Shown in pieces: positions 1 to 56,813 of a stretch of DNA of 56,813 bases. Below the pieces are notes generated by a model, which did not search any database, had not been told where the DNA came from, and worked only from the letters and a program-made list of their open reading frames with translations. This stretch comes from Sphaerisporangium sp. (GTDB lineage: Bacteria; Actinomycetota; Actinomycetes; Streptosporangiales; Streptosporangiaceae), in contig JAOPYI010000214.1 of assembly GCA_025964675.1 (NCBI GenBank), positions 1 through 56,813 of the forward strand, given 5' to 3'. The first letter of the stretch is position 1. Each line of letters starts with the position of its first letter. The position numbers and the translations under genes are program-made.

Positions 1-48
1 GGCCACTGCCACGAAGTAGTGCAGCTGGCGAGTCTCCAACGTATCCAT
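1..48 (-). CDS. LysR-family transcriptional regulator, N-terminal fragment
   Basis: Reading the minus strand from an ATG at 48 to the window edge gives 16 residues, MDTLETRQLHYFVAVA. This closely matches the first residues of LysR-family regulators (METRQLRYFVAVAEE type), where the winged helix-turn-helix begins. The gene runs off the left edge, so the rest of the DNA-binding domain and the effector domain are not visible. It diverges from the SDR gene at 115 across a 66-nt gap. Divergent LysR/SDR pairs are common, with the regulator controlling both genes. The identification rests on a short peptide only. Confidence 0.72.
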   Translation of the reverse strand, partial: MDTLETRQLHYFVAVA

Positions 49-55
49 ACCCGTA

Positions 56-78
56 GATCGGCCGCGACCGAACCGATC
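56..78. promoter_or_regulatory. Candidate LysR-type operator between divergent genes
   Basis: GATCGG at 56-61 and CCGATC at 73-78 form a perfect 6-bp inverted repeat with an 11-nt spacer, in the short gap between the LysR fragment and the SDR gene. Arm length, spacing and placement fit a LysR-type recognition site. The assignment is inference. Confidence 0.35.
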
Positions 79-114
79 CTGGTGTCGGGCGCGGTGCGAT
101 GGTGAGCTTCACCC

Positions 115-708
115 ATGACCGACAACCGTACGATCGCCCTGGTCACCGGTGCGAACAAAGGCATCGGCTTCGAGGCCGCGCGGCAACTCGCCGACCTGGG
201 GATGACCGTGCTGCTCGCCGCCAGGGATCAGCGGCGCTGCGACGAGGCGGCTGTCGTCCTGCGAGCCGCTGACCTCGACGTGCATCCGATCATCCTTGAC
301 GTCACCGATCCGGCCACCATCCGCGCGGCGGCCGAGCAGGTGGCCGAGCGGACCGGCCGCCTGGACGTGCTCGTGAACAACACCGGGATCTCCGGCGGCG
401 CCCTCCACCCGCCCAGTGCCGCCGACCTGGAGATCGTCCGGGAGGTGTTCGACACCAACGTCTTCGGCGTCCTCCGGGTGATCAATGCCATGCTGCCTCT
501 GCTGAAACGTTCGCCTGCGGGTCACATCGTCAACGTCTCCAGCGGGGTGGGGTCGATGGGCGACATGACCGATCCGGACCACTACATGGGGCTCACCATC
601 ACTCGTACCGCAGCCGAAGGCGCCGCGATCGTGGTGCGGCTGGCCACCCTGGGCCCTGACGGGCCCACCGGCGGCTTCTTCGACGACAACGGCCCCGTCC
701 GATGGTGA
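115..708 (+). CDS. SDR-family NAD(P)-dependent oxidoreductase with internal deletion
   Basis: Short-chain dehydrogenase of 197 aa; relatives of this subgroup are usually about 240 aa. The Rossmann motif TGANKGIG is near residue 12, NNTG (normally NNAG) near 87 and VNVSSGVG near 142. The characteristic family C-terminus (EGAAIVVRLATLGPDG, then GGFFDD) is also intact. The segment between HYMGL (about residue 159) and the C-terminus, which should hold the catalytic Tyr-x3-Lys and the helix after it, is missing: about 45 residues lost in frame. The reading frame is open but the enzyme should be inactive. The start ATG follows a GGTGAG ribosome site. It is probably regulated by the divergent LysR gene. 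Confidence 0.8.
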   Translation: MTDNRTIALVTGANKGIGFEAARQLADLGMTVLLAARDQRRCDEAAVVLRAADLDVHPIILDVTDPATIRAAAEQVAERTGRLDVLVNNTGISGGALHPPSAADLEIVREVFDTNVFGVLRVINAMLPLLKRSPAGHIVNVSSGVGSMGDMTDPDHYMGLTITRTAAEGAAIVVRLATLGPDGPTGGFFDDNGPVRW

Positions 709-805
709 CCGTCAAGATCAGGGAAGGGCGTCGCGGGTATGAGTGACGAGATCGAGGTACTCCTCACGGCCCAGTTGCGCACCGGTCGTGCGACGGACTT
801 CGGGA

Positions 806-2182
806 TCAGCACTCGATGACGTTGACCGCCAGGCCGCCGCGGCTGGTCTCCTTGTACTTGTCGAGCATGTCGCGGCCGGTGTCGCGCATGGTCTTGATGG
901 CCTTGTCCAGGGCGACGAAGTGACGCCCGTCGCCGCGAAGGGCGATGCGGGCCGCCGCGATGGCCTTGATCGAGGCGACCGCGTTGCGTTCGATGCACGG
1001 GATCTGCACCAGGCCGCCGATCGGGTCGCACGTCAGGCCGAGGTTGTGCTCGATGCCGATCTCGGCGGCGTTCTCGACTTGCTCGGGCGTGCCGCCGAGG
1101 ACCTCGGTGAGGCCGGCGGCGGCCATGGAGCAGGCCGAGCCGACCTCGCCCTGGCAGCCGACCTCGGCCCCGGAGATCGAGGCGTTCTCCTTGAAGAGCA
1201 CGCCGATCGCCCCGGCCGTGAGCAGGAAGCGAATGACACCTTCGTCGTCGGACTGCGGGGTGAACCGGTGGTAGTACGTCAGCACCGCCGGGACGATGCC
1301 GGCGGCGCCGTTGGTGGGCGCGGTCACGATGCGGCCGCCCGCGGCGTTCTCCTCGTTCACGGCGAGGGCGAACAGCGTGACCCAGTCCATGGTCTGGAGA
1401 GGGTCCTTCTCCGGAGACTCGCTCTGCAGGCGCCTGTGGAGCTGGTTGGCCCGCCGCTTGACCTTGAGGCCGCCCGGGAGCACGCCCTCCTTGGCGGTGC
1501 CCCGTCGCACGCACTCGCACATCACCTGCCAGAGCTTGAGCAGCTCCGCCCGGATCTCCGCCTCCGTGCGGCCGAAGGCCTGCTCATTCTCGAGCATCAG
1601 CCCGGAGATCGACAGCCCGGTGTCGGCGCAGTGCCGGAGAAGCTCGGCCGCCGTGGTGAACGGGTGCGGGAGCTCGGTGTCGTCCACCTTGATCCGGTCG
1701 GCTCCGGTGGCGTTCTCGTCCACGACGAACCCCCCGCCCACGGAGTAGTAGACCTTCTCCCGGACGGGCAGGCCTTCAGGGGAGAAAGCGGTGAAGCGCA
1801 TGCCGTTGGGGTGGTGCGGGAGCGAGATCTTGCGCTCGAAGATCAGGTCCTCGCCGATGACGAAGGGGATCTCGCGCGTGCCGTACAGGTTCACGGTGCC
1901 GGACGCGCGCATCTCCGCGACCCGGTCGTCGACGGTGTCGACGTCCACCAGCTCGGGCTTCTCGCCCGACAGCCCGAGCAGGACGGCCTTGTCACTGCCG
2001 TGGCCCTTGCCGGTCAGGCCGAGCGAGCCGTAGAGGATGACCTCCACCCGGGCCGTCTTATCCAGTAGCCCGTCGCCGTCGAGCCCCCGGGCGAACCTGT
2101 GCGCCGCCGCCATGGGTCCGCCCGTGTGCGAGCTCGACGGCCCGATGCCTATCTTGAACAGATCGAAGACGCTGATCGCCAT
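806..2182 (-). CDS. sdaA: L-serine dehydratase (L-serine ammonia-lyase), iron-sulfur type
   Basis: Deaminates L-serine to pyruvate and ammonia using a [4Fe-4S] cluster. The ATG at 2182 ([20 protein letters not shown]) gives 458 aa with the N-terminal beta domain followed by the alpha domain. Candidate cluster ligands fall at Cys343 (CQGEVG), Cys385 (CDPIGG) and Cys396 (IPCIER), and the protein ends in Cys458. As I recall, these are the same numbers as in the Legionella enzyme, whose C-terminal Cys caps the cluster in the resting state. A longer upstream open frame has no family support. It lies downstream of gcvT-gcvH, so glycine and serine catabolism are linked here. Confidence 0.95.
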
Positions 2183-2215
2183 TGATCTCGGCCCTTCGGA
2201 ACAGGTTGTGCGGGG

Positions 2216-2244
2216 CCCCGGCGAGCGCGGGTGGCTCGCCGGGG
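2216..2244 (-). terminator. Strong hairpin between gcvH and sdaA
   Basis: An 11-bp perfect stem (CCCCGGCGAGC at 2216-2226, GCTCGCCGGGG at 2234-2244) with a 7-nt loop lies in the 192-nt gap between the gcvH stop and the sdaA start. There is no U-tract in either direction. It could be a GC-type terminator of the gcv transcript or an attenuating or processing structure ahead of sdaA. Confidence 0.55.
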
Positions 2245-2374
2245 TTCTGGTCAGCCCGTACGGTCCGGGACCGCCGGCCTCGGCCGAGGTGGCGGGCCGG
2301 ACCATCAGGTCATGACCAGGGCGGTGGTGCGCTCGTGGCGGACGGCCGGGATGGCCGGGTGAGGAGGTGGGGCG

Positions 2375-2760
2375 TCAGGACTCGGCCGAGGTGACGGTGA
2401 TGTACTCCTCGGGGGTGAGCAGCTCTTCGGGGGTGCCCTCGATCCGTACACGGAAAAGCCAGCCCTCGCCGTACGGGTCGGAGTTGACCAGTGAGGGGTC
2501 GTCCACGACGGTCTGGTTGACCTCCACGACCTCGCCGGCGACCGGCGCGAAAATGTCGCTCACCGACTTGGTGGACTCGACCTCGCCGATGGCGTCCCCG
2601 GATTCGATGGTCGCCCCCGTCTCCGGCAGTTGGACGTACACCACGTCACCCAGCGCCTCGGCGGCGTACGCCGTGATGCCCACGGTCACGGTGAGGCCGT
2701 CGTCGAGACCGGCCACCCACTCGTGCTCCTTGGTGTAGCTGAGCTCCTGGGGAATGCTGC

Positions 2761-2764
<4 letters not shown>
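2375..2764 (-). CDS. gcvH: Glycine cleavage system H protein
   Basis: Lipoyl carrier of the glycine cleavage complex, 129 aa, normal length. It shuttles the aminomethyl group between GcvP, GcvT and the Lpd protein. The lipoylation lysine is Lys66 in ESTKSVSD, inside the usual hammerhead fold ([11 protein letters not shown] before it, [11 protein letters not shown] after it). The GTG start overlaps the gcvT stop by 4 nt (GTGA), and GGAGGAGC lies just upstream, so gcvT and gcvH are translationally coupled. GcvP is not in this window. It shares riboswitch control with gcvT. Confidence 0.97.
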
Positions 2765-3852
<1,088 letters not shown>

Positions 3853-3889
3853 GATGCGCACCTCAGACAGGATTGGATGAGTGCATCCT

Positions 3890-4078
3890 CCCCCTCTGTC
3901 ATCGGTGCCTGAGAGTTTCGCCCGGGTTTTACCGGACTTTCACCTTCGGCGAGGCCCTATGGAGAAGGCCTGCTTTCCAGAGATCACCTGGCCCGCGCGG
4001 TCCTTTGCCTTGTGAGGTTCGCGGGGAGGACTTGCTCCTTCAGGGGTCCTGGCCGGATGCCAGGACGCTCTCCCGCAC
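3890..4078 (-). promoter_or_regulatory. Tandem glycine riboswitch upstream of gcvT
   Basis: On the minus strand two consecutive glycine-aptamer signatures are visible. The 5' aptamer (about 3984-4078) has GCGGGAGAG, then CTGAAGGAGCAAG, then AAGGCAAAGGACCG. The 3' aptamer (about 3890-3985) has CTCTGGAAAGC, then GCCGAAGGTGAAAG, then AAACTCTCAGGCACC and GACAGAGGGG. This two-aptamer order with a short linker is classic for gcv operons, where glycine binding turns expression on. The leader ends about 40 nt before the gcvT ATG. Its 5' end is only about 26 nt from the stop codon of the preceding gene, so its promoter must lie partly inside that gene. Confidence 0.94.
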
Positions 4079-4103
4079 GGGATCATCGGTGTTCTCGCAC
4101 ACC

Positions 4104-4811
4104 CTACCAATGCCTGCCGGTCGTCGCGGCGACGACCAGCGCGTCGAATAGATGACCCTCCTGGCCCGCCTCGGGATGCCACTGGACGGCCAGCGCGAAG
4201 GGGTGCCCGGCCAGCTCCACGGCCTCGACGGTGCCGTCCTCCGAGGTCGCGGACACCGTGAGCCCGTCGCCGAGGCGGTCGGTCGCCTGGTGGTGGTAGT
4301 GGGCGGCCTCCGCCTTCTCGGTTCCCAGCACTCCGGCGAGCCTGCTGCCCGGCGCCGGCCGTACGGGCAGGTGGCCGAACTCGCCCGGGGCGGGGGAGTG
4401 GCCTCCGTGGCCTACCACGTCGGGCAGGTGCTGGTGCAGGCTGCCGCCGAGGGAGACGTTCAGCACCTGGAGCCCTCGGCAGATTCCGAGGAACGGCAGC
4501 TCGGCATCCAGAGCAGCCCCGACCATCTCAAACTCCGCGTCATCACGAAATTTCCGGACGTATCCGGTTTTCTCGTGCGGTTGCTTCCCGTATCTGTCCG
4601 GATCGACGTCGCCGCCGCCCGCGACGATCAGGCCGTCCAGCCGCTCGACCAGCGAGGCCGGGTCGCCCGCAGGGGGCAGGATGACCGGCTGGCCCCCTGC
4701 CCTGACGACGTGCTCGACGTAGTTGTACGGCAGCAGCGCGGCCGGCATCCGCCACACGGTGAAGGCGGCGGGCTCGACGTAGCAGGTGATGCCGATCACG
4801 GGTCGCGGCAT
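4104..4811 (-). CDS. PuuD-like gamma-glutamyl hydrolase (class I glutamine amidotransferase fold)
   Basis: A 235-aa peptidase C26 family protein. The nucleophile is Cys111 in FLGICRGLQ and the other catalytic pair is His212 and Glu214 in WHPEA. It has the typical VIGITCYVEPA start and VAGGGDVDP loop. Family members hydrolyse gamma-glutamyl amides, such as gamma-glutamyl-GABA in the Puu polyamine pathway. The ATG is 2 nt from the stop of the SDR gene upstream, placing it as the last gene of the glnA3-like/aldehyde dehydrogenase/SDR operon. The context strongly supports release of the gamma-glutamyl group after polyamine oxidation. The exact substrate is inferred. Confidence 0.88.
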   Translation of the reverse strand: MPRPVIGITCYVEPAAFTVWRMPAALLPYNYVEHVVRAGGQPVILPPAGDPASLVERLDGLIVAGGGDVDPDRYGKQPHEKTGYVRKFRDDAEFEMVGAALDAELPFLGICRGLQVLNVSLGGSLHQHLPDVVGHGGHSPAPGEFGHLPVRPAPGSRLAGVLGTEKAEAAHYHHQATDRLGDGLTVSATSEDGTVEAVELAGHPFALAVQWHPEAGQEGHLFDALVVAATTGRHW

Positions 4812-4813
4812 CG

Positions 4814-5578
4814 CTACACCGGGGTCACGTAGGCGCCTGAGATGCCGCCGTCCACCAGGAACTCCGCGCCGGTGATGAAGCTCGCGTCGTCCGAGGCGAG
4901 GAACGCGACGGCGGCGGCGATCTCGGAGGCCTCGGCGAACCTGCCCACCGGGATGTGGACCAGGCGCCGCTGGGCGCGCTCGGGGTCCTTCGCGAACAGC
5001 TCCTGGAGCAGCGGGGTGTTGACCGGCCCCGGGCACAGCGCGTTGACCCGGATGCCCTCGCGCGCGAACTGGACGCCCAGCTCGCGTGACATGGCGAGCA
5101 CGCCGCCCTTGGAGGCGGTGTAGGAGATCTGGGACGTCGCCGAGCCCATCACCGCCACGAAGGACGCGGTGTTGATGATGGACCCCTTGCCCTGCCGCCG
5201 CATGTACGGGATGGCGTGCTTGCAGCAGAGGTACACGCTGGTCAGGTTGACGTCCTGAACACGTCGCCAGGCGTCGATGCCCGTGGTGAGGATCGAGTCG
5301 TCGTCCGGGGGCGAGATGCCCGCGTTGTTGAAGGCGATGTCCACGCTGCCGTAGGCCTCGAACGCCGCCTCGAACATCCGGCTGACGTCTTCCTCACTGG
5401 TGACGTCGGCCCGGACGAACATGCCCCCGACCTCGTCCGCCAGCTTGGTGCCGCCCTCCTCGTCCAGGTCGGCGCAGACCACCCTCGCGCCTTCCTCGGC
5501 GAAGCGGCGAGCCGTGGCGAGGCCGATGCCGCCCGCCGCCCCCGTGATGACGGCGACGCGGTCCCGCAGACGTTGCAT
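4814..5578 (-). CDS. SDR-family oxidoreductase (FabG-like) in polyamine operon
   Basis: Classical short-chain dehydrogenase, 254 aa and full length. It has TGAAGGIG near residue 12, NNAG near 90, the catalytic Tyr153-x3-Lys157 (SYTASKGG), and the C-terminal TGAEFLVDGG motif. It may oxidise or reduce an intermediate of gamma-glutamylated polyamine breakdown, but FabG-like SDRs cannot be assigned a substrate from sequence. It sits between the aldehyde dehydrogenase (53-nt gap) and the PuuD-like gene (2-nt gap). Neighbours of GlnA3-type synthetases in other actinomycetes often include such an SDR. Confidence 0.88.
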   Translation of the reverse strand: MQRLRDRVAVITGAAGGIGLATARRFAEEGARVVCADLDEEGGTKLADEVGGMFVRADVTSEEDVSRMFEAAFEAYGSVDIAFNNAGISPPDDDSILTTGIDAWRRVQDVNLTSVYLCCKHAIPYMRRQGKGSIINTASFVAVMGSATSQISYTASKGGVLAMSRELGVQFAREGIRVNALCPGPVNTPLLQELFAKDPERAQRRLVHIPVGRFAEASEIAAAVAFLASDDASFITGAEFLVDGGISGAYVTPV

Positions 5579-5631
5579 GGTGACGAACTCCTTGGTGCTC
5601 GGATCGATGATGGTTCGGTTGGCTTTGTGGC

Positions 5632-6975
5632 TCAGTGGGCGATGAAGATGTTCTTGGTCTCGGTGAAAGCGGCCAGCGCGTCCGGCCCGAGCTCCCGGCC
5701 GAGGCCTGACTGCTTGAATCCCCCGAAGGGCGTCCAGTACCTCACCGACGAGTGGGAGTTGACCGAGAGGTTGCCCGCCTCGACCGCACGGGCCACCCGG
5801 AGGGCCCGTCCCACGTCCCGGGTCCAGATAGACCCCGAAAGCCCATATTTCGTGTTATTGGCGATTCGTACGGCTTCTGCCTCGTCCTCGAACGGGACCA
5901 CGCTCACGACAGGCCCGAAGATCTCGTCCGTGAACGCGCGGTCGTCCAGCGAGTCGTGGGTCAGCACGGTCGGCGGGAACCAGAAGCCCCTGCCGGACGG
6001 GCATGACCCCTGGAAGCGCGGCGTGCCGGTGACGAACGACGCCACCCGCTCCAGGTGCTCGGCGCTGATCAGCGGCCCCATGTCCGTGCCCGGGTCGAGC
6101 GGGTCGCCCACGGTCAGACCCCCGACGGCCGCGCCGAGCCGGTCGAGGAACTCGTCGTACACCGTCCGCTCGACCAGAATGCGGGAGCGCGCGCAGCAGT
6201 CCTGCCCGCTGTTGTCGAAGACCGCCGAGGGGGCGGTCGCGGCGGCCTGTTCCAGGTCGGCGTCCGCGAAGATGACGTTGGCACTCTTGCCGCCGAGTTC
6301 CAGCGTGACCCGCTTGACGTTCTCCGCGGCCCTGGCGGCGATCAGCTTCCCGACCTCGGTGGACCCCGTGAACACGATCTTGTTGACGCCCGGGTGCTCC
6401 ACGAGCCGTGCTCCCGCGACCTCCCCTGCTCCAGGCAGCACCTGGAGCACCCCCTCGGGGAGGCCGGCTTCGAGGGCCAGCTCGGCCAGCCTCAAAGCCG
6501 TCAGCGGGGTCCATTCGGCGGGCTTCACGATAACGGTGTTGCCCGCCGCGAGGGCCGGAGCGGCCCCCCACGTCATGATCACCATGGGGAAGTTCCACGG
6601 CACGATCACCCCGACGACGCCGAGCGGCTCGGCGAACGTGATGTCCACCCCGCCCGCCACCGGGATCTGCTTGCCGTGGTTGCGCTCCGGCGCTCCCGCG
6701 TAGAAGTGCAGCACGTCTCGGACGTTGCCCGCCTCCCAGCGGGCGTTGCCGATCGGGTGCCCGGCGTTGGCGAGCTCGAGCCCGGCCAGCTCGTCGCCGT
6801 GCCGGTCGACGAGGTCGGCGAAGCGCCGGAGCAGCCGGGCGCGGTCGCCCGGCGAGATCTCGCGCCACGCCGGGAACGCCTTCCTCGCGCGCTCCACGGC
6901 GCGGTCGGTCTCGCCCAGGTCGGCGAGCTCGACGTCGGCGAGCACGTCCTCGGTGGCAGGGTTTATGATCTTCAT
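5632..6975 (-). CDS. NAD(P)-dependent aldehyde dehydrogenase (gamma-glutamyl-aminoaldehyde type)
   Basis: Aldehyde dehydrogenase superfamily, 447 aa. It shows APWNFP-type cofactor loop (VPWNFPMVIM), the general base in LELGGKSAN, the nucleophile in NSGQDCCA (Cys260), and EIFGPVVSV and PFGGFKQSGLGRE near the end. The ATG at 6975 begins one base after the TGA of the glutamine-synthetase-like gene, so the two are translationally coupled. A longer open frame upstream overlaps that gene and is not real. In context it probably oxidises gamma-glutamyl-aminobutyraldehyde or a related aldehyde to the acid. Length is slightly below the usual 470-480 aa because of a short N-terminus. Confidence 0.9.
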   Translation of the reverse strand: MKIINPATEDVLADVELADLGETDRAVERARKAFPAWREISPGDRARLLRRFADLVDRHGDELAGLELANAGHPIGNARWEAGNVRDVLHFYAGAPERNHGKQIPVAGGVDITFAEPLGVVGVIVPWNFPMVIMTWGAAPALAAGNTVIVKPAEWTPLTALRLAELALEAGLPEGVLQVLPGAGEVAGARLVEHPGVNKIVFTGSTEVGKLIAARAAENVKRVTLELGGKSANVIFADADLEQAAATAPSAVFDNSGQDCCARSRILVERTVYDEFLDRLGAAVGGLTVGDPLDPGTDMGPLISAEHLERVASFVTGTPRFQGSCPSGRGFWFPPTVLTHDSLDDRAFTDEIFGPVVSVVPFEDEAEAVRIANNTKYGLSGSIWTRDVGRALRVARAVEAGNLSVNSHSSVRYWTPFGGFKQSGLGRELGPDALAAFTETKNIFIAH

Positions 6976-6976
6976 T

Positions 6977-8323
6977 TCACATCCGCTCGAATCCCCGGAA
7001 AAGCTCCCAGTCCGTGACGGCCGCGTCGAAGGCGGCCAGCTCGACCCGGGCGTTGTTCGCGTAGTGCTCGACGACCTGCTCGCCGAGCGCGGCCCTGGCG
7101 ATCTTGGAAGCCTCCCACAGGGCGAGCGCGTCACCCAGCGTGCTGGGCACGGTCTCGGCGCCCGCTGTGTAGGCGTTGCCGCCGTACGCGTCCTCCAGCG
7201 GCAGCTCGTTCTCGATGCCGTGCAGCCCGGCCGCGACCAGCGCGGACACCGCGAGGTAGGGGTTGACGTCGCCGCCCGGCACGCGGTTCTCGATGCGCAG
7301 CGAGGGACCGTGCCCGACCAGGCGCAGGGAGCAGGTGCGGTTGTCCACACCCCACTTGACCGCCGTCGGGGCGAAGCTGCCCGGGACGTACCTCTTGTAC
7401 GAGTTGATGTTCGGCGCGTAGAGCAGCGTGAGCTCGCGCATGGCGGCGAGCTGGCCCGCGATGAAGTGCTCTCCGAGCTTGGACAGCCCGTGCTCGCCGT
7501 CTCCGGCCATGACCGGCTCCCCCTCGACCGTACGCAGGGAGATGTGGATGTGGCAGGAGTTGCCCTCGCGCTGGTTCGGCTTGGCCATGAAGGTGATCGA
7601 CATGCCCTCCTGGGCGGCGATCTCCTTGGCCCCGTTCTTGTAGATCGAGTGGTTGTCGCAGGTGGAGAGCGCCTCGGTGAAGCGGAAAGCGATCTCGTGC
7701 TGCCCGAGGTTGCACTCGCCCTTTACCGATTCGACGTACATGCCCGCGCCCTCCATGCCGAGCCTGATCCGGCGCAGCAGGGGCTCGACGCGGGCGCCGC
7801 CCAGCAGGGAGTAGTCGACGTTGTACTGGTTGGCGGGGGTGAGGTCGCGGTAGGCCTTGGACCAGGCGCTCTCGTAGCTGTCGTTGTAGACGACGAACTC
7901 CAGCTCGGTCCCGACGTACGCCGCCCATCCGCGCTCGGCCAGCCGCGCGAGCTGCCCGCGAAGGATCTGGCGCGGGGAGGCGGTGACGTCGGTGCCGTCC
8001 TCCCAGACGAGGTCGGCCATCAGCATGACCGTGCCCTCCTGCCAGGGCACCCGGCGCAAGGTGGACAGGTCCGGCTTCATCACGAAGTCGCCGTAGCCGC
8101 GCTCCCAGGACGACATGCTGTAACCGTCGACGGTGTTCATGTCGATGTCCACGGCGAGGAGGTAGTTGCATCCCTCGGCGGCGTGTTCCAGCACCTCCTC
8201 GAGGAAGTACCGCGCGGACAGTCGCTTGCCCTGGAGGCGTCCCTGCATGTCGACGACGGCCAGAAGCACGCTGTCCACCCGCCCGGCGGACACCTCGTCA
8301 CGCAGTTGGTCGACGGTGAGCAC
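6977..8323 (-). CDS. glnA3: Gamma-glutamylpolyamine synthetase (GlnA3-type glutamine synthetase homologue)
   Basis: Glutamine synthetase superfamily, 448 aa from a GTG at 8323 preceded by AAGGGAG. ATP/metal-site motifs are present: GTELEF near residue 138, NQREGNSCHIHIS, SYKRYVPGSFAP, and NRVPGGDVNPYLA. It lacks the adenylylation-site signature of true GlnA, and the N-terminal sequence (VDMQGRLQGKRL) is typical of the PuuA/GlnA3 branch. That branch ligates glutamate to putrescine and other polyamines in ATP-dependent fashion. It is the first gene of an operon with aldehyde dehydrogenase, SDR and PuuD-like hydrolase, which matches a complete polyamine-use route. A divergent FadR-like gene probably regulates it. 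Confidence 0.9.
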   Translation of the reverse strand: MLTVDQLRDEVSAGRVDSVLLAVVDMQGRLQGKRLSARYFLEEVLEHAAEGCNYLLAVDIDMNTVDGYSMSSWERGYGDFVMKPDLSTLRRVPWQEGTVMLMADLVWEDGTDVTASPRQILRGQLARLAERGWAAYVGTELEFVVYNDSYESAWSKAYRDLTPANQYNVDYSLLGGARVEPLLRRIRLGMEGAGMYVESVKGECNLGQHEIAFRFTEALSTCDNHSIYKNGAKEIAAQEGMSITFMAKPNQREGNSCHIHISLRTVEGEPVMAGDGEHGLSKLGEHFIAGQLAAMRELTLLYAPNINSYKRYVPGSFAPTAVKWGVDNRTCSLRLVGHGPSLRIENRVPGGDVNPYLAVSALVAAGLHGIENELPLEDAYGGNAYTAGAETVPSTLGDALALWEASKIARAALGEQVVEHYANNARVELAAFDAAVTDWELFRGFERM

Positions 8324-8344
8324 GGCGCTCCCTTCCGGCAAAAG

Positions 8345-8358
8345 TCTGGAATCAGACC
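8345..8358. promoter_or_regulatory. Inverted repeat in the glnA3-like leader
   Basis: GTCTG-GAAT-CAGAC is a perfect 5-bp inverted repeat 22 nt upstream of the glnA3-like start and inside the gap to the divergent FadR/GntR gene. It is a candidate operator; no experimental basis. Confidence 0.35.
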
Positions 8359-8421
8359 ATTGGAGGCATGCAAGCACCAGGGGCGGTCCCCCGTCAACGG
8401 TTCCCGAGCCTCAAGCCGTCA

Positions 8422-8443
8422 AATGGACTAATCTCGAACCATT
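8422..8443. promoter_or_regulatory. Second inverted repeat, proximal to the FadR/GntR gene
   Basis: AATGG at 8422-8426 and CCATT at 8439-8443 form an inverted repeat with a 12-nt spacer, just upstream of the regulator's start. A lone CCATT half also occurs at 8358-8362 next to the first repeat. It is a candidate autoregulatory site. Confidence 0.35.
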
Positions 8444-8467
8444 GAAACCGGTATTAGGGGGGAAGTG

Positions 8468-9190
8468 ATGGGCGAGCCCCAGCTCGTCACGCTCCTCCGG
8501 CCCGTCAGGGCGGGCAACGCCTTCGAGGAGACGGTGGAGCGGCTGCTCCAGGCGATCAAGCTCGGCGTGGTCGCGCCCGGCGAGAAACTCCCCGCGGAGC
8601 GGGAGCTCTCCGTCCAGCTCGGCATCAGCCGGGTCACGCTCCGGGAGGCGATCCGTGCCCTCCAGGACGCCGGCTATCTCGACGTACGGCGCGGGCGCTA
8701 CGGCGGAGCGTTCGTCGTCTACGAGCCTCCACCGCCAAGGCAGGGCGACCTGCGCAGGGCGGTCAACGAGATGGGCCCCTCCGAGCTGGCCGACGCGCTG
8801 ACCTTCCGCATGGCGATCGAGTGCGGGGCCGCCCAGGTCCTCGCGGCCATGGACCTCACCGAGGAGCAGCGCTCGACCCTGGAGCGCCGCCTCGCGGACG
8901 TCAACGACGCCGCGCCCGCCGACTACCGGCGCCTCGACACGGCCTTCCACCTGTCCATCGCCGAGCTGACCGGGTCGGGGCTGCTGGCCGCCGCCAGCGC
9001 GGACGCACGGCTGCGGGTGACCGACCTGCTCAACGCCATCCCGGTGCTCGGCCCCAACATCGCCCACGCCGCCACACAGCACGCCGCGATGGTGGCAGCC
9101 ATCCTCGCCGGCGACCCGGAGGCCGCGAGGAAGGCCGTCGCGGAGCACCTGGAGGGGACGGCCGCGCTCCTGCGAGGCTTCCTGGCCTGA
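8468..9190 (+). CDS. FadR-subfamily GntR transcriptional regulator
   Basis: The 240-aa protein has an N-terminal winged helix (LGVVAPGEKLPAERELSVQLGISRVTLREAIRAL-type, residues about 35-75) and a C-terminal FCD domain of alpha helices with metal-ligand-type residues (DTAFHLSIAELTG). The ATG at 8468 follows GGGGGGAAGTG; a GTG immediately before is an alternative start. It is divergent from the gamma-glutamylpolyamine operon across a 144-nt gap containing two inverted repeats. By analogy with FadR-type polyamine regulators in Streptomyces it likely controls that operon in response to a polyamine or gamma-glutamyl intermediate. The ligand is inferred. Confidence 0.9.
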   Translation: MGEPQLVTLLRPVRAGNAFEETVERLLQAIKLGVVAPGEKLPAERELSVQLGISRVTLREAIRALQDAGYLDVRRGRYGGAFVVYEPPPPRQGDLRRAVNEMGPSELADALTFRMAIECGAAQVLAAMDLTEEQRSTLERRLADVNDAAPADYRRLDTAFHLSIAELTGSGLLAAASADARLRVTDLLNAIPVLGPNIAHAATQHAAMVAAILAGDPEAARKAVAEHLEGTAALLRGFLA

Positions 9191-9324
9191 AACGGCCTCG
9201 CCGTGCAGCGCCCCTACCTGCCCCTGAACCCCCCTGGCCCGGCGACTCCCCTCCACCGCCCGGGGGTCACCCTCTCTCGGGCGGGGGATCACTCCCAGCG
9301 GGACCGTAGCATCGGTACTGGGGG

Positions 9325-10116
9325 ATGCCTGTGGGGATCTGGTTTCACGAGCGGATCATCGACACCGGAAGGTTGCCGCTCTTCTGCTTCTTGACGGCGC
9401 TGATCGTGACCTTCCTGTTCACGCGACTCAACGTCCGGCTGATCCGGGCGAGGGTCGGCTGGTTCCGCAACGTCAACGTCGGCGACATCCACGTTCACCA
9501 CGTCGTGTTCGGCGTGGTGCTCATGCTCTTCGGCGGCGTCGCGGGGCTGGTGGCCTCTGGCCTGTCCCCTGCGTGGTACGCCCTGACGGCGGCCGTCTTC
9601 GGGATCGGCGCCGCCTTGGTGCTGGACGAGTTCGCGCTGATCCTGCACCTGCGGGACGTCTACTGGTCCGAGGAGGGGCGCACCTCCGTCGACGCCGTAT
9701 TCGTTGCCATCGCGGTGACGCTGCTCCTGGTTCTCGGGCTGCGCCCATTCGGATGGGAGGCGCCCGACCCGTCCGCGGGCGGGAGGTGGACCGCGGCGCT
9801 CCTGCTGACCGTCAACCTCGTGCTGGCGGTGGTCACGCTGCTGAAGGGCAAGATCTGGACCGGCCTCGCGGGCCTGTTCGCGCCGATCCTGCTGATCGCC
9901 GGAGCGGTACGGCTCGCCCGTCCCGGATCGCCGTGGGCCCACTGGTTCTTCGCCCCGGGGGCACACAGGCCGAGCCCGTCCAAGATGGCGAGGGCCGTCC
10001 ACCGCGAGGACCGGTGGCGGCGCCCGGCGATCAGAGCCAAGATCGCCGTCCAGGAGTTCGTCTCCGGCCGCCACGACCTGCCCTCGGCCTGGAGCGGCGA
10101 GCGCCGGGCGAAGTGA
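9325..10116 (+). CDS. Conserved actinobacterial integral membrane protein
   Basis: The 263-aa protein has about six predicted membrane segments, for example LPLFCFLTALIVTFLF near residue 16, HVVFGVVLMLFGGVAGLVA near 58, WYALTAAVFGIGAALVL near 84, and further segments to about residue 200. The loop after the first helix carries NVGDIHVHHVV, a histidine-rich motif that could bind metal. The last about 60 residues are soluble and basic. I do not recognise a characterised family; homologues are annotated only as integral membrane proteins. It starts 134 nt after the GntR gene and is not tightly coupled to its neighbours. Confidence 0.8.
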   Translation: MPVGIWFHERIIDTGRLPLFCFLTALIVTFLFTRLNVRLIRARVGWFRNVNVGDIHVHHVVFGVVLMLFGGVAGLVASGLSPAWYALTAAVFGIGAALVLDEFALILHLRDVYWSEEGRTSVDAVFVAIAVTLLLVLGLRPFGWEAPDPSAGGRWTAALLLTVNLVLAVVTLLKGKIWTGLAGLFAPILLIAGAVRLARPGSPWAHWFFAPGAHRPSPSKMARAVHREDRWRRPAIRAKIAVQEFVSGRHDLPSAWSGERRAK

Positions 10117-10215
10117 GCGACCGAGCTGGTACGACGCATGACGCAGGCATGGTTCGTCGATCTGGGGGGAGTGTGCGGTAGCGAACGATGATCGGCGACA
10201 AGGAGGCGAAGCGCG

Positions 10216-10410
10216 ATGGGCTTCATGGACAAGTGGAAGATGCGCGAGCTGAAGGCGCGGGCGAAGCGGCGGCTGGGCGCGAGCACCGGTAACCGCACGA
10301 TGGCCGCCGAGGCACGTACCGAGGAGGCCGAGGCGCGGCTGCTCCAGACCCAGGACCAGATCAAGGAGACGGCGAACGAGATCCGCAGGGAGTACGGCGC
10401 CCGCCACTGA
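10216..10410 (+). CDS. CsbD-like small stress protein
   Basis: A 64-aa, highly charged, helical protein. The pattern DKWKMRELKARAKRRLGASTGNRTMAAEARTEEA parallels the CsbD family (a run of K/R and A leading to GxxTGN then AEGxxxQ). CsbD-family proteins are general-stress proteins of unknown mechanism. It is preceded by an excellent AAGGAGG ribosome site, and the small size agrees with the family. The call is moderately sure because short Ala/Lys/Glu-rich proteins are easy to over-assign. Confidence 0.75.
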   Translation: MGFMDKWKMRELKARAKRRLGASTGNRTMAAEARTEEAEARLLQTQDQIKETANEIRREYGARH

Positions 10411-10573
10411 CGCGCCCACCCCGCTGCATCCTCCCGGCGTGCATGTAGGCAGAGTACGGACGGCGGGGCTGAGTTCTTCGTCCATGTCTTTGCCTGGAAT
10501 CGGGCAACCTCGGCGTGGCCGGCGGGATTCGCCGGAAAGGATCCCACCAGGACCGGACGTCGAAAGGCCACCC

Positions 10574-11497
10574 ATGCAGAACGACAACGCCCCGGCGCAG
10601 GCCGATCTCGTGGCTCTCAAGCAGCGCCTCGGCAAGATAGGCGTGTGGCTGGCGCTGCTGGGCCAGGAGTCCGCGGCCACGAGCCGCGCGGCCGCCGCCA
10701 CGATCGAGGACCTCGGGTACGGAGCCCTCTGGATCGCCGAGTTGCTCGGCGGCAAGGAATCGCTGGTGAACTCCGCGATCCTGCTCTCGGGCACCGACCG
10801 GCTCGTGGTCGCGACCGGCATCGCCAACATCTACGCGCGGGACGCGGCCGCCGCCGTCGCCGGCGCGAACGCGCTGGCCGAGGCGTGGCCGGGTCGTTTC
10901 GTCCTCGGCCTCGGCGTGAGCCACGCCCCCCTTGTCACCGCGCGGGGGCACGACTACGGCAAGCCCGTCGTGACCATGCGCGCGTACCTCGACGCCATGG
11001 ACAAGGCCCCCTACGACGCTCCGCTGCCCGCGCCGCCGCCCCGGGTGCTCGCCGCCCTGCGGACGAAGATGCTTCAGCTCGCGGCCGAGCGCGCCCAGGG
11101 GGCGCACACCTACTTCGTCACTCCCGAGCACACCGCGAAGGCGCGGGAGATCCTTGGGCCCGGCCCGCTGCTGGCTCCCGAGCAGGCCGTCGTCCTCGAC
11201 ACCAGCCCCGACAGCGCCCGCGCCACAGCCCGCGAGTACATGTCCTTCTACCTGAAGCTGCCGAATTACCTGAAGAGCCTGCGAGAGCTGGGCTGGTCCG
11301 ACGACGACTTCGCCGGCGGCGGCAGCGACGCCCTCGTGGACGCGATCGTGCCCTGGGGTGATCCGGATACCATCGCCGAGCGGGTCCGCGCCCATCACAA
11401 GGCCGGAGCCGACCACGTGTGCGTCCAGCCTGTCGCAGGCGACGTGGAGCGATGCCTGGAGGACCTCCGCCGGCTGGCGCCTGCCCTCATGGGCTGA
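10574..11497 (+). CDS. LLM-class F420-dependent oxidoreductase
   Basis: The 307-aa luciferase-like monooxygenase-fold protein starts MQNDNAPAQADLV at an ATG with GAAAGG 8 nt upstream. It shows LGKIGVWLALL, IEDLGYGALWIAE, FVLGLGVSHAP (the F420/FMN loop type) and THYFVTPEHTAKAREILGP-like sequence. Actinobacterial members use reduced or oxidised F420. It resembles the subgroup typified by Mycobacterium MSMEG_4141, as I recall. The substrate is unknown. A longer frame to 10439 lacks a ribosome site and family similarity. It is convergent with the ABC exporter at 11628. Confidence 0.85.
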   Translation: MQNDNAPAQADLVALKQRLGKIGVWLALLGQESAATSRAAAATIEDLGYGALWIAELLGGKESLVNSAILLSGTDRLVVATGIANIYARDAAAAVAGANALAEAWPGRFVLGLGVSHAPLVTARGHDYGKPVVTMRAYLDAMDKAPYDAPLPAPPPRVLAALRTKMLQLAAERAQGAHTYFVTPEHTAKAREILGPGPLLAPEQAVVLDTSPDSARATAREYMSFYLKLPNYLKSLRELGWSDDDFAGGGSDALVDAIVPWGDPDTIAERVRAHHKAGADHVCVQPVAGDVERCLEDLRRLAPALMG

Positions 11498-11627
11498 TGG
11501 GCCGCCGCCAGGCCCTCGAGCCGGGCCTCCAGAAACGCGGCGGCGGCGCCTTCGGATTGGGCGAAAAAAGATCGTTTGGGAATGAGCGTCTGATCGGATC
11601 ATCCGGACCAGGATGAATCGCCTGGCT

Positions 11628-13391
11628 TCAGCTTGGGAGTGTCTCGGCGTTGGCCAGGAACTGGGTGGTGGCCAGCTCGCGGTAGAGGCCGTCCTGCGCG
11701 AGGAGCTCCCGGTGGGTGCCCACGGCCCGCACCTGGCCGCCGTCCAGGACGACGATCCGGTCGGCGCTGGTCACCGTGGACAGGCGGTGCGCGATGACCA
11801 GCACCGTGGTCGTGCCCGCCACCTCCGTGATCACCTCGCGCAGCCGCATCTCGTTGACGGCGTCGAGCTGGGAGGTGGCCTCGTCCAGCAGGAGAAGGCG
11901 CGGCCGGCGTAGCAGTGCGCGGGCGATGGCCACCCGCTGGCGCTCGCCGCCCGACAGCATCTGCCCGCGGTGGCCCACGGCCGTCTCCAGCCCCTCGGGG
12001 AGCCGGCGCACAAGATCCTCCAGGCGCGTGCGGCCCAGCACCTCCGCCACCTCCTCGTCGGTGGCGCCGGGCGCGGCGAACACGAGGTTCTGCCGGAGAG
12101 TCCCCGAGAGCACGGGGGAGTCCTGCTCGACGTACCCGAGGGTCGAGCGCCACGCGGCGAGGGGCAGGTCGCGGACGTCCTGCCCGTCGACCGCGACGGT
12201 CCCCGAGCCGGGCTCGTAGAACCGCTCGAGCAAGGCGAAGATCGTCGACTTGCCCGCTCCCGACGGTCCCACCAGCGCCGTCATGCCGCCGGCCGGGATC
12301 TCGAAGGACACGTCGTGGAGCACCTGCGGCCGGTCGTCCCCGTACTGGAAGTTCACGCCCGTGAGCGTCACGGCGGCGGGGCCCGTGCCGGTCTCGGCCG
12401 GGATCTCGGCGGGCGCGAGCGGCTCGGCGGGCAGCTCCTCCACCTCGCGCAGCCGGGGGATCACGGCGAGGCCGGCCTGGAGCTGCACGGCCGCCTGGAC
12501 GAGCTGCGAGATCGGCGCCATCAGGTAGAAGAGGTACAGCAGGAACGCGATGAGCGATGACACCTGCAGGATGCCGCTCGACACCCGCACGCCGCCCACG
12601 CCCAGCACCGCGAGGAACGCCAGCTGCACGGCGAGCCACATCGAGGTACCGGCGGCGGCGCTCCAACCGGCCGCGTTGAGCCCGCGCCGCCAGGCCGTCC
12701 GCGCCGCCTTCTCGACCGCCGCGGTCTCCCGCTCCTCGGCGCCCGAGGCCTTGACGGTGCGGAACGCCTGCAGCGAGCGGTCCAGCGTCGCGCCCACCTC
12801 GCCCAGGGCCGCCTGGGCGGCGTTCGTGGCCTTGCGGATGCGCGGGAGGATGAACAGGTTGATCGCGCCGATGACGACGAGGACCACGAGCGTGACCAGC
12901 AGCAGGACGGCGTCCATGGCCGCCATCAGCGCCAGGCAGCCGATCAGGGTGAACACCGCCGTAACGCCACTGGTGATGCCCGTCGTGCAGACCGCGCGCA
13001 GCAACGTGGTGTCGGCCGTCACCCGTGACTGCAGGTCGCCCGGCTCCAAGCGGTCCACGTCGGGCACCCGGAGCCGTAGCAGGCGCCTGATCAGCCGGAG
13101 CCGGGCGGTGAGCACGACGCTCTCGGCCGTGCGTTCAAGGACGTAGCCGCCGAGGGCCGAGATGACGGCCCCGACCATGACCAGGGCGCTCAGGACGAGC
13201 ACCGGCCCGGCGAGCGACACGTCATGGCCGAACGCGTCGATCACGTTCTTGGCGACCAGCGGCGTGGCGAGCCCCGCGAGGCTGCCCACCAGGCCGAGCG
13301 CTCCGCCGAGCACCAGCGTCCACTTGTGCGGGCGTACGTGCGAGAGGAGCAGCCGCCAGGAACCCGTGGGCGGCGAAACGGGGGCCTTCAT
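11628..13391 (-). CDS. ABC exporter, fused membrane and ATP-binding domains
   Basis: Type IV ABC exporter half-transporter of 587 aa. Six membrane helices occupy about residues 20-310 (for example LVLGGALGLVGSLAG, VLVLSALVMVGAVISALGGYV, AVLLLVTLVVLVVIGAINLF). They are followed by the nucleotide-binding domain with Walker A GPSGAGKST at about 373-380, signature LSGGERQR at about 477, Walker B LLLLDEATSQLD at about 497 and H-loop VIAHRLSTV. All ATPase residues are present. It is a probable homodimer exporting a lipid, peptide or drug. It is a single gene, divergent from an RpiR-type regulator and convergent with the LLM oxidoreductase. Substrate not inferable. Confidence 0.93.
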   Translation of the reverse strand: MKAPVSPPTGSWRLLLSHVRPHKWTLVLGGALGLVGSLAGLATPLVAKNVIDAFGHDVSLAGPVLVLSALVMVGAVISALGGYVLERTAESVVLTARLRLIRRLLRLRVPDVDRLEPGDLQSRVTADTTLLRAVCTTGITSGVTAVFTLIGCLALMAAMDAVLLLVTLVVLVVIGAINLFILPRIRKATNAAQAALGEVGATLDRSLQAFRTVKASGAEERETAAVEKAARTAWRRGLNAAGWSAAAGTSMWLAVQLAFLAVLGVGGVRVSSGILQVSSLIAFLLYLFYLMAPISQLVQAAVQLQAGLAVIPRLREVEELPAEPLAPAEIPAETGTGPAAVTLTGVNFQYGDDRPQVLHDVSFEIPAGGMTALVGPSGAGKSTIFALLERFYEPGSGTVAVDGQDVRDLPLAAWRSTLGYVEQDSPVLSGTLRQNLVFAAPGATDEEVAEVLGRTRLEDLVRRLPEGLETAVGHRGQMLSGGERQRVAIARALLRRPRLLLLDEATSQLDAVNEMRLREVITEVAGTTTVLVIAHRLSTVTSADRIVVLDGGQVRAVGTHRELLAQDGLYRELATTQFLANAETLPS

Positions 13392-13618
13392 GATCAGAAC
13401 AACGTGAAACGCGTAGTGTCGCGTTCCCGGATCAGGTTACGGAGCAGTTGCTATCCCTGAATATCCGTATATAGCGTGCTCAAGGGCCCTGTTAGAGGTG
13501 TCACAGGCTGCGGTGAACCCACCCTTACATGCCCGGCCGGTACCCTCCGGGGCCTCGGCATGAATGCGGCCATTCACCATGAAGGGGAGATCGGTCGGGT
13601 CGTACCTCTTCGGGTGGG
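13392..13618. other. Divergent intergenic region between ABC exporter and RpiR gene
   Basis: The 227-nt spacer is locally AT-rich around 13455-13475 (GAATATCCGTATATAGCG), which is a plausible -10 zone for one or both divergent genes. I see no convincing operator, RNA or small gene. Confidence 0.4.
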
Positions 13619-14572
13619 ATGACGAAGGCGGTCGCAGACGTTGTCGATCAGGGGGTCGCTCCCCGGGGGCTGGAGGTGGAAGTGGCGGACGGGCTCGAAC
13701 CGCTGGTCCAGGGCAGGCGGCTGTCGCCCGTCCAACGTCGCATCGCGGACTACCTGAGCGATCATCTGCCCGACGCGGTCTTCCTTTCGAGTGTCGAGCT
13801 CGCCGAGCGGGCGGGGGTGAGCCAGCCTTCGGTGACCCGGTTCGCGATGGCGCTCGGCTTCGCGGGGTATCCCGAGTTCCGCCGCGCGCTGCGCCCCCTT
13901 GTGGTCGGCGGCAACGGCGTCGATGACCCCGGCGGGCCGAGGCCGGACGGCGCGGCCGTCGGCGCGCGGTCCCTCCACGAGATGATCGACCAGGAGATAC
14001 GCAACCTGACCGCGATCCGCGACCGCCTGGCGGGCGCCTCGACAGCGCCCGGCGCCCACGCCGATGGCCTGCCCGGCCGGATCGAGGGGCTCGGCACGGC
14101 CCTCGCGGCCTGTGAGCCGCTGCCCGTGCTGGGCCTGCGGGTGTCCTCGGGTCTCGTCGCGACCTTCGCGTACTACGCCCGGCGCATCCATCCCGACGTG
14201 CGGCCGCTGATCCATGGCGGCTCCGAGCTGACCGACGGCCTGCACGCCGCGCGCCGGGCCGGGTCCGAGTGGCTGCTGGCCGTCGTCCTGCCCCGCTACC
14301 CGGCCGAGGCCGTGCAGGCGGTGGAGTACGCCGCCAAGCTTGGCTTCCGCACGGCGGTCATCACCGACCGGGCCGAGGTGCCGTTCCCGGCGGACGTGGT
14401 GCTGCACGCACCGGTCTGGGAGAGGGAAGTGTGCGACTCCCATGCGGGGCCGCTCGCCCTCGCGATGCTGCTCCTGGAGGCGATGGCCGAGGCGGCGCCG
14501 CTGCGGACCCGGGCACGTCTCGAGGAACACGAGCGGATGAGCGGCCAGACGGGCGTGTTCCTCCAGCCCTGA
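13619..14572 (+). CDS. MurR/RpiR-family transcriptional regulator
   Basis: The 317-aa protein has an N-terminal RpiR helix-turn-helix (LSPVQRRIADYLSDHL, then SSVELAERAGVSQPSVTRFAMALGFAGYPEFRR, residues about 34-85). A SIS-like effector domain occupies roughly residues 125-290 (GLRVSSGLVATFAYYARRIHPDVR). RpiR proteins typically sense phosphosugars. It is divergent from the ABC exporter and followed by an SDR gene 140 nt downstream. No sugar operon is adjacent, so its target is unclear. The ATG start has GGGTGGG close upstream. Confidence 0.9.
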   Translation: MTKAVADVVDQGVAPRGLEVEVADGLEPLVQGRRLSPVQRRIADYLSDHLPDAVFLSSVELAERAGVSQPSVTRFAMALGFAGYPEFRRALRPLVVGGNGVDDPGGPRPDGAAVGARSLHEMIDQEIRNLTAIRDRLAGASTAPGAHADGLPGRIEGLGTALAACEPLPVLGLRVSSGLVATFAYYARRIHPDVRPLIHGGSELTDGLHAARRAGSEWLLAVVLPRYPAEAVQAVEYAAKLGFRTAVITDRAEVPFPADVVLHAPVWEREVCDSHAGPLALAMLLLEAMAEAAPLRTRARLEEHERMSGQTGVFLQP

Positions 14573-14712
14573 GCGGATGCATGTCTCAAGCGGGTCGGGC
14601 CCGGACATGCGGTCCATTCCGGTGGCCGCCGACCTCTGGCCGACCTCGGCAAAACCGAACCCTCGCCTGCGCATGAAGATCGCACCGGGGTGCGGACCCT
14701 AGGGTGAATCGC

Positions 14713-15402
14713 ATGAGTGAACGACCGATCGCGCTGATCACAGGAGGTTCCCGCGGGGTCGGGGCGGCCATCGCCCGGGCCCTCGCGCCGACGCACGACC
14801 TGCTGGTGGGCGGGCGCGAGAGCACCGCGCTCCTTTCCATCTGCGAGGAGCTGGGCGCGCGCCCGTGGCCGGTGGAGCTGACCGACGAGCGCGCGGTGAC
14901 CGAGGCCGTCGCCGGGATCGAGCGCCTGGACGTGCTCGTCCACAGCGCCGGCGTGGCGAGGCTCGGTCCGATCGCCGACCTTCCCGTCCAGGCGTGGCGG
15001 GAGTCGTTCGCGGTGAACGTGACGGCCGTGGCCGGCCTCACCAGGCTGCTCCTGCCGGCGCTGCGGGCCGCACGAGGTCACGTCGTCCTGATCAACTCCG
15101 GCTCGGGGCAGCGGGCGAGCCCGCGCTGGGCCGCCTACGCCGCCTCCAAGTTCGCCCTCAGGGCCTTCGCCGACGCCCTCCGCTTGGAGGAGGAGGCGCT
15201 GCGCGTCACCACCGTCTATCCCGGACGGGTCGACACCGACATGCAGCGAGCGGTGCGGGCGCTTGAGGGCGGCGACTACGAGCCTGAGAGATATCTCGCT
15301 CCATCCTCGGTGGCACGCGTCGTCGTCGGGGCGGTTACCGCGACCGCCGACGCCCATATCACCGAAATCACGATTCGCCCGGCGGCCGGTCCGGTTGACT
15401 GA
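14713..15402 (+). CDS. SDR-family oxidoreductase
   Basis: The 229-aa classical SDR has TGGSRGVG near residue 12, HSAG (in place of NNAG) near 74, INSGSGQ near 127, and the catalytic Tyr142-x3-Lys146 (AYAASKFAL). VYPGRVDTDMQ follows, which in related enzymes marks the NADP-preferring cis-acting short-chain group. The ATG at 14713 is used because AGGG lies about 8 nt upstream; a GTG three codons earlier is possible. Substrate unknown. It is followed by a 70-nt gap to hutF. Confidence 0.88.
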   Translation: MSERPIALITGGSRGVGAAIARALAPTHDLLVGGRESTALLSICEELGARPWPVELTDERAVTEAVAGIERLDVLVHSAGVARLGPIADLPVQAWRESFAVNVTAVAGLTRLLLPALRAARGHVVLINSGSGQRASPRWAAYAASKFALRAFADALRLEEEALRVTTVYPGRVDTDMQRAVRALEGGDYEPERYLAPSSVARVVVGAVTATADAHITEITIRPAAGPVD

Positions 15403-15472
15403 CGACATCCCCTGGGTTAATTGATCCATATATCAGGACATACGTTGACTTTTGCCCTGAAAGATTGGGGGA

Positions 15473-16822
15473 GTGTCTGACCTGACCTACTGGTGCGAGC
15501 TGGCCTGGTTGCATCCCGGTGAGGCGGTCGCGGGCGTGCTCGTCCGGGTGGAGGGCACCCGCCTCGCCGCGGTCGTGCCCGGCGTCGTCACGCCGCCGAT
15601 GGGGGCGGTGCGGCTGGCCGGCCTCACGATCCCGGGCATGGCGAACGCTCACTCCCACGCCTTCCACCGGGCCCTGCGCGGGCAGACCCAGGTCGGTACG
15701 GGGAGCTTCCGGGCCTGGCGCGAGCAGATGTACGAGGTCGCCGCGCGGCTGGACCCCGGCACCTATCTCGCGCTCGCCCGCGCGACCTTCGCGGAGATGG
15801 CCCTGGCGGGGATCACCGGTGTGGGGGAGTTCCACTACATCCACCACGGCGAGGGCGGCAGGCCGTACGACGACCCGAACGCCATGGGGCACGCGCTGAT
15901 CCAGGCGGCCAGGGACGCGGGCCTGCGCATCACCCTGCTGGACGCGTGCTACCTCACGTCCGGCATCGGCGCCCCCCTGGACGGCACGCAGCTCCGCTTC
16001 GGCGACGGCGACGCGCACCAGTGGGCCGAGCGCGTGGACGACCTGGCGAGCGAGTACGCCCGTGCCGAGGATGTGGTGGTGGGCTGCGCCGTCCACTCCG
16101 TGCGCGCCTGCCCGCCCGAGCAGATGCACGTGGTGGCGGAGTTCGGGCACAGGAGGGCGGCGCCGGTTCACACGCAGGTCTCCGAGCGGCGCACCGAGAA
16201 CCGGCACTGTGTCGAGACCTACTGCGCGACCCCGATCCAGGTGCTGTACGAGCACGGTGTCCTCGGGCCCCGGACGACCGCCGTCCACGCCATTCACCTG
16301 TCCGACGTGGACGTGGCCCTGCTCGGCGGGTCTTCCACGCACGTCTGCATGTGCCCCACCACCGAGCGGGACCTCGCCGACGGCATCGGCCACGCCCGCA
16401 GGCTGCACGACGCCGGGTCGCCGGTCACGCTCGGCAGCGACAGCAACGCCATGATCGACCTGCTCGAGGAGGCCAGGGAGGTCGAGCTCGGCGAGCGGCT
16501 CATCACGGGCGAGCGGGGCCACTGGACGGCCGCCGACCTGCTGCGCGCGGCGACGATGGTGGGGCAGGCCTCACTCGGCCATCCCGACGCCGGCTTCATC
16601 GTGCCCGGGGCGTGGGCCGACCTGGTGTCCGTACGGCTGGACTCCGTACGCACCGCCGGGGCGGTCAGCGGCTCGGCCGGGGAGACCGTGGTCTTCGGCG
16701 CCACGGCCTCGGACGTCCACTCGGTCGTCTCCGGGGGGCGGCGCGTGGTCGTGGAGGGCGGTCACGTGCTGGGAGACGTCGGAACGATGCTGGGCGACGC
16801 CATCTCGGCGATCCGCTGGTGA
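15473..16822 (+). CDS. hutF: Formimidoylglutamate deiminase
   Basis: The 449-aa amidohydrolase converts N-formimidoyl-L-glutamate to N-formyl-L-glutamate in the five-step histidine degradation route. Visible metal and active-site motifs are NAHSHAFHRAL, GEFHYIHH, GCAVHSVRA, AVHAIHLSD and LGSDSNAMIDLLEEAR, in the order expected for HutF. The GTG start lies only a few bases after a GGGGGA run, so the ribosome site is unusually close. No hutH, hutU, hutI or N-formylglutamate deformylase is adjacent, so the pathway must be completed elsewhere. Its proximity to nitrogen genes is notable but not operonic. Confidence 0.92.
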   Translation: MSDLTYWCELAWLHPGEAVAGVLVRVEGTRLAAVVPGVVTPPMGAVRLAGLTIPGMANAHSHAFHRALRGQTQVGTGSFRAWREQMYEVAARLDPGTYLALARATFAEMALAGITGVGEFHYIHHGEGGRPYDDPNAMGHALIQAARDAGLRITLLDACYLTSGIGAPLDGTQLRFGDGDAHQWAERVDDLASEYARAEDVVVGCAVHSVRACPPEQMHVVAEFGHRRAAPVHTQVSERRTENRHCVETYCATPIQVLYEHGVLGPRTTAVHAIHLSDVDVALLGGSSTHVCMCPTTERDLADGIGHARRLHDAGSPVTLGSDSNAMIDLLEEAREVELGERLITGERGHWTAADLLRAATMVGQASLGHPDAGFIVPGAWADLVSVRLDSVRTAGAVSGSAGETVVFGATASDVHSVVSGGRRVVVEGGHVLGDVGTMLGDAISAIRW

Positions 16823-16825
16823 CCA

Positions 16826-16885
16826 TTCACGCGGCGATCACCCTGAGCCCATATATGCGCGTTCAGCTGCGTTTTCACGCGGCGA
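16826..16885 (+). repeat. Direct repeat ahead of the sigma factor gene
   Basis: TTCACGCGGCGA occurs at 16826-16837 and again at 16874-16885 (48-nt period). Each copy is followed by a CCCTGA-type tail, and a degenerate third TTCACGCG is at 16895. They lie between the hutF end and the sigma gene and could be regulator-binding repeats. Confidence 0.4.
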
Positions 16886-17090
16886 CCCTGAAGCCTTCAC
16901 GCGCGAACTCATACTTAAGGATGACGGCCGAAACCATTCTCCGGGCGTATCTCTTTAGGGAATCTTTGCCTTGGACCGGACGTTGATTCGTGCAGAAGAT
17001 GGGGGCGAGGACGCTGTGCCGGCACAGGGCCGGAGAGGCGGACTCCACCCGCACGTCAGGGCGGGCGCGGCGAGACGAGGTGCCATAAGA

Positions 17091-18032
17091 ATGGCAAGGC
17101 CGACGGGGAATCGGACGCAGGATCAGCAGGTGGCCGACAGAGATCTTCTCGGCACCTATCTGGCCGAGATCGGGCGGGTGCCACTGCTGAGCGCGGATCA
17201 GGAGGTCGAGCTCGCCAAGCGCATCGAGGCGGGCCTTTTCGCGGGGCAGCTCCTGGACGGCGGAGAGGCGGAGCCGAAGGTCTCCGACGCCACCGACGAG
17301 GAGCTCGAGCGCCTCGCGGTGTCCGGCCAGCGCGCCAAGGACGAGTTCATCCAGGCCAACCTGCGGCTGGTCGTGGCCGTCGCGAGGAAGTACTCCGGCA
17401 GGGGGATGCCGCTCATCGACCTGGTGCAGGAGGGGAACCTCGGCCTGGTCAGGGCGGTGGAGAAGTTCGACTACCGGCGGGGCTACAAGTTCTCCACGTA
17501 CGCCACGTGGTGGATCCGCCAGTCGGTGGGCCGCGCGATCCACGAGCAGGCAAGGCCCGTGCGCCTGCCGACCCACGCGGGCGAGCAGATGACCCGGCTG
17601 ATGCGGGTCCGCCGCGACATGATGGCCGAGCTCGACGCGGAGCCGACCGACGCCGATCTCGCGGCCGTCCTCGACCTGCCGATCGAGCGGGTGCGCGAGC
17701 TGCGCCGCTGGGCCTCCGACCCGGTGTCGCTGCAGCTCGGCGTGGGCGACGAGGACGAGACCGAGCTGGGTGACATGATCGCCGACGACACGTGGGCCAA
17801 CCCCGAGCAGCAGGCGATGGACACCCTGGAGCGGGAGCGGCTGGAAGACTGGCTGCTCGGGCTGGAAGGCCAGACACGCGAGATGTTGCGCTGGCGTTAC
17901 GGCCTGGTCGACGGGCGGGAGCACACCCTCACCGAGGTCGGCGAGCGGTACGGCATCGGCCGTGACCGCGCGCGCCGCGTCGAGCGTGACGCCCTCGCCC
18001 GCTTGAGGAAGCTCGCCCACGCCGCTGCTTAG
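17091..18032 (+). CDS. RNA polymerase sigma factor, sigma-70 group 2
   Basis: The 313-aa protein has sigma region 1.2 (DLLGTYLAEIGRVPLL), region 2 (NLRLVVAVARKYSGRGMPLIDLVQEGN, KFDYRRGYKFSTYATWW, RQSVGRAIHEQARPVRLP), region 3 and region 4.2 (TLTEVGERYGIGRDRARRVE). It lacks the long N-terminal region 1.1 extension of the principal sigma factor, so it is a group 2 (HrdA/HrdC/HrdD-like) factor probably used in stress or stationary phase. The ATG at 17091 (MARPTGNR) has GAGG 10 nt upstream; a longer frame to 16971 is possible but low-complexity. It is monocistronic, followed by hairpins at 18044-18124. Confidence 0.92.
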   Translation: MARPTGNRTQDQQVADRDLLGTYLAEIGRVPLLSADQEVELAKRIEAGLFAGQLLDGGEAEPKVSDATDEELERLAVSGQRAKDEFIQANLRLVVAVARKYSGRGMPLIDLVQEGNLGLVRAVEKFDYRRGYKFSTYATWWIRQSVGRAIHEQARPVRLPTHAGEQMTRLMRVRRDMMAELDAEPTDADLAAVLDLPIERVRELRRWASDPVSLQLGVGDEDETELGDMIADDTWANPEQQAMDTLERERLEDWLLGLEGQTREMLRWRYGLVDGREHTLTEVGERYGIGRDRARRVERDALARLRKLAHAAA

Positions 18033-18091
18033 CCGCCCGCGGCGCCGAAATTATGGGCTTTATCTCCCCTTTCGGCAGTAGCTGGATGGTC

Positions 18092-18124
18092 CCCGCGTCG
18101 CGTGATCGCAGGTCGTGACGCGGG
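18092..18124 (+). terminator. Hairpin downstream of sigma factor gene
   Basis: CCCGCGTC at 18092-18099 pairs with GACGCGGG at 18117-18124, 60 nt after the sigma stop codon. There is no U-tract; it is a likely GC-type terminator, with a second 7-bp hairpin just upstream. Confidence 0.45.
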
Positions 18125-18201
18125 TCGGCCGTCGTACGACCCTTCCAACCCCACCGTTGCCCACCCTTGAGGACGTACCCGTAACGATCGATGACCCCTC
18201 C

Positions 18202-18270
18202 GAAACATGGCCGAAACATCGTGTCCGTGAGTTTCACGTACGTGAAACACGCCAGGTGAAGACCTGAAAC
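18202..18270 (+). promoter_or_regulatory. Candidate GlnR-binding region upstream of amtB
   Basis: GAAAC half-sites occur at 18202, 18213, 18244 and 18266. The first pair is spaced by exactly 11 bp and the last pair by 22 bp. This matches the helical phasing of actinomycete GlnR boxes (GTnAC-n6-GAAAC repeats). A perfect 18-bp palindrome, GTTTCACGTACGTGAAAC, spans 18231-18248 and contains one of them. The amtB-glnK-glnD operon is a known GlnR target in Streptomyces. The match to full GlnR consensus is partial, so assignment is by position and half-sites. Confidence 0.6.
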
Positions 18271-18383
18271 GGCAGAAGTACACGCTTTCGCCCAACGTCA
18301 GTGCGCAGCCGGTCAATGGAGGCCTGGAGCGCCCACTGCGGGAGAAATCGGCCACACGCCATATGTAAGGAGGGTCGCATCGA

Positions 18384-20032
<1,649 letters not shown>

Positions 20033-20036
20033 CCGG

Positions 20037-22394
20037 ATGATGAGAGGCGACGCTCGCTCATATGCCGCGGCCCGCAAGGACCGGGCCGCGGACATCGATC
20101 GCTGGTTGGCCGACCTGTTCCGTACGGCGTGTCCGCAGCCGTACGGACGGGAGGGCCGAAACCTGCCCGGGGGGGCGAAGAGCGGGTTCACGCCCGGAGA
20201 GGATCGAGGCGCCGGTGCCCCTGGGCCCGGCGCCCCGCTGGGAGGGATCGGTGCCGCCTTCGCGGGCACGGGTGTCGCCCTGGTCGCGGTAGGCAGCCTT
20301 GGACGAGGCGAGCTCGCCCCAGGAAGCGACCTCGACCTGGTGCTTCTCCACAACGGTCAGGACGATGTCGCCCGCATCGCCGACCGCATCTGGTATCCCA
20401 TCTGGGACTCCGGTCTGGGCCTCGACCACTCGGTCCGCACGGTCGACGAGGTCACGAAGGTCGCCCGCGAGGACCTCAAGGCGGTGCTCGGGCTGATCCA
20501 GGCCAGGCACGTCACCGGTGACCCCGAGCTGACCAGGGCGGCCCGTGAGGCCGTCCTCGCCGAGTGGCGTGCCGACTCCCGCCGCAGGCTCGCGGAGCTG
20601 CGCGAGGCGGCGGACAAGCGGGCGGAGTCGTCCGGCGAGCTGGCCTTCCTGCTCGAACCCGATCTCAAGGACTCCCGTGGCGGGCTCCGTGACGTGCAGG
20701 CCATGCAGGCCGTCGCCGCCGCCTGGGTCGCCTCCGCCCCCGGGCCCCGGGTGCGTGAGGCGTACGAGTTCCTGCTGGACGTGCGGCACGGGCTCCACCT
20801 GGTCACGGCCCGCGGCGGCGACCGCCTCGTGCTCCAGGAGCAGGACGCCGTTGCCGGGGCGCTCGGCCTGCTGGACGCCGAGGCCCTGATGCGCCGCCTC
20901 GCGGAGGCGGGCCGCACGATCACCCACTCCTTCGACACCACATGGCGCACCGTCGACCGCCTGCTGTCGGGACCCGCGCCGCGTGGGCGGCGCCCGCTGG
21001 CCGACGGGGTGGTCGAGCACGGCGGCGAGGTGGTCCTCGCGCGAGGCGTCACCCCGAAGAACGACCCCGTCCTCGTGCTGAGGGCGGCGGCCGCCGCGGC
21101 GGAGGCCGGGCTGCCGATAGCTCCCGCGACGGTGTCGGCGCTCGCGGCACAGTCACCGGCGCTGCCGGTCCCCTGGCCGGACGAGGCCCGCGACGCGCTG
21201 GTCGCGCTGCTCGGCGCAGGGCGCGCGGCAGTGCCCGTGTGGGAGGAGCTCGACCAGGCCGGCATCATCGTCAGGCTCATCCCCGACTGGGAGCGCGTGC
21301 GGCACCGCCCGCAGCGCAACCCGGTCCACCGCTTCACGGTCGACCGTCACCTCATCGAGGCGGCGGCGGGCGCGGCGTCGTTCACCCGCGAGGTGTCACG
21401 GCCCGACCTGTTGCTCATCTCGGCCCTGCTGCACGACGTCGGCAAGGGCTGGCCGGGTGACCACTCCACGACCGGCGAGATCGTCGCCAGGGACATCGGT
21501 GCCCGCATGGGCCTGCCCCCCGCCGACGTGGAGACCCTGGCCACCGTGGTCCGCCACCACCTGCTGCTCCCCGAGACCGCCACCCGGCGCGACCTGGACG
21601 ATCCGGTCACGATCTCGCGCGTCGCCGAGGCGGTCGGCTCCCGCGAGGTGCTGGAGCTGCTCTCCGCTCTGGCCGTCGCCGACGGCAACGCCACCGGGCC
21701 GGCCGCGTGGAACGCCTGGAAGGCCTCCCTGGTCTCCGAGCTGGTCCGCAGGGTGCGCTCGGTGCTCTCGGGCAGCCCTCCGGCGCCGGCGCCCTCGCTG
21801 TCCGTCCAGCAGGCGTCGCTGGCCAGGCACGGCGGCGGCGCGATCCGCGTGAACGGAGGCGCGGTGACCGTGGTGGCGCCCGACCGGCCCGGCCTGCTCT
21901 GGCGGGCGGCCGGCGTGCTCGCGGCCCACCGCATGGTCGTGCGCGCCGCCTCGGCGGCCTCCGCCTCGTCCACGGCGGTGATCGAGTTCTCGGTCGTCCC
22001 TGAGTACGGCACGCCACCCGACCCCGCCACGCTCGAAGCCGATCTGCGCCTGGTGCTGGCGGGCCGCCTGGACATCGAGCAGCGGCTGGCCCGGCGCACC
22101 AGATCGGTCCGCCCGGCCAGGGTTCCCGTCGCTCCGCCGAGGGTAAGCCTGGTCGACGACGCCTCCCAGACGGCCACCGTCGTGGAGGTGCGTGCGCATG
22201 ACCGTCCGGGGCTTCTGTGGCGGATCGGCAGAGCCTTCGGCGAATGCAACCTTGACGTCCGGGCCGCACGAGTGGAGACTCTCGGCGCGGAGGCAGTGGA
22301 CGTCTTTTACGTAGTGGACAGGTCCGGAAGGCCCATCACTGACCCTGCGCAGCGCACGCAGGTTCGCGAGCATGTGCTCGCGGCGCTGCGCTGA
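20037..22394 (+). CDS. glnD: PII uridylyl/adenylyltransferase GlnD
   Basis: The 785-aa bifunctional PII-modifying enzyme has a nucleotidyltransferase domain with VGSLGRGELAPGSDLDLVLLH (residues about 83-105). An HD domain for demodification (LLHDVGKGWPGDHS, about residue 464) follows. Two ACT domains are near 611-680 (VTVVAPDRPGLLWR) and 716-780 (VEVRAHDRPGLLWR), which sense glutamine in the enterobacterial enzyme. Domain order and length are canonical. It is the third gene of amtB-glnK-glnD. In Streptomyces coelicolor the next gene is ffh as I recall; here conservon 1 starts 167 nt later. Confidence 0.95.
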   Translation: MMRGDARSYAAARKDRAADIDRWLADLFRTACPQPYGREGRNLPGGAKSGFTPGEDRGAGAPGPGAPLGGIGAAFAGTGVALVAVGSLGRGELAPGSDLDLVLLHNGQDDVARIADRIWYPIWDSGLGLDHSVRTVDEVTKVAREDLKAVLGLIQARHVTGDPELTRAAREAVLAEWRADSRRRLAELREAADKRAESSGELAFLLEPDLKDSRGGLRDVQAMQAVAAAWVASAPGPRVREAYEFLLDVRHGLHLVTARGGDRLVLQEQDAVAGALGLLDAEALMRRLAEAGRTITHSFDTTWRTVDRLLSGPAPRGRRPLADGVVEHGGEVVLARGVTPKNDPVLVLRAAAAAAEAGLPIAPATVSALAAQSPALPVPWPDEARDALVALLGAGRAAVPVWEELDQAGIIVRLIPDWERVRHRPQRNPVHRFTVDRHLIEAAAGAASFTREVSRPDLLLISALLHDVGKGWPGDHSTTGEIVARDIGARMGLPPADVETLATVVRHHLLLPETATRRDLDDPVTISRVAEAVGSREVLELLSALAVADGNATGPAAWNAWKASLVSELVRRVRSVLSGSPPAPAPSLSVQQASLARHGGGAIRVNGGAVTVVAPDRPGLLWRAAGVLAAHRMVVRAASAASASSTAVIEFSVVPEYGTPPDPATLEADLRLVLAGRLDIEQRLARRTRSVRPARVPVAPPRVSLVDDASQTATVVEVRAHDRPGLLWRIGRAFGECNLDVRAARVETLGAEAVDVFYVVDRSGRPITDPAQRTQVREHVLAALR

Positions 22395-22462
22395 CCGGCG
22401 CAGGTCAGAGGCGTTGATGTCGCTGCTGGATTCATAACGATTACGTCGGGTGTCCCGGTTCT

Positions 22463-22481
22463 GGTCACGGTTATAGTGACC
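22463..22481. promoter_or_regulatory. Inverted repeat upstream of conservon 1
   Basis: GGTCAC at 22463-22468 and GTGACC at 22476-22481 form a perfect 6-bp inverted repeat around GGTTATA, 80 nt before cvnA1. It is a candidate operator overlapping a promoter for conservon 1. No known regulator is assigned. Confidence 0.4.
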
Positions 22482-22560
22482 TTGTGGTCGAATTGTCCCC
22501 GCTTATGTAGTTATCAGCCATGCCGTCATCCATGCATGGAAGATCGCGGGGGGTGGCGCG

Positions 22561-25500
22561 GTGAGCACAACGGAAACCGAGACCAAGACCGCACTCCAGC
22601 CCGGAACGGGGACCGGAGGCAAGCGCCACAAGCGCCCGGCCGGTCAGGGCTCCCCGGGCCGCCAGCACGGCCGGGGCGCAGTGTCGCGGCTCTCGCTGCG
22701 TAACTGGCGGGTGCCGGCGCGCCTGACGGCGCTCATCCTCGTGCCGACGATCGTCGGCGTCCTGCTGGCGGGCCTGCGCGTGGTGTCGTCGATCGACAGC
22801 GTCGCCACCTACCAGCGGAACGCCGTCGAAGCGGAGATGGCCGGTCATCTGCGCGACCTCAGCGCGGGGCTCGGGTTGGAACGCGACAGGACGATCTGGT
22901 TCCAGACGACCCGCCAGCAGAAAGCCGCGCTGGCCGACCAGCGCAAGCTCGTGGACGCCGCGACCGCCCGGGTGCGCGACGATCTGGCGAAGATCGACGT
23001 CGGATACGGCATCCGCGCCGTCGAGGACGCTCAGCAGGTCGCGAACCGCCTGGACGCCATGGCCGTGATCCGCAAGGGCGGGCAGGCCGTGAAGTACACC
23101 GACGTGATCGCCTCGCTGCTCCGGCTGCACGACGAGATCAGCCAGTCGAGCGTGGACCCGCAGCTGGTGGGGGACGCGCGCGGCCTCACCGCGCTCGCCC
23201 ACGCCAAGGAGGAGGCGTCACAGCAGCGCGGCACGCTCGTCGGCGCGCTCATGCGCGGGCAGCGGTTCACCCCCGACACGCTCGAGGAGTTCATCGCCTC
23301 GCGATCGCGGCAGAAGACCGCGATCAGCACGTTCAACGGCGAGGCCGGAGCCGACAACGGGCGCTTCCTCGCCCAGACGGTCCGAGGCACCCAGGTCGTG
23401 CGGGCAGAGCTGACCAAGTCCTGGGCCATCGCCCTGGCCAGCCGTAACGAGTCCCTGGGCAACGGCAACGGGGTCGCCGCCGCCGTCAAGCAGTGGTTCG
23501 ACGACAGCACCAAGACGATCGGGCTGCTCCAGCAGGTCGAGGCGCGGGTGGCCACGTCGGTCGCCACCCGGGACGCCGCCCTCGAATCCTCGGAACGGCG
23601 CAACGCGATCATCGCGGGGATCCTGATCCTGGCGCTGATCCTGCTGGTCCTCGCCACCACGGTCCTGATCGCCCGATCGCTGGTGAGGCCGCTGCGCAGG
23701 CTGCGCTCGGAGGCGCTGGAGATCGCCGGATTCCGCCTCCCCGCCGTCGTCCGGCGGATGCGAGAGTCCGGGGACGCCGGCGGGGCCTCGGAAATCCAGC
23801 CGATCCTCGTGGGCACCAACGACGAGATCGGCGAGGTGGCCACCGCCTTCGACGAGGTCCACCGGCAGGCGGTGCGCCTGGCCTCCGAGGAGTCGCAGCT
23901 GCGCGGCAACGTCAACTCGATGTTCGTCAACCTCTCGCGGCGCATCCAGACGCTGGTCGAACGCCAGATCTCGCTGATCGACGGCCTGGAGCGCGGCGAG
24001 CAGGACGGCGGCAGGCTGGCCGACCTCTTCAAGCTGGACCACCTCGCCACCCGCATGCGCCGCAACAGTGAGAACCTGCTGGTCCTGGCCGGCCACGAGG
24101 CGGCGCGCAAGCGGAGCCAGCCGGCCAAGCTGGTGGACGTGGTTCGAGCCTCCTTGTCGGAGGTCGAGGACTACGAGCGGGTCAGTGTCAAGGTCCACCG
24201 CAGCTCGGCCGTGGCGGGGCACGCCGCCAACGACGTGGTCCACCTGGTCGCCGAACTGGTCGAGAACGCCCTGGCCTTCTCGCCGGGCAACACCCGGGTC
24301 GTGGTGTCCAGCAGCATGATCGAGGGAGGCGGCGCCCTCCTGGCGGTCAGCGACGCCGGCATCGGCATGACGTCCGAGGAGATGGCCGAGGTGAACCGGC
24401 GGCTGGCCGACCCGCCGGTCGTGGACGTCTCGGTGTCCCGCCGGATGGGCCTGTTCGTGGTCGGACGCCTCGCGCTGCGCCACAACATCCGTGTCCAGCT
24501 CCGGCGCGGTGACTCGGCGGGCCTCATCGCGATGGTTCTCTTCCCGCCGCAGCTCATCTCGGTGGCCGCCGGGCGCGGGCCGGCGCTGCCCCAGCAGGGC
24601 GCCACGCAAGGGGACGCCACCCCGGCACCCGCGTCCAACGGGTCGTCTCCCGCCCTCAACGGCACCGGAGGCACATCCGCGTACAACAGCAGCCCGGCGT
24701 ACAACGGCGCGCCGGCCTCCAACGGCGGCGGATCGGCGCCTGCCGGGTCCTTCGGGGCGTTCGGTGCCCGCGTGCCCGCCTCCGGGTTCACCGGCCCCCT
24801 GCCCGAAGCCTCCGATCCGGTGTACTCCCCGGTCACCGGGCCGGACGGTCCGGCCTTCGGCCCCGTCGGGCCGTCTACCGGGCCGTTCACGCCGTCCGGG
24901 CCGTCTACCGGGCCGTCCACGGAAGCCTTCACGGGGCCGGTGATACGTCCGGCCGAGCAGCCCGCGCCGCCCGCGCGGTCCGGTCCGGCCACGGGCCCGG
25001 TACGGCGGCACGCCGACCGGAGTGTCGCGCCGTCCGCTCCGGCGGGCGCGGAGAGGTGGGCGAACACCGAGGCCGGGAGCGCGGCGGCCGGCGCTTCCGA
25101 GTCGCAGCCGGAGTCGCCGCTGGACCGAGGGGACGAGTTCTTGCCGATCTTCGCTTCGGTCGAGTCGGCGTGGTTCCGCCGTCCCGACGCTCGGGAGATC
25201 GCCGACGGTGGGGGCCAGGGACCGGCGGGTCCACAGAGCGTCCCGCCCGGTCCGGCGAGGCACGCGCAGAGCGCGCCACGGGCCCCGGAGCCCTCGCCAG
25301 GCGCTCCCGGCGGCGGAGCGTGGGGCTCCACGGCCGACAGCGGCCGGCAGGCGGCCGACGCGGTGCAAGATCCCTCCTTGGGGGGCATCACCGCCGCCGG
25401 GTTGCCCAAGAGGACGCCGAAGGCCAACCTTGTGCCGGGATCGGTCGCGGCCCCGTCCACTCCGGTGGCGGCGCCCGCGCCCCGTCCAGAGGTGTCCGCC

Positions 25501-25614
25501 GACCTCATCCGTGCCAGGATGTCGCGCTTCCAGCAAGGGATCCAGCGCGGCAGGGCGGATATCTCGGAGGCCTCGCCCTGGAATCCCGAGACCGATCAAC
25601 CCCGTATTGACTGA
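22561..25614 (+). CDS. cvnA: Conservon sensor histidine kinase CvnA (copy 1)
   Basis: The 1017-aa membrane kinase has a first membrane helix at about residues 58-78 (LTALILVPTIVGVLLAGLRVV) and an extracytoplasmic nitrate/nitrite-sensing-type helical domain to about 345. A second helix lies at 349-373, then HAMP, then the conserved block KLDHLATRMRRNSENLL with His494 as likely phosphoacceptor. The HATPase follows (HLVAELVENALAFSP, DAGIGMT, RRMGLFVVGRLALRH). From about 670 on the tail is Pro/Gly/Ser-rich, but contains three short motifs shared by all three CvnA copies: EFLPIFA(S/A)VES, GLPKR(T/V)PKANLVPGS, and (F/Y)QQG(I/V)R-type near the end. Directly after glnD, separated from cvnB by 23 nt. 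Confidence 0.93.
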   Translation: MSTTETETKTALQPGTGTGGKRHKRPAGQGSPGRQHGRGAVSRLSLRNWRVPARLTALILVPTIVGVLLAGLRVVSSIDSVATYQRNAVEAEMAGHLRDLSAGLGLERDRTIWFQTTRQQKAALADQRKLVDAATARVRDDLAKIDVGYGIRAVEDAQQVANRLDAMAVIRKGGQAVKYTDVIASLLRLHDEISQSSVDPQLVGDARGLTALAHAKEEASQQRGTLVGALMRGQRFTPDTLEEFIASRSRQKTAISTFNGEAGADNGRFLAQTVRGTQVVRAELTKSWAIALASRNESLGNGNGVAAAVKQWFDDSTKTIGLLQQVEARVATSVATRDAALESSERRNAIIAGILILALILLVLATTVLIARSLVRPLRRLRSEALEIAGFRLPAVVRRMRESGDAGGASEIQPILVGTNDEIGEVATAFDEVHRQAVRLASEESQLRGNVNSMFVNLSRRIQTLVERQISLIDGLERGEQDGGRLADLFKLDHLATRMRRNSENLLVLAGHEAARKRSQPAKLVDVVRASLSEVEDYERVSVKVHRSSAVAGHAANDVVHLVAELVENALAFSPGNTRVVVSSSMIEGGGALLAVSDAGIGMTSEEMAEVNRRLADPPVVDVSVSRRMGLFVVGRLALRHNIRVQLRRGDSAGLIAMVLFPPQLISVAAGRGPALPQQGATQGDATPAPASNGSSPALNGTGGTSAYNSSPAYNGAPASNGGGSAPAGSFGAFGARVPASGFTGPLPEASDPVYSPVTGPDGPAFGPVGPSTGPFTPSGPSTGPSTEAFTGPVIRPAEQPAPPARSGPATGPVRRHADRSVAPSAPAGAERWANTEAGSAAAGASESQPESPLDRGDEFLPIFASVESAWFRRPDAREIADGGGQGPAGPQSVPPGPARHAQSAPRAPEPSPGAPGGGAWGSTADSGRQAADAVQDPSLGGITAAGLPKRTPKANLVPGSVAAPSTPVAAPAPRPEVSADLIRARMSRFQQGIQRGRADISEASPWNPETDQPRID

Positions 25615-25637
25615 CGCCGTACTGATGAGGAGGGCTC

Positions 25638-26060
25638 GTGATTGAGCTAAGCCACGAGGCACGCAGGTTCGACTGGCTGATCACGGAGTTCGTCAGCGGA
25701 ACACCGGGCGTGGCGCACGCGGTCGTGGTGTCGGCCGACGGGCTCCGGCTGGCGAACTCCGACGGGTTTCCCCCGGACCGTGCCGACCAGCTCGCCGCCG
25801 TCTCGGCGGGCTTGCTGAGCCTGACCTTGGGCGCGTCCCGCGTGTTCGACGGCGGTGGCGTGACGCAGACCGTCGTCGAGATGCAGCACGGCATCATGCT
25901 GGTCATGGCCATCAGCGATGGGTCGTGCCTGGCCGTGCTGGCGTCCCCCGAGTGTGACATGGGCCTGGTCGCGTACCAGATGACGCTGCTGGTGGAGCGC
26001 GCCGGCCAGGTTCTCACGCCGGCGCTCCGCGCTGAGTTGCAGACGTCCAGGATCCGGTGA
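25638..26060 (+). CDS. cvnB: Conservon roadblock/LC7 protein CvnB (copy 1)
   Basis: The 140-aa roadblock/LC7-domain protein contains GVAHAVVVSADGLRLANSDG, then ADQLAAVSAGLLSLTLGASRVF, and ISDGSCLAVLASPECDMGLVAYQM. In conservons this is the MglB-like partner of the CvnD small GTPase. In S. coelicolor Cvn9, as I recall, these proteins form a membrane-associated complex with the sensor kinase. The GTG start has GAGGAGGG upstream, independent of cvnA. It overlaps cvnC by 4 nt. It is the most diverged of the three CvnB copies here. Confidence 0.95.
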   Translation: MIELSHEARRFDWLITEFVSGTPGVAHAVVVSADGLRLANSDGFPPDRADQLAAVSAGLLSLTLGASRVFDGGGVTQTVVEMQHGIMLVMAISDGSCLAVLASPECDMGLVAYQMTLLVERAGQVLTPALRAELQTSRIR

Positions 26061-26419
26061 TGCTCATGGGTGACGGGACCGAGGACGAGCCCCTCTTCCG
26101 TCCGTACGCCGTCACCGGGGGCCGGGCAGAGCCGAGTTACCACCTCGCAATAGAGACACTTGTCTCATCGGCCCCCATAATGAGCGATGATTTGTCCTTG
26201 CTCACTCCCGAGCAGGAAGCGATCATCGTGCTCTGCCACTCCGTCCGTTCGGTCGCCGAGATCTCCGCGCTGCTGCGGGTCCCGCTCGGCGTGGCCCGCG
26301 TGCTGATCGCCGATATGGCCGACGAAGGTCTGGTTCGCCTGCATCTGCCGAGGCTTGACCAGGGACTACCAGACCACAACCTGCTTGAAAGGGTTCTCAG
26401 TGGACTTCGCAGGCTCTAG
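26057..26419 (+). CDS. cvnC: Conservon DUF742 protein CvnC (copy 1)
   Basis: The 120-aa DUF742 protein has RPYAVTGGRAEPSYHLAIETLV followed by a winged-helix-like half, SVAEISALLRVPLGVARVLIADMADEGLV. It ends in the invariant LLERVLSGLRRL. DUF742 proteins are the third component of conservons and probably bridge kinase and GTPase; their biochemistry is unclear. The GTG start overlaps the cvnB stop (GTGA); ATGs at 26060 and 26066 are alternatives. The last 20 nt also encode the start of cvnD. Confidence 0.93.
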   Translation: MMLMGDGTEDEPLFRPYAVTGGRAEPSYHLAIETLVSSAPIMSDDLSLLTPEQEAIIVLCHSVRSVAEISALLRVPLGVARVLIADMADEGLVRLHLPRLDQGLPDHNLLERVLSGLRRL

Positions 26420-26425
26420 CCGCGG
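26387..26425 (+). other. 39-nt dual-coded cvnC/cvnD junction, identical in three conservons
   Basis: This segment, from GAAAGGG through CTAGCCGCGG, is base-for-base identical at 26387-26425, 41125-41163 and 50576-50614. It encodes the CvnC end (ERVLSGLRRL) and, in another frame, the CvnD start (VDFAGSSRG). It also contains the only ribosome-site-like sequence (GAAAGGG) for cvnD. Confidence 0.85.
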
Positions 26426-26990
26426 GTCGGCGCTGACGTCGACGAAGATCGTCGTAGCGGGCGGCTTCGGTGTCGGCAAGACCACCTTCGTGGGGGCGGT
26501 GTCGGAGATCCTCCCGCTGACCACCGAGGCGGTCATGACCGATGCCAGTGCGGGCATCGACGACCTCGGTCTGACGCCGAACAAGACCACGACGACCGTG
26601 GCGATGGACTTCGGCAGGCTCTCGCTGGACCAGGACCTGATTCTCTACCTGTTCGGCACGCCCGGGCAGCACCGGTTCTGGTTCATGTGGGACGACCTGG
26701 TCCGGGGCGCCATCGGGGCCGTCGTGCTGGTCGACACCCGGCGGCTGGCCGACTGCTTCCCGGCGATCGACTACTTCGAGGAGGCCCAGCTCCCGTTCGT
26801 GGTCGGGATCAACGGCTGGGACGGGCACTACCCGCACGTCGAGCAGGAGGTGCGGGAGGCGCTCACGCTGGCCCCGCACATCCCCATCGTGCGCACCGAC
26901 GCCCGCTCCAGGGACGCCGTCAAATCCACGTTGATCAGGCTCGTGGAATACGTCCTGACCGTCAGGTCGGCTTACGGCCGCACGAGCTGA
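26400..26990 (+). CDS. cvnD: Conservon small GTPase CvnD (copy 1)
   Basis: The 196-aa MglA/Ras-like GTP-binding protein has P-loop GGFGVGKTTFVGA at about residue 18 and a switch region with a conserved run of Thr (NKTTTTVAMDFGR). G3 is GTPGQHRFWFMW. The position of the NKxD guanine-specificity motif reads NGWD (GINGWDG), so the lysine is missing, as in the other two copies. The GTG start lies inside cvnC (20-nt overlap), implying translational coupling. Conservon GTPases work with the CvnB roadblock protein. It is followed immediately by a strong bidirectional hairpin. Confidence 0.94.
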   Translation: MDFAGSSRGSALTSTKIVVAGGFGVGKTTFVGAVSEILPLTTEAVMTDASAGIDDLGLTPNKTTTTVAMDFGRLSLDQDLILYLFGTPGQHRFWFMWDDLVRGAIGAVVLVDTRRLADCFPAIDYFEEAQLPFVVGINGWDGHYPHVEQEVREALTLAPHIPIVRTDARSRDAVKSTLIRLVEYVLTVRSAYGRTS

Positions 26991-27029
26991 CGACCGGTCC
27001 GGTACGGCCACGCCGTACCAGACCGGTCG
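26991..27029. terminator. Bidirectional hairpin between cvnD1 and SIS gene
   Basis: CGACCGGTC-c-GGTACGG pairs with CCGTACC-a-GACCGGTCG around a 5-nt loop: a 17-bp stem with one mismatch starting one base after the cvnD stop. The convergent SIS gene ends at 27040, so the hairpin can serve both transcripts. No clear U-tract. Confidence 0.7.
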
Positions 27030-27039
27030 GCCGGGGGGC

Positions 27040-27996
27040 TCACGAGGAGCCGGCCCACCAAGTTCCCGCGACGAGCTCGGCGACCAGGGTCTCACTCAGC
27101 AGCGCCACCTCCGGGTCGTCGTCACCCGCGTACCTGATGGCGTGGGCGCCCTCCACCGCCCCGCCCACCGCGAGCACGGTGGAGCCCCGCTGCCGCACCC
27201 AGTCCATGGCCTGCTCGTCGTAGCGGGAGCCAGGGAACAGGATCGCCCGGTAGTCGAGGGTCTTGGTGAGGTACACGTCCACGTGCGCCCAGTCGCCCGT
27301 CTCGCAGGCGTCGGCGGGCCGGCGGGGCCCTTCGCGGAACATCAGCGCGGACTGCTCGGCCGACGACAGCCGCTCGGCCGGCGCGATCGTGTAGACGCCG
27401 TGCGGCCCGTCGAGCAGGGCCAGCGCGTCCCCCAGCCACGTGCCCCGGCGGTCCAGCAGGTCCGAGGTGGCGTCGGCGGCCCGGCGTACCAGCCCGGACA
27501 CGCCGGCCCTGGCGCCCGTGAGGCGCCCCTCCAGGGCCAGGAGCAGCGCCACGGTGTGCTGGAAGGTGCGGCAGGACACGCCGCCGCGCTCCTCGCCCGC
27601 CACCATCTCAACGACCAGGTCGGCGCCCTCGGTGACGGGGGAGCCAGGGGTGTTGGTCAGCGCCAGGACGCGGGACTTCCCGCGATGACGCGACAGCGCG
27701 TCGAGGGTCTCGCGGCTCCCTCCTGTGGCCGAGATGGCGACCACGAGCGTGTCCTCGCCGGGCGGGTACCCGAGAGCCGCCGAGCCGTACTCCGCGACCG
27801 CGTCGACGCCGGAGGCGCGCAGCCGCAGCGCCGCCACCCCCGCGGCGTACCGCGAGCTGCCCATCCCGAGGAGGACCACCCGGCGGATCCCCTGCGTGAG
27901 CCCGTCAAACGGGTCCCGCGCGTCCAGGGAGCGGGCCAGCGCCTCGAGTGCCTCCGGCTTGGCCTCGAGGTCGGCGAGGTACAGCTCGGGGTTCAC
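27040..27996 (-). CDS. SIS-domain sugar-phosphate isomerase/deaminase-like protein
   Basis: The 318-aa protein has two SIS subdomains: the first around VVLLGMGSSRYAAGVAAL and VVAISATGGSRETLDAL (residues about 40-110), the second in the C-terminal half. The layout resembles the isomerase half of GlmS and AgaS/FrlB-type deaminases. The GTG start overlaps the upstream kinase stop by 4 nt (GTGA) and has GAGGAG in front. Paired with a glucosamine-kinase-family gene, the likely job is isomerising or deaminating the phosphorylated amino sugar (glucosamine-6-phosphate to fructose-6-phosphate). That role is inference from fold and operon. Confidence 0.85.
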   Translation of the reverse strand: MNPELYLADLEAKPEALEALARSLDARDPFDGLTQGIRRVVLLGMGSSRYAAGVAALRLRASGVDAVAEYGSAALGYPPGEDTLVVAISATGGSRETLDALSRHRGKSRVLALTNTPGSPVTEGADLVVEMVAGEERGGVSCRTFQHTVALLLALEGRLTGARAGVSGLVRRAADATSDLLDRRGTWLGDALALLDGPHGVYTIAPAERLSSAEQSALMFREGPRRPADACETGDWAHVDVYLTKTLDYRAILFPGSRYDEQAMDWVRQRGSTVLAVGGAVEGAHAIRYAGDDDPEVALLSETLVAELVAGTWWAGSS

Positions 27997-29066
27997 GTGG
28001 TCTCCTCAGCGGGGAAGCGGCTGCGCAGGACGCCCATGGGGGCGTAGCGCCATCGGGAGAGGTGGCGGGCTGCGTAGATCAGCTCGCGGCACTCCTGCTC
28101 GATCTCGAACGGGCCGAGCAGCGTCTCGTCGAGGAGCGCGGAGATGCCGTGTGAGGCCAGGCGCTCGCGGTAGGCCGACAGCAGGGCGTCGCGGCCGGTC
28201 GCGGCCCACCGGATAGCCCCCGCCGGGTCGGCGTCTCTGCGCAGGATCGCCACCTGGGCCACGTGTTCGAGGCTGGTGCGGAGCTGCGCGAGGTCGCGGG
28301 CCGCCGGCTGGAACAGGCCGGTCTCCGCGACCGTCGGGTTGCCGTCGAAGTCGATCACGGCGTAGCCGTCGCGCCAGCGGAGCGTCTGGCCGACGTGCAG
28401 GTCGCCGTGGATGCGGATCAGCGGGGCCGCGCTCACGCGGCGGAGCGCGCCGATCTCCCCCAAGAGCATGTCCGCTCGCTCGGCCAGCCAGGCGCCGTCC
28501 TCGCCGCCCGTCAGCTCCAGCGCCTCGCCCAGGGCCCTCTGGGCGCGCGCCGCCCATTCGCCGCCCGGGTGCGCGTTCCGTACAGGGTCGGGGATCGCCG
28601 GCGAGGGGGTGGCCATGGCCGCGTGCAGGTTGGCGGCGAGGCGTCCGAGGTCGGCGGCGAAGGCGGTACGCCCGGCCACCGCCTCGTCCACGCACCACTC
28701 CCAGCCGTCCGTGGCGTCCGGCAGGTAGGCGGTGACCAGGGCGACCAGCGTCTCGGTCCCGTCGGGGGAGCGCGCCGACAGGGCGGCGTACGGTAAGGCG
28801 GTCTCAGTGAAACCGACGGCCGTCAGATGGGCGAAGATCTCAGGGGCGGGCTGGGGGAGCGGAAGCGGCGGCGTGAGCCACTTGACCACCACCTGCTCGC
28901 CCACGACGACAGAGCGGTTCGTCTGGTCGACGTCGAAGCCCCGTTCGGCGGCCGTGACCTGGATGGGAGGCAGAGGATGGAACCGCAGGACCGTGAGGCC
29001 CCCGGGAGGACCGGCGTCGTGCGACAGCGCGCCGACGAGGCGGGCGGTCGTGCCGTCCCCGGCCAC
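27993..29066 (-). CDS. Actinobacterial glucosamine kinase-family protein (aminoglycoside phosphotransferase-like fold)
   Basis: The kinase has an eukaryotic-like/APH fold: the catalytic loop is IRIHGDLHVGQTL, the metal-binding motif VIDFDGNP, and Lys in VVVKWLT. The C-terminal ECRELIYAARHLSRWRYAP closely fits the fingerprint I recall for actinobacterial glucosamine kinases (EC-x-E-x2-YAA, then L-x-x-W-x-YAP). The GTG at 29066 gives 357 aa and leaves the inverted repeat at 29104 upstream. A GTG at 29147 gives 384 aa but would put that repeat inside the gene. First gene of a two-gene operon with the SIS protein. Maltokinase is the alternative assignment, but the fingerprint argues against it. 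Confidence 0.82.
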   Translation of the reverse strand: MAGDGTTARLVGALSHDAGPPGGLTVLRFHPLPPIQVTAAERGFDVDQTNRSVVVGEQVVVKWLTPPLPLPQPAPEIFAHLTAVGFTETALPYAALSARSPDGTETLVALVTAYLPDATDGWEWCVDEAVAGRTAFAADLGRLAANLHAAMATPSPAIPDPVRNAHPGGEWAARAQRALGEALELTGGEDGAWLAERADMLLGEIGALRRVSAAPLIRIHGDLHVGQTLRWRDGYAVIDFDGNPTVAETGLFQPAARDLAQLRTSLEHVAQVAILRRDADPAGAIRWAATGRDALLSAYRERLASHGISALLDETLLGPFEIEQECRELIYAARHLSRWRYAPMGVLRSRFPAEETT

Positions 29067-29103
29067 CGGCGGCCACCTGTGAGACAGAATCCCGCCAGGA
29101 TCT

Positions 29104-29121
29104 GTTGAACTCGGATTCAAC
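29104..29121. promoter_or_regulatory. Candidate TetR operator, kinase/transporter divergent promoter
   Basis: GTTGAA-CTCGGA-TTCAAC is a perfect inverted repeat with a 6-nt spacer between the glucosamine-kinase operon (minus) and the ABC importer operon (plus). Its core TTGAA-N6-TTCAA recurs at 33936-33951 next to the TetR gene, suggesting a shared regulator. Confidence 0.6.
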
Positions 29122-29273
29122 TCAACAACCAAACTACGAGCTAACAATGTCCGGCAAAGTCTTGCTCATGTTGATATGTGCTGCAACACTCCTGCTTTGG
29201 TCTGCCGTGCGAAGGTCAGGCACTGCGGCTTTTTTCGTACCACGGAACCTTAAAAACCTAAGGAGTAGCGGCC

Positions 29274-30410
29274 GTGTCCCGAATCCGGTACACCCGTCGT
29301 CTTCCGGCTGCAGCGATCGCCGCCGGTCTTGTGCTTGCCCTCGCTGCGTGTGGCGGAAGCAGCTCGACAAGCGCCGACGGTGCGGCGCCGAGCGCGGCGA
29401 CAGACCAGCTCAATCCGAACGCGGACTTGAGCAAGCAGTCGCTCAATATCACCATCTGGGACGGGTACAGCCCGAAGGACCTGCCCCAGCGCGTGAAGGA
29501 GAAGCTCGGCTTCGACGTCAAGGTTGCCATCCACGACACCAACGAGATGGCCATGGCCAAGCTCGCCACCAACACCGACAGCGGCATCGACGTGGGCTTC
29601 GTCTCGGGTCAGTACGCGCAGGCGCTCAACGAGCAGGGCCTGCTGGAGCCGCTCCACCCCGAGCTGATCCCGAACCTCGCCAACCTGTACCCCGAGGCGT
29701 CGCAGATGTCCTTCGACAAGGGCAACAAGTTCTCGGTGCCCTACACCTGGGGCACGACGGGCATCTGCTACCGCACCGACATGGTGAAGACGCCCCCGAC
29801 GAGCTGGAACGACATCCTGAATCCGCCGGCGGACCTCAAGGGCAAGGTCACCATGATGACCACGGAGCGCTGGCTCGCGCTGCCCGCCCTGAAGTACCTC
29901 GGCGACTCCATCAACACCACCGACGACAAGCAGCTCGCCCAGGCCAAGGATCTCCTGATCAAGGCCAAGCAGTGGGGCATGCTGTACGACGACACCACCT
30001 TCGGCGCGAAGCTGGACAAGGGTGAGGCCGCGATGGTCGAGGCGTGGGACGGCTGGTGCCCGACCACGAACCCGAAGATCAAGTTCATGGTGCCGAAGGA
30101 GGGCAGCGACCTCTGGTCGGACACCATGGTGATCATGAAGTCCTCCAAGAACAAGGAGGCCGCCCACGCGTTCATCAACTTCATCCTCGATCCGAAGGTC
30201 CACAGCTGGGTGGCCGAGAACATCCTCTACAAGGTGCCCAACAAGGCCGCCATGGACCTGGTCGCCCAGAACGACAAGCCGCTCCTCGAGAAGAACGCCC
30301 CGCTGAAGATGACCCCGGCGGAGCTGCTCAAGGGCGAGTCGATCATCGACCTCGGCGAGGCGTCCAGCAAGTACACCCGTCTCGCCACCGAAATCTCGGC
30401 GAAGCAGTAG
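29274..30410 (+). CDS. ABC importer substrate-binding lipoprotein, spermidine/putrescine type (PotD-like)
   Basis: The 378-aa periplasmic-binding lipoprotein has a signal peptide LPAAAIAAGLVLALAAC, with Cys26 as lipidation site and a Gly/Ser-rich linker after it. The mature part is PotD-like: LNITIWDGYSPKDLPQ, VPYTWGTTGICYRTD, and WNDILNPPADLKGKV. The PotD family binds polyamines but relatives bind other amino compounds. The GTG start has AAGGAG 8 nt upstream, after an AT-rich leader. It is the first gene of an importer operon of four genes (SBP, two permeases, ATPase), divergent from the amino-sugar kinase operon across the candidate TetR operator. Confidence 0.92.
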   Translation: MSRIRYTRRLPAAAIAAGLVLALAACGGSSSTSADGAAPSAATDQLNPNADLSKQSLNITIWDGYSPKDLPQRVKEKLGFDVKVAIHDTNEMAMAKLATNTDSGIDVGFVSGQYAQALNEQGLLEPLHPELIPNLANLYPEASQMSFDKGNKFSVPYTWGTTGICYRTDMVKTPPTSWNDILNPPADLKGKVTMMTTERWLALPALKYLGDSINTTDDKQLAQAKDLLIKAKQWGMLYDDTTFGAKLDKGEAAMVEAWDGWCPTTNPKIKFMVPKEGSDLWSDTMVIMKSSKNKEAAHAFINFILDPKVHSWVAENILYKVPNKAAMDLVAQNDKPLLEKNAPLKMTPAELLKGESIIDLGEASSKYTRLATEISAKQ

Positions 30411-30423
30411 CGACGGTTGCGAC

Positions 30424-31362
30424 TTGACTACCAAGCACGACATCGCAGGACCCGGCGCGGTGGCCGGCCCCTCCACGGGCCGGCCGCCGCGCCGGTCGCG
30501 TGCCCTCGGGTCGGCCGCCGCCCGCCTGGTCTTCCTCGGCCCGGGGCTCGGCTACCTGATCGTCTTCCTCATCGTGCCGCTCGCCCTCGTGCTGAGCTAC
30601 ACGATCTTCAAGCGGGGCCGGTTCGGCGGGGTGGTGTACGAGGCGACGGCGGACAACTTCGGCCGTCTGTTCGACCCGCTCTACCTCGACATCGTCATCA
30701 GCTCGGTGAGGACCGCCGCGCTGACGACGCTGATCGCGTTGCTGATCGGCTACCCCACGGCCTACGTCATCGCCCTGCTTCCCCGCAGGTGGAAGACGAT
30801 CGCGCTGATCGCGATCGTGATGCCCTTCTGGACCAACTTCCTGATCCGGGTCTACGCCTGGATCATCCTGCTGAGCGGGCCCGGTCTGGTGAACAACGCG
30901 CTCACCGGCATCGGCCTGATCGACAAGCCGATCCAGCTTCTCTACAACGAGGGCACGATCGTCACCGGCCTGCTCTACTCCTACCTGCCGCTCATGATCC
31001 TTCCGCTGTACGCCGCCATCGAGCGTCTGGACCCGCAGCTCCGCGAGGCGTCGGCCAACCTCGGAGCGCGTCCCGCGCGCACGCTGCTGTCGGTGACGCT
31101 CCCGTTGACCGTGCCTGGAATCCTCACCGGATGCGTCTTCGTCTTCGTGCCGTGCCTTGGGAACTTCGTGGTCCCCGAGATCCTCGGGGGCGGGCGCTCG
31201 ATCATGGCCGGCAACCTGATCAGGGACCAGTTCCTCAAGGCTCGCGACTGGCCGTTCGGCTCGACCCTGGCGCTGGCGGTGGTCGCGATTCTGATCATCC
31301 TGCTGTTCCTGCAGGCCTGGGTCTCGCGGGCCTACGGGGGGATAGAGGGCCGTCGTGCCTAG
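30424..31362 (+). CDS. ABC importer permease 1 (PotB-like)
   Basis: The 312-aa membrane permease starts from a TTG 13 nt after the lipoprotein stop, with a soluble N-terminal stretch of about 35 residues. About six helices follow (GLGYLIVFLIVPLALVLSYTIF, TLIALLIGYPTAYVIALL, IALIAIVMPFWTNFLIR and others). The EAA loop is present as LREASANLGARPARTLLSVTLPLTVPG, which contacts the ATPase. The sequence pattern is that of PotB/PotH. It overlaps the second permease by 8 nt, so assembly is co-translational. Confidence 0.92.
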   Translation: MTTKHDIAGPGAVAGPSTGRPPRRSRALGSAAARLVFLGPGLGYLIVFLIVPLALVLSYTIFKRGRFGGVVYEATADNFGRLFDPLYLDIVISSVRTAALTTLIALLIGYPTAYVIALLPRRWKTIALIAIVMPFWTNFLIRVYAWIILLSGPGLVNNALTGIGLIDKPIQLLYNEGTIVTGLLYSYLPLMILPLYAAIERLDPQLREASANLGARPARTLLSVTLPLTVPGILTGCVFVFVPCLGNFVVPEILGGGRSIMAGNLIRDQFLKARDWPFGSTLALAVVAILIILLFLQAWVSRAYGGIEGRRA

Positions 31363-32124
31363 ACGCCGGATGATCTACGTGCCCTTCTGGGCCACCTACG
31401 TCTTCCTCTACACGCCGATCATCGTGCTCGTCGTGATGTCGTTCAACGCCGGCAAGTCGCCGTACGTCTTCGAGGGCGTCAGCCTGAAGTGGTACGGCGA
31501 GCTCGCCGGGGACGAGACGATCAGGAACGGCCTGATCAACACGCTGATCGTCGCCGTGGGGGCCACCGTGCTCTCCACCGTGCTCGGCACGCTGCTGGCC
31601 GTGGGAATGGCGCGCCACAGCCGGTCACGGCTGCTGGACGCGCTCGGCCTGCTGCCCGCCATCCTCCCCGACATCGTCCTTGGAATCGGCCTGCTGGTCT
31701 TCTACGTGACGGTCAAGATGACGCTGGGGCTCCATTCGGTGATCCTCGCCCACACGGTGTTCGGCATGGCGTACGTGGCCGCCGTGGTGCGCACCCGGCT
31801 GAACCACGCCGACACCTCGCTGGAGGAGGCGTCCCGCGACCTCGGAGCCTCGCCGCTGACGACGTTCACGCGGATCACGCTGCCGACCCTGGCACCCGGC
31901 ATCGCGGCGGGCGCGCTGCTGGCGTTCACGCTCTCCATCGACGAGTTCGTGATCGCGTTCTTCACCTCGGCCCCGACCGAGCCGACGCTGCCCATCGTCA
32001 TCTACTCGATGGTGCGCTTCGGGGTCACCCCTGAGATCAACGCGCTGGCGACGATCCTGCTCGCGGTGAGCTTCACCGTGGTCATCGTCGCCCAGCGGAT
32101 GACCCGACTGACGGAGTCCCTGTC

Positions 32125-32128
<4 letters not shown>
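31355..32128 (+). CDS. ABC importer permease 2 (PotC-like)
   Basis: The 257-aa permease has six predicted helices, beginning FWATYVFLYTPIIVLVVMSFNAGK. The EAA loop is LEEASRDLGASPLTTFTRITLPTLAPG, and DEFVIAFFTSAPTEPTLPIVIYSMVRFGVTPEINA is a PotC/PotI signature. GTG start, overlapping permease 1 by 8 nt and the ATPase gene by 4 nt (TTGA). It completes a heterodimeric polyamine-type channel. Confidence 0.93.
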
Positions 32129-33189
<1,061 letters not shown>

Positions 33190-33218
33190 CCGGACGGCTT
33201 GGCGGTGCGGACGCGAGG

Positions 33219-33833
33219 TCAGTGAGCGGCGGCCTGGAGCGTGTTGCCGGTGACCGTCCTGGCGTAGGTCAGGATGTTCTCGGCGGCCTCGTCGGGGCCG
33301 ATCAGCGGGTGGCGCGCCGTGATGCGGTAGCCGTAGGCGTCCTCCAGCGCGACGAGGTTCCGCGAGATCACCACCGAGTCCCCGGTGAGGGTGAACACGC
33401 CGAGCGCCGCCCCGGTGTCCAGGATCGTCTGGTACATCGCGACCTGCCGGTCGTACAGCGTGGTGAGCAGGACCGCGTACACGCGGTTGCGGGCCGCCGC
33501 GCCGCCGAGCTCGTTGAGCAGCCGTACGCCCTGGTCGTCGTGACCGACCGGCAGCCCGGACCTGATCGTGACCACCAGCTTCTCGGCGGGGTCGCTCAGC
33601 CGCGCGATGCGCTTGACGCGCAGCTCGTAGAACCGCTCCATCCCCGCGTGATGGGCCTCCACCAGAAGCTCGCTCAGATCGGGGTAGTGGTACAGCACCG
33701 CGCCCGACGTCAGCCCGGCCTCCTCGGCCACGTGGTGGAGATGAACTCCCTGGGTGCCGTGACGGAGGATCGCCCGGCGGGCGGCTTCGATGAGGTCCAC
33801 CCTCCGGTCCGCGCGGCTCTTGCGCGAGCTCAT
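33219..33833 (-). CDS. TetR-family transcriptional regulator
   Basis: The 204-aa regulator has the N-terminal helix-turn-helix RVDLIEAARRAILRHGTQGVHLHHVAEEAGLTSGAVLYHYPDLSELL-type pattern at residues about 10-55, then a helical ligand-binding domain. The ATG at 33833 has GGGGAGG upstream. It diverges from the glycosyltransferase gene over 130 nt. The TTGAA-N6-TTCAA repeat in that gap (33936) matches one in the kinase/importer divergent promoter, so this protein is the best candidate to control the whole cassette. C-terminal domain resembles the BetI-like type, but I cannot name the ligand. Confidence 0.92.
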   Translation of the reverse strand: MSSRKSRADRRVDLIEAARRAILRHGTQGVHLHHVAEEAGLTSGAVLYHYPDLSELLVEAHHAGMERFYELRVKRIARLSDPAEKLVVTIRSGLPVGHDDQGVRLLNELGGAAARNRVYAVLLTTLYDRQVAMYQTILDTGAALGVFTLTGDSVVISRNLVALEDAYGYRITARHPLIGPDEAAENILTYARTVTGNTLQAAAH

Positions 33834-33935
33834 GCCAGCCTCCCCTGTCCCCGTTGTTGAAGATGGAGTGTAAAGCGCCTCAACTGCTTCAGGCCATACA
33901 AGCCTGGCTATTGACCTACCCCGTCCCCACGTATT

Positions 33936-33951
33936 TGAATCGTTCTTCAAT
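33936..33951. promoter_or_regulatory. Candidate TetR operator, tetR/glycosyltransferase divergent promoter
   Basis: TTGAA-TCGTTC-TTCAA is an inverted repeat with a 6-nt spacer, 13 nt upstream of the glycosyltransferase start. It shares arms and spacing with the repeat at 29105-29120. Confidence 0.6.
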
Positions 33952-33963
33952 TTCGATGGAGTA

Positions 33964-35253
33964 ATGATGGCCACCATCCTGTTCATGCCGGAAAGCGCCT
34001 ACGGGCCGACGAACAACTGCGTCGGCGTCGGCGACATCCTGCGCCGGCGAGGCCACCGCGTGGTCTTCGCGGCCGAGGCGTCGTGGAAGGGCAAGCTGAC
34101 GGCGCTGGGCTTCGAGGAGGACCTGGTCGACCTCGCCCCGCCGGCCGAGGAGGAGCAGGACGCGGGCCAGTTCTGGAAGGACTTCATCCGGGACACCGCC
34201 CCGGAGTACCGCAAGTCCACCTTCGCGCAGCTCGAGACCGTCACCAAGCCCATCTGGGACGCGCTCATCGACGGCACGAAGTACTGCGAGCCGCAGCTCA
34301 AGGCGATCATCGAGCGGGTGAACCCCGACGTCATCGTCGAGGACAACGTGATCACCTTCCCCGCTCTGCTGACCGCGGGCAAGCCGTTCGTGCGCATCGT
34401 CTCCTGCAACCCTCTGGAGGTGAAGGGCGACGGCGTCGCGCCGGTGTTCAGCGGCCTTCCCGCCGAGGACGGCGGCGAGTGGGAGGCGTTCCGCGCGGAG
34501 TACGACCGCACTCACCGGGAGATCTGGACGGCCTTCAACGAGTGGGTCGTCGAGCAGGGCGCCCCCGCGCTGCCCGAGCTGGAGTTCATCCACGAGGGCG
34601 ACCTGAACCTCTACGTGTTCCCCGAGATCGCCGACTACACCGACGCCCGCCCGCTGGACGAGTCGTGGCACCGCCTGGACTCCTCGGTCCGTGAGACCGA
34701 CGAGTCGTTCGAGCTGCCCGCCTCGCTCGCCGGCCGCGATGGGGCGCTGGTCTACTTCTCGCTCGGTTCGCTCGGCTCGGCCGACGTGGAGCTGATGCGG
34801 CGCGTGATCGACGTGCTCGCCACCACGCCTCACCGCTTCATCGTGTCCAAGGGGCCGCTCCACGAGGAGATCAAGCTCGCCGACAACATGTGGGGCGCGG
34901 AGTTCGTCCCGCAGACGAAGATCATCCCTCTGGTTGACCTGGTCATCACGCACGGTGGCAACAACACCACCACCGAGGCGCTGCACTTCGGCAAGCCGAT
35001 GATCCTGCTGCCGCTGTTCTGGGACCAGTACGACAACGCCCAGCGGATCGACGAGCTGGGCTACGGCGTGCGCCTGTCGACGTACACCTTCACCGACGAG
35101 GAGCTCACAGGCGCGCTTGACGGGCTGCTCGGCGACACCGGGCTGCGGGCGCGCCTCGCCGAGGCGGGCAAGGAGATCCGCCGCCGCGACGGTCTGCGCA
35201 AGGCCGCCGACCTCATCGAGGATACGGCGACGGGCACGCCCGCCTCCGCCTGA
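33964..35253 (+). CDS. GT1-family (UGT/macrolide-type) glycosyltransferase
   Basis: The protein is about 428 aa with a GT-B fold. The C-terminal donor-binding motif ITHGGNNTTTEALHFGKPMILLPL-type and FWDQYDNAQRI are clear UGT features, and VYFSLGSLGSAD is the usual hinge-strand motif. The N-terminus reads FMPESAYGPTNNCVGVGDILRRRGH. In many GT1 enzymes the corresponding loop has a catalytic His (H-x-N-P); no His is seen here, so the mechanism or substrate may differ. Two consecutive ATGs (33964, 33967); the second has better spacing from GGAG. It is followed 75 nt later by an aldehyde dehydrogenase. Acceptor unknown. Confidence 0.88.
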   Translation: MMATILFMPESAYGPTNNCVGVGDILRRRGHRVVFAAEASWKGKLTALGFEEDLVDLAPPAEEEQDAGQFWKDFIRDTAPEYRKSTFAQLETVTKPIWDALIDGTKYCEPQLKAIIERVNPDVIVEDNVITFPALLTAGKPFVRIVSCNPLEVKGDGVAPVFSGLPAEDGGEWEAFRAEYDRTHREIWTAFNEWVVEQGAPALPELEFIHEGDLNLYVFPEIADYTDARPLDESWHRLDSSVRETDESFELPASLAGRDGALVYFSLGSLGSADVELMRRVIDVLATTPHRFIVSKGPLHEEIKLADNMWGAEFVPQTKIIPLVDLVITHGGNNTTTEALHFGKPMILLPLFWDQYDNAQRIDELGYGVRLSTYTFTDEELTGALDGLLGDTGLRARLAEAGKEIRRRDGLRKAADLIEDTATGTPASA

Positions 35254-35328
35254 GTACGACCCTCGCCGGTCCCCGCGCCACAGCCGGAACGGGGCCCGGC
35301 CGCACCAAAGCACCAAGGAAAGAGCACC

Positions 35329-36759
35329 ATGAGCAGGACACGCGTCAACCCCGCCACCGGAGATCGCCTGGAAGCAGTGTCCGACACCCGGCTCGGGGAG
35401 GTGGCCGGAGCCGTACGGAAGGCGCGGGACGCCTACCAGCAGTGGTCGGCGGCGACGCCGGCCGAGCGGTCGCGGGCGCTGCTGCGCCTGGCGGACCTCG
35501 TGGAGGCCGACGCCGGGGAGCTGACGAGGCTCGAGGTGGCCGAGACCGGCAAGCCGGCCTCGGTGTTCCGTGACGGCGAGCTGCCGTTCGCGGCCGACAA
35601 CCTGCGGTTCTTCGCGGGCGCCGCGCGCTCGCTCGAGGGGACCGGCGCGGGTGTCCTGAGCTCCGGCTACACCTCGGTGCTCGTACGCCGCCCGATCGGC
35701 GTCGTCGCCTCCATCGCGCCCTGGAACTTCCCGCTGGTGATGGCACTCTGGAAGCTCGGTCCCGCCCTCGCCGCGGGCAACGGGGTGGTCATCAAGCCGG
35801 CCCCCCAGACACCCGGCACGACGCTGCGCCTGGCGGAGCTGATGGCCAAGGCGGGCCTCCCCGGGGGGCTCGTCCAGGTCGTGACCGGGGACGCCGAGGT
35901 GGGGGAGGCCCTGGTCGGCGACCCCGGGATCGACATGATCAGCGTGACCGGCTCGACGGCGACCGGCCGTTCCATCATGCGGCGCGCGGCCGGCGACCCC
36001 GGCGACGCGCACTCAGGGCTGAAGCGCGTGCACCTGGAGCTGGGCGGCAAGGCGCCGGCGCTGGTGTTCGGGGACGCCGACCTGGCCGAGATGGCGAGGG
36101 GCGTCGCCATGGGCGCGACGTACAACACCGGCCAGGACTGCACGGCGGCCACGCGCGTCTACGTGGAGCGCGAGGTGTACGCCGAGTCGGTGGAGGCGCT
36201 GAGGGCGACGTTGGAGGGCGTGCGGACGGGTGACCCCTGGGACCCGGCGACTGACATCGGGCCGCTCATCTCGGGGAGCCACCGGGCTCGGGTGCACGGG
36301 TTCGTGGAGCGGGCCGCCGCCGGGGGCGCGGAGATCGTGTGCGGTGGCGCCATGCCTGAGGGGCCGGGGTTCTTCTACCCGCCCACGCTGATCGCCGGGG
36401 CCGCCCAGGGCAGCGAGATAGTGCAGGGCGAGATTTTCGGGCCGGTGCTCGTCGTGCTGCCGTTCTCCGGGGAGGACGAGGCGGTCCGGCTCGCCAACGA
36501 CACGCCGTACGGGCTCGCCTCGTCGGTGTGGTCGCGTGACGTGGGGAGGGCGCTTCGGGTGTCCCACCGGCTCGATGTGGGCGTCACCTGGGTCAATGAC
36601 CACCTGCCTATCGCATCCGAGGCCCCGCACGGAGGCGTCAAGGGTAGCGGCTTCGGCAAGGACATGAGCCAGGAATCCGTACAGGAATACTCGGTTACCA
36701 GGCACCTGATGATCAAACATGCTCCCGCCGAGGTCCGTGATGGCTTCCGCCCCGCATAG
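35329..36759 (+). CDS. Aldehyde dehydrogenase, gamma-aminobutyraldehyde type
   Basis: The 476-aa enzyme is full length. It has PWNFPLVMALWKLGPALAAGN, LELGGKAPALVF (general base Glu), NTGQDCTAATRVYVE with nucleophile Cys271, GEIFGPVLVV, and HGGVKGSGFGKDMS near the end. The LVMALWK and GQDCTAATR forms are typical of PatD/aminobutyraldehyde and betaine aldehyde dehydrogenases. Good ribosome site (AAGGAA). Downstream of the glycosyltransferase and in the same cassette as a polyamine-type importer, which supports oxidation of an amino-aldehyde derived from the imported compound. The substrate remains inferred. Confidence 0.92.
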   Translation: MSRTRVNPATGDRLEAVSDTRLGEVAGAVRKARDAYQQWSAATPAERSRALLRLADLVEADAGELTRLEVAETGKPASVFRDGELPFAADNLRFFAGAARSLEGTGAGVLSSGYTSVLVRRPIGVVASIAPWNFPLVMALWKLGPALAAGNGVVIKPAPQTPGTTLRLAELMAKAGLPGGLVQVVTGDAEVGEALVGDPGIDMISVTGSTATGRSIMRRAAGDPGDAHSGLKRVHLELGGKAPALVFGDADLAEMARGVAMGATYNTGQDCTAATRVYVEREVYAESVEALRATLEGVRTGDPWDPATDIGPLISGSHRARVHGFVERAAAGGAEIVCGGAMPEGPGFFYPPTLIAGAAQGSEIVQGEIFGPVLVVLPFSGEDEAVRLANDTPYGLASSVWSRDVGRALRVSHRLDVGVTWVNDHLPIASEAPHGGVKGSGFGKDMSQESVQEYSVTRHLMIKHAPAEVRDGFRPA

Positions 36760-36850
36760 TTACGGAAGCGAGAAGGGGGATTTATCCCGCTAAGTAGCTA
36801 TTTATTACCGTTTGTCAAGAAATGTTCTGTTGGCCGATCTGGTAAGGGTG

Positions 36851-36864
36851 TGCTCCAATTACCC
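36851..36864 (+). promoter_or_regulatory. Conserved promoter-proximal element of conservons 2 and 3 (copy upstream of cvnA2)
   Basis: TGCTCCAATTACCC here recurs exactly at 46551-46564 before cvnA3. Both are followed by a TACCCCCC run and a shared GAGAGGTTGCGA ribosome-site region. It is likely a promoter or activator site; the intervening sequence is not conserved. Confidence 0.55.
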
Positions 36865-36953
36865 TCGCCTGATGGATGTCTCGGACGTCTCATGCGCCTC
36901 GCGCGTGACGTACCCCCCTGCACGCCAGGCTCGGTGAGAGGTTGCGAAAATCA

Positions 36954-39900
36954 GTGAGGACAGAAGACCCCCGGGGTAACCCAGGTCAAGGTGGCCGTGC
37001 GGAGCGGTCTGGGCCCCCCATGGCTCGCACGCCGAAGACCGGAAGCTGGCTCCGGCTCCAGAACTGGCGTGTCCGATCACGACTCGTGGCCCTCATCATC
37101 ATTCCCACGATCGTCGGAGTCATACTCGGCGCCGTACAGCTGACGAACGCCATCTCCACCTCCAGCGACTACCGCCGTCTCACCGAGGTGGCCGTGCTGG
37201 TGCAGAAAATCGACACGCTGATCCACGAGGTGGACAGGGAACGCGACCTGACGGCGTGGTACATCGCCGACGGGCGGCGCCAGGCGCGGTTCAAGAAGGT
37301 CAGGGCTCAGCAGGACGTCGTCGACAAGGCCAGGGAACCGGTCCTGACCGCCGTCTCGAACCTCGACACCTCCCATACCCTGCGTGTCCGCACGGAGGCG
37401 GAGCAGATCCGCCGCTGGCTGGAGGGCCTGCCCGGTCTCCGTACCCGTATCGCGGAGGGCGCGCCCTCGCGTGCCGCGCTCGGCATGTACTCCCGGCTCA
37501 TCACCGTCCTCGGGTCCATGCAGGGCGACCTCGGCACCACGGGCAACGACCAGCGCCTGTTCGGTGACAGCATCGCCCTCGGCGCCCTGAGCCGCGCGAA
37601 GGAGGAGGTCTCGCGCCAGCGAGGCCTCATGACCGTCGGCCTGACCACCCTCGGCAGCCCCGGCGGCGGGTTCGACTACGACGACTTCGTCGACTTCCCC
37701 GGCTCCTGGAGCCGCCAGCAGAGCGAGACGGCGACGTTCCTCGCCGAGGCCACGCCCGCCGACGTGAAGTTCTACAACGACAACGTCCGAGGGCAGCAGG
37801 TCGACAAGGCCGACTGGATGCGCGCCCTGGCGCTCGCGCAGCTCCGCCAGTTCAAGGAGATCCAGGACCTCGACCCGATCCACCGTGACGACACCGGCAT
37901 CTGGTACACCTCCACCACGGCCGTCGCCGACCGCATGCGCAAGGTTGAGGAGCGGCTGGTCGGCTCGGTCGTCCAGCAGAGCCAGGCGCTGCAGGAGCAG
38001 GCGCAGCGGCAGGCCCTGATCTCCGGTGGCCTGATCCTGGCCCTGTTGCTGCTGGTCCTCATCATCACCGCCGTGGTCGCCAGCTCGCTGACCCGGCCAC
38101 TGCGCAGGCTGCGGGCCGAGGCCCTGGAGATCGCCGGTGTCCGGCTCCCGGAGACGGTCCAGCGGCTCAGGGAGAGCAACGAGAGCTCCCCGACCGCCGA
38201 GGTGATACCCATCGGCGTCACCTCGCGCGACGAGATGGGAGAAGTCGCCCGGGCCTTCGACGAGGTCCACCGGGAGGCCATCCGGCTGGCGGGCGACGAG
38301 GCCCGCCTGCGCAGCAACGTCAACTCGATGTTCGTCAACCTCTCGCGCCGCAGCCAGACGCTCGTCGAACGCCAGCTCAGCCTCATCGACGGCCTGGAGC
38401 AGGGCGAGCAGGACGAGAACCGGCTGTCCAACCTCTTCAAGCTGGACCACCTGGCCACCCGCATGCGGCGCAACAGCGAGAACCTCCTGGTCCTCGCCGG
38501 GCAGGAGACCGCGCGCCGGTGGAGCCAGCCGGTGCCGATCGTCGACATCGTCCGCGCCTCGCTGTCGGAGGTCGAGAACTACGAGCGCGTCGACGTCCGG
38601 GTGCAGTCGGGAATGGCGGTGGTCGGCCAGGTGGTCAACGACGTCGTCCACCTGGTCGCCGAGCTGGTGGAGAACTCCATCTCCTTCTCGCCACGCGAGA
38701 CCAAGGTCGTCGTGTCGAGCAACCGCATCGACGGCGGCGGCGTGATGATCTCGGTGAGCGACAGTGGCATCGGCATGACGGCCGACGAGCTCGCCGAGTC
38801 CAACTGGCGGCTCGCCAATCCGCCGGTCGTGGACGTCTCGGTGTCCCGCCGCATGGGCCTGTTCGTGGTCGGCCGCCTGGCGCTGCGCCACAGCATCCGC
38901 GTGCAGCTCCGCCAGCAGGACGCCGGTGGGCTCACCGCCATGGTGTTGTTGCCGGAGACGCTGCTGTCCATGCCGGGAACCCCGCAGTACGCGGGCATGC
39001 CGATGGACATGACCGGGCCGATGACAGGTGCCGGCCAGTTCGGCGCGCCCGCGCAGGCGTCCCAGTTCGACACCGGGGCCTTTACAGCGCCCAGCGGCTT
39101 CGAGGCCCCCTCCACGCGTGGGATGCGCGCCCCGGTCTTCGGAGCCGACGCGCCTGGGGTCGGCGCCGCCGCGGGCCCGCTGAACCGCGGCCCCTTCGAG
39201 CGGGGCCCGTTCGAGCGCGACCCGTTCGAGCGTCCGGCGCCCGCCGCGCGTGACCCGTTCGAGCGCCCGGCGCGCGACCCGTTCGAGAACAGCCCCGCGG
39301 CGGAGCGCAACCCGTTGGAGCGAGGCCCGTTCGACCGGGACGGCTCCGCCGATCAGGACCCGTTCGACCGCTACTTCAACCCGAACCCGCCGCTCGACAC
39401 ACCCTGGCCCGCCGACGTCCCCGCCCCCGGCGGCGGCGGTGCCCCCTCGTGGTCGTCCGATCCGGCCGACCAGGACACCGCCTCGTGGCCGGCCGTCCCG
39501 TCGGCCGGGCACACCGGCCCGATGACGGGTGGTGGGCCTTCGGGCCCGATGACGGGTGGTGGGCCTTCGGGCCCGATGACGGGTGGTGGGCCTTCGGGCC
39601 CGATGACCGGTGGCGGGCACACCGGTCCGGTCACAGGCGGGTTCAACGGCTCGTGGACCGGTGGTCCCGTCACCGGTCCCCTCGACAGGTCCGGCCGCTC
39701 GTTCGGAGCCGTCCCCGACATGGACCACACCGGTCCGCTGCCCGCCGTCCACAGCTCACCGCTGGACGGGGCGGACGAGTTCCTGCCGATCTTCGCGGCG
39801 GTCGAGTCCGACTGGTTCCGCCGTACGGACGTGGAGGCGGCGGCACACGAGGCCGAGGCTCGCCGGCAGGAGGAGACGGCGCGTCCCGCCCGGCGGTCGC

Positions 39901-40253
39901 GCCAGGAGGAGCCCGAGGAGGCCGTCGTGGTCGAGCCGGCGGAGACCAGGGCCTGGTCGTCCCCCGGTGACGCGGGCTGGCAGGCGGCCCAAGCGGCCAG
40001 CGACCCCTCGCTCGGAGGCATCACCTCTTCCGGGCTGCCCAAGCGGGTGCCCAAGGCCAACCTGGTGCCCGGGTCCGCCGACCCCGGACCGTCCGTCTTC
40101 ACTCCACAGCCGTCCCTCTCGCCCGATCGGGTGCGCAGCCGGCTGTCGAGCTACCAGCAGGGCGTGAGGAAGGGCCGCGCCGCCGCCCGCGGCGAGCAGA
40201 ACGACGACCTTTCACCCGACAGAAACGTCGAACGCAACAAGGAGGACTCGTGA
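36954..40253 (+). CDS. cvnA: Conservon sensor histidine kinase CvnA (copy 2)
   Basis: The 1099-aa paralogue of the kinase at 22561 has membrane helix 1 at about 42-62 (LVALIIIPTIVGVILGAVQL), an extracellular NIT-type helical domain, helix 2 near 358-385, HAMP, phosphoacceptor candidate His499 in KLDHLATRMRR, and HATPase with HLVAELVENSISFSP, DSGIGMT and RRMGLFVVGRLALRH. The tail has FERD/FERP repeats and GPMTGGGPS repeats, plus the three shared short motifs. The GTG at 36954 is chosen because GTGAGGACAG with GAGAGG upstream is conserved with cvnA3; a TTG four codons earlier is possible. It overlaps cvnB by 4 nt. Confidence 0.93.
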   Translation: MRTEDPRGNPGQGGRAERSGPPMARTPKTGSWLRLQNWRVRSRLVALIIIPTIVGVILGAVQLTNAISTSSDYRRLTEVAVLVQKIDTLIHEVDRERDLTAWYIADGRRQARFKKVRAQQDVVDKAREPVLTAVSNLDTSHTLRVRTEAEQIRRWLEGLPGLRTRIAEGAPSRAALGMYSRLITVLGSMQGDLGTTGNDQRLFGDSIALGALSRAKEEVSRQRGLMTVGLTTLGSPGGGFDYDDFVDFPGSWSRQQSETATFLAEATPADVKFYNDNVRGQQVDKADWMRALALAQLRQFKEIQDLDPIHRDDTGIWYTSTTAVADRMRKVEERLVGSVVQQSQALQEQAQRQALISGGLILALLLLVLIITAVVASSLTRPLRRLRAEALEIAGVRLPETVQRLRESNESSPTAEVIPIGVTSRDEMGEVARAFDEVHREAIRLAGDEARLRSNVNSMFVNLSRRSQTLVERQLSLIDGLEQGEQDENRLSNLFKLDHLATRMRRNSENLLVLAGQETARRWSQPVPIVDIVRASLSEVENYERVDVRVQSGMAVVGQVVNDVVHLVAELVENSISFSPRETKVVVSSNRIDGGGVMISVSDSGIGMTADELAESNWRLANPPVVDVSVSRRMGLFVVGRLALRHSIRVQLRQQDAGGLTAMVLLPETLLSMPGTPQYAGMPMDMTGPMTGAGQFGAPAQASQFDTGAFTAPSGFEAPSTRGMRAPVFGADAPGVGAAAGPLNRGPFERGPFERDPFERPAPAARDPFERPARDPFENSPAAERNPLERGPFDRDGSADQDPFDRYFNPNPPLDTPWPADVPAPGGGGAPSWSSDPADQDTASWPAVPSAGHTGPMTGGGPSGPMTGGGPSGPMTGGGPSGPMTGGGHTGPVTGGFNGSWTGGPVTGPLDRSGRSFGAVPDMDHTGPLPAVHSSPLDGADEFLPIFAAVESDWFRRTDVEAAAHEAEARRQEETARPARRSRQEEPEEAVVVEPAETRAWSSPGDAGWQAAQAASDPSLGGITSSGLPKRVPKANLVPGSADPGPSVFTPQPSLSPDRVRSRLSSYQQGVRKGRAAARGEQNDDLSPDRNVERNKEDS
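39517..39627 (+). repeat. 27-nt tandem repeat within cvnA2 tail
   Basis: A 27-nt unit encoding GPMTGGGPS is repeated about four times, three of the copies perfect at DNA level, the last diverged (GGGHTGP). Perfect synonymous identity implies recent expansion by slippage or recombination. Confidence 0.85.
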
Positions 40254-40672
40254 GGGAGCTGAGCCAGGCCGCCCGTGGAGTCAACTGGCTGATCACTGAC
40301 TTTGTGAACAACGTCCCCGGCGTGGCTCACACGGTCGTCGTCTCGGCTGACGGGCTGCCACTGGCCTTCTCAGAGGGCTTCCCCAAAGACAGGGCCGACC
40401 AGCTCGCGGCGGTGGCCGCGGGCCTGATCAGCTTGACGCAGGGCGCTTCCCGGGTTTTCGAGGGTGGTGCGGTCACGCAGACAGTGGTGGAGATGCAGCG
40501 AGGCCTGCTGCTGATCATGTCGGTCAGCGACGGTTCCTGCCTCGCCGTGCTGGCCGCGGCCGACTGTGACATGGGCCTGGTGGCGTATCAGATGACGTTG
40601 TTGGTAGAGCGTGCCGGTCAGGTGCTGACCCCGGCCGTGCGTGCCGAACTCCAGTCGTCTCAACCCAGGTGA
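40250..40672 (+). CDS. cvnB: Conservon roadblock/LC7 protein CvnB (copy 2)
   Basis: The 140-aa roadblock/LC7 protein has GVAHTVVVSADGLPLAFSEGF, then [22 protein letters not shown], and SVSDGSCLAVLAAADCDMG. It is nearly identical to copy 3; bases 40388-40455 match 49932-49999 without a single difference, including third codon positions. The GTG overlaps the cvnA stop by 4 nt. Probable partner of the CvnD GTPase. Confidence 0.95.
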   Translation: MRELSQAARGVNWLITDFVNNVPGVAHTVVVSADGLPLAFSEGFPKDRADQLAAVAAGLISLTQGASRVFEGGAVTQTVVEMQRGLLLIMSVSDGSCLAVLAAADCDMGLVAYQMTLLVERAGQVLTPAVRAELQSSQPR

Positions 40673-40695
40673 GAGGCCGATGACAGGAGGACGCT

Positions 40696-41157
40696 GTGGC
40701 ACGCCGTGGCTGGACAGATGATGGTGACCCGCTGAGCGGCGGATCATCGTACCCGCCCGTCGAGGACGCCCGCCGGTTTTCCGGCGCTGCGGCCCCTCTA
40801 CCCGTGCCGGAACCGATGGAACAGAGTTCCCTGGTTCGGCCGTACGCCATGACGGGGGGCCGCACCGCTCCCCGGACCTCGCTCGCCATGGAGGCGCTCG
40901 TCTCCTCCTCCACATCGGCGCACCAAGATCTTTCAACTCTCACTCCGGAAAAGCAGGCGATCAGCACGCTGTGCCGCCAGGTGCGGTCTGTCGCCGAGAT
41001 CGCCGCGATGCTGCGCATGCCTCTCGGCGTGGCCCGTGTCGTGATCTCCGACATGGCGGCCGAGGGCCTTGTCCAGGTGCACCACCCGCAGCTGGAGACG
41101 GGTAAGCCGGACCTCAACTTGCTCGAAAGGGTTCTCAGTGGACTTCGCAGGCTCTAG
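40696..41157 (+). CDS. cvnC: Conservon DUF742 protein CvnC (copy 2)
   Basis: The 153-aa DUF742 protein is longer than copy 1 because of an N-terminal extension of about 30 residues (MARRGWTDDGDPLSGGSS). The core motifs are RPYAMTGGRTAPRTSLAMEALV, SVAEIAAMLRMPLGVARVVISDM and the terminal LLERVLSGLRRL. The GTG at 40696 has ACAGGAGG 5 nt upstream, in contrast to the overlapping starts of copies 1 and 3. The last 20 nt overlap cvnD. Confidence 0.93.
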   Translation: MARRGWTDDGDPLSGGSSYPPVEDARRFSGAAAPLPVPEPMEQSSLVRPYAMTGGRTAPRTSLAMEALVSSSTSAHQDLSTLTPEKQAISTLCRQVRSVAEIAAMLRMPLGVARVVISDMAAEGLVQVHHPQLETGKPDLNLLERVLSGLRRL

Positions 41158-41734
41158 CCGCGGCGCGGCGCTGACGTCGACGAAGATCGTCGTCGCCGGA
41201 GGCTTCGGCGTCGGCAAGACCACCTTCGTGGGCGCGGTGTCGGAGATCGTCCCCCTCACGACCGAGGCGGTCATGACCGACGCCAGTGCCGGCATCGACG
41301 ACCTCGGTCTGACCCCGAACAAGACCACGACCACCGTGGCCATGGACTTCGGCCGCGTGTCGCTCGACCAGGATTTGATCCTCTACCTGTTCGGCACGCC
41401 CGGCCAGCACCGGTTCTGGTTCATGTGGGACGACCTCGTCCGCGGGGCCATCGGTGCCGTGGTGCTCGTCGACACCCGCCGCCTGGCCGACTGCTTCCCG
41501 GCGATCGACTACTTCGAGGAGGCCAAGCTCCCCTTCGTGGTAGGGATCAACGGCTGGGACGGGCGCTATGCCCACTCCGACGAGGAGGTGCGCGAGGCGC
41601 TGACCCTCGCCCCGCACATTCCTCTCGTACGGACCGACGCTCGCTCGCGCGACTCGGTGAAGAGCACTCTCATCGCGCTCGTGGAGCACGCTCTGACGAT
41701 GCGGGTGGCGGTTCCCGGCTGGGGAGGACGCTGA
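41138..41734 (+). CDS. cvnD: Conservon small GTPase CvnD (copy 2)
   Basis: The 198-aa GTPase has P-loop GGFGVGKTTFVGAVSEIV, NKTTTTVAMDFGR, GTPGQHRFWFMWDDLVRG, and NGWD in place of NKxD. The GTG start lies 20 nt inside cvnC. Its final codons form the left arm of an 18-bp inverted repeat, so its 3' end doubles as terminator sequence. A longer frame from 41069 is not real. Confidence 0.94.
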   Translation: MDFAGSSRGAALTSTKIVVAGGFGVGKTTFVGAVSEIVPLTTEAVMTDASAGIDDLGLTPNKTTTTVAMDFGRVSLDQDLILYLFGTPGQHRFWFMWDDLVRGAIGAVVLVDTRRLADCFPAIDYFEEAKLPFVVGINGWDGRYAHSDEEVREALTLAPHIPLVRTDARSRDSVKSTLIALVEHALTMRVAVPGWGGR

Positions 41735-41760
41735 GCCCCCGTCCGGGAACCGCCACCCGC
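41701..41760. terminator. Perfect 18-bp inverted repeat embracing the cvnD2 stop codon
   Basis: GCGGGTGGCGGTTCCCGG at 41701-41718 is exactly complementary to 41743-41760. The 24-nt loop contains the cvnD2 stop and an inner GGGG/CCCC pairing. The convergent methyltransferase gene ends at 41775, so it can terminate transcription from both sides. Confidence 0.75.
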
Positions 41761-41774
41761 GGCGATCGGTCAGG

Positions 41775-42779
41775 TCAGATGGGGGTCGCCTCGATGAGGC
41801 TGGCGTTGAACGGCAGCGGGATGATGTCGCTCACCCTCATGCCGGCCTTCTCGATCAGCGTCGTGTGCTCCGACCGGCTGCGCTCGCGTCCCTGGCCGAA
41901 CAGGCCGAGCATCCGCATGTCCAGGTCCTTGCCGAAGTGCGGGGTGTCGTCGTCCGGTACGACGATCTCCACGAGCAGCAGGCGGCCGTCGTCGGCCATG
42001 GCCGCCCGTACTGTCTTCAGGATGCGCAGGGCGTCCGCGTCGTCCCAGTTGTGGATGACGCTGCCCATCAGGTAGGCGTCGGCGCCCTTGGGCACGGACG
42101 AGAAGAAGTCGCCCGTCACGAAGTCGCACCGGTCGGACAGGTTCCAGGAGGCGAACGCCTCGCGCGCGTCCGGCAGCACGTGGGGAAGCTCGAACAGCAC
42201 GCCGCGCAGCGCGGGGTTCGCCCGCAACGCCGCCGCCAGGATGTGCCCGCGCCCGCCGCCGACGTCCATCAGCGTGCCGACCCCCGAGAAGTCGTAGAGC
42301 TTCGCGACGCCCTCGGCCATGGGGATCGCCCGGCCGGTCATGAAGTCGTTGAAGACACGTCCCAGCTCGGGGTCCGTCGACAGGTAGTCGTACAGGATGC
42401 CGTAGCGCTCCACGAACGCCGACCGGCCGGTGCGCACGGTGTCGGTCAGCTCGGTCATCGCGTAGGACATCGTCGGGTCCGAGTTGGCGATCACGGCGCT
42501 GCGCAGCGACCGGGGCGAGTCGGCGGCGAGCATGGCGCCCGACTCGGTGAGCGCGTAGGTGTCGTGGCCCACCGTCTCCACCACGCCGATGGCGGCCAGG
42601 GTCCTCAGCACGCGGCCGAGAGAGGGGCCGTGCGCGCCGCAGCGGGTGGCCAGCTCCGACACCGACAGCGGTCCTTCACTCAGGTGCGCGGCGCAGTCGA
42701 GATCCACCATGGTCTTCAGGGCGGCCATACGCCAGCCGCCGCGAAGGACGTCCCAGATCAAGGTCCCGGGATCGGTCAT
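41775..42779 (-). CDS. Class I SAM-dependent O-methyltransferase (acetylserotonin OMT-like)
   Basis: The 334-aa two-domain methyltransferase has an N-terminal winged-helix dimerisation domain (residues about 15-90: AAHLSEGPLSVSELATRCG, ESGAMLAADSPRSLR) and a SAM-binding domain. Motif I is LMDVGGGRGHILAAAL, followed by GVLFELPHVLPDAR, GDFFSSVPKGADAYLMGSVIHNWDDADALRIL, and RLLLVEIVVPDD. The family methylates hydroxyls of small aromatic molecules. It is the last gene of an operon with a two-permease ABC importer, 65 nt from the ATPase gene. The ATG at 42779 has GGAG upstream; a GTG at 42785 is an alternative. The imported substrate may be its target (inference). Confidence 0.9.
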   Translation of the reverse strand: MTDPGTLIWDVLRGGWRMAALKTMVDLDCAAHLSEGPLSVSELATRCGAHGPSLGRVLRTLAAIGVVETVGHDTYALTESGAMLAADSPRSLRSAVIANSDPTMSYAMTELTDTVRTGRSAFVERYGILYDYLSTDPELGRVFNDFMTGRAIPMAEGVAKLYDFSGVGTLMDVGGGRGHILAAALRANPALRGVLFELPHVLPDAREAFASWNLSDRCDFVTGDFFSSVPKGADAYLMGSVIHNWDDADALRILKTVRAAMADDGRLLLVEIVVPDDDTPHFGKDLDMRMLGLFGQGRERSRSEHTTLIEKAGMRVSDIIPLPFNASLIEATPI

Positions 42780-42843
42780 TTCCACTCCAATTGGGTGAGA
42801 AGTAGCCCCGGGCAGCTTCCCGGGGAGAGGGGCAGGCCTGGTA

Positions 42844-43626
42844 CTAGACCTGGACCGGGGGAGACTCCTTCTTGGCGCGCACCAGCCGTCCCACCTCGGC
42901 GCGCAGGTGCACGAACGCCGGGAGCTCCCGGGTGGCGATCTGGTCGCGCGGGAACGGCAGGTCCACGGAGAGCTCGCCGGCCACCCGGGCCGGTGAGCGG
43001 GTGAGGACCACGACCCGGTCTCCGACGTACACGCTCTCGTCGATGTCGTGCGTGATGAGCAGGACCGTCATGCGGTGGTGCTCGCGCACCTTGAGAACGA
43101 GATCCTCCAGGTCCTCACGCGTCTGGGCGTCCACCGAGCCGAAGGGCTCGTCCATGAGCAGCAGGGACGGCCGGTAGGCGAGCGCGCGGGCGATGGCCAC
43201 GCGCTGCTGCATCCCGCCGGACAGCTCCCACGGGAACTTCGAGGACGCGGCGGCGAGGCCGACCTCTTCGAGTGCCTCCGCGGCGGCCGCGCGGCGCGCG
43301 GTCCGGTCCTTGCCTCGACGGCGCAGCGGCAGCGCCACGTTGTCGCCGACCGACATCCAGGGGAAGAGCGACCGGCTGTAGTCCTGGAAGACCACGGCGA
43401 GGTCGCCCGGCGTGTCCGCCACCGTCGTTTCGCGGATGCGGATCTGCCCCTCGGTGGGCCGGATGAGCCCGGCGATGGAACGCAGCAGAGTGGACTTCCC
43501 GCAGCCGGAGGGGCCGACGACGCACACCATCTCACCCTCGGCGACCTTGAGGTCGATTCCGCCGAGGGCCTGGTGGGCGTTCGGCCCTTCGCCGTACGTG
43601 TGACTCAGGTTGACGACATCCAGCAC
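42844..43626 (-). CDS. ABC importer ATPase, nitrate/sulfonate/taurine (SsuB/TauB-like) type
   Basis: The 260-aa ATPase has Walker A GPSGCGKST at residues about 39-47, Q-loop VVFQDYSRSLFPWMS, signature LSGGMQQRVAIARAL, Walker B LLLMDEPFGSVDAQTR and LLITHDIDESVYVGDRVVVL. Those are the SsuB/TauB/ThiZ subfamily features. The GTG start has GAGGAA upstream and is 9 nt from the permease stop. It energises the two permeases encoded upstream. Confidence 0.93.
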   Translation of the reverse strand: MLDVVNLSHTYGEGPNAHQALGGIDLKVAEGEMVCVVGPSGCGKSTLLRSIAGLIRPTEGQIRIRETTVADTPGDLAVVFQDYSRSLFPWMSVGDNVALPLRRRGKDRTARRAAAAEALEEVGLAAASSKFPWELSGGMQQRVAIARALAYRPSLLLMDEPFGSVDAQTREDLEDLVLKVREHHRMTVLLITHDIDESVYVGDRVVVLTRSPARVAGELSVDLPFPRDQIATRELPAFVHLRAEVGRLVRAKKESPPVQV

Positions 43627-43635
43627 GGTGCTTCC

Positions 43636-44466
43636 TCAGGTTGTCTGCCGGGCTCGCCGGTGCCAGGAAAGGACGCGTCGTTCGACCACCAGGAAGGACG
43701 CGTTCAACACGAAGCCGAGGACGCCGAGGAGCACGATCGCGCCCCACATCCCGGACAGGTCGAAGTTCTGCTGCGTGAACATGAGCTGGTAGCCGATCCC
43801 GTTGGTGCTGCCGACCAGCTCGGAGACCACCATCAGGATCACGGCCAGGGAAAGGCTGAGCCGGACCCCCGCGAAGATCTTGGGCCCCGCCGCGGGCAGG
43901 ATGATGCGGAACAGCCGTTGAGCCCGTCCAAGCCCGAAGGCCTGCGCCGTGTCGGCGTGGACGCGGTCCACGTGGCGCGCTCCGTCGATGGTGTTGATGA
44001 GGATGGGCCAGATCACCCCGTAGACGATCGTCGCCACCTGCATCTGGGTGCCCATCTTGAACAGGATGATGAACAGCGGGATCAGGGTCGGCGGCGGGAT
44101 GGCCCTGCCGAACTCCACGAGTGGGTCGATGTAGCCCGACAGCTTCCGCGAGCGCCCAAGCGCGACCCCGAGGCCGATCCCGAGCACGCACGCCAGCGCC
44201 CACCCGCCGAACAGCCGCGCGAGGCTGGGCAGGAAGTCGCCTAGCGCCCCGTCGGTGAGGAACAGATGGGCGGCCGGACCCGAGAACCACAGCTCGTACA
44301 TGCGCGCGAGGATCTGCGAGGGAGGCGGGAAGTAGGTGGAGCCCGCCTGCCGGGTGCCGAGCTCCCACGCGGCGACCGCGATGGGCACGAGCCACACCCT
44401 GGCGAGCACGGCCAGCAGACCCGCTCGCATGCCCCGTGTCGTCTGTCCCTCGACGGTCGTGGTCAT
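43636..44466 (-). CDS. ABC importer permease (SsuC/TauC-like), first of two
   Basis: The 276-aa permease has about six membrane helices, including LARVWLVPIAVAAWELG, LFGGWALACVLGIGLGVALG and VATIVYGVIWPILINTI. The ATPase-contact loop is TAQAFGLGRAQRLFRIILPAAGPK. ATG 44466 overlaps the other permease's stop by 4 nt (ATGA). The paired permeases are distinct sequences, so the transporter is likely a heterodimer, unusual for this family where one permease gene is the norm. Confidence 0.9.
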   Translation of the reverse strand: MTTTVEGQTTRGMRAGLLAVLARVWLVPIAVAAWELGTRQAGSTYFPPPSQILARMYELWFSGPAAHLFLTDGALGDFLPSLARLFGGWALACVLGIGLGVALGRSRKLSGYIDPLVEFGRAIPPPTLIPLFIILFKMGTQMQVATIVYGVIWPILINTIDGARHVDRVHADTAQAFGLGRAQRLFRIILPAAGPKIFAGVRLSLSLAVILMVVSELVGSTNGIGYQLMFTQQNFDLSGMWGAIVLLGVLGFVLNASFLVVERRVLSWHRRARQTT

Positions 44467-45233
44467 GCCCCCGTCCTCTCGGTGTGCCAGCGGAAGGCCC
44501 ACCGCTGGACGCGTACGAGCAGCATGTTGGCGAGGAGCCCGAGGATCCCCGCCCACAGGGTCGCGGCGAGGATGAGGTCCGTACGGTAGCCAGAGCCCGC
44601 TCGGATCATGAACGCGCCGATCCCGTCCGTGCCGCCGGCCACGAGCTCCGCGCTGATCGCCACGATGAGGCCGGTGGCTGCGGCCAGCCGTACGCCGGTG
44701 AGGACGAACGGCGCCGCGCTCGGCACCGACACCCGTGCCAGTACGGCGAGCCGCCCGAAGCCGAAGCTGCGCAGCGTCTCCTTCGCGACGGGGTCCACGT
44801 CACGCAGCCCGTACATGGTGTTGATGAGCACGGGCCACACGGCGGCGTAGACGATAACGGTGATCTTCACGCCGTGGTCGTACGGGATGAGCAACGTCAC
44901 GAGGGGGAGAAGGGCGACCGAGGGGATCGGCCGCATGAACTCGACCAGAGGGCGCGCGGCGAGTTCGGCCCGGGGAAGGGTGCCGAGCAGCACGCCGAGC
45001 GGGACGGCGATCACGATCGCGGTGAGCAGCCCGGTCGCCCACACGATCACGGTCCCCCAGAGGTCCGTCAGGAACTCCGGGTCGGCCAGAAGGCCCGCGG
45101 CGCCGGCCAGGACCGTGGACATCGGGGGAAGCAGCACCGGATCGATCAGGCCGGACCGCCCCGCCAGCTCGGCGGCGATGAGGAGGACCGCGGCGCCGGC
45201 GGCGCCGCGGACCACCACTCGGCGGTCGATCAT
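44463..45233 (-). CDS. ABC importer permease (SsuC/TauC-like), second of two
   Basis: The 256-aa permease has helices such as GAAGAAVLLIAAELAG, ATGLLTAIVIAVPLGVLLG and ITVIVYAAVWPVLINTM, and the loop ETLRSFGFGRLAVLARVSVPSAAP. ATG 45233 overlaps the lipoprotein stop by 4 nt. A larger open frame upstream lies inside the lipoprotein gene and is ignored. Confidence 0.9.
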   Translation of the reverse strand: MIDRRVVVRGAAGAAVLLIAAELAGRSGLIDPVLLPPMSTVLAGAAGLLADPEFLTDLWGTVIVWATGLLTAIVIAVPLGVLLGTLPRAELAARPLVEFMRPIPSVALLPLVTLLIPYDHGVKITVIVYAAVWPVLINTMYGLRDVDPVAKETLRSFGFGRLAVLARVSVPSAAPFVLTGVRLAAATGLIVAISAELVAGGTDGIGAFMIRAGSGYRTDLILAATLWAGILGLLANMLLVRVQRWAFRWHTERTGA

Positions 45234-46210
45234 TGAGGCAGCGGGACCAGCAGGGGGGTCACGTCGATCTTCTTCGATATGTACCCGTACTCGAGCATCA
45301 GGTCGGCGACGCGCTGGATCCTGGTCGCGCTCAGCGAAGTGGGGTAGGCGCCGAGGTTGATGACGGACGCGACCTCGGGCTTGATCTGGGTGTAGTCCGG
45401 CAGGACGTTCTCGATGGCCTTGCGGTCGCCGGACGCGGCCTGCTGGCCCTTCAGGATGGCGCGCTGGAAGGCGGCCATCGTCTTCGGGTACTTCTTGGTC
45501 CAGTCCTCCGTGGCCGTCCAGCCCGCGATCGGGAAGTCGGCCATCGCGCCGGTCATGGTGTCGGCGATCTTGCGGGCGCCCATGTCCTTCTGCACGCCGG
45601 TGAGGAACGGCTCCGTCAGCCACGCCGCGTCGATCTGGCCGGTCTTCAGCGCGGCGGGCGCCTGCGGGAAGGCCATGGGCATATAGGTCACGTCCTTTTT
45701 CGGGTCGAGGCCCGAGACCCGCAGGGTGGTGCTCACCGCGAGCTCGGCGATGCTGTTCAGCCCGGCGATGGAGATTTTCTTGCCCTTCAGGTCCTTCACC
45801 GACTGGACTGGGGAGTCCTTCGGCACGACGATGTCGAAGACGTCGCTCTTGGCCTGGTAGGTGTCGGCGACGAACCGGAACTTGTCGTTGGTCTTCTCGG
45901 TGGCGGAAATAATCGTGAAGTAGTTGCCGAGGGCTACGTCAAGGGCGCCGCTGAGAAGTTTCGGGATGGCGAACTGCGTGCTCTGGAGGATCTCGGGCTT
46001 GACGGTCAGCCCTTCCTCCTTGAAGTAGCCCTTCTTGTTCGCTATGTAGAGTCCCGCCACGTCGCCGATGGCGAGGACGCCGACGCTGATCGTGGTCTTT
46101 TCCAGCCCGCCGCCGGAGGCGCTCGAACCTGTATTCGAGCTTCCGCACGCCGTGAGTGCCAAAGTGGCCGCTACGCCGATGATGAAGGTACGACCCCTAA
46201 GTCTTCTCAT
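45230..46210 (-). CDS. ABC importer substrate-binding lipoprotein, SsuA/THI5-like
   Basis: The 326-aa lipoprotein has signal RTFIIGVAATLALTAC with lipidation Cys22. The mature domain belongs to the NMT1/THI5-like/SsuA fold: GVLAIGDVAGLYIANKKGYFKEEGL, QSTQFAIPKLLSGALDVALGNY, and VKDLKGKKISIAG. Such proteins bind sulfonates, nitrate, taurine or thiamine precursors; this sequence does not discriminate. It is the first gene of the operon (SBP, permease, permease, ATPase, methyltransferase), transcribed away from conservon 3. ATG 46210; a longer open frame has no signal-peptide logic. Confidence 0.92.
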   Translation of the reverse strand: MRRLRGRTFIIGVAATLALTACGSSNTGSSASGGGLEKTTISVGVLAIGDVAGLYIANKKGYFKEEGLTVKPEILQSTQFAIPKLLSGALDVALGNYFTIISATEKTNDKFRFVADTYQAKSDVFDIVVPKDSPVQSVKDLKGKKISIAGLNSIAELAVSTTLRVSGLDPKKDVTYMPMAFPQAPAALKTGQIDAAWLTEPFLTGVQKDMGARKIADTMTGAMADFPIAGWTATEDWTKKYPKTMAAFQRAILKGQQAASGDRKAIENVLPDYTQIKPEVASVINLGAYPTSLSATRIQRVADLMLEYGYISKKIDVTPLLVPLPQ

Positions 46211-46550
46211 TGAGGTGTCCTTTGAGGTGGGGGAGAAGAGTGCCTGGTGGTCCTGGGGAGACCGCGGTGGCACGGCGAGCGTGAAGCCTAGCGGAGGAAG
46301 ATCCGAACTAACATGAACAAGTCACCTATGTCACGAAACTCGTAAAGAAGTCCAGTTTGACCCGCTATTAGACCTATGTGTAGGTATATGGCTTTGGATC
46401 GCAGTAAAGGTAGATCTCTTGATGTTGGTCAGTTGCGTCGTCCCTGCCATGGGGAACCCGTTCCGCACTACCGAACGTGATTCACATTGATCGAATAACG
46501 GATTAGATCGTTCTAAATACCCGTAGCTGTTGGTCCAACTCATAGGCTTA

Positions 46551-46564
46551 TGCTCCAATTACCC
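46551..46564 (+). promoter_or_regulatory. Conserved promoter-proximal element upstream of cvnA3
   Basis: An exact second copy of TGCTCCAATTACCC (first at 36851-36864). It lies 75 nt before the cvnA3 start, versus 90 nt in conservon 2. Confidence 0.55.
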
Positions 46565-46569
46565 CTTGA

Positions 46570-46592
46570 CTTGCCATGTGTCACATGGCAAG
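46570..46592. promoter_or_regulatory. 23-bp near-perfect palindrome upstream of cvnA3
   Basis: CTTGCCATGTG, one T, then CACATGGCAAG: two 11-bp perfect arms around a single base, six bases after the conserved promoter element. It is either a dimeric operator or, if transcribed, a leader hairpin. It is absent from conservon 2. Confidence 0.6.
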
Positions 46593-46638
46593 CCCCCTTA
46601 CCCCCCAAAGCAGACCAGCTGGCGAGAGGTTGCGACCA

Positions 46639-49600
46639 GTGAGGACAGCAACAATCGAGAGCGGTCGCGGTACAAAGCCGGACGCGGCCCCGCCGCGCTC
46701 CGACCCGGGTGCTCCCCCCGACCGGCGTCACGGGACGGGAAACTCGGTCGCTCTGCGTAACTGGCGGGTGCGAACCCGCCTTATCGCACTCGTCCTGGTG
46801 CCCACCATGGTGGCGGTCCTGCTCGGTGGCCTGCGGGTGGCGACCTCGGTTCAGAGCGCCACCGAATACGAACGCGTCCGGACCGTGGCCGAGTTCATCA
46901 CGACCCTCGGCGACCTCGCCCACCAGCTCGACGTCGAACGTGACCTCTCGGCGAGGTTCGTCGCCAACGGCCGACGCGGCGGCAAGTCGAAGCTGACCGA
47001 TCAGCAGAACGCCGTCGACTCGGTCGTGCAGATCGTCCAGGACCGCAGGAGCGTGATCGAGCCGGCCCTCGGAGACACCGGCCGCCAGGAGGTCGGCCGC
47101 CTGCTCGACCGGCTGTCGGAGCTCCGCTCGCTTCGCGCGACGGTCAGCGACTCCCAGCTCCCCGCGCTTCCCACCCTCCAGAAGTACTCGCTCGTCCTCG
47201 ACGACCTGCTCACCGTGTTCGACGAGACGGCGCGGGGCAGCACCGACGAAGCCCTGGACGCCAGCGCGTCGGCCCTCGCCTCGCTCTCCCGCGCCGCGGA
47301 GCAGTCGTCCAGGCAGCGAGGTCTCGTGGCCATCGCACTGATCTCCCGCCAGTTCAGCCAGGACCAGCTGGACGCGTTGAACGCCGCCCGCGCCCAGCGG
47401 GACAGCGAGCTCCAGGCGTTCTTCTTCAGGGCGACGCTCGCCGAGCGGCAGATGTACGCCGACATCGTCAGCGGCCAGAAGATCGACCGGGCAGCGGGCC
47501 TGGTCGCACGAGTGCTGGAGCTCACCAGGCAACGCCAGCAGCTGAGTGGCCTCGGCGGCGGCACGAACGACGTCGACTTCTGGTTCGACGCCGCCAGCGA
47601 GGGGCTCAACCGCATGCACGACGTGCAGCGGGCCCTGGGCCGTTCCATCGTCGACCGGGCTGCCGAGCTGGCACGCAGGGACCAGAGCCAGGCCGCGGTC
47701 AACATCGGCGTGGTCGCGCTCCTTCTCATCCTGGTCCTCGCCATCACCGTCGTCATGGCCCGATCGCTCGTCACCCCGCTCCGGCGGCTCCGGGGTGAGG
47801 CGCTGGAGATCGCCGGCCGCCGGCTCCCCGAGATGGTGCAGAAGCTCCGGGAATCCGAGGGCAACACCGGTCCCCCAGACGTACAGCCCATCGGCGTCGC
47901 GTCGGCCGACGAGGTGGGGGAGGTGGCCAGGGCCTTCGACGAGGTCCACCGCGAGGCGATCCGTCTCGCGAGCGACGAGGCCCAGCTGCGCAGCAACGTC
48001 AGCGCCATGTTCGTGAACCTCTCCCGGCGCACGCAGACCCTGGTCGAGCGGCAGATCACCCTCATCGACGGCCTCGAGCACGGCGAGCAGGACGACAAGC
48101 GGCTCGGAGACCTCTTCAGGCTCGACCACTTGGCCACCCGCATGCGCCGCAACAGTGAGAACCTCCTGGTCCTCGCCGGGCAGGAGCCCGCACGCCGCTG
48201 GAGCCAGCCGGTGCCGCTGCTGGACGTCACCCGGGCCTCGCTGTCGGAGGTGGAGAACTACGAACGGGTGGCGATGCACGTCCCCTCAGGCATCTCCATC
48301 GCCGGGCAGGCGGTCAACGACGTCATCCACCTGCTGGCCGAGCTGGTGGAGAACGCGATCTCTTTCTCGCCCCGCGAGACGAGGGTCACCATGTCGGGCA
48401 ACCGCATCGACGGCGGCGGAGTGATGATCTCGATCACCGACGCCGGCATCGGCATGACCGACGAGGAGCTCGCCCAGACCAACTGGCGGCTCGCCAACCC
48501 GCCCGTCGTCGACGTCTCGGTGTCACGGCGGATGGGCTTGTTCGTGGTAGGCCGTCTCGCGCTGCGCAACGGCATCCGCGTGCAGCTCCGGCGGCACGAC
48601 ACCGGCGGCCTGACCGCGATGGTGCTGCTGCCTGAGTCGCTCATCGGCATGCCCATCCACTCAGGCGGCGGCGGCACTCCCACGGCCGGGCAGGCGTTCG
48701 CGGGCTCCGGCGTCCCCGCCTGGGCCGGCGCCGGGCAGCCCGCGGGCCACAGCCTGTTCGCCTCGACCGGCGGCACGCCGGACTTCCAGCCGACCCCCGG
48801 CGCCTTCGGTGGCTCGTTCACCGAGCCGGGCGCGTTCGGCTCGTCCAACGGGGCGGGGCCCCTGGGCCCGACGACGGGCGGCGGTCTCGCCGGTCCCCCC
48901 ACGGGCCCCGGAGGGTACGGAGGCCCGCCGACCGGTTCCGGCGGAGGGTACGGAGGCCCGGCCACGGGCTCGGGGGGGTTCTACGGCCCGGGCTCCGGCG
49001 GTTTCGGCGGCCCCGCCACGGGGTCGGGCGGTTTCGGCGGCCCCCCCACGGGGTCGGGCGGTATCGGCGGCCCGCCGACCGGCTCGGGCGGCGGGTACGG
49101 CGGACCTCCCACCGGCTCGGGCGGGTACGGAGGCTCGGGTTCCGACCCCTTCGGCGGCCCTGCCACCGGTCCCGGCGTTCCGGGTGGGTACGGCCCACCT
49201 GCAGGTCCGAGCTCCTTCGGAGGACCCGCCACAGGACAGAACGGGCTCGCCGGCCCGCCGACCGGGCCAGGCGGCGGAGGCGGCGATCTGCCGGTCCGCC
49301 TGCGCCCTCGCCGCTACGAGACCTCGGATCTGGACGCCGTCACCGGCCCGCTTCCCGCGGTGCGGTCCTCTCCCATGGAGCAGCAGGAGGAGTTCCTGCC
49401 GATCTTCGCATCCGTCGAGTCGGCCTGGTTCCGGCGCGTGGACGAGCAGGACAAGGAGAACGCCTCCACCGGATGGCAGGAGATCCCCGCCGACGCCGGA
49501 TGGCAGGCGGCGGCGGCCGTCCAGGAGCCCGTCCGCGACGGCACCACCGCGGCGGGCCTGCCCAAGCGGGTGCCCAAGGCGAACCTCGTGCCCGGATCCG

Positions 49601-49797
49601 CGGGCACTCCCGAGGCCGCCGCCACCGCGCTGCCGGCCATGCCGGCGCTCTCTCCCGACCGGGCACGCAACCGCCTGTCGAGCTTCCAGCAGGGCATCCG
49701 GCAGGGCCGGGCGGTCGCCCGTGGCGAGCTGAGCGAGGACGAGGTGGCGTACAACGCCGAGATGAGGCGCATTCAGGGCGAGAAGGAGGACACGTGA
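46639..49797 (+). CDS. cvnA: Conservon sensor histidine kinase CvnA (copy 3)
   Basis: The 1052-aa paralogue has membrane helix 1 near residues 50-70 (LIALVLVPTMVAVLLGGLRV), an extracytoplasmic helical sensor domain, helix 2 near 355-380, HAMP, phosphoacceptor candidate His497 in RLDHLATRMRR, and HATPase with HLLAELVENAISFSP, DAGIGMT and RRMGLFVVGRLALRN. The tail is Gly-rich with GGPPTGSGG repeats and ends in the same three short motifs as the other copies. The GTG at 46639 (GTGAGGACAG) matches cvnA2's start. It overlaps cvnB by 4 nt. Confidence 0.93.
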   Translation: MRTATIESGRGTKPDAAPPRSDPGAPPDRRHGTGNSVALRNWRVRTRLIALVLVPTMVAVLLGGLRVATSVQSATEYERVRTVAEFITTLGDLAHQLDVERDLSARFVANGRRGGKSKLTDQQNAVDSVVQIVQDRRSVIEPALGDTGRQEVGRLLDRLSELRSLRATVSDSQLPALPTLQKYSLVLDDLLTVFDETARGSTDEALDASASALASLSRAAEQSSRQRGLVAIALISRQFSQDQLDALNAARAQRDSELQAFFFRATLAERQMYADIVSGQKIDRAAGLVARVLELTRQRQQLSGLGGGTNDVDFWFDAASEGLNRMHDVQRALGRSIVDRAAELARRDQSQAAVNIGVVALLLILVLAITVVMARSLVTPLRRLRGEALEIAGRRLPEMVQKLRESEGNTGPPDVQPIGVASADEVGEVARAFDEVHREAIRLASDEAQLRSNVSAMFVNLSRRTQTLVERQITLIDGLEHGEQDDKRLGDLFRLDHLATRMRRNSENLLVLAGQEPARRWSQPVPLLDVTRASLSEVENYERVAMHVPSGISIAGQAVNDVIHLLAELVENAISFSPRETRVTMSGNRIDGGGVMISITDAGIGMTDEELAQTNWRLANPPVVDVSVSRRMGLFVVGRLALRNGIRVQLRRHDTGGLTAMVLLPESLIGMPIHSGGGGTPTAGQAFAGSGVPAWAGAGQPAGHSLFASTGGTPDFQPTPGAFGGSFTEPGAFGSSNGAGPLGPTTGGGLAGPPTGPGGYGGPPTGSGGGYGGPATGSGGFYGPGSGGFGGPATGSGGFGGPPTGSGGIGGPPTGSGGGYGGPPTGSGGYGGSGSDPFGGPATGPGVPGGYGPPAGPSSFGGPATGQNGLAGPPTGPGGGGGDLPVRLRPRRYETSDLDAVTGPLPAVRSSPMEQQEEFLPIFASVESAWFRRVDEQDKENASTGWQEIPADAGWQAAAAVQEPVRDGTTAAGLPKRVPKANLVPGSAGTPEAAATALPAMPALSPDRARNRLSSFQQGIRQGRAVARGELSEDEVAYNAEMRRIQGEKEDT
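48840..49270 (+). repeat. Gly-rich repeat region in cvnA3 tail
   Basis: About ten degenerate units of the type GGPPTGSGG(F/Y/I) encode a disordered tail. Unlike the cvnA2 repeat, the units differ at many bases, so the array is older. Confidence 0.75.
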
Positions 49798-50216
49798 AAG
49801 AGCTGAGCCAAGGCGCCCGCGGGGTCAACTGGCTGATCACCGACTTCGTCCGAGGCGTGCCGGGGGTGGCTCACACGGTGGTCGTGTCCTCCGACGGGCT
49901 GCCACTGGCCTACTCGGAGGGCTTCCCCAAGGACAGGGCCGACCAGCTCGCGGCGGTGGCCGCGGGCCTGATCAGCTTGACGCAGGGCGCTTCCCGGGTA
50001 TTCGAGGGTGGTGCGGTCACGCAGACCGTGGTGGAGATGCAACGAGGCCTGCTGCTGATCATGTCGGTCAGCGACGGTTCCTGCCTCGCCGTGCTGGCCG
50101 CTCCCGACTGTGACATGGGTCTGGTGGCGTACCAGATGACGCTGATGGTCGAGCGCGCCGGTCAGGTCCTGACCCCGGCCGTGCGCGCCGAGCTTCAGGC
50201 GTCGTCTCCGCGGTGA
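49794..50216 (+). CDS. cvnB: Conservon roadblock/LC7 protein CvnB (copy 3)
   Basis: The 140-aa protein begins MKELSQGARGVNWLITDFVRGVPGVAHTVVVSSDG and is otherwise almost identical to copy 2. Both copies align without gaps at a constant 9544-nt offset. The GTG overlaps the cvnA3 stop (GTGA). Roadblock partner of CvnD. Confidence 0.95.
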   Translation: MKELSQGARGVNWLITDFVRGVPGVAHTVVVSSDGLPLAYSEGFPKDRADQLAAVAAGLISLTQGASRVFEGGAVTQTVVEMQRGLLLIMSVSDGSCLAVLAAPDCDMGLVAYQMTLMVERAGQVLTPAVRAELQASSPR

Positions 50217-50608
50217 ACTCCATGGGCGGCGGCCCCGGATGGGAGGACGGGTTACGCCACTACCAGCAGGAGCCCTCCTCGCCGGTCCGGCCTTTCACGG
50301 TCACCGGAGGACGCTCGGCACCGCGGACGAACCTGGCCATGGAGACGCTGGTTCACTCCACGATTCCGGCTTATCAAGATATTTCCGGCTTGATCCCGGA
50401 GTACCAGGCGATCAACAGCCTCTGTCGCCAGGTACGTTCCGTCGCCGAGATCTCCGCGCTCCTGCGGGTCCCGCTCGGCGTCGCCCGGGTGCTCATCTCG
50501 GACATGGCCGCCGAAGGCCTGGTCCAGTTGCACCAGCCGCAACTGGACGCCGGGAAGCCGGATCTCAACTTGCTCGAAAGGGTTCTCAGTGGACTTCGCA
50601 GGCTCTAG
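50213..50608 (+). CDS. cvnC: Conservon DUF742 protein CvnC (copy 3)
   Basis: The 131-aa DUF742 protein has RPFTVTGGRSAPRTNLAMETLV, SVAEISALLRVPLGVARVLISDM and the terminal LLERVLSGLRRL. The GTG overlaps the cvnB stop by 4 nt and the last 20 nt overlap cvnD. Length is intermediate between copies 1 and 2. Confidence 0.93.
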   Translation: MNSMGGGPGWEDGLRHYQQEPSSPVRPFTVTGGRSAPRTNLAMETLVHSTIPAYQDISGLIPEYQAINSLCRQVRSVAEISALLRVPLGVARVLISDMAAEGLVQLHQPQLDAGKPDLNLLERVLSGLRRL

Positions 50609-51179
50609 CCGCGGCGGGTTGACCTCGACGAAGATCGTCGTCGCGGGTGGGTTCGGCGTTGGCAAGACCACCTTCGTGGGCGCGGTGTCGGAGATCGTCC
50701 CCCTCACGACAGAGGCGGTCATGACCGACGCCAGCACCGGCATCGACGACCTGGGCCTCATTCCACTTAAGACCACCACCACGGTGGCGATGGACTTCGG
50801 CCGCGTGTCGCTGGACAGCGAGCTGATCCTCTACCTGTTCGGCACGCCGGGCCAGCACCGGTTCTGGTTCATGTGGGACGACCTTGTCCGGGGCGCCATC
50901 GGAGCCGTCGTGCTGGTCGACACCCGGCGGCTCGCCGACAGCTTCCCCGCGGTCGACTACTTCGAGGAGGCCAAGCTGCCGTTCGTCATCGGGCTCAACG
51001 GATGGGACGGGGAGCACCCCCATCAGGACGAGGAGGTGCGGGACGCCCTCACGCTGGCCCCGCACATCCCGATCGTACGGACGGACGCGCGCCAGCGTGA
51101 ATCGGTGAAGAGCACGCTGATCGCCCTGGTCGAGCACGCTCTGACGACGCGGGTCTCGGTACCCGGCTGGAGGAGCTAG
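50589..51179 (+). CDS. cvnD: Conservon small GTPase CvnD (copy 3)
   Basis: The 196-aa GTPase has P-loop GGFGVGKTTFVGAVSEIV, KTTTTVAMDFGR, GTPGQHRFWFMWDDLVRG and NGWD in place of NKxD. Within the switch region PLKT replaces PNKT of copies 1 and 2. The GTG start is inside cvnC. It shares a 50-nt identical tract with copy 2 around the P-loop. It is followed by a large nested hairpin and ffh. Confidence 0.94.
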   Translation: MDFAGSSRGGLTSTKIVVAGGFGVGKTTFVGAVSEIVPLTTEAVMTDASTGIDDLGLIPLKTTTTVAMDFGRVSLDSELILYLFGTPGQHRFWFMWDDLVRGAIGAVVLVDTRRLADSFPAVDYFEEAKLPFVIGLNGWDGEHPHQDEEVRDALTLAPHIPIVRTDARQRESVKSTLIALVEHALTTRVSVPGWRS

Positions 51180-51186
51180 CGGGCTC

Positions 51187-51250
51187 CGACCTCCCAGCCC
51201 GCCGCTGGATTCGCGTGACCGGCCCGCGAAGCGGATAGGCTGGGAGGTCG
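51187..51250 (+). terminator. Large nested hairpin between cvnD3 and ffh
   Basis: CGACCTCCCAGCC at 51187-51199 pairs perfectly with GGCTGGGAGGTCG at 51238-51250. Inside, CCGC pairs with GCGG and TTCGCG with CGCGAA around a 9-nt loop. There is no U-tract. It is a probable terminator of conservon 3, or a structured leader or small RNA ahead of ffh (53 nt before its start). Confidence 0.6.
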
Positions 51251-51303
51251 AGTCGCAGACGTAAGACCCCGGACGACCCGTAGCGCAGAGGCTGGCCAAT
51301 CAC

Positions 51304-52860
51304 GTGTTCGAGACGCTTTCCGACCGGCTGACATCGGTCTTCTCCTCCCTCAGGTCAAAGGGGAGGCTGTCCGACGCCGACATCGACGCGACCTGCCGAG
51401 AGATCCGCATCGCCCTTCTCGAGGCCGACGTCGCGCTGCCGGTCGTCAAGGATTTCGTGTCCCATGTAAAGGAGCGCGCGCAGGGGAGCGAGGTCTCCCA
51501 GGCGCTCAACCCCGCCCAGCAGGTCGTCAAGATCGTCAACGACGAGCTGGTGCGGATCCTCGGCGGTGAGACCCGCCGCCTGAGGTATGCCAAGAACCCC
51601 CCGACCGTCATCATGCTCGCCGGCCTCCAAGGCGCGGGCAAGACCACGCTCGCGGGCAAGCTCGCCCGCTGGCTGCGCGAGCAGGGGCACGCCCCGGTCC
51701 TGGTCGCCGCCGACCTGCAGCGGCCCAACGCCGTCCAGCAGCTCCAGGTGGTCGGGCAGCGAGCGCAGGTCGCGGTGTACGCCCCGGAGCCGGGCAACGG
51801 CGTCGGCGACCCCGTCGACGTGGCCCGGGGGTCCATCGACCATGCCAGGCGCCAGCAGCACGACGTCGTCATCATCGACACCGCGGGCCGCCTCGGCATC
51901 GACGAGGAGCTGATGAAGCAGGCCGCGGACATCCGCGACGCCGTCAGCCCCGACGAGGTGCTGTTCGTCGTCGACGCCATGATCGGCCAGGACGCCGTCA
52001 CGACCGCCCAGGCGTTCATGGACGGCGTCGGCTTCGACGGCGTCGTGCTCACCAAGCTCGACGGCGACGCCCGGGGCGGCGCGGCGCTCTCGGTGCGCCA
52101 CATCACCGGCCGCCCGATCATGTTCGCCTCCACGGGTGAGAAGCTCGAGGACTTCGACGCCTTCCACCCCGACCGCATGGCGTCCCGCATCCTCGACATG
52201 GGTGACGTCCTCACCCTGATCGAGCAGGCCCAGCGCACCTTCGACGAGCAGGAAGCCGCCAAGATGGCGGGCAAGCTCGTCTCCGGTGAGGGCTTCACGC
52301 TCGACGACTTCCTCGAGCAGATGATGATGGTCCGCAAGATGGGCCCGCTCAAGAACCTCCTCGGCATGATGCCCGGCATGGGGCAGATGCGCGACCAGAT
52401 CAACCAGGTCGACGAGCGCGACCTCGACCGGGTCGCGGCGATCATCCGCTCGATGACGCCGGCCGAGCGCCAGGAACCAAAGATCATCAACGGGTCTCGG
52501 CGCGTCCGCATCGCCCGGGGCTCCGGCGTCACCGTCACCGAGGTCAACAACCTGGTCGTCCGCTTCTTCGACGCGCAGAAGATGATGAAGCAGGTGGCAG
52601 GCGGCATGGGCATCCCGGGGATGCCCGGGGGCCGCAAGGGCAAGGCCGCGCAGAAGAAGCCCAAGAAGGGCCGCCGGGTCAGTGGCGACCCCAGGAAGGC
52701 CGCGCTCGGCAAGGCAGGGGCCGCGGGCGGTGACACCGAGGCGCCGCAGTTGCCTCCGGGCCTCGGCGGTCTCGGAGGTCTCGGAGGCCAGCTGCCTCCC
52801 GGTCTCGAGCTCCCTCCGGGCTTCGACCCCTCCAAGCTCCGGCTGCCCGGCCAGAAGTAG
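51304..52860 (+). CDS. ffh: Signal recognition particle protein Ffh (SRP54)
   Basis: The 518-aa SRP GTPase has an N domain ([19 protein letters not shown]) and a G domain with [28 protein letters not shown] and [15 protein letters not shown] Met-rich M domain ([34 protein letters not shown]) binds 4.5S RNA and signal peptides. The Gly/Pro/Leu-rich C-terminal tail of about 60 residues is common in actinobacteria. The GTG start has only a weak ribosome site. It begins the conserved ffh-rpsP-khpA-rimM-trmD-rplS-lepB block. Confidence 0.97.
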
Positions 52861-52869
52861 TCCGGGCCG

Positions 52870-52897
52870 CCCGGGATCCAGAGGTCTGGGTCCCGGG
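52870..52897 (+). terminator. Hairpin after ffh
   Basis: CCCGGGATCCAGA and TCTGGGTCCCGGG pair over 13 positions with one G-U wobble and a 2-nt gap, 10 nt after the ffh stop. No U-tract; a likely GC-type terminator separating ffh from rpsP. Confidence 0.65.
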
Positions 52898-53077
52898 ATG
52901 GCGCCGATTCGGACAAGCACCGAATCATCTGGCAGACTGTCATGTTGGAACACCGTGACCGTGGGTGCCCTCTCACCCCCGCGAGTCACGTATGTCCCTA
53001 GGGCGGTCATCGCGTCGTGCCCCACTCGGCGAGACGCCCGCTCACCCAAGCTCGAAATTCCAGGAGAGACCACACCC

Positions 53078-53542
53078 GTGGCAGTCAAGATCAAGCTCAA
53101 GCGGCTCGGCATGATCCGCAACCCGCAGTACCGCATCGTGGTAGCGGACAGCCGCACCAAGCGTGACGGCCGTGCGATCGAAGAGATCGGCCTCTACCAC
53201 CCCAAGGAAAACCCGTCGTTCATCCAGGTGAACTCCGAGCGGGCGCAGTACTGGCTGGGTGTCGGCGCGCAGCCGACCGATCCGGTCCTGAAGCTCTTCA
53301 AGCTCACCGGTGACTGGCAGCAGTTCAAGGGCGAGGCCGCCCCGCCGCCTCTGCTGGTGGCCGAGCCCAAGCCCGACCGTCACGCGATCTACGAGGCCGC
53401 CGCGAAGGAGTCGCTGTCCGCTGACACCGGCACCAGCAACGCCACCACGCAGCGCAGGCCCAAGAAGACCGTGAAGGCCGACGACACCCCCGCGACCCCG
53501 GCCGAGCCGGCCGCGGAGGAGAAGCCGGAAGGCGAGGCCTGA
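53078..53542 (+). CDS. rpsP: 30S ribosomal protein S16
   Basis: The 154-aa protein starts at a GTG ([38 protein letters not shown]). The S16 core occupies the first about 90 residues, followed by a 60-residue Ala/Lys/Thr/Pro-rich extension ([16 protein letters not shown]) typical of actinobacterial S16. AGGAGA lies upstream. A longer in-frame ORF from 52682 overlaps ffh and is not real. Ends one base before khpA. Confidence 0.97.
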
Positions 53543-53543
53543 G

Positions 53544-53786
53544 GTGCTTGAGGAAGCCCTCGAGCATCTGGTCAAGGGCATCGTCGAGCATCCCGACGAC
53601 GTTCTGGTTCGTGCCCGCCGCATCCGCAGCGGTCGCGTCCTCGAGGTCCGGGTCCATCCCGAGGATCTCGGCAAGGTCATCGGCCGCGGTGGCCGCACGG
53701 CGAAGGCGCTTCGCACCGTCATGAACGCCCTCGCCGACGGCAAATACGTAAGGGTCGACCTGCTCGACCTGAACGAAGCCCGGTAA
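53544..53786 (+). CDS. khpA: KH-domain RNA-binding protein KhpA
   Basis: The 80-aa single KH type II domain protein has EVRVHPEDLGKVIGRGGRTAKALRTVM, with the GxxG loop as GRGG. In other bacteria KhpA binds RNA with KhpB and affects cell division. Placement between rpsP and rimM is conserved in Gram-positive bacteria. GTG start, one base after the rpsP stop. Confidence 0.95.
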   Translation: MLEEALEHLVKGIVEHPDDVLVRARRIRSGRVLEVRVHPEDLGKVIGRGGRTAKALRTVMNALADGKYVRVDLLDLNEAR

Positions 53787-53816
53787 CAGAAGACCTCAGA
53801 GGCCACAACCCTCTGG

Positions 53817-53850
53817 ACAGGGGACCCCCGGCAGCCGGGCGGTCCCCTGT
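53817..53850 (+). terminator. Hairpin between khpA and rimM
   Basis: ACAGGGGACC (53817-53826) pairs with GGTCCCCTGT (53841-53850), and an inner CCCGG/CCGGG closes on CAG. No U-tract follows, so partial termination or RNA processing is as likely as full termination. Confidence 0.6.
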
Positions 53851-53885
53851 CGCGGTTCCGACAGCACCTTCGAAGGAGAAGAGAC

Positions 53886-54401
53886 GTGCAGCTTGTCGTA
53901 GGCCGCATCGGCCGCCCGCACGGCATCCGTGGCGAGGTGACGGTCGAGGTGCGCACCGACGAGCCGGAGTCGCGCTTCACCCCCGGCGCCTCGCTCATCA
54001 CCGACCCCGCGGACAGGGGTCCCCTGATCATCGAGGGCATGCGCTGGCACAAGACCATCCTGTTGCTGCGCTTGGAGGGCGTCGGCAGCCGCGAGGAGGC
54101 CGAAGAGCTCCGCGACACCATGCTCGTGATCGACTCCGCCGACATCCCGCTGCCCGACGATCCCGACGAGTTCTACGACCACCAGCTCATCGGCCTTTCG
54201 GTCGTCACGAGCGAGGGCGAGACCGTCGGCGAGATCATCGACGTCCGCCACCACGGGCAGGACCTCCTCGTGATCCAGCGGGGAGGCGACGAGGTGCTCG
54301 TCCCGTTCGTCAAGGCCCTGGTCCCGGAGGTCGACCTGGCCGCGAAGCGCGTCGTCGTGCACGCCCCGCCCGGCCTGCTCGACCCGGAGGAGACGGTGTG
54401 A
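53886..54401 (+). CDS. rimM: 16S rRNA processing protein RimM
   Basis: The 171-aa protein has the N-terminal RimM beta-barrel (QLVVGRIGRPHGIRGEVTVEVRTDEPE) and a C-terminal PRC barrel (YDHQLIGLSVVTSEGETVGEIIDVRH, VLVPFVKALVPEVD). It assists 30S maturation, acting on the head domain near S19. GTG start with AAGGAGAAG upstream. It overlaps trmD by 4 nt. Confidence 0.96.
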   Translation: MQLVVGRIGRPHGIRGEVTVEVRTDEPESRFTPGASLITDPADRGPLIIEGMRWHKTILLLRLEGVGSREEAEELRDTMLVIDSADIPLPDDPDEFYDHQLIGLSVVTSEGETVGEIIDVRHHGQDLLVIQRGGDEVLVPFVKALVPEVDLAAKRVVVHAPPGLLDPEETV

Positions 54402-55189
54402 CCATGCGCGTCGACATCATCTCGATCTTCCCGGAGTACTTCGCCCCGCTCGACGTCTCCCTGATCGGCAAGGCGCGGCAGAAGGGGCTCCTCGACATCC
54501 GGCTGCACCAGCTCCGCGACTGGACCCACGACGTGCACCGTACGGTGGACGACACGCCGTACGGCGGCGGTCCCGGCATGGTGATGAAGCCCGAGCCGTG
54601 GAGCGAGGCCATCGACGACGTCATCGGCCCCGCCAGCGTGCCGCCCCGGCTGATCGTGCCGACCCCCAGCGGGCGGCCGTTCACCCAGGAAGTGGCCCTT
54701 GAGTACGCCAAGGAGCCCTGGCTGCTCTTCGCGCCCGCCCGCTACGAAGGCATCGACGCCCGGGTCATGGCCGAGTACGGCCCTCGCCTGCGCGTCGACG
54801 AGGTCAGCGTCGGCGACTACGTCCTGGCCGGGGGAGAGGCGGCGGTGCTGGTCATCGTGGAAGCCGTGGGGCGCCTGCTGCCCGGCGTGCTGGGCAACGC
54901 CGACTCGGTGGCCGACGACTCGTTCGCCCCCGGCGCCATGGCGAGCCTGCTCGAAGGCCCTGTCTACACCAAGCCGCCCGTGTGGCGCGGTCACGAGGTC
55001 CCGCCGATCCTTCTGTCCGGCAACCATGGCGCGGTCGCGCGCTGGCGGCGGGACGAGGCGCTCCGCCGTACGGTCGCCAAGAGGCCCGAGCTTGCCGCGC
55101 GGCTCGACCGGGAAAGCCTTGACAAGCGTGATCGTGAGGTACTTGACGACGCTTCGTTTCGCTTCCCGCCGGAAGATATGGCAAACTGA
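54398..55189 (+). CDS. trmD: tRNA (guanine-37-N1)-methyltransferase TrmD
   Basis: The 263-aa SPOUT methyltransferase methylates G37 of tRNAs using SAM. It has VDIISIFPEYFAPLDVSLIGKA, DDTPYGGGPGMVMKPEP, YEGIDARV, VSVGDYVLAGGEAAVLVIVEAVGRLLPGVLGN with the trefoil knot, and SLLEGPVYTKP. GTG 54398 overlaps rimM; an ATG two codons on is an alternative start. Length is slightly above the usual 240 aa. Confidence 0.97.
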   Translation: MTMRVDIISIFPEYFAPLDVSLIGKARQKGLLDIRLHQLRDWTHDVHRTVDDTPYGGGPGMVMKPEPWSEAIDDVIGPASVPPRLIVPTPSGRPFTQEVALEYAKEPWLLFAPARYEGIDARVMAEYGPRLRVDEVSVGDYVLAGGEAAVLVIVEAVGRLLPGVLGNADSVADDSFAPGAMASLLEGPVYTKPPVWRGHEVPPILLSGNHGAVARWRRDEALRRTVAKRPELAARLDRESLDKRDREVLDDASFRFPPEDMAN

Positions 55190-55349
55190 ATCGCTGTTGC
55201 CAACTGCCTGCGGTTGGCGCGGCCGCTCCGGGCAGTGGGCCCGGCATCCGAGACGTATTCAGCCCAGTGCTCGTGTCTTCCTCGTCGCCGTGCATCAGGC
55301 ATGGCCGGGCGGACCTCCGAGCGCTCGCTTCAAATGAGGAACCGCTGTC

Positions 55350-55715
55350 ATGCACACGCTGATCCAGGAGCTTGAGAAGGCCTCCGTACGTAGCGACGTT
55401 CCGAGCTTCCGCCCGGGCGACACGCTCGAGGTCCACGTCCGCGTCGTCGAAGGCAACCGGTCCCGTATCCAGGTCTTCAAGGGATTCGTGCTCCGCCGCC
55501 AGGGCGGTGGCTCCCGCGAGACGTTCACCGTCCGCAAGGTGAGCTACGGCGTCGGCGTCGAGCGCACGTTCCCGGTGCACAGCCCGGTCATCGAGAAGAT
55601 CGAGCTCGTGACCCGCGGCGATGTCCGCCGGGCGAAGCTTTACTACATGCGTGACCTGCGCGGCAAGGCGGCCCGCATCCGCGAGAAGCGCGACGCGCTG
55701 CCCACGGCCAAGTAG
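55350..55715 (+). CDS. rplS: 50S ribosomal protein L19
   Basis: The 121-aa protein starts [63 protein letters not shown]-like sequence, and [24 protein letters not shown] is the C-terminal signature. Canonical length. The 160-nt leader after trmD may carry its own promoter. A strong hairpin follows the gene. Confidence 0.97.
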
Positions 55716-55733
55716 GCCCGCCCGAGCCACAGG

Positions 55734-55767
55734 TGGCCCGCGCCCGCGAGGGACGCGGGCCATTTCT
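55734..55767 (+). terminator. Rho-independent terminator after rplS
   Basis: TGGCCCGCG (55734-55742) pairs with CGCGGGCCA (55754-55762) and is followed by TTTCT. This is the clearest intrinsic terminator in the window. Confidence 0.85.
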
Positions 55768-55871
55768 CTGGGGCGAAAAGCCGGTCTGACCGGCCAGGTC
55801 GTCGAGTTTCTTTGGGGCGACGCCGAGTCGGCGACCCGCCGTGGAGCGCGCATCATTTAGGCTCGACAGCG

Positions 55872-56738
55872 ATGACTAGCGATGGCCAGGGGCCGGCGGG
55901 GCCGCGCCGCCCCGTCGAGGACGAGGTAGACGTGGTCGCGGAAGACACCAAGCCGACAGCCAAGGACGGCAAGGAGAAAAAGGGCTCCTTCTGGCGCGAG
56001 CTACCGGTTTTGGTGGTGGTCGCGCTGGTCTTGGCGCTCATCATCAAGAGCTTCGTGATCCAGGCGTTCTACATTCCTTCGGAATCCATGGAAAACACCC
56101 TGCTGGTCAACGACAGGGTGCTGGTCAACAAGCTCGTCTACCACACGCGCGACATCGCGCGCGGCGACATCGTGGTGTTCTCCGGTGTCGACTCCTGGGC
56201 CAGCGAGATCGACGTCCCAGCGCCGTCCAACCCCGTCGCGGGCTTCTTCCGCTGGGTCGGCACGGCCTTCGGCGTGGTCCCCGGTGAGAAGGACTACATC
56301 AAGCGCGTCATCGGCGTTCCCGGCGACACGGTGAAGTGCTGCGACGCCAAGGGGCGCATCACCGTGAACGGCGTGGCCCTCGACGAGAAGGCCTACCTCT
56401 ACCCCGATGACCAGCCCTCGCAGAAGTTCTTCGAGATCAAGGTGGAGAAGGACCGTCTATGGGTGATGGGCGACCACCGTTCGGTCTCCCTCGACTCCCG
56501 TTCCCACCAGGGAGACCCCGGCGGCGGCGCGATCCCGGCGGACAAGGTCGTCGGGCGGGCCTTCGTGATCGTGTGGCCGTTCTCGCGTGCGACGACGCTG
56601 TCGATCCCCGACACGTTCAACCGGGCCGCGCTGAAGAGCGCCGCCATGGTGGGGGAGGCATCCCCGCTGCTGCTCGGCTTCGCCGGAGCGTTTCCCCTGG
56701 TGGCGCTCCGCCGCCGCTGGTACGGCCGTTCCTCCTGA
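55872..56738 (+). CDS. lepB: Type I signal peptidase
   Basis: The 288-aa membrane-bound signal peptidase has a charged N-terminal tail, helix LPVLVVVALVLALIIKSFVIQAFYI (residues 44-68), catalytic Ser72 in SESM, and Lys144 in YIKRVIGVPGD. The box-E motif is MGDHRSVSLDSR. A second hydrophobic segment near the C-terminus (PLLLGFAGAFPLVAL) suggests two membrane anchors. The ATG at 55872 (MTSDGQGP) is chosen; an upstream in-frame start at 55812 is unlikely. In Streptomyces several signal peptidase genes lie in tandem after rplS; only one is seen before the window ends. Confidence 0.95.
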   Translation: MTSDGQGPAGPRRPVEDEVDVVAEDTKPTAKDGKEKKGSFWRELPVLVVVALVLALIIKSFVIQAFYIPSESMENTLLVNDRVLVNKLVYHTRDIARGDIVVFSGVDSWASEIDVPAPSNPVAGFFRWVGTAFGVVPGEKDYIKRVIGVPGDTVKCCDAKGRITVNGVALDEKAYLYPDDQPSQKFFEIKVEKDRLWVMGDHRSVSLDSRSHQGDPGGGAIPADKVVGRAFVIVWPFSRATTLSIPDTFNRAALKSAAMVGEASPLLLGFAGAFPLVALRRRWYGRSS

Positions 56739-56813
56739 CCTCCGCCCTCCCGGGCCGAGGCCCATGATTGGCTGGGGGCGGTCGGGAGGCTGTCCGCGCC
56801 GGGGCCCCCGGAG
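56739..56813. other. Window end: intergenic sequence with weak inverted repeat
   Basis: 75 nt after lepB. CCTCCCG (56746-56752) and CGGGAGG (56783-56789) could pair. An ATG at 56764 opens a short frame (MIGWGRSGGCPRR) with no recognisable family. Confidence 0.35.

What the first reader, a model, noticed from the sequence alone, without database searches (positions are those of the whole stretch)
22395..51303. A 29-kb block with three conservons separates glnD from ffh
The flanks (amtB-glnK-glnD on one side; ffh-rpsP-khpA-rimM-trmD-rplS-lepB on the other) are, as I recall, contiguous in Streptomyces coelicolor (SCO5583-5586 and onward). Here the junction holds three complete cvnABCD conservons, all on the plus strand, alternating with two transport/catabolic cassettes. 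Three conservons in 29 kb next to the nitrogen operon is a striking density. It suggests a signalling island in which paralogous G-protein/kinase complexes monitor the substrates handled by the cassettes between them. The functional link is inference.
Basis: partly seen in the sequence, partly recalled or inferred. Interest (0 to 1): 0.75.

Follow-up and report, generated by a model that had tools for sequence, protein, structure and literature searches.

The report
Sensor array paired with solute-binding proteins
A soil actinobacterium carries three related membrane sensors with G-protein-like switches in a row, and in its relatives the spaces between such sensors are usually either empty or hold a gene for a nutrient-catching protein, which suggests these proteins tell the sensors what is outside the cell.

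Summary
Three complete cvnABCD conservons alternate with two ABC-importer cassettes between glnD and ffh in a Sphaerisporangium-like genome. It is not one strain's oddity: conservon genes abut ffh in 33 of 33 informative genomes of one clade and in 0 of 44 other family genomes. The 85 array copies form one group in a tree, sub-grouped mostly by position. Sensor ectodomains have diverged (26-30% identity in the window); the GTPases have not (84-90%). The unexpected result is a rule. Of 62 strictly bounded spaces between conservons in 33 genomes, 15 have no called gene and all 47 others hold a solute-binding-protein (SBP) gene; a looser recount gives 52 of 53, with one exception. Single-gene spaces hold an SBP (4 of 4). 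In four genomes read at both places, the polyamine-importer operon sits elsewhere without its SBP, whose only copy stays at the conservon. In outgroups whose conservon lies elsewhere, an SsuA-type SBP is often still divergently adjacent. Best reading: a multi-input, shared-output array in which SBPs present ligand state to CvnA sensors. Direct SBP-CvnA binding is inferred, not shown. The nitrogen-operon link is not supported.

The parts
20037..22394 (+). glnD, left flank
   Evidence: NCBIfam PRK03381 1029 bits
22561..25614 (+). cvnA1: NIT-HAMP-HATPase sensor kinase-like protein
   Evidence: Pfam NIT 1.2e-33, HATPase_c 2.9e-8; LPKR at residue 948
25638..26060 (+). cvnB1, roadblock/LC7
   Evidence: Pfam Robl_LC7 7.7e-23
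26057..26419 (+). cvnC1, DUF742
   Evidence: Pfam DUF742 1.5e-32
26400..26990 (+). cvnD1, Ras/MglA-like GTPase
   Evidence: Pfam ATP_bind_1 2.1e-31; start as
27040..27996 (-). SIS-domain protein (cassette 1)
   Evidence: Pfam SIS 1.8e-9
27993..29147 (-). glucosamine-kinase-like protein (cassette 1)
   Evidence: NCBIfam NF041273 1.3e-78, below its cut-off
29274..30410 (+). PotD-like solute-binding lipoprotein, candidate co-sensor for cvn2
   Evidence: SBP_bac_8 7.4e-28; PotD/PotF chains in the PDB; lipobox LAAC seen in the translation
30424..31362 (+). ABC permease (PotB-like)
   Evidence: BPD_transp_1
31355..32128 (+). ABC permease (PotC-like)
   Evidence: BPD_transp_1
32125..33189 (+). ABC ATPase (PotA-like)
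   Evidence: ABC_tran, TOBE_2; TIGR01187 351 bits, just under its cut-off
33219..33986 (-). TetR-type regulator
   Evidence: TetR_N 1.4e-6
33964..35253 (+). UDP-glycosyltransferase
   Evidence: UDPGT 1.3e-17
35329..36759 (+). aminobutyraldehyde-dehydrogenase-like protein
   Evidence: NCBIfam PRK13473 620.5 bits, over its cut-off of 615
36851..36864 (+). TGCTCCAATTACCC element upstream of cvnA2
   Evidence: identical 14-mer upstream of cvnA3; 4 matches within 2 mismatches against 0.4 expected
36954..40253 (+). cvnA2 (ORF opens at 36942)
   Evidence: NIT 3.9e-41, HATPase_c 9.6e-11; start element shared with cvnA3
40250..40672 (+). cvnB2
   Evidence: Robl_LC7 4.7e-25
40816..41157 (+). cvnC2
   Evidence: DUF742 1.1e-35; start as
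41138..41734 (+). cvnD2
   Evidence: ATP_bind_1 3.3e-32; start as
41775..42785 (-). O-methyltransferase (cassette 2)
   Evidence: Methyltransf_2 1.1e-44
42844..43626 (-). ABC ATPase, NrtCD/TauB/SsuB-like
   Evidence: ABC_tran; NCBIfam matches below their cut-offs
43636..44556 (-). ABC permease, TauC/NrtB/SsuC-like
   Evidence: BPD_transp_1 5.4e-28
44463..45236 (-). second ABC permease
   Evidence: BPD_transp_1 1.1e-16
45230..46273 (-). SsuA/NMT1-like solute-binding lipoprotein, divergent to cvnA3; candidate co-sensor for cvn3
   Evidence: NMT1_2 1.6e-27; SsuA_fam 105 bits, below its cut-off; lipobox LTAC
46551..46564 (+). TGCTCCAATTACCC element upstream of cvnA3
46639..49797 (+). cvnA3 (ORF opens at 46576); ectodomain modelled at 46834-47697
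   Evidence: NIT 2.1e-40; ectodomain model pLDDT 96.6, best PDB match NasR 4akk
49794..50216 (+). cvnB3
   Evidence: Robl_LC7 3.1e-24; start as
50213..50608 (+). cvnC3
   Evidence: DUF742 6.3e-34
50589..51179 (+). cvnD3
   Evidence: ATP_bind_1 4.9e-31
51304..52860 (+). ffh, right flank

Best explanation
The block is an inherited, multi-input, shared-output sensor array. Each conservon makes a membrane sensor (CvnA) whose extracellular NIT-fold domain has diverged, coupled through CvnB (roadblock) and CvnC (DUF742) to a nearly invariant small GTPase (CvnD). Most sensors are paired with an extracellular solute-binding lipoprotein encoded directly beside or close to them: PotD-like for cvn2 and SsuA/NMT1-like for cvn3 here; OpuAC-, SBP_bac_1- or Peripla_BP_6-type in relatives. 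The SBP serves both its ABC importer and the sensor: its ligand-bound form is read by the CvnA ectodomain, CvnA changes the state of CvnB/CvnC, and the GTP/GDP state of a largely common CvnD pool sets gene expression. Shown: anatomy, ancestry, the SBP-conservon linkage and its survival through relocation and gene splitting. Inferred: physical SBP-CvnA contact, ligand identities, shared CvnD output.
For: (1) Of 62 intervals bounded by a called cvnD and the next cvnA or cvnB in 33 genomes, 15 have no called gene and 47 of 47 others contain an SBP gene; single-gene intervals are SBPs in 4 of 4 (three Pot-type, one SsuA-type). Counting also intervals after incomplete units, 52 of 53 non-empty ones hold an SBP. 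(2) PotD-like SBP was found in 26 of 40 genomes and is single-copy in all 26 at E 1e-40. In G055, G033, G024 and G075 the SIS-GlcNK-PotBCA operon lies elsewhere without its SBP and the only SBP copy lies between cvnD1 and cvnA2. (3) An SBP_bac_1 lipoprotein without transporter genes lies between an inverted cvnA and cvnB in G053 and G045, with a 75-78% identical paralogue elsewhere. (4) In outgroups with the related conservon elsewhere in the genome, SsuA is the adjacent divergent gene in 9 of 19, and the genome-wide best SsuA match lies within about 11 kb of that conservon in 10 of 20. (5) A Peripla_BP_6-type SBP is the gene directly after cvnD in 6 of 6 members of a sister conservon clade. 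(6) In G059, G019 and G034, two-copy arrays, the Ssu-flanked conservon is missing and no close SsuA is found in the genome (best 32%, 28%, none). (7) NIT ectodomains are 26-30% identical within the window against 84-90% for CvnD and 76-94% for CvnB. (8) Five units keep cvnA+cvnC with intact kinase motifs but no cvnB or cvnD.
Against: No contact, ligand or regulation was measured. 15 of 62 intervals have no called gene; cvn1 has no SBP next to it on its glnD side. One interval breaks the rule: G056 has a BetI-type TetR gene and a DUF418 gene and no SBP between an incomplete unit and the next cvnA. Streptomycetaceae pairs show none of the modelled SBP types within 3 genes (0 of 42 units, though most loci begin at the first cvnA, so its upstream genes were not seen), other conservons rarely (3 of 17), and 14 of 20 further relatives have none. 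Array genomes are related, so the interval counts stand for far fewer independent events. The SBP models were built from SBPs found near conservons, so the 0 of 551 background understates SBPs in general and covers one genomic region. In window-type genomes the PotD-like SBP is several genes from cvnA2. In 10 of 20 outgroups the best SsuA match is not beside the fetched conservon (in G071 it is about 5 kb from its second CvnD copy). G030 has SsuA-like genes (47-50%) although no Ssu cassette was seen on its array contigs. In Pseudomonas, nearby sbp and sensor-kinase genes were found not always to be linked (PMC11113362, abstract).
Confidence: 0.55

Rival explanations
1. The cassettes are regulatory targets: each conservon controls the neighbouring importer, as many sensor systems control adjacent genes, and senses something else.
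For: Long gaps between the called divergent ssuA and cvnA genes (about 400-800 bp in most loci; called starts may be late); a shared upstream element at cvnA2 and cvnA3; CvnC has been proposed to be HTH-like (PMC8510531, passages).
Against: Does not explain why only the SBP stays when the importer operon is elsewhere, nor lone SBPs.
Confidence: 0.25
2. Chance and synteny inertia: repeats of cvnBCD make a recombination-prone site that gathers passenger genes, kept by descent.
For: Copy number varies (one to five CvnD seen per genome, contig breaks included) and several units are incomplete or hold transposase genes; array genomes are closely related; one interval holds passengers without an SBP (G056).
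Against: Non-empty intervals hold an SBP in 47 of 47 strictly bounded cases and 52 of 53 in the looser count; four SBP families occur in arrays and a fifth in a sister clade; Ssu pairing also at other genomic sites.
Confidence: 0.1
3. The NIT domains bind a small ligand such as nitrate or nitrite directly and report nitrogen status; the SBPs are incidental and the glnD neighbourhood matters.
For: Ectodomain fold matches NasR (4akk, TM 0.85 by query); E35-R36 invariant in 97 of 97 aligned ectodomains; cassettes would carry N-containing substrates by family name (inference).
Against: No GlnR-like site upstream of any cvnA; glnD proximity is limited to one clade; [quoted passage not shown]
Confidence: 0.1

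Closest known systems
Streptomyces coelicolor conservons cvn1 and cvn2 (SCO5544, SCO5540)
   Same: Tandem pair of cvnABCD. Streptomyces loci with 72-74% CvnD identity show a tandem pair, in L203 beside leuB- and ilvE-type genes, and a pair lies 42-57 kb from ffh in five class-survey genomes of one unnamed genus. Equating that pair with cvn1-cvn2 rests on arrangement and the locus table in PMC9739842.
   Different: No modelled SBP type within three genes (0 of 42 units, upstream side mostly unseen); not between glnD and ffh.
Actinobacterial G protein systems / conservons (Cvn9, Cvn8, Mfp)
   Same: Same four proteins and order; CvnA-D interact and CvnD is a GTPase in Cvn9 (as reported in PMC8510531, passages).
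   Different: Known accessory inputs are CvnF (GAF) or CvnE (P450), found with CvnA that lack NIT domains (PMC13343842, sections read); here an SBP accompanies NIT-bearing CvnA.
GlnH-GlnX-PknG cascade of Corynebacterium/Mycobacterium
   Same: Extracellular SBP lipoprotein proposed to signal through a helical-bundle transmembrane protein to a cytoplasmic effector (PMC9769921, passages).
   Different: Effector is a Ser/Thr kinase, not a roadblock/GTPase module; that paper states the GlnH-GlnX interaction is itself not demonstrated.
SBP-dependent sensor kinases (e.g. GltB-GtrS; CuaD with a two- or three-component system)
   Same: SBP stimulates a sensor kinase, often encoded next to it (PMC7927077 and PMC10384115, start of abstract in the listing; PMC11113362, abstract).
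   Different: Classical response regulator output (recalled); no GTPase.

Membership tests
Conservon (actinobacterial G protein system) | cvnA with sensor, HAMP and HATPase domains | tested here: met
   three copies (HAMP 24.5, 25.6 and 22.2 bits against a cut-off of 25)
Conservon (actinobacterial G protein system) | cvnB roadblock, cvnC DUF742, cvnD Ras/MglA-like GTPase in order A-B-C-D | tested here: met
   all three
Conservon (actinobacterial G protein system) | C-terminal LPxR motif of conservon kinases (PMC4316618, passages) | tested here: met
   LPKR at 948, 1032 and 995
Conservon (actinobacterial G protein system) | A-B-C-D heterocomplex and GTPase activity | not testable with these tools
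   needs biochemistry
SBP-dependent sensor system | SBP gene linked to the sensor gene beyond chance | tested here: met
   47 of 47 strictly bounded and 52 of 53 loosely bounded non-empty intervals; pairing also at other sites
SBP-dependent sensor system | SBP is an extracytoplasmic lipoprotein | tested here: met
   lipobox in both window SBPs and in most listed relatives, missing in some rows whose called start may be wrong
SBP-dependent sensor system | ligand-dependent SBP-sensor binding | not testable with these tools
   single-chain prediction only; no complex prediction or assay
Nitrate/nitrite-sensing NIT receptor | NIT fold | tested here: met
   Pfam NIT and NasR 4akk TM 0.85
Nitrate/nitrite-sensing NIT receptor | conserved ligand-binding arginines of NasR | tested here: inconclusive
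   R36 97/97 and R162 80/97 conserved, but equivalence to the NasR pocket residues (recalled) was not mapped
GlnR (nitrogen) regulon | GlnR box upstream of cvn genes | tested here: not met
   four of seven sites within one mismatch are at 18191-18248 before amtB, none upstream of a cvnA; pattern recalled

The most novel reading that the evidence does not exclude
A G-protein signalling array in which interchangeable extracellular solute-binding proteins act as dedicated co-receptors: each NIT-type CvnA reads the ligand state of its own SBP, SBP genes are captured, duplicated or kept back from importer operons for that purpose, and several sensors (some without their own CvnB/CvnD) feed one common CvnD GTPase pool. 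It would be a bacterial multi-ligand receptor bank on a Ras-like switch.
Probability: 0.45. Interest if true: 0.85.

Novelty: new variant of a known kind. Interest (0 to 1): 0.7.

Why it matters
What NIT-type conservons sense is an open question (PMC13343842 says this remains to be tested). The array gives named candidate inputs (SsuA/NMT1-, PotD-, OpuAC-, SBP_bac_1- and Peripla_BP_6-type proteins) and natural gene-splitting cases that separate a sensing role of the SBP from transport. Ligand screening, binding assays and single-gene deletions become direct tests, in soil actinomycetes.

Tried and rejected
Nitrogen-control link through GlnR: rejected (7 matches against 5.5 expected; four of them cluster before amtB, none before a cvnA). 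Island as a recent, strain-specific acquisition: rejected. Grouping of copies by genome (recent duplication or gene conversion in each genome): rejected as the main pattern by the tree, although a few pairs do group by genome (in G003 and G053), the ffh-side copies fall in more than one clade and some nodes are weak. Direct SBP-CvnA specificity from sequence: NIT domains of SsuA-paired outgroups are only slightly closer to cvn3 than to cvn2 (for example 31.9% against 29.7%), so no claim is made. An ABC-permease regular expression found only 31 of 183 known permeases and was not used for counts. The species tree is weakly supported at the nodes that would decide whether the Pot split happened once or twice, so no number of events is claimed; support values were not printed in the Pot trees. 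An absolute rule of 'SBP or empty' was checked by a looser recount and fails once (G056); two further gene insertions without SBP lie inside units and are transposase genes (G003, G012).

Literature: three searches for conservons and two on SBP links. In one search no listed paper holds conservon together with solute-binding protein and ABC transporter, and that listing puts papers with more of the terms first. PMC13343842 has 0 occurrences of 'ABC transport', 'substrate-binding', 'solute' or 'tandem' in its main text. PMC4316618 already mentions adjacent duplicated conservons (passages). The library holds only open papers, so absence is not proof.

Full report
What is there. The window (contig G000:C89 of a 7.77-Mb, 313-contig genome) holds between glnD and ffh three complete conservons and two ABC-importer cassettes. 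CvnD3 is 96% identical to that of Sphaerisporangium corydalis, so the genome is probably a Sphaerisporangium (the tool may leave out the genome's own records). Within the window the three copies share CvnD at 84-90%, CvnB at 76-94% and CvnC at 61-71%. In CvnA the HAMP/DHp segment is 65-72% identical, the ATPase segment 70-82%, and the NIT ectodomain only 26-30%. The genome's other two CvnD matches are 52-54% identical to CvnD1, and the genome has six DUF742 matches in all.

How far it extends. Ffh was located in 79 of 80 family genomes, the window's own included, and the DNA upstream of it was fetched for the other 78. With the window's genes as probes, conservon genes lie directly upstream of ffh in 32 of 34 fetched loci that belong together; the other two have only 112 and 137 bp upstream and are uninformative. 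With the window that is 33 of 33 informative genomes, including both other genomes of the same genus in the set (G027, G074). In a tree of Ffh, GlnD and AmtB these 35 genomes form one clade (support 0.777, 22 of the array-less genomes included). None of the 44 remaining family genomes shows conservon genes in the fetched stretch (0.7-18.5 kb). In these, glnD was detected in 15 and lies within 409 bp of ffh in 11. Named loci with conservons beside ffh or glnD include Nonomuraea, Streptosporangium, Herbidospora, Acrocarpospora, Microtetraspora, Microbispora, Planomonospora, Planotetraspora and Sinosporangium.

Ancestry. A FastTree tree of CvnB, CvnC, CvnD and the CvnA core (192 units) puts all 85 array copies in one clade (support 0.935). 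Inside it, copies from different genomes mostly group by position: 30 glnD-side copies form a clade (support 1.0). The ffh-side copies fall in more than one clade, and some deep nodes are weak. The duplications therefore appear to predate the radiation of these genera. Family genomes without the array carry related CvnD genes at other sites (best matches mostly 68-78%). Streptomyces loci carry a tandem pair (about 72-74%), and five class-survey genomes of one unnamed genus that I take to be Streptomyces have such a pair 42-57 kb from ffh. PMC9739842 lists CvnA1 as SCO5544 and CvnA2 as SCO5540 and reports CvnA1 as a positive regulator of antibiotics and aerial mycelium (passages read).

The rule of the intervals. 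Genes were called in all fetched array contigs. Of 62 intervals between a called cvnD and the next cvnA or cvnB, in 33 genomes, 15 contain no called gene (up to about 1.5 kb long) and 47 contain genes; all 47 hold at least one SBP gene. A looser recount that adds intervals after incomplete units gives 52 of 53; the exception is G056, where a BetI-type TetR gene and a DUF418 gene lie between a cvnA-cvnC unit and the next cvnA. SBP types are SsuA/NMT1-like, PotD-like and OpuAC-like (Pfam checks of representatives). Four intervals contain exactly one gene, and in all four it is an SBP: PotD-like in G051, G055 and G033, and SsuA-like in G003. Two more genomes, G053 and G045, have an SBP_bac_1 lipoprotein between an inverted cvnA and cvnB; each also has a 75-78% identical paralogue elsewhere. 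The OpuAC cassette brings a double permease, an ATPase and, in several genomes, a GMC oxidoreductase.

A natural gene-splitting test. The PotD-like SBP was found in 26 of 40 genomes searched and is single-copy in all 26 at E 1e-40. In G055, G033, G024 and G075 the rest of its cassette (SIS, glucosamine-kinase-like, PotB, PotC, PotA) was found at another locus. There the place that the SBP gene has in complete cassettes, between the kinase-like gene and potB, is an intergenic gap of about 155-270 bp, while the only SBP copy lies beside the conservons. G029 and G072 show the same by location of potB and SBP, without the second locus being read. In G059 and G053, whose arrays have no Pot genes, the cassette elsewhere still contains its SBP. 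So what stays with the conservon is the SBP, not the transporter.

Other pairings. In 19 outgroup loci SsuA is the immediately adjacent, divergent gene upstream of cvnA in 9; a few of the others end at or near the conservon (for example L135 and L152). The best SsuA match in the whole genome lies within about 11 kb of the fetched conservon in 10 of 20 outgroups (G054, G023, G042, G001, G077, G032, G060, G061, G002, G011) and not in the other 10; one of these, G071, has it about 5 kb from a second CvnD copy, and some are broken at contig ends. The pairing recurs in Saccharopolyspora spinosa, Rhodococcus rhodnii and Actinoallomurus purpureus. In a sister conservon clade of six loci, the gene directly after cvnD is a Peripla_BP_6-type SBP in 6 of 6 (five of the six confirmed by Pfam). 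When an SBP occurs within three genes of a non-array conservon, the nearest is always at position one (23 of 23 units, one genome counted twice). Against this: 14 of 20 further relatives, 14 of 17 control conservons and 4 of 9 named non-Streptomycetaceae units have no SBP of these types within three genes, nor do 42 of 42 Streptomycetaceae units, although most of those loci begin at the first cvnA so that its upstream neighbours were not seen. The background of 0 of 551 genes upstream of ffh uses models seeded with conservon-linked SBPs and one genomic region, so it is only a rough control.

Input and output. An AlphaFold2 model of the CvnA3 ectodomain (97 sequences, mean pLDDT 96.6) is all-helical, and its only PDB matches with E up to 0.001 are the two chains of NasR (4akk, E 9.8e-8 and 1.3e-7). 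The pair E35-R36 is invariant in 97 of 97 aligned ectodomains. Output conservation, and five units that keep cvnA and cvnC with intact motifs but have no cvnB or cvnD (G052, G038, G004, G064, G056), suggest that several sensors can use a neighbour's GTPase; this is inference. cvnA2 and cvnA3 share an identical 14-bp upstream element (36851 and 46551) that recurs in variants in relatives; cvnA1 has different conserved upstream blocks.

Interpretation. The linkage of SBPs to these conservons is well supported. That the SBP is a co-receptor is the reading that best explains its retention without a transporter, but local regulation of importers by conservons is a serious rival. Precedents exist for SBP-driven sensors in actinobacteria (GlnH-GlnX-PknG, PMC9769921 passages, interaction not demonstrated) and elsewhere (PMC7927077 and PMC10384115, listing abstracts). 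PMC11113362 (abstract) warns that nearby sbp and kinase genes need not be linked. The published accessory inputs of conservons are CvnE and CvnF, found with CvnA that lack sensory domains (PMC13343842, abstract, sections 5 and 6 and the first part of 13 read). None of my searches found an SBP role described for conservons.

Noticed in passing
window 17130-18032: A sigma-70-family factor (regions 1.2 to 4) sits upstream of amtB; members of the same protein cluster sit upstream of amtB in about a dozen array genomes.
   Followed up: partly
window 18191-18248: Cluster of GlnR-like half-sites upstream of amtB, absent upstream of the cvnA genes.
   Followed up: yes
L134, L142, L199: A VanY-type D-alanyl-D-alanine carboxypeptidase gene lies divergently upstream of the related cvnA instead of an SBP; L199 is a Nocardiopsis.
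   Followed up: partly
L125, L126, L052: glnD was not found in G030 and G076, and none was seen between glnK and cvnA1 in G034, although the array persists.
   Followed up: no
L271, L272: The relocated PotA ATPase reading frame of G055 is called as 618 residues at the locus edge with a long acidic low-complexity insert; that of G033 is also enlarged.
   Followed up: no
L254, L257: A different conservon subfamily is followed directly by an SBP_bac_1-type gene and two genes with permease motifs in the same direction.
   Followed up: partly
window 22430-22490: Promoter regions on the glnD side share conserved blocks across genera (GTAACGATT, ATAACGATT here, and GACCTTGTGGTC), different from the cvnA2/cvnA3 element.
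   Followed up: partly
L120 15560-16684, L021 1406-2242: Transposase genes (IS605 OrfB type and IS4/5 type) have inserted inside conservon units of G003 and G012.
   Followed up: no
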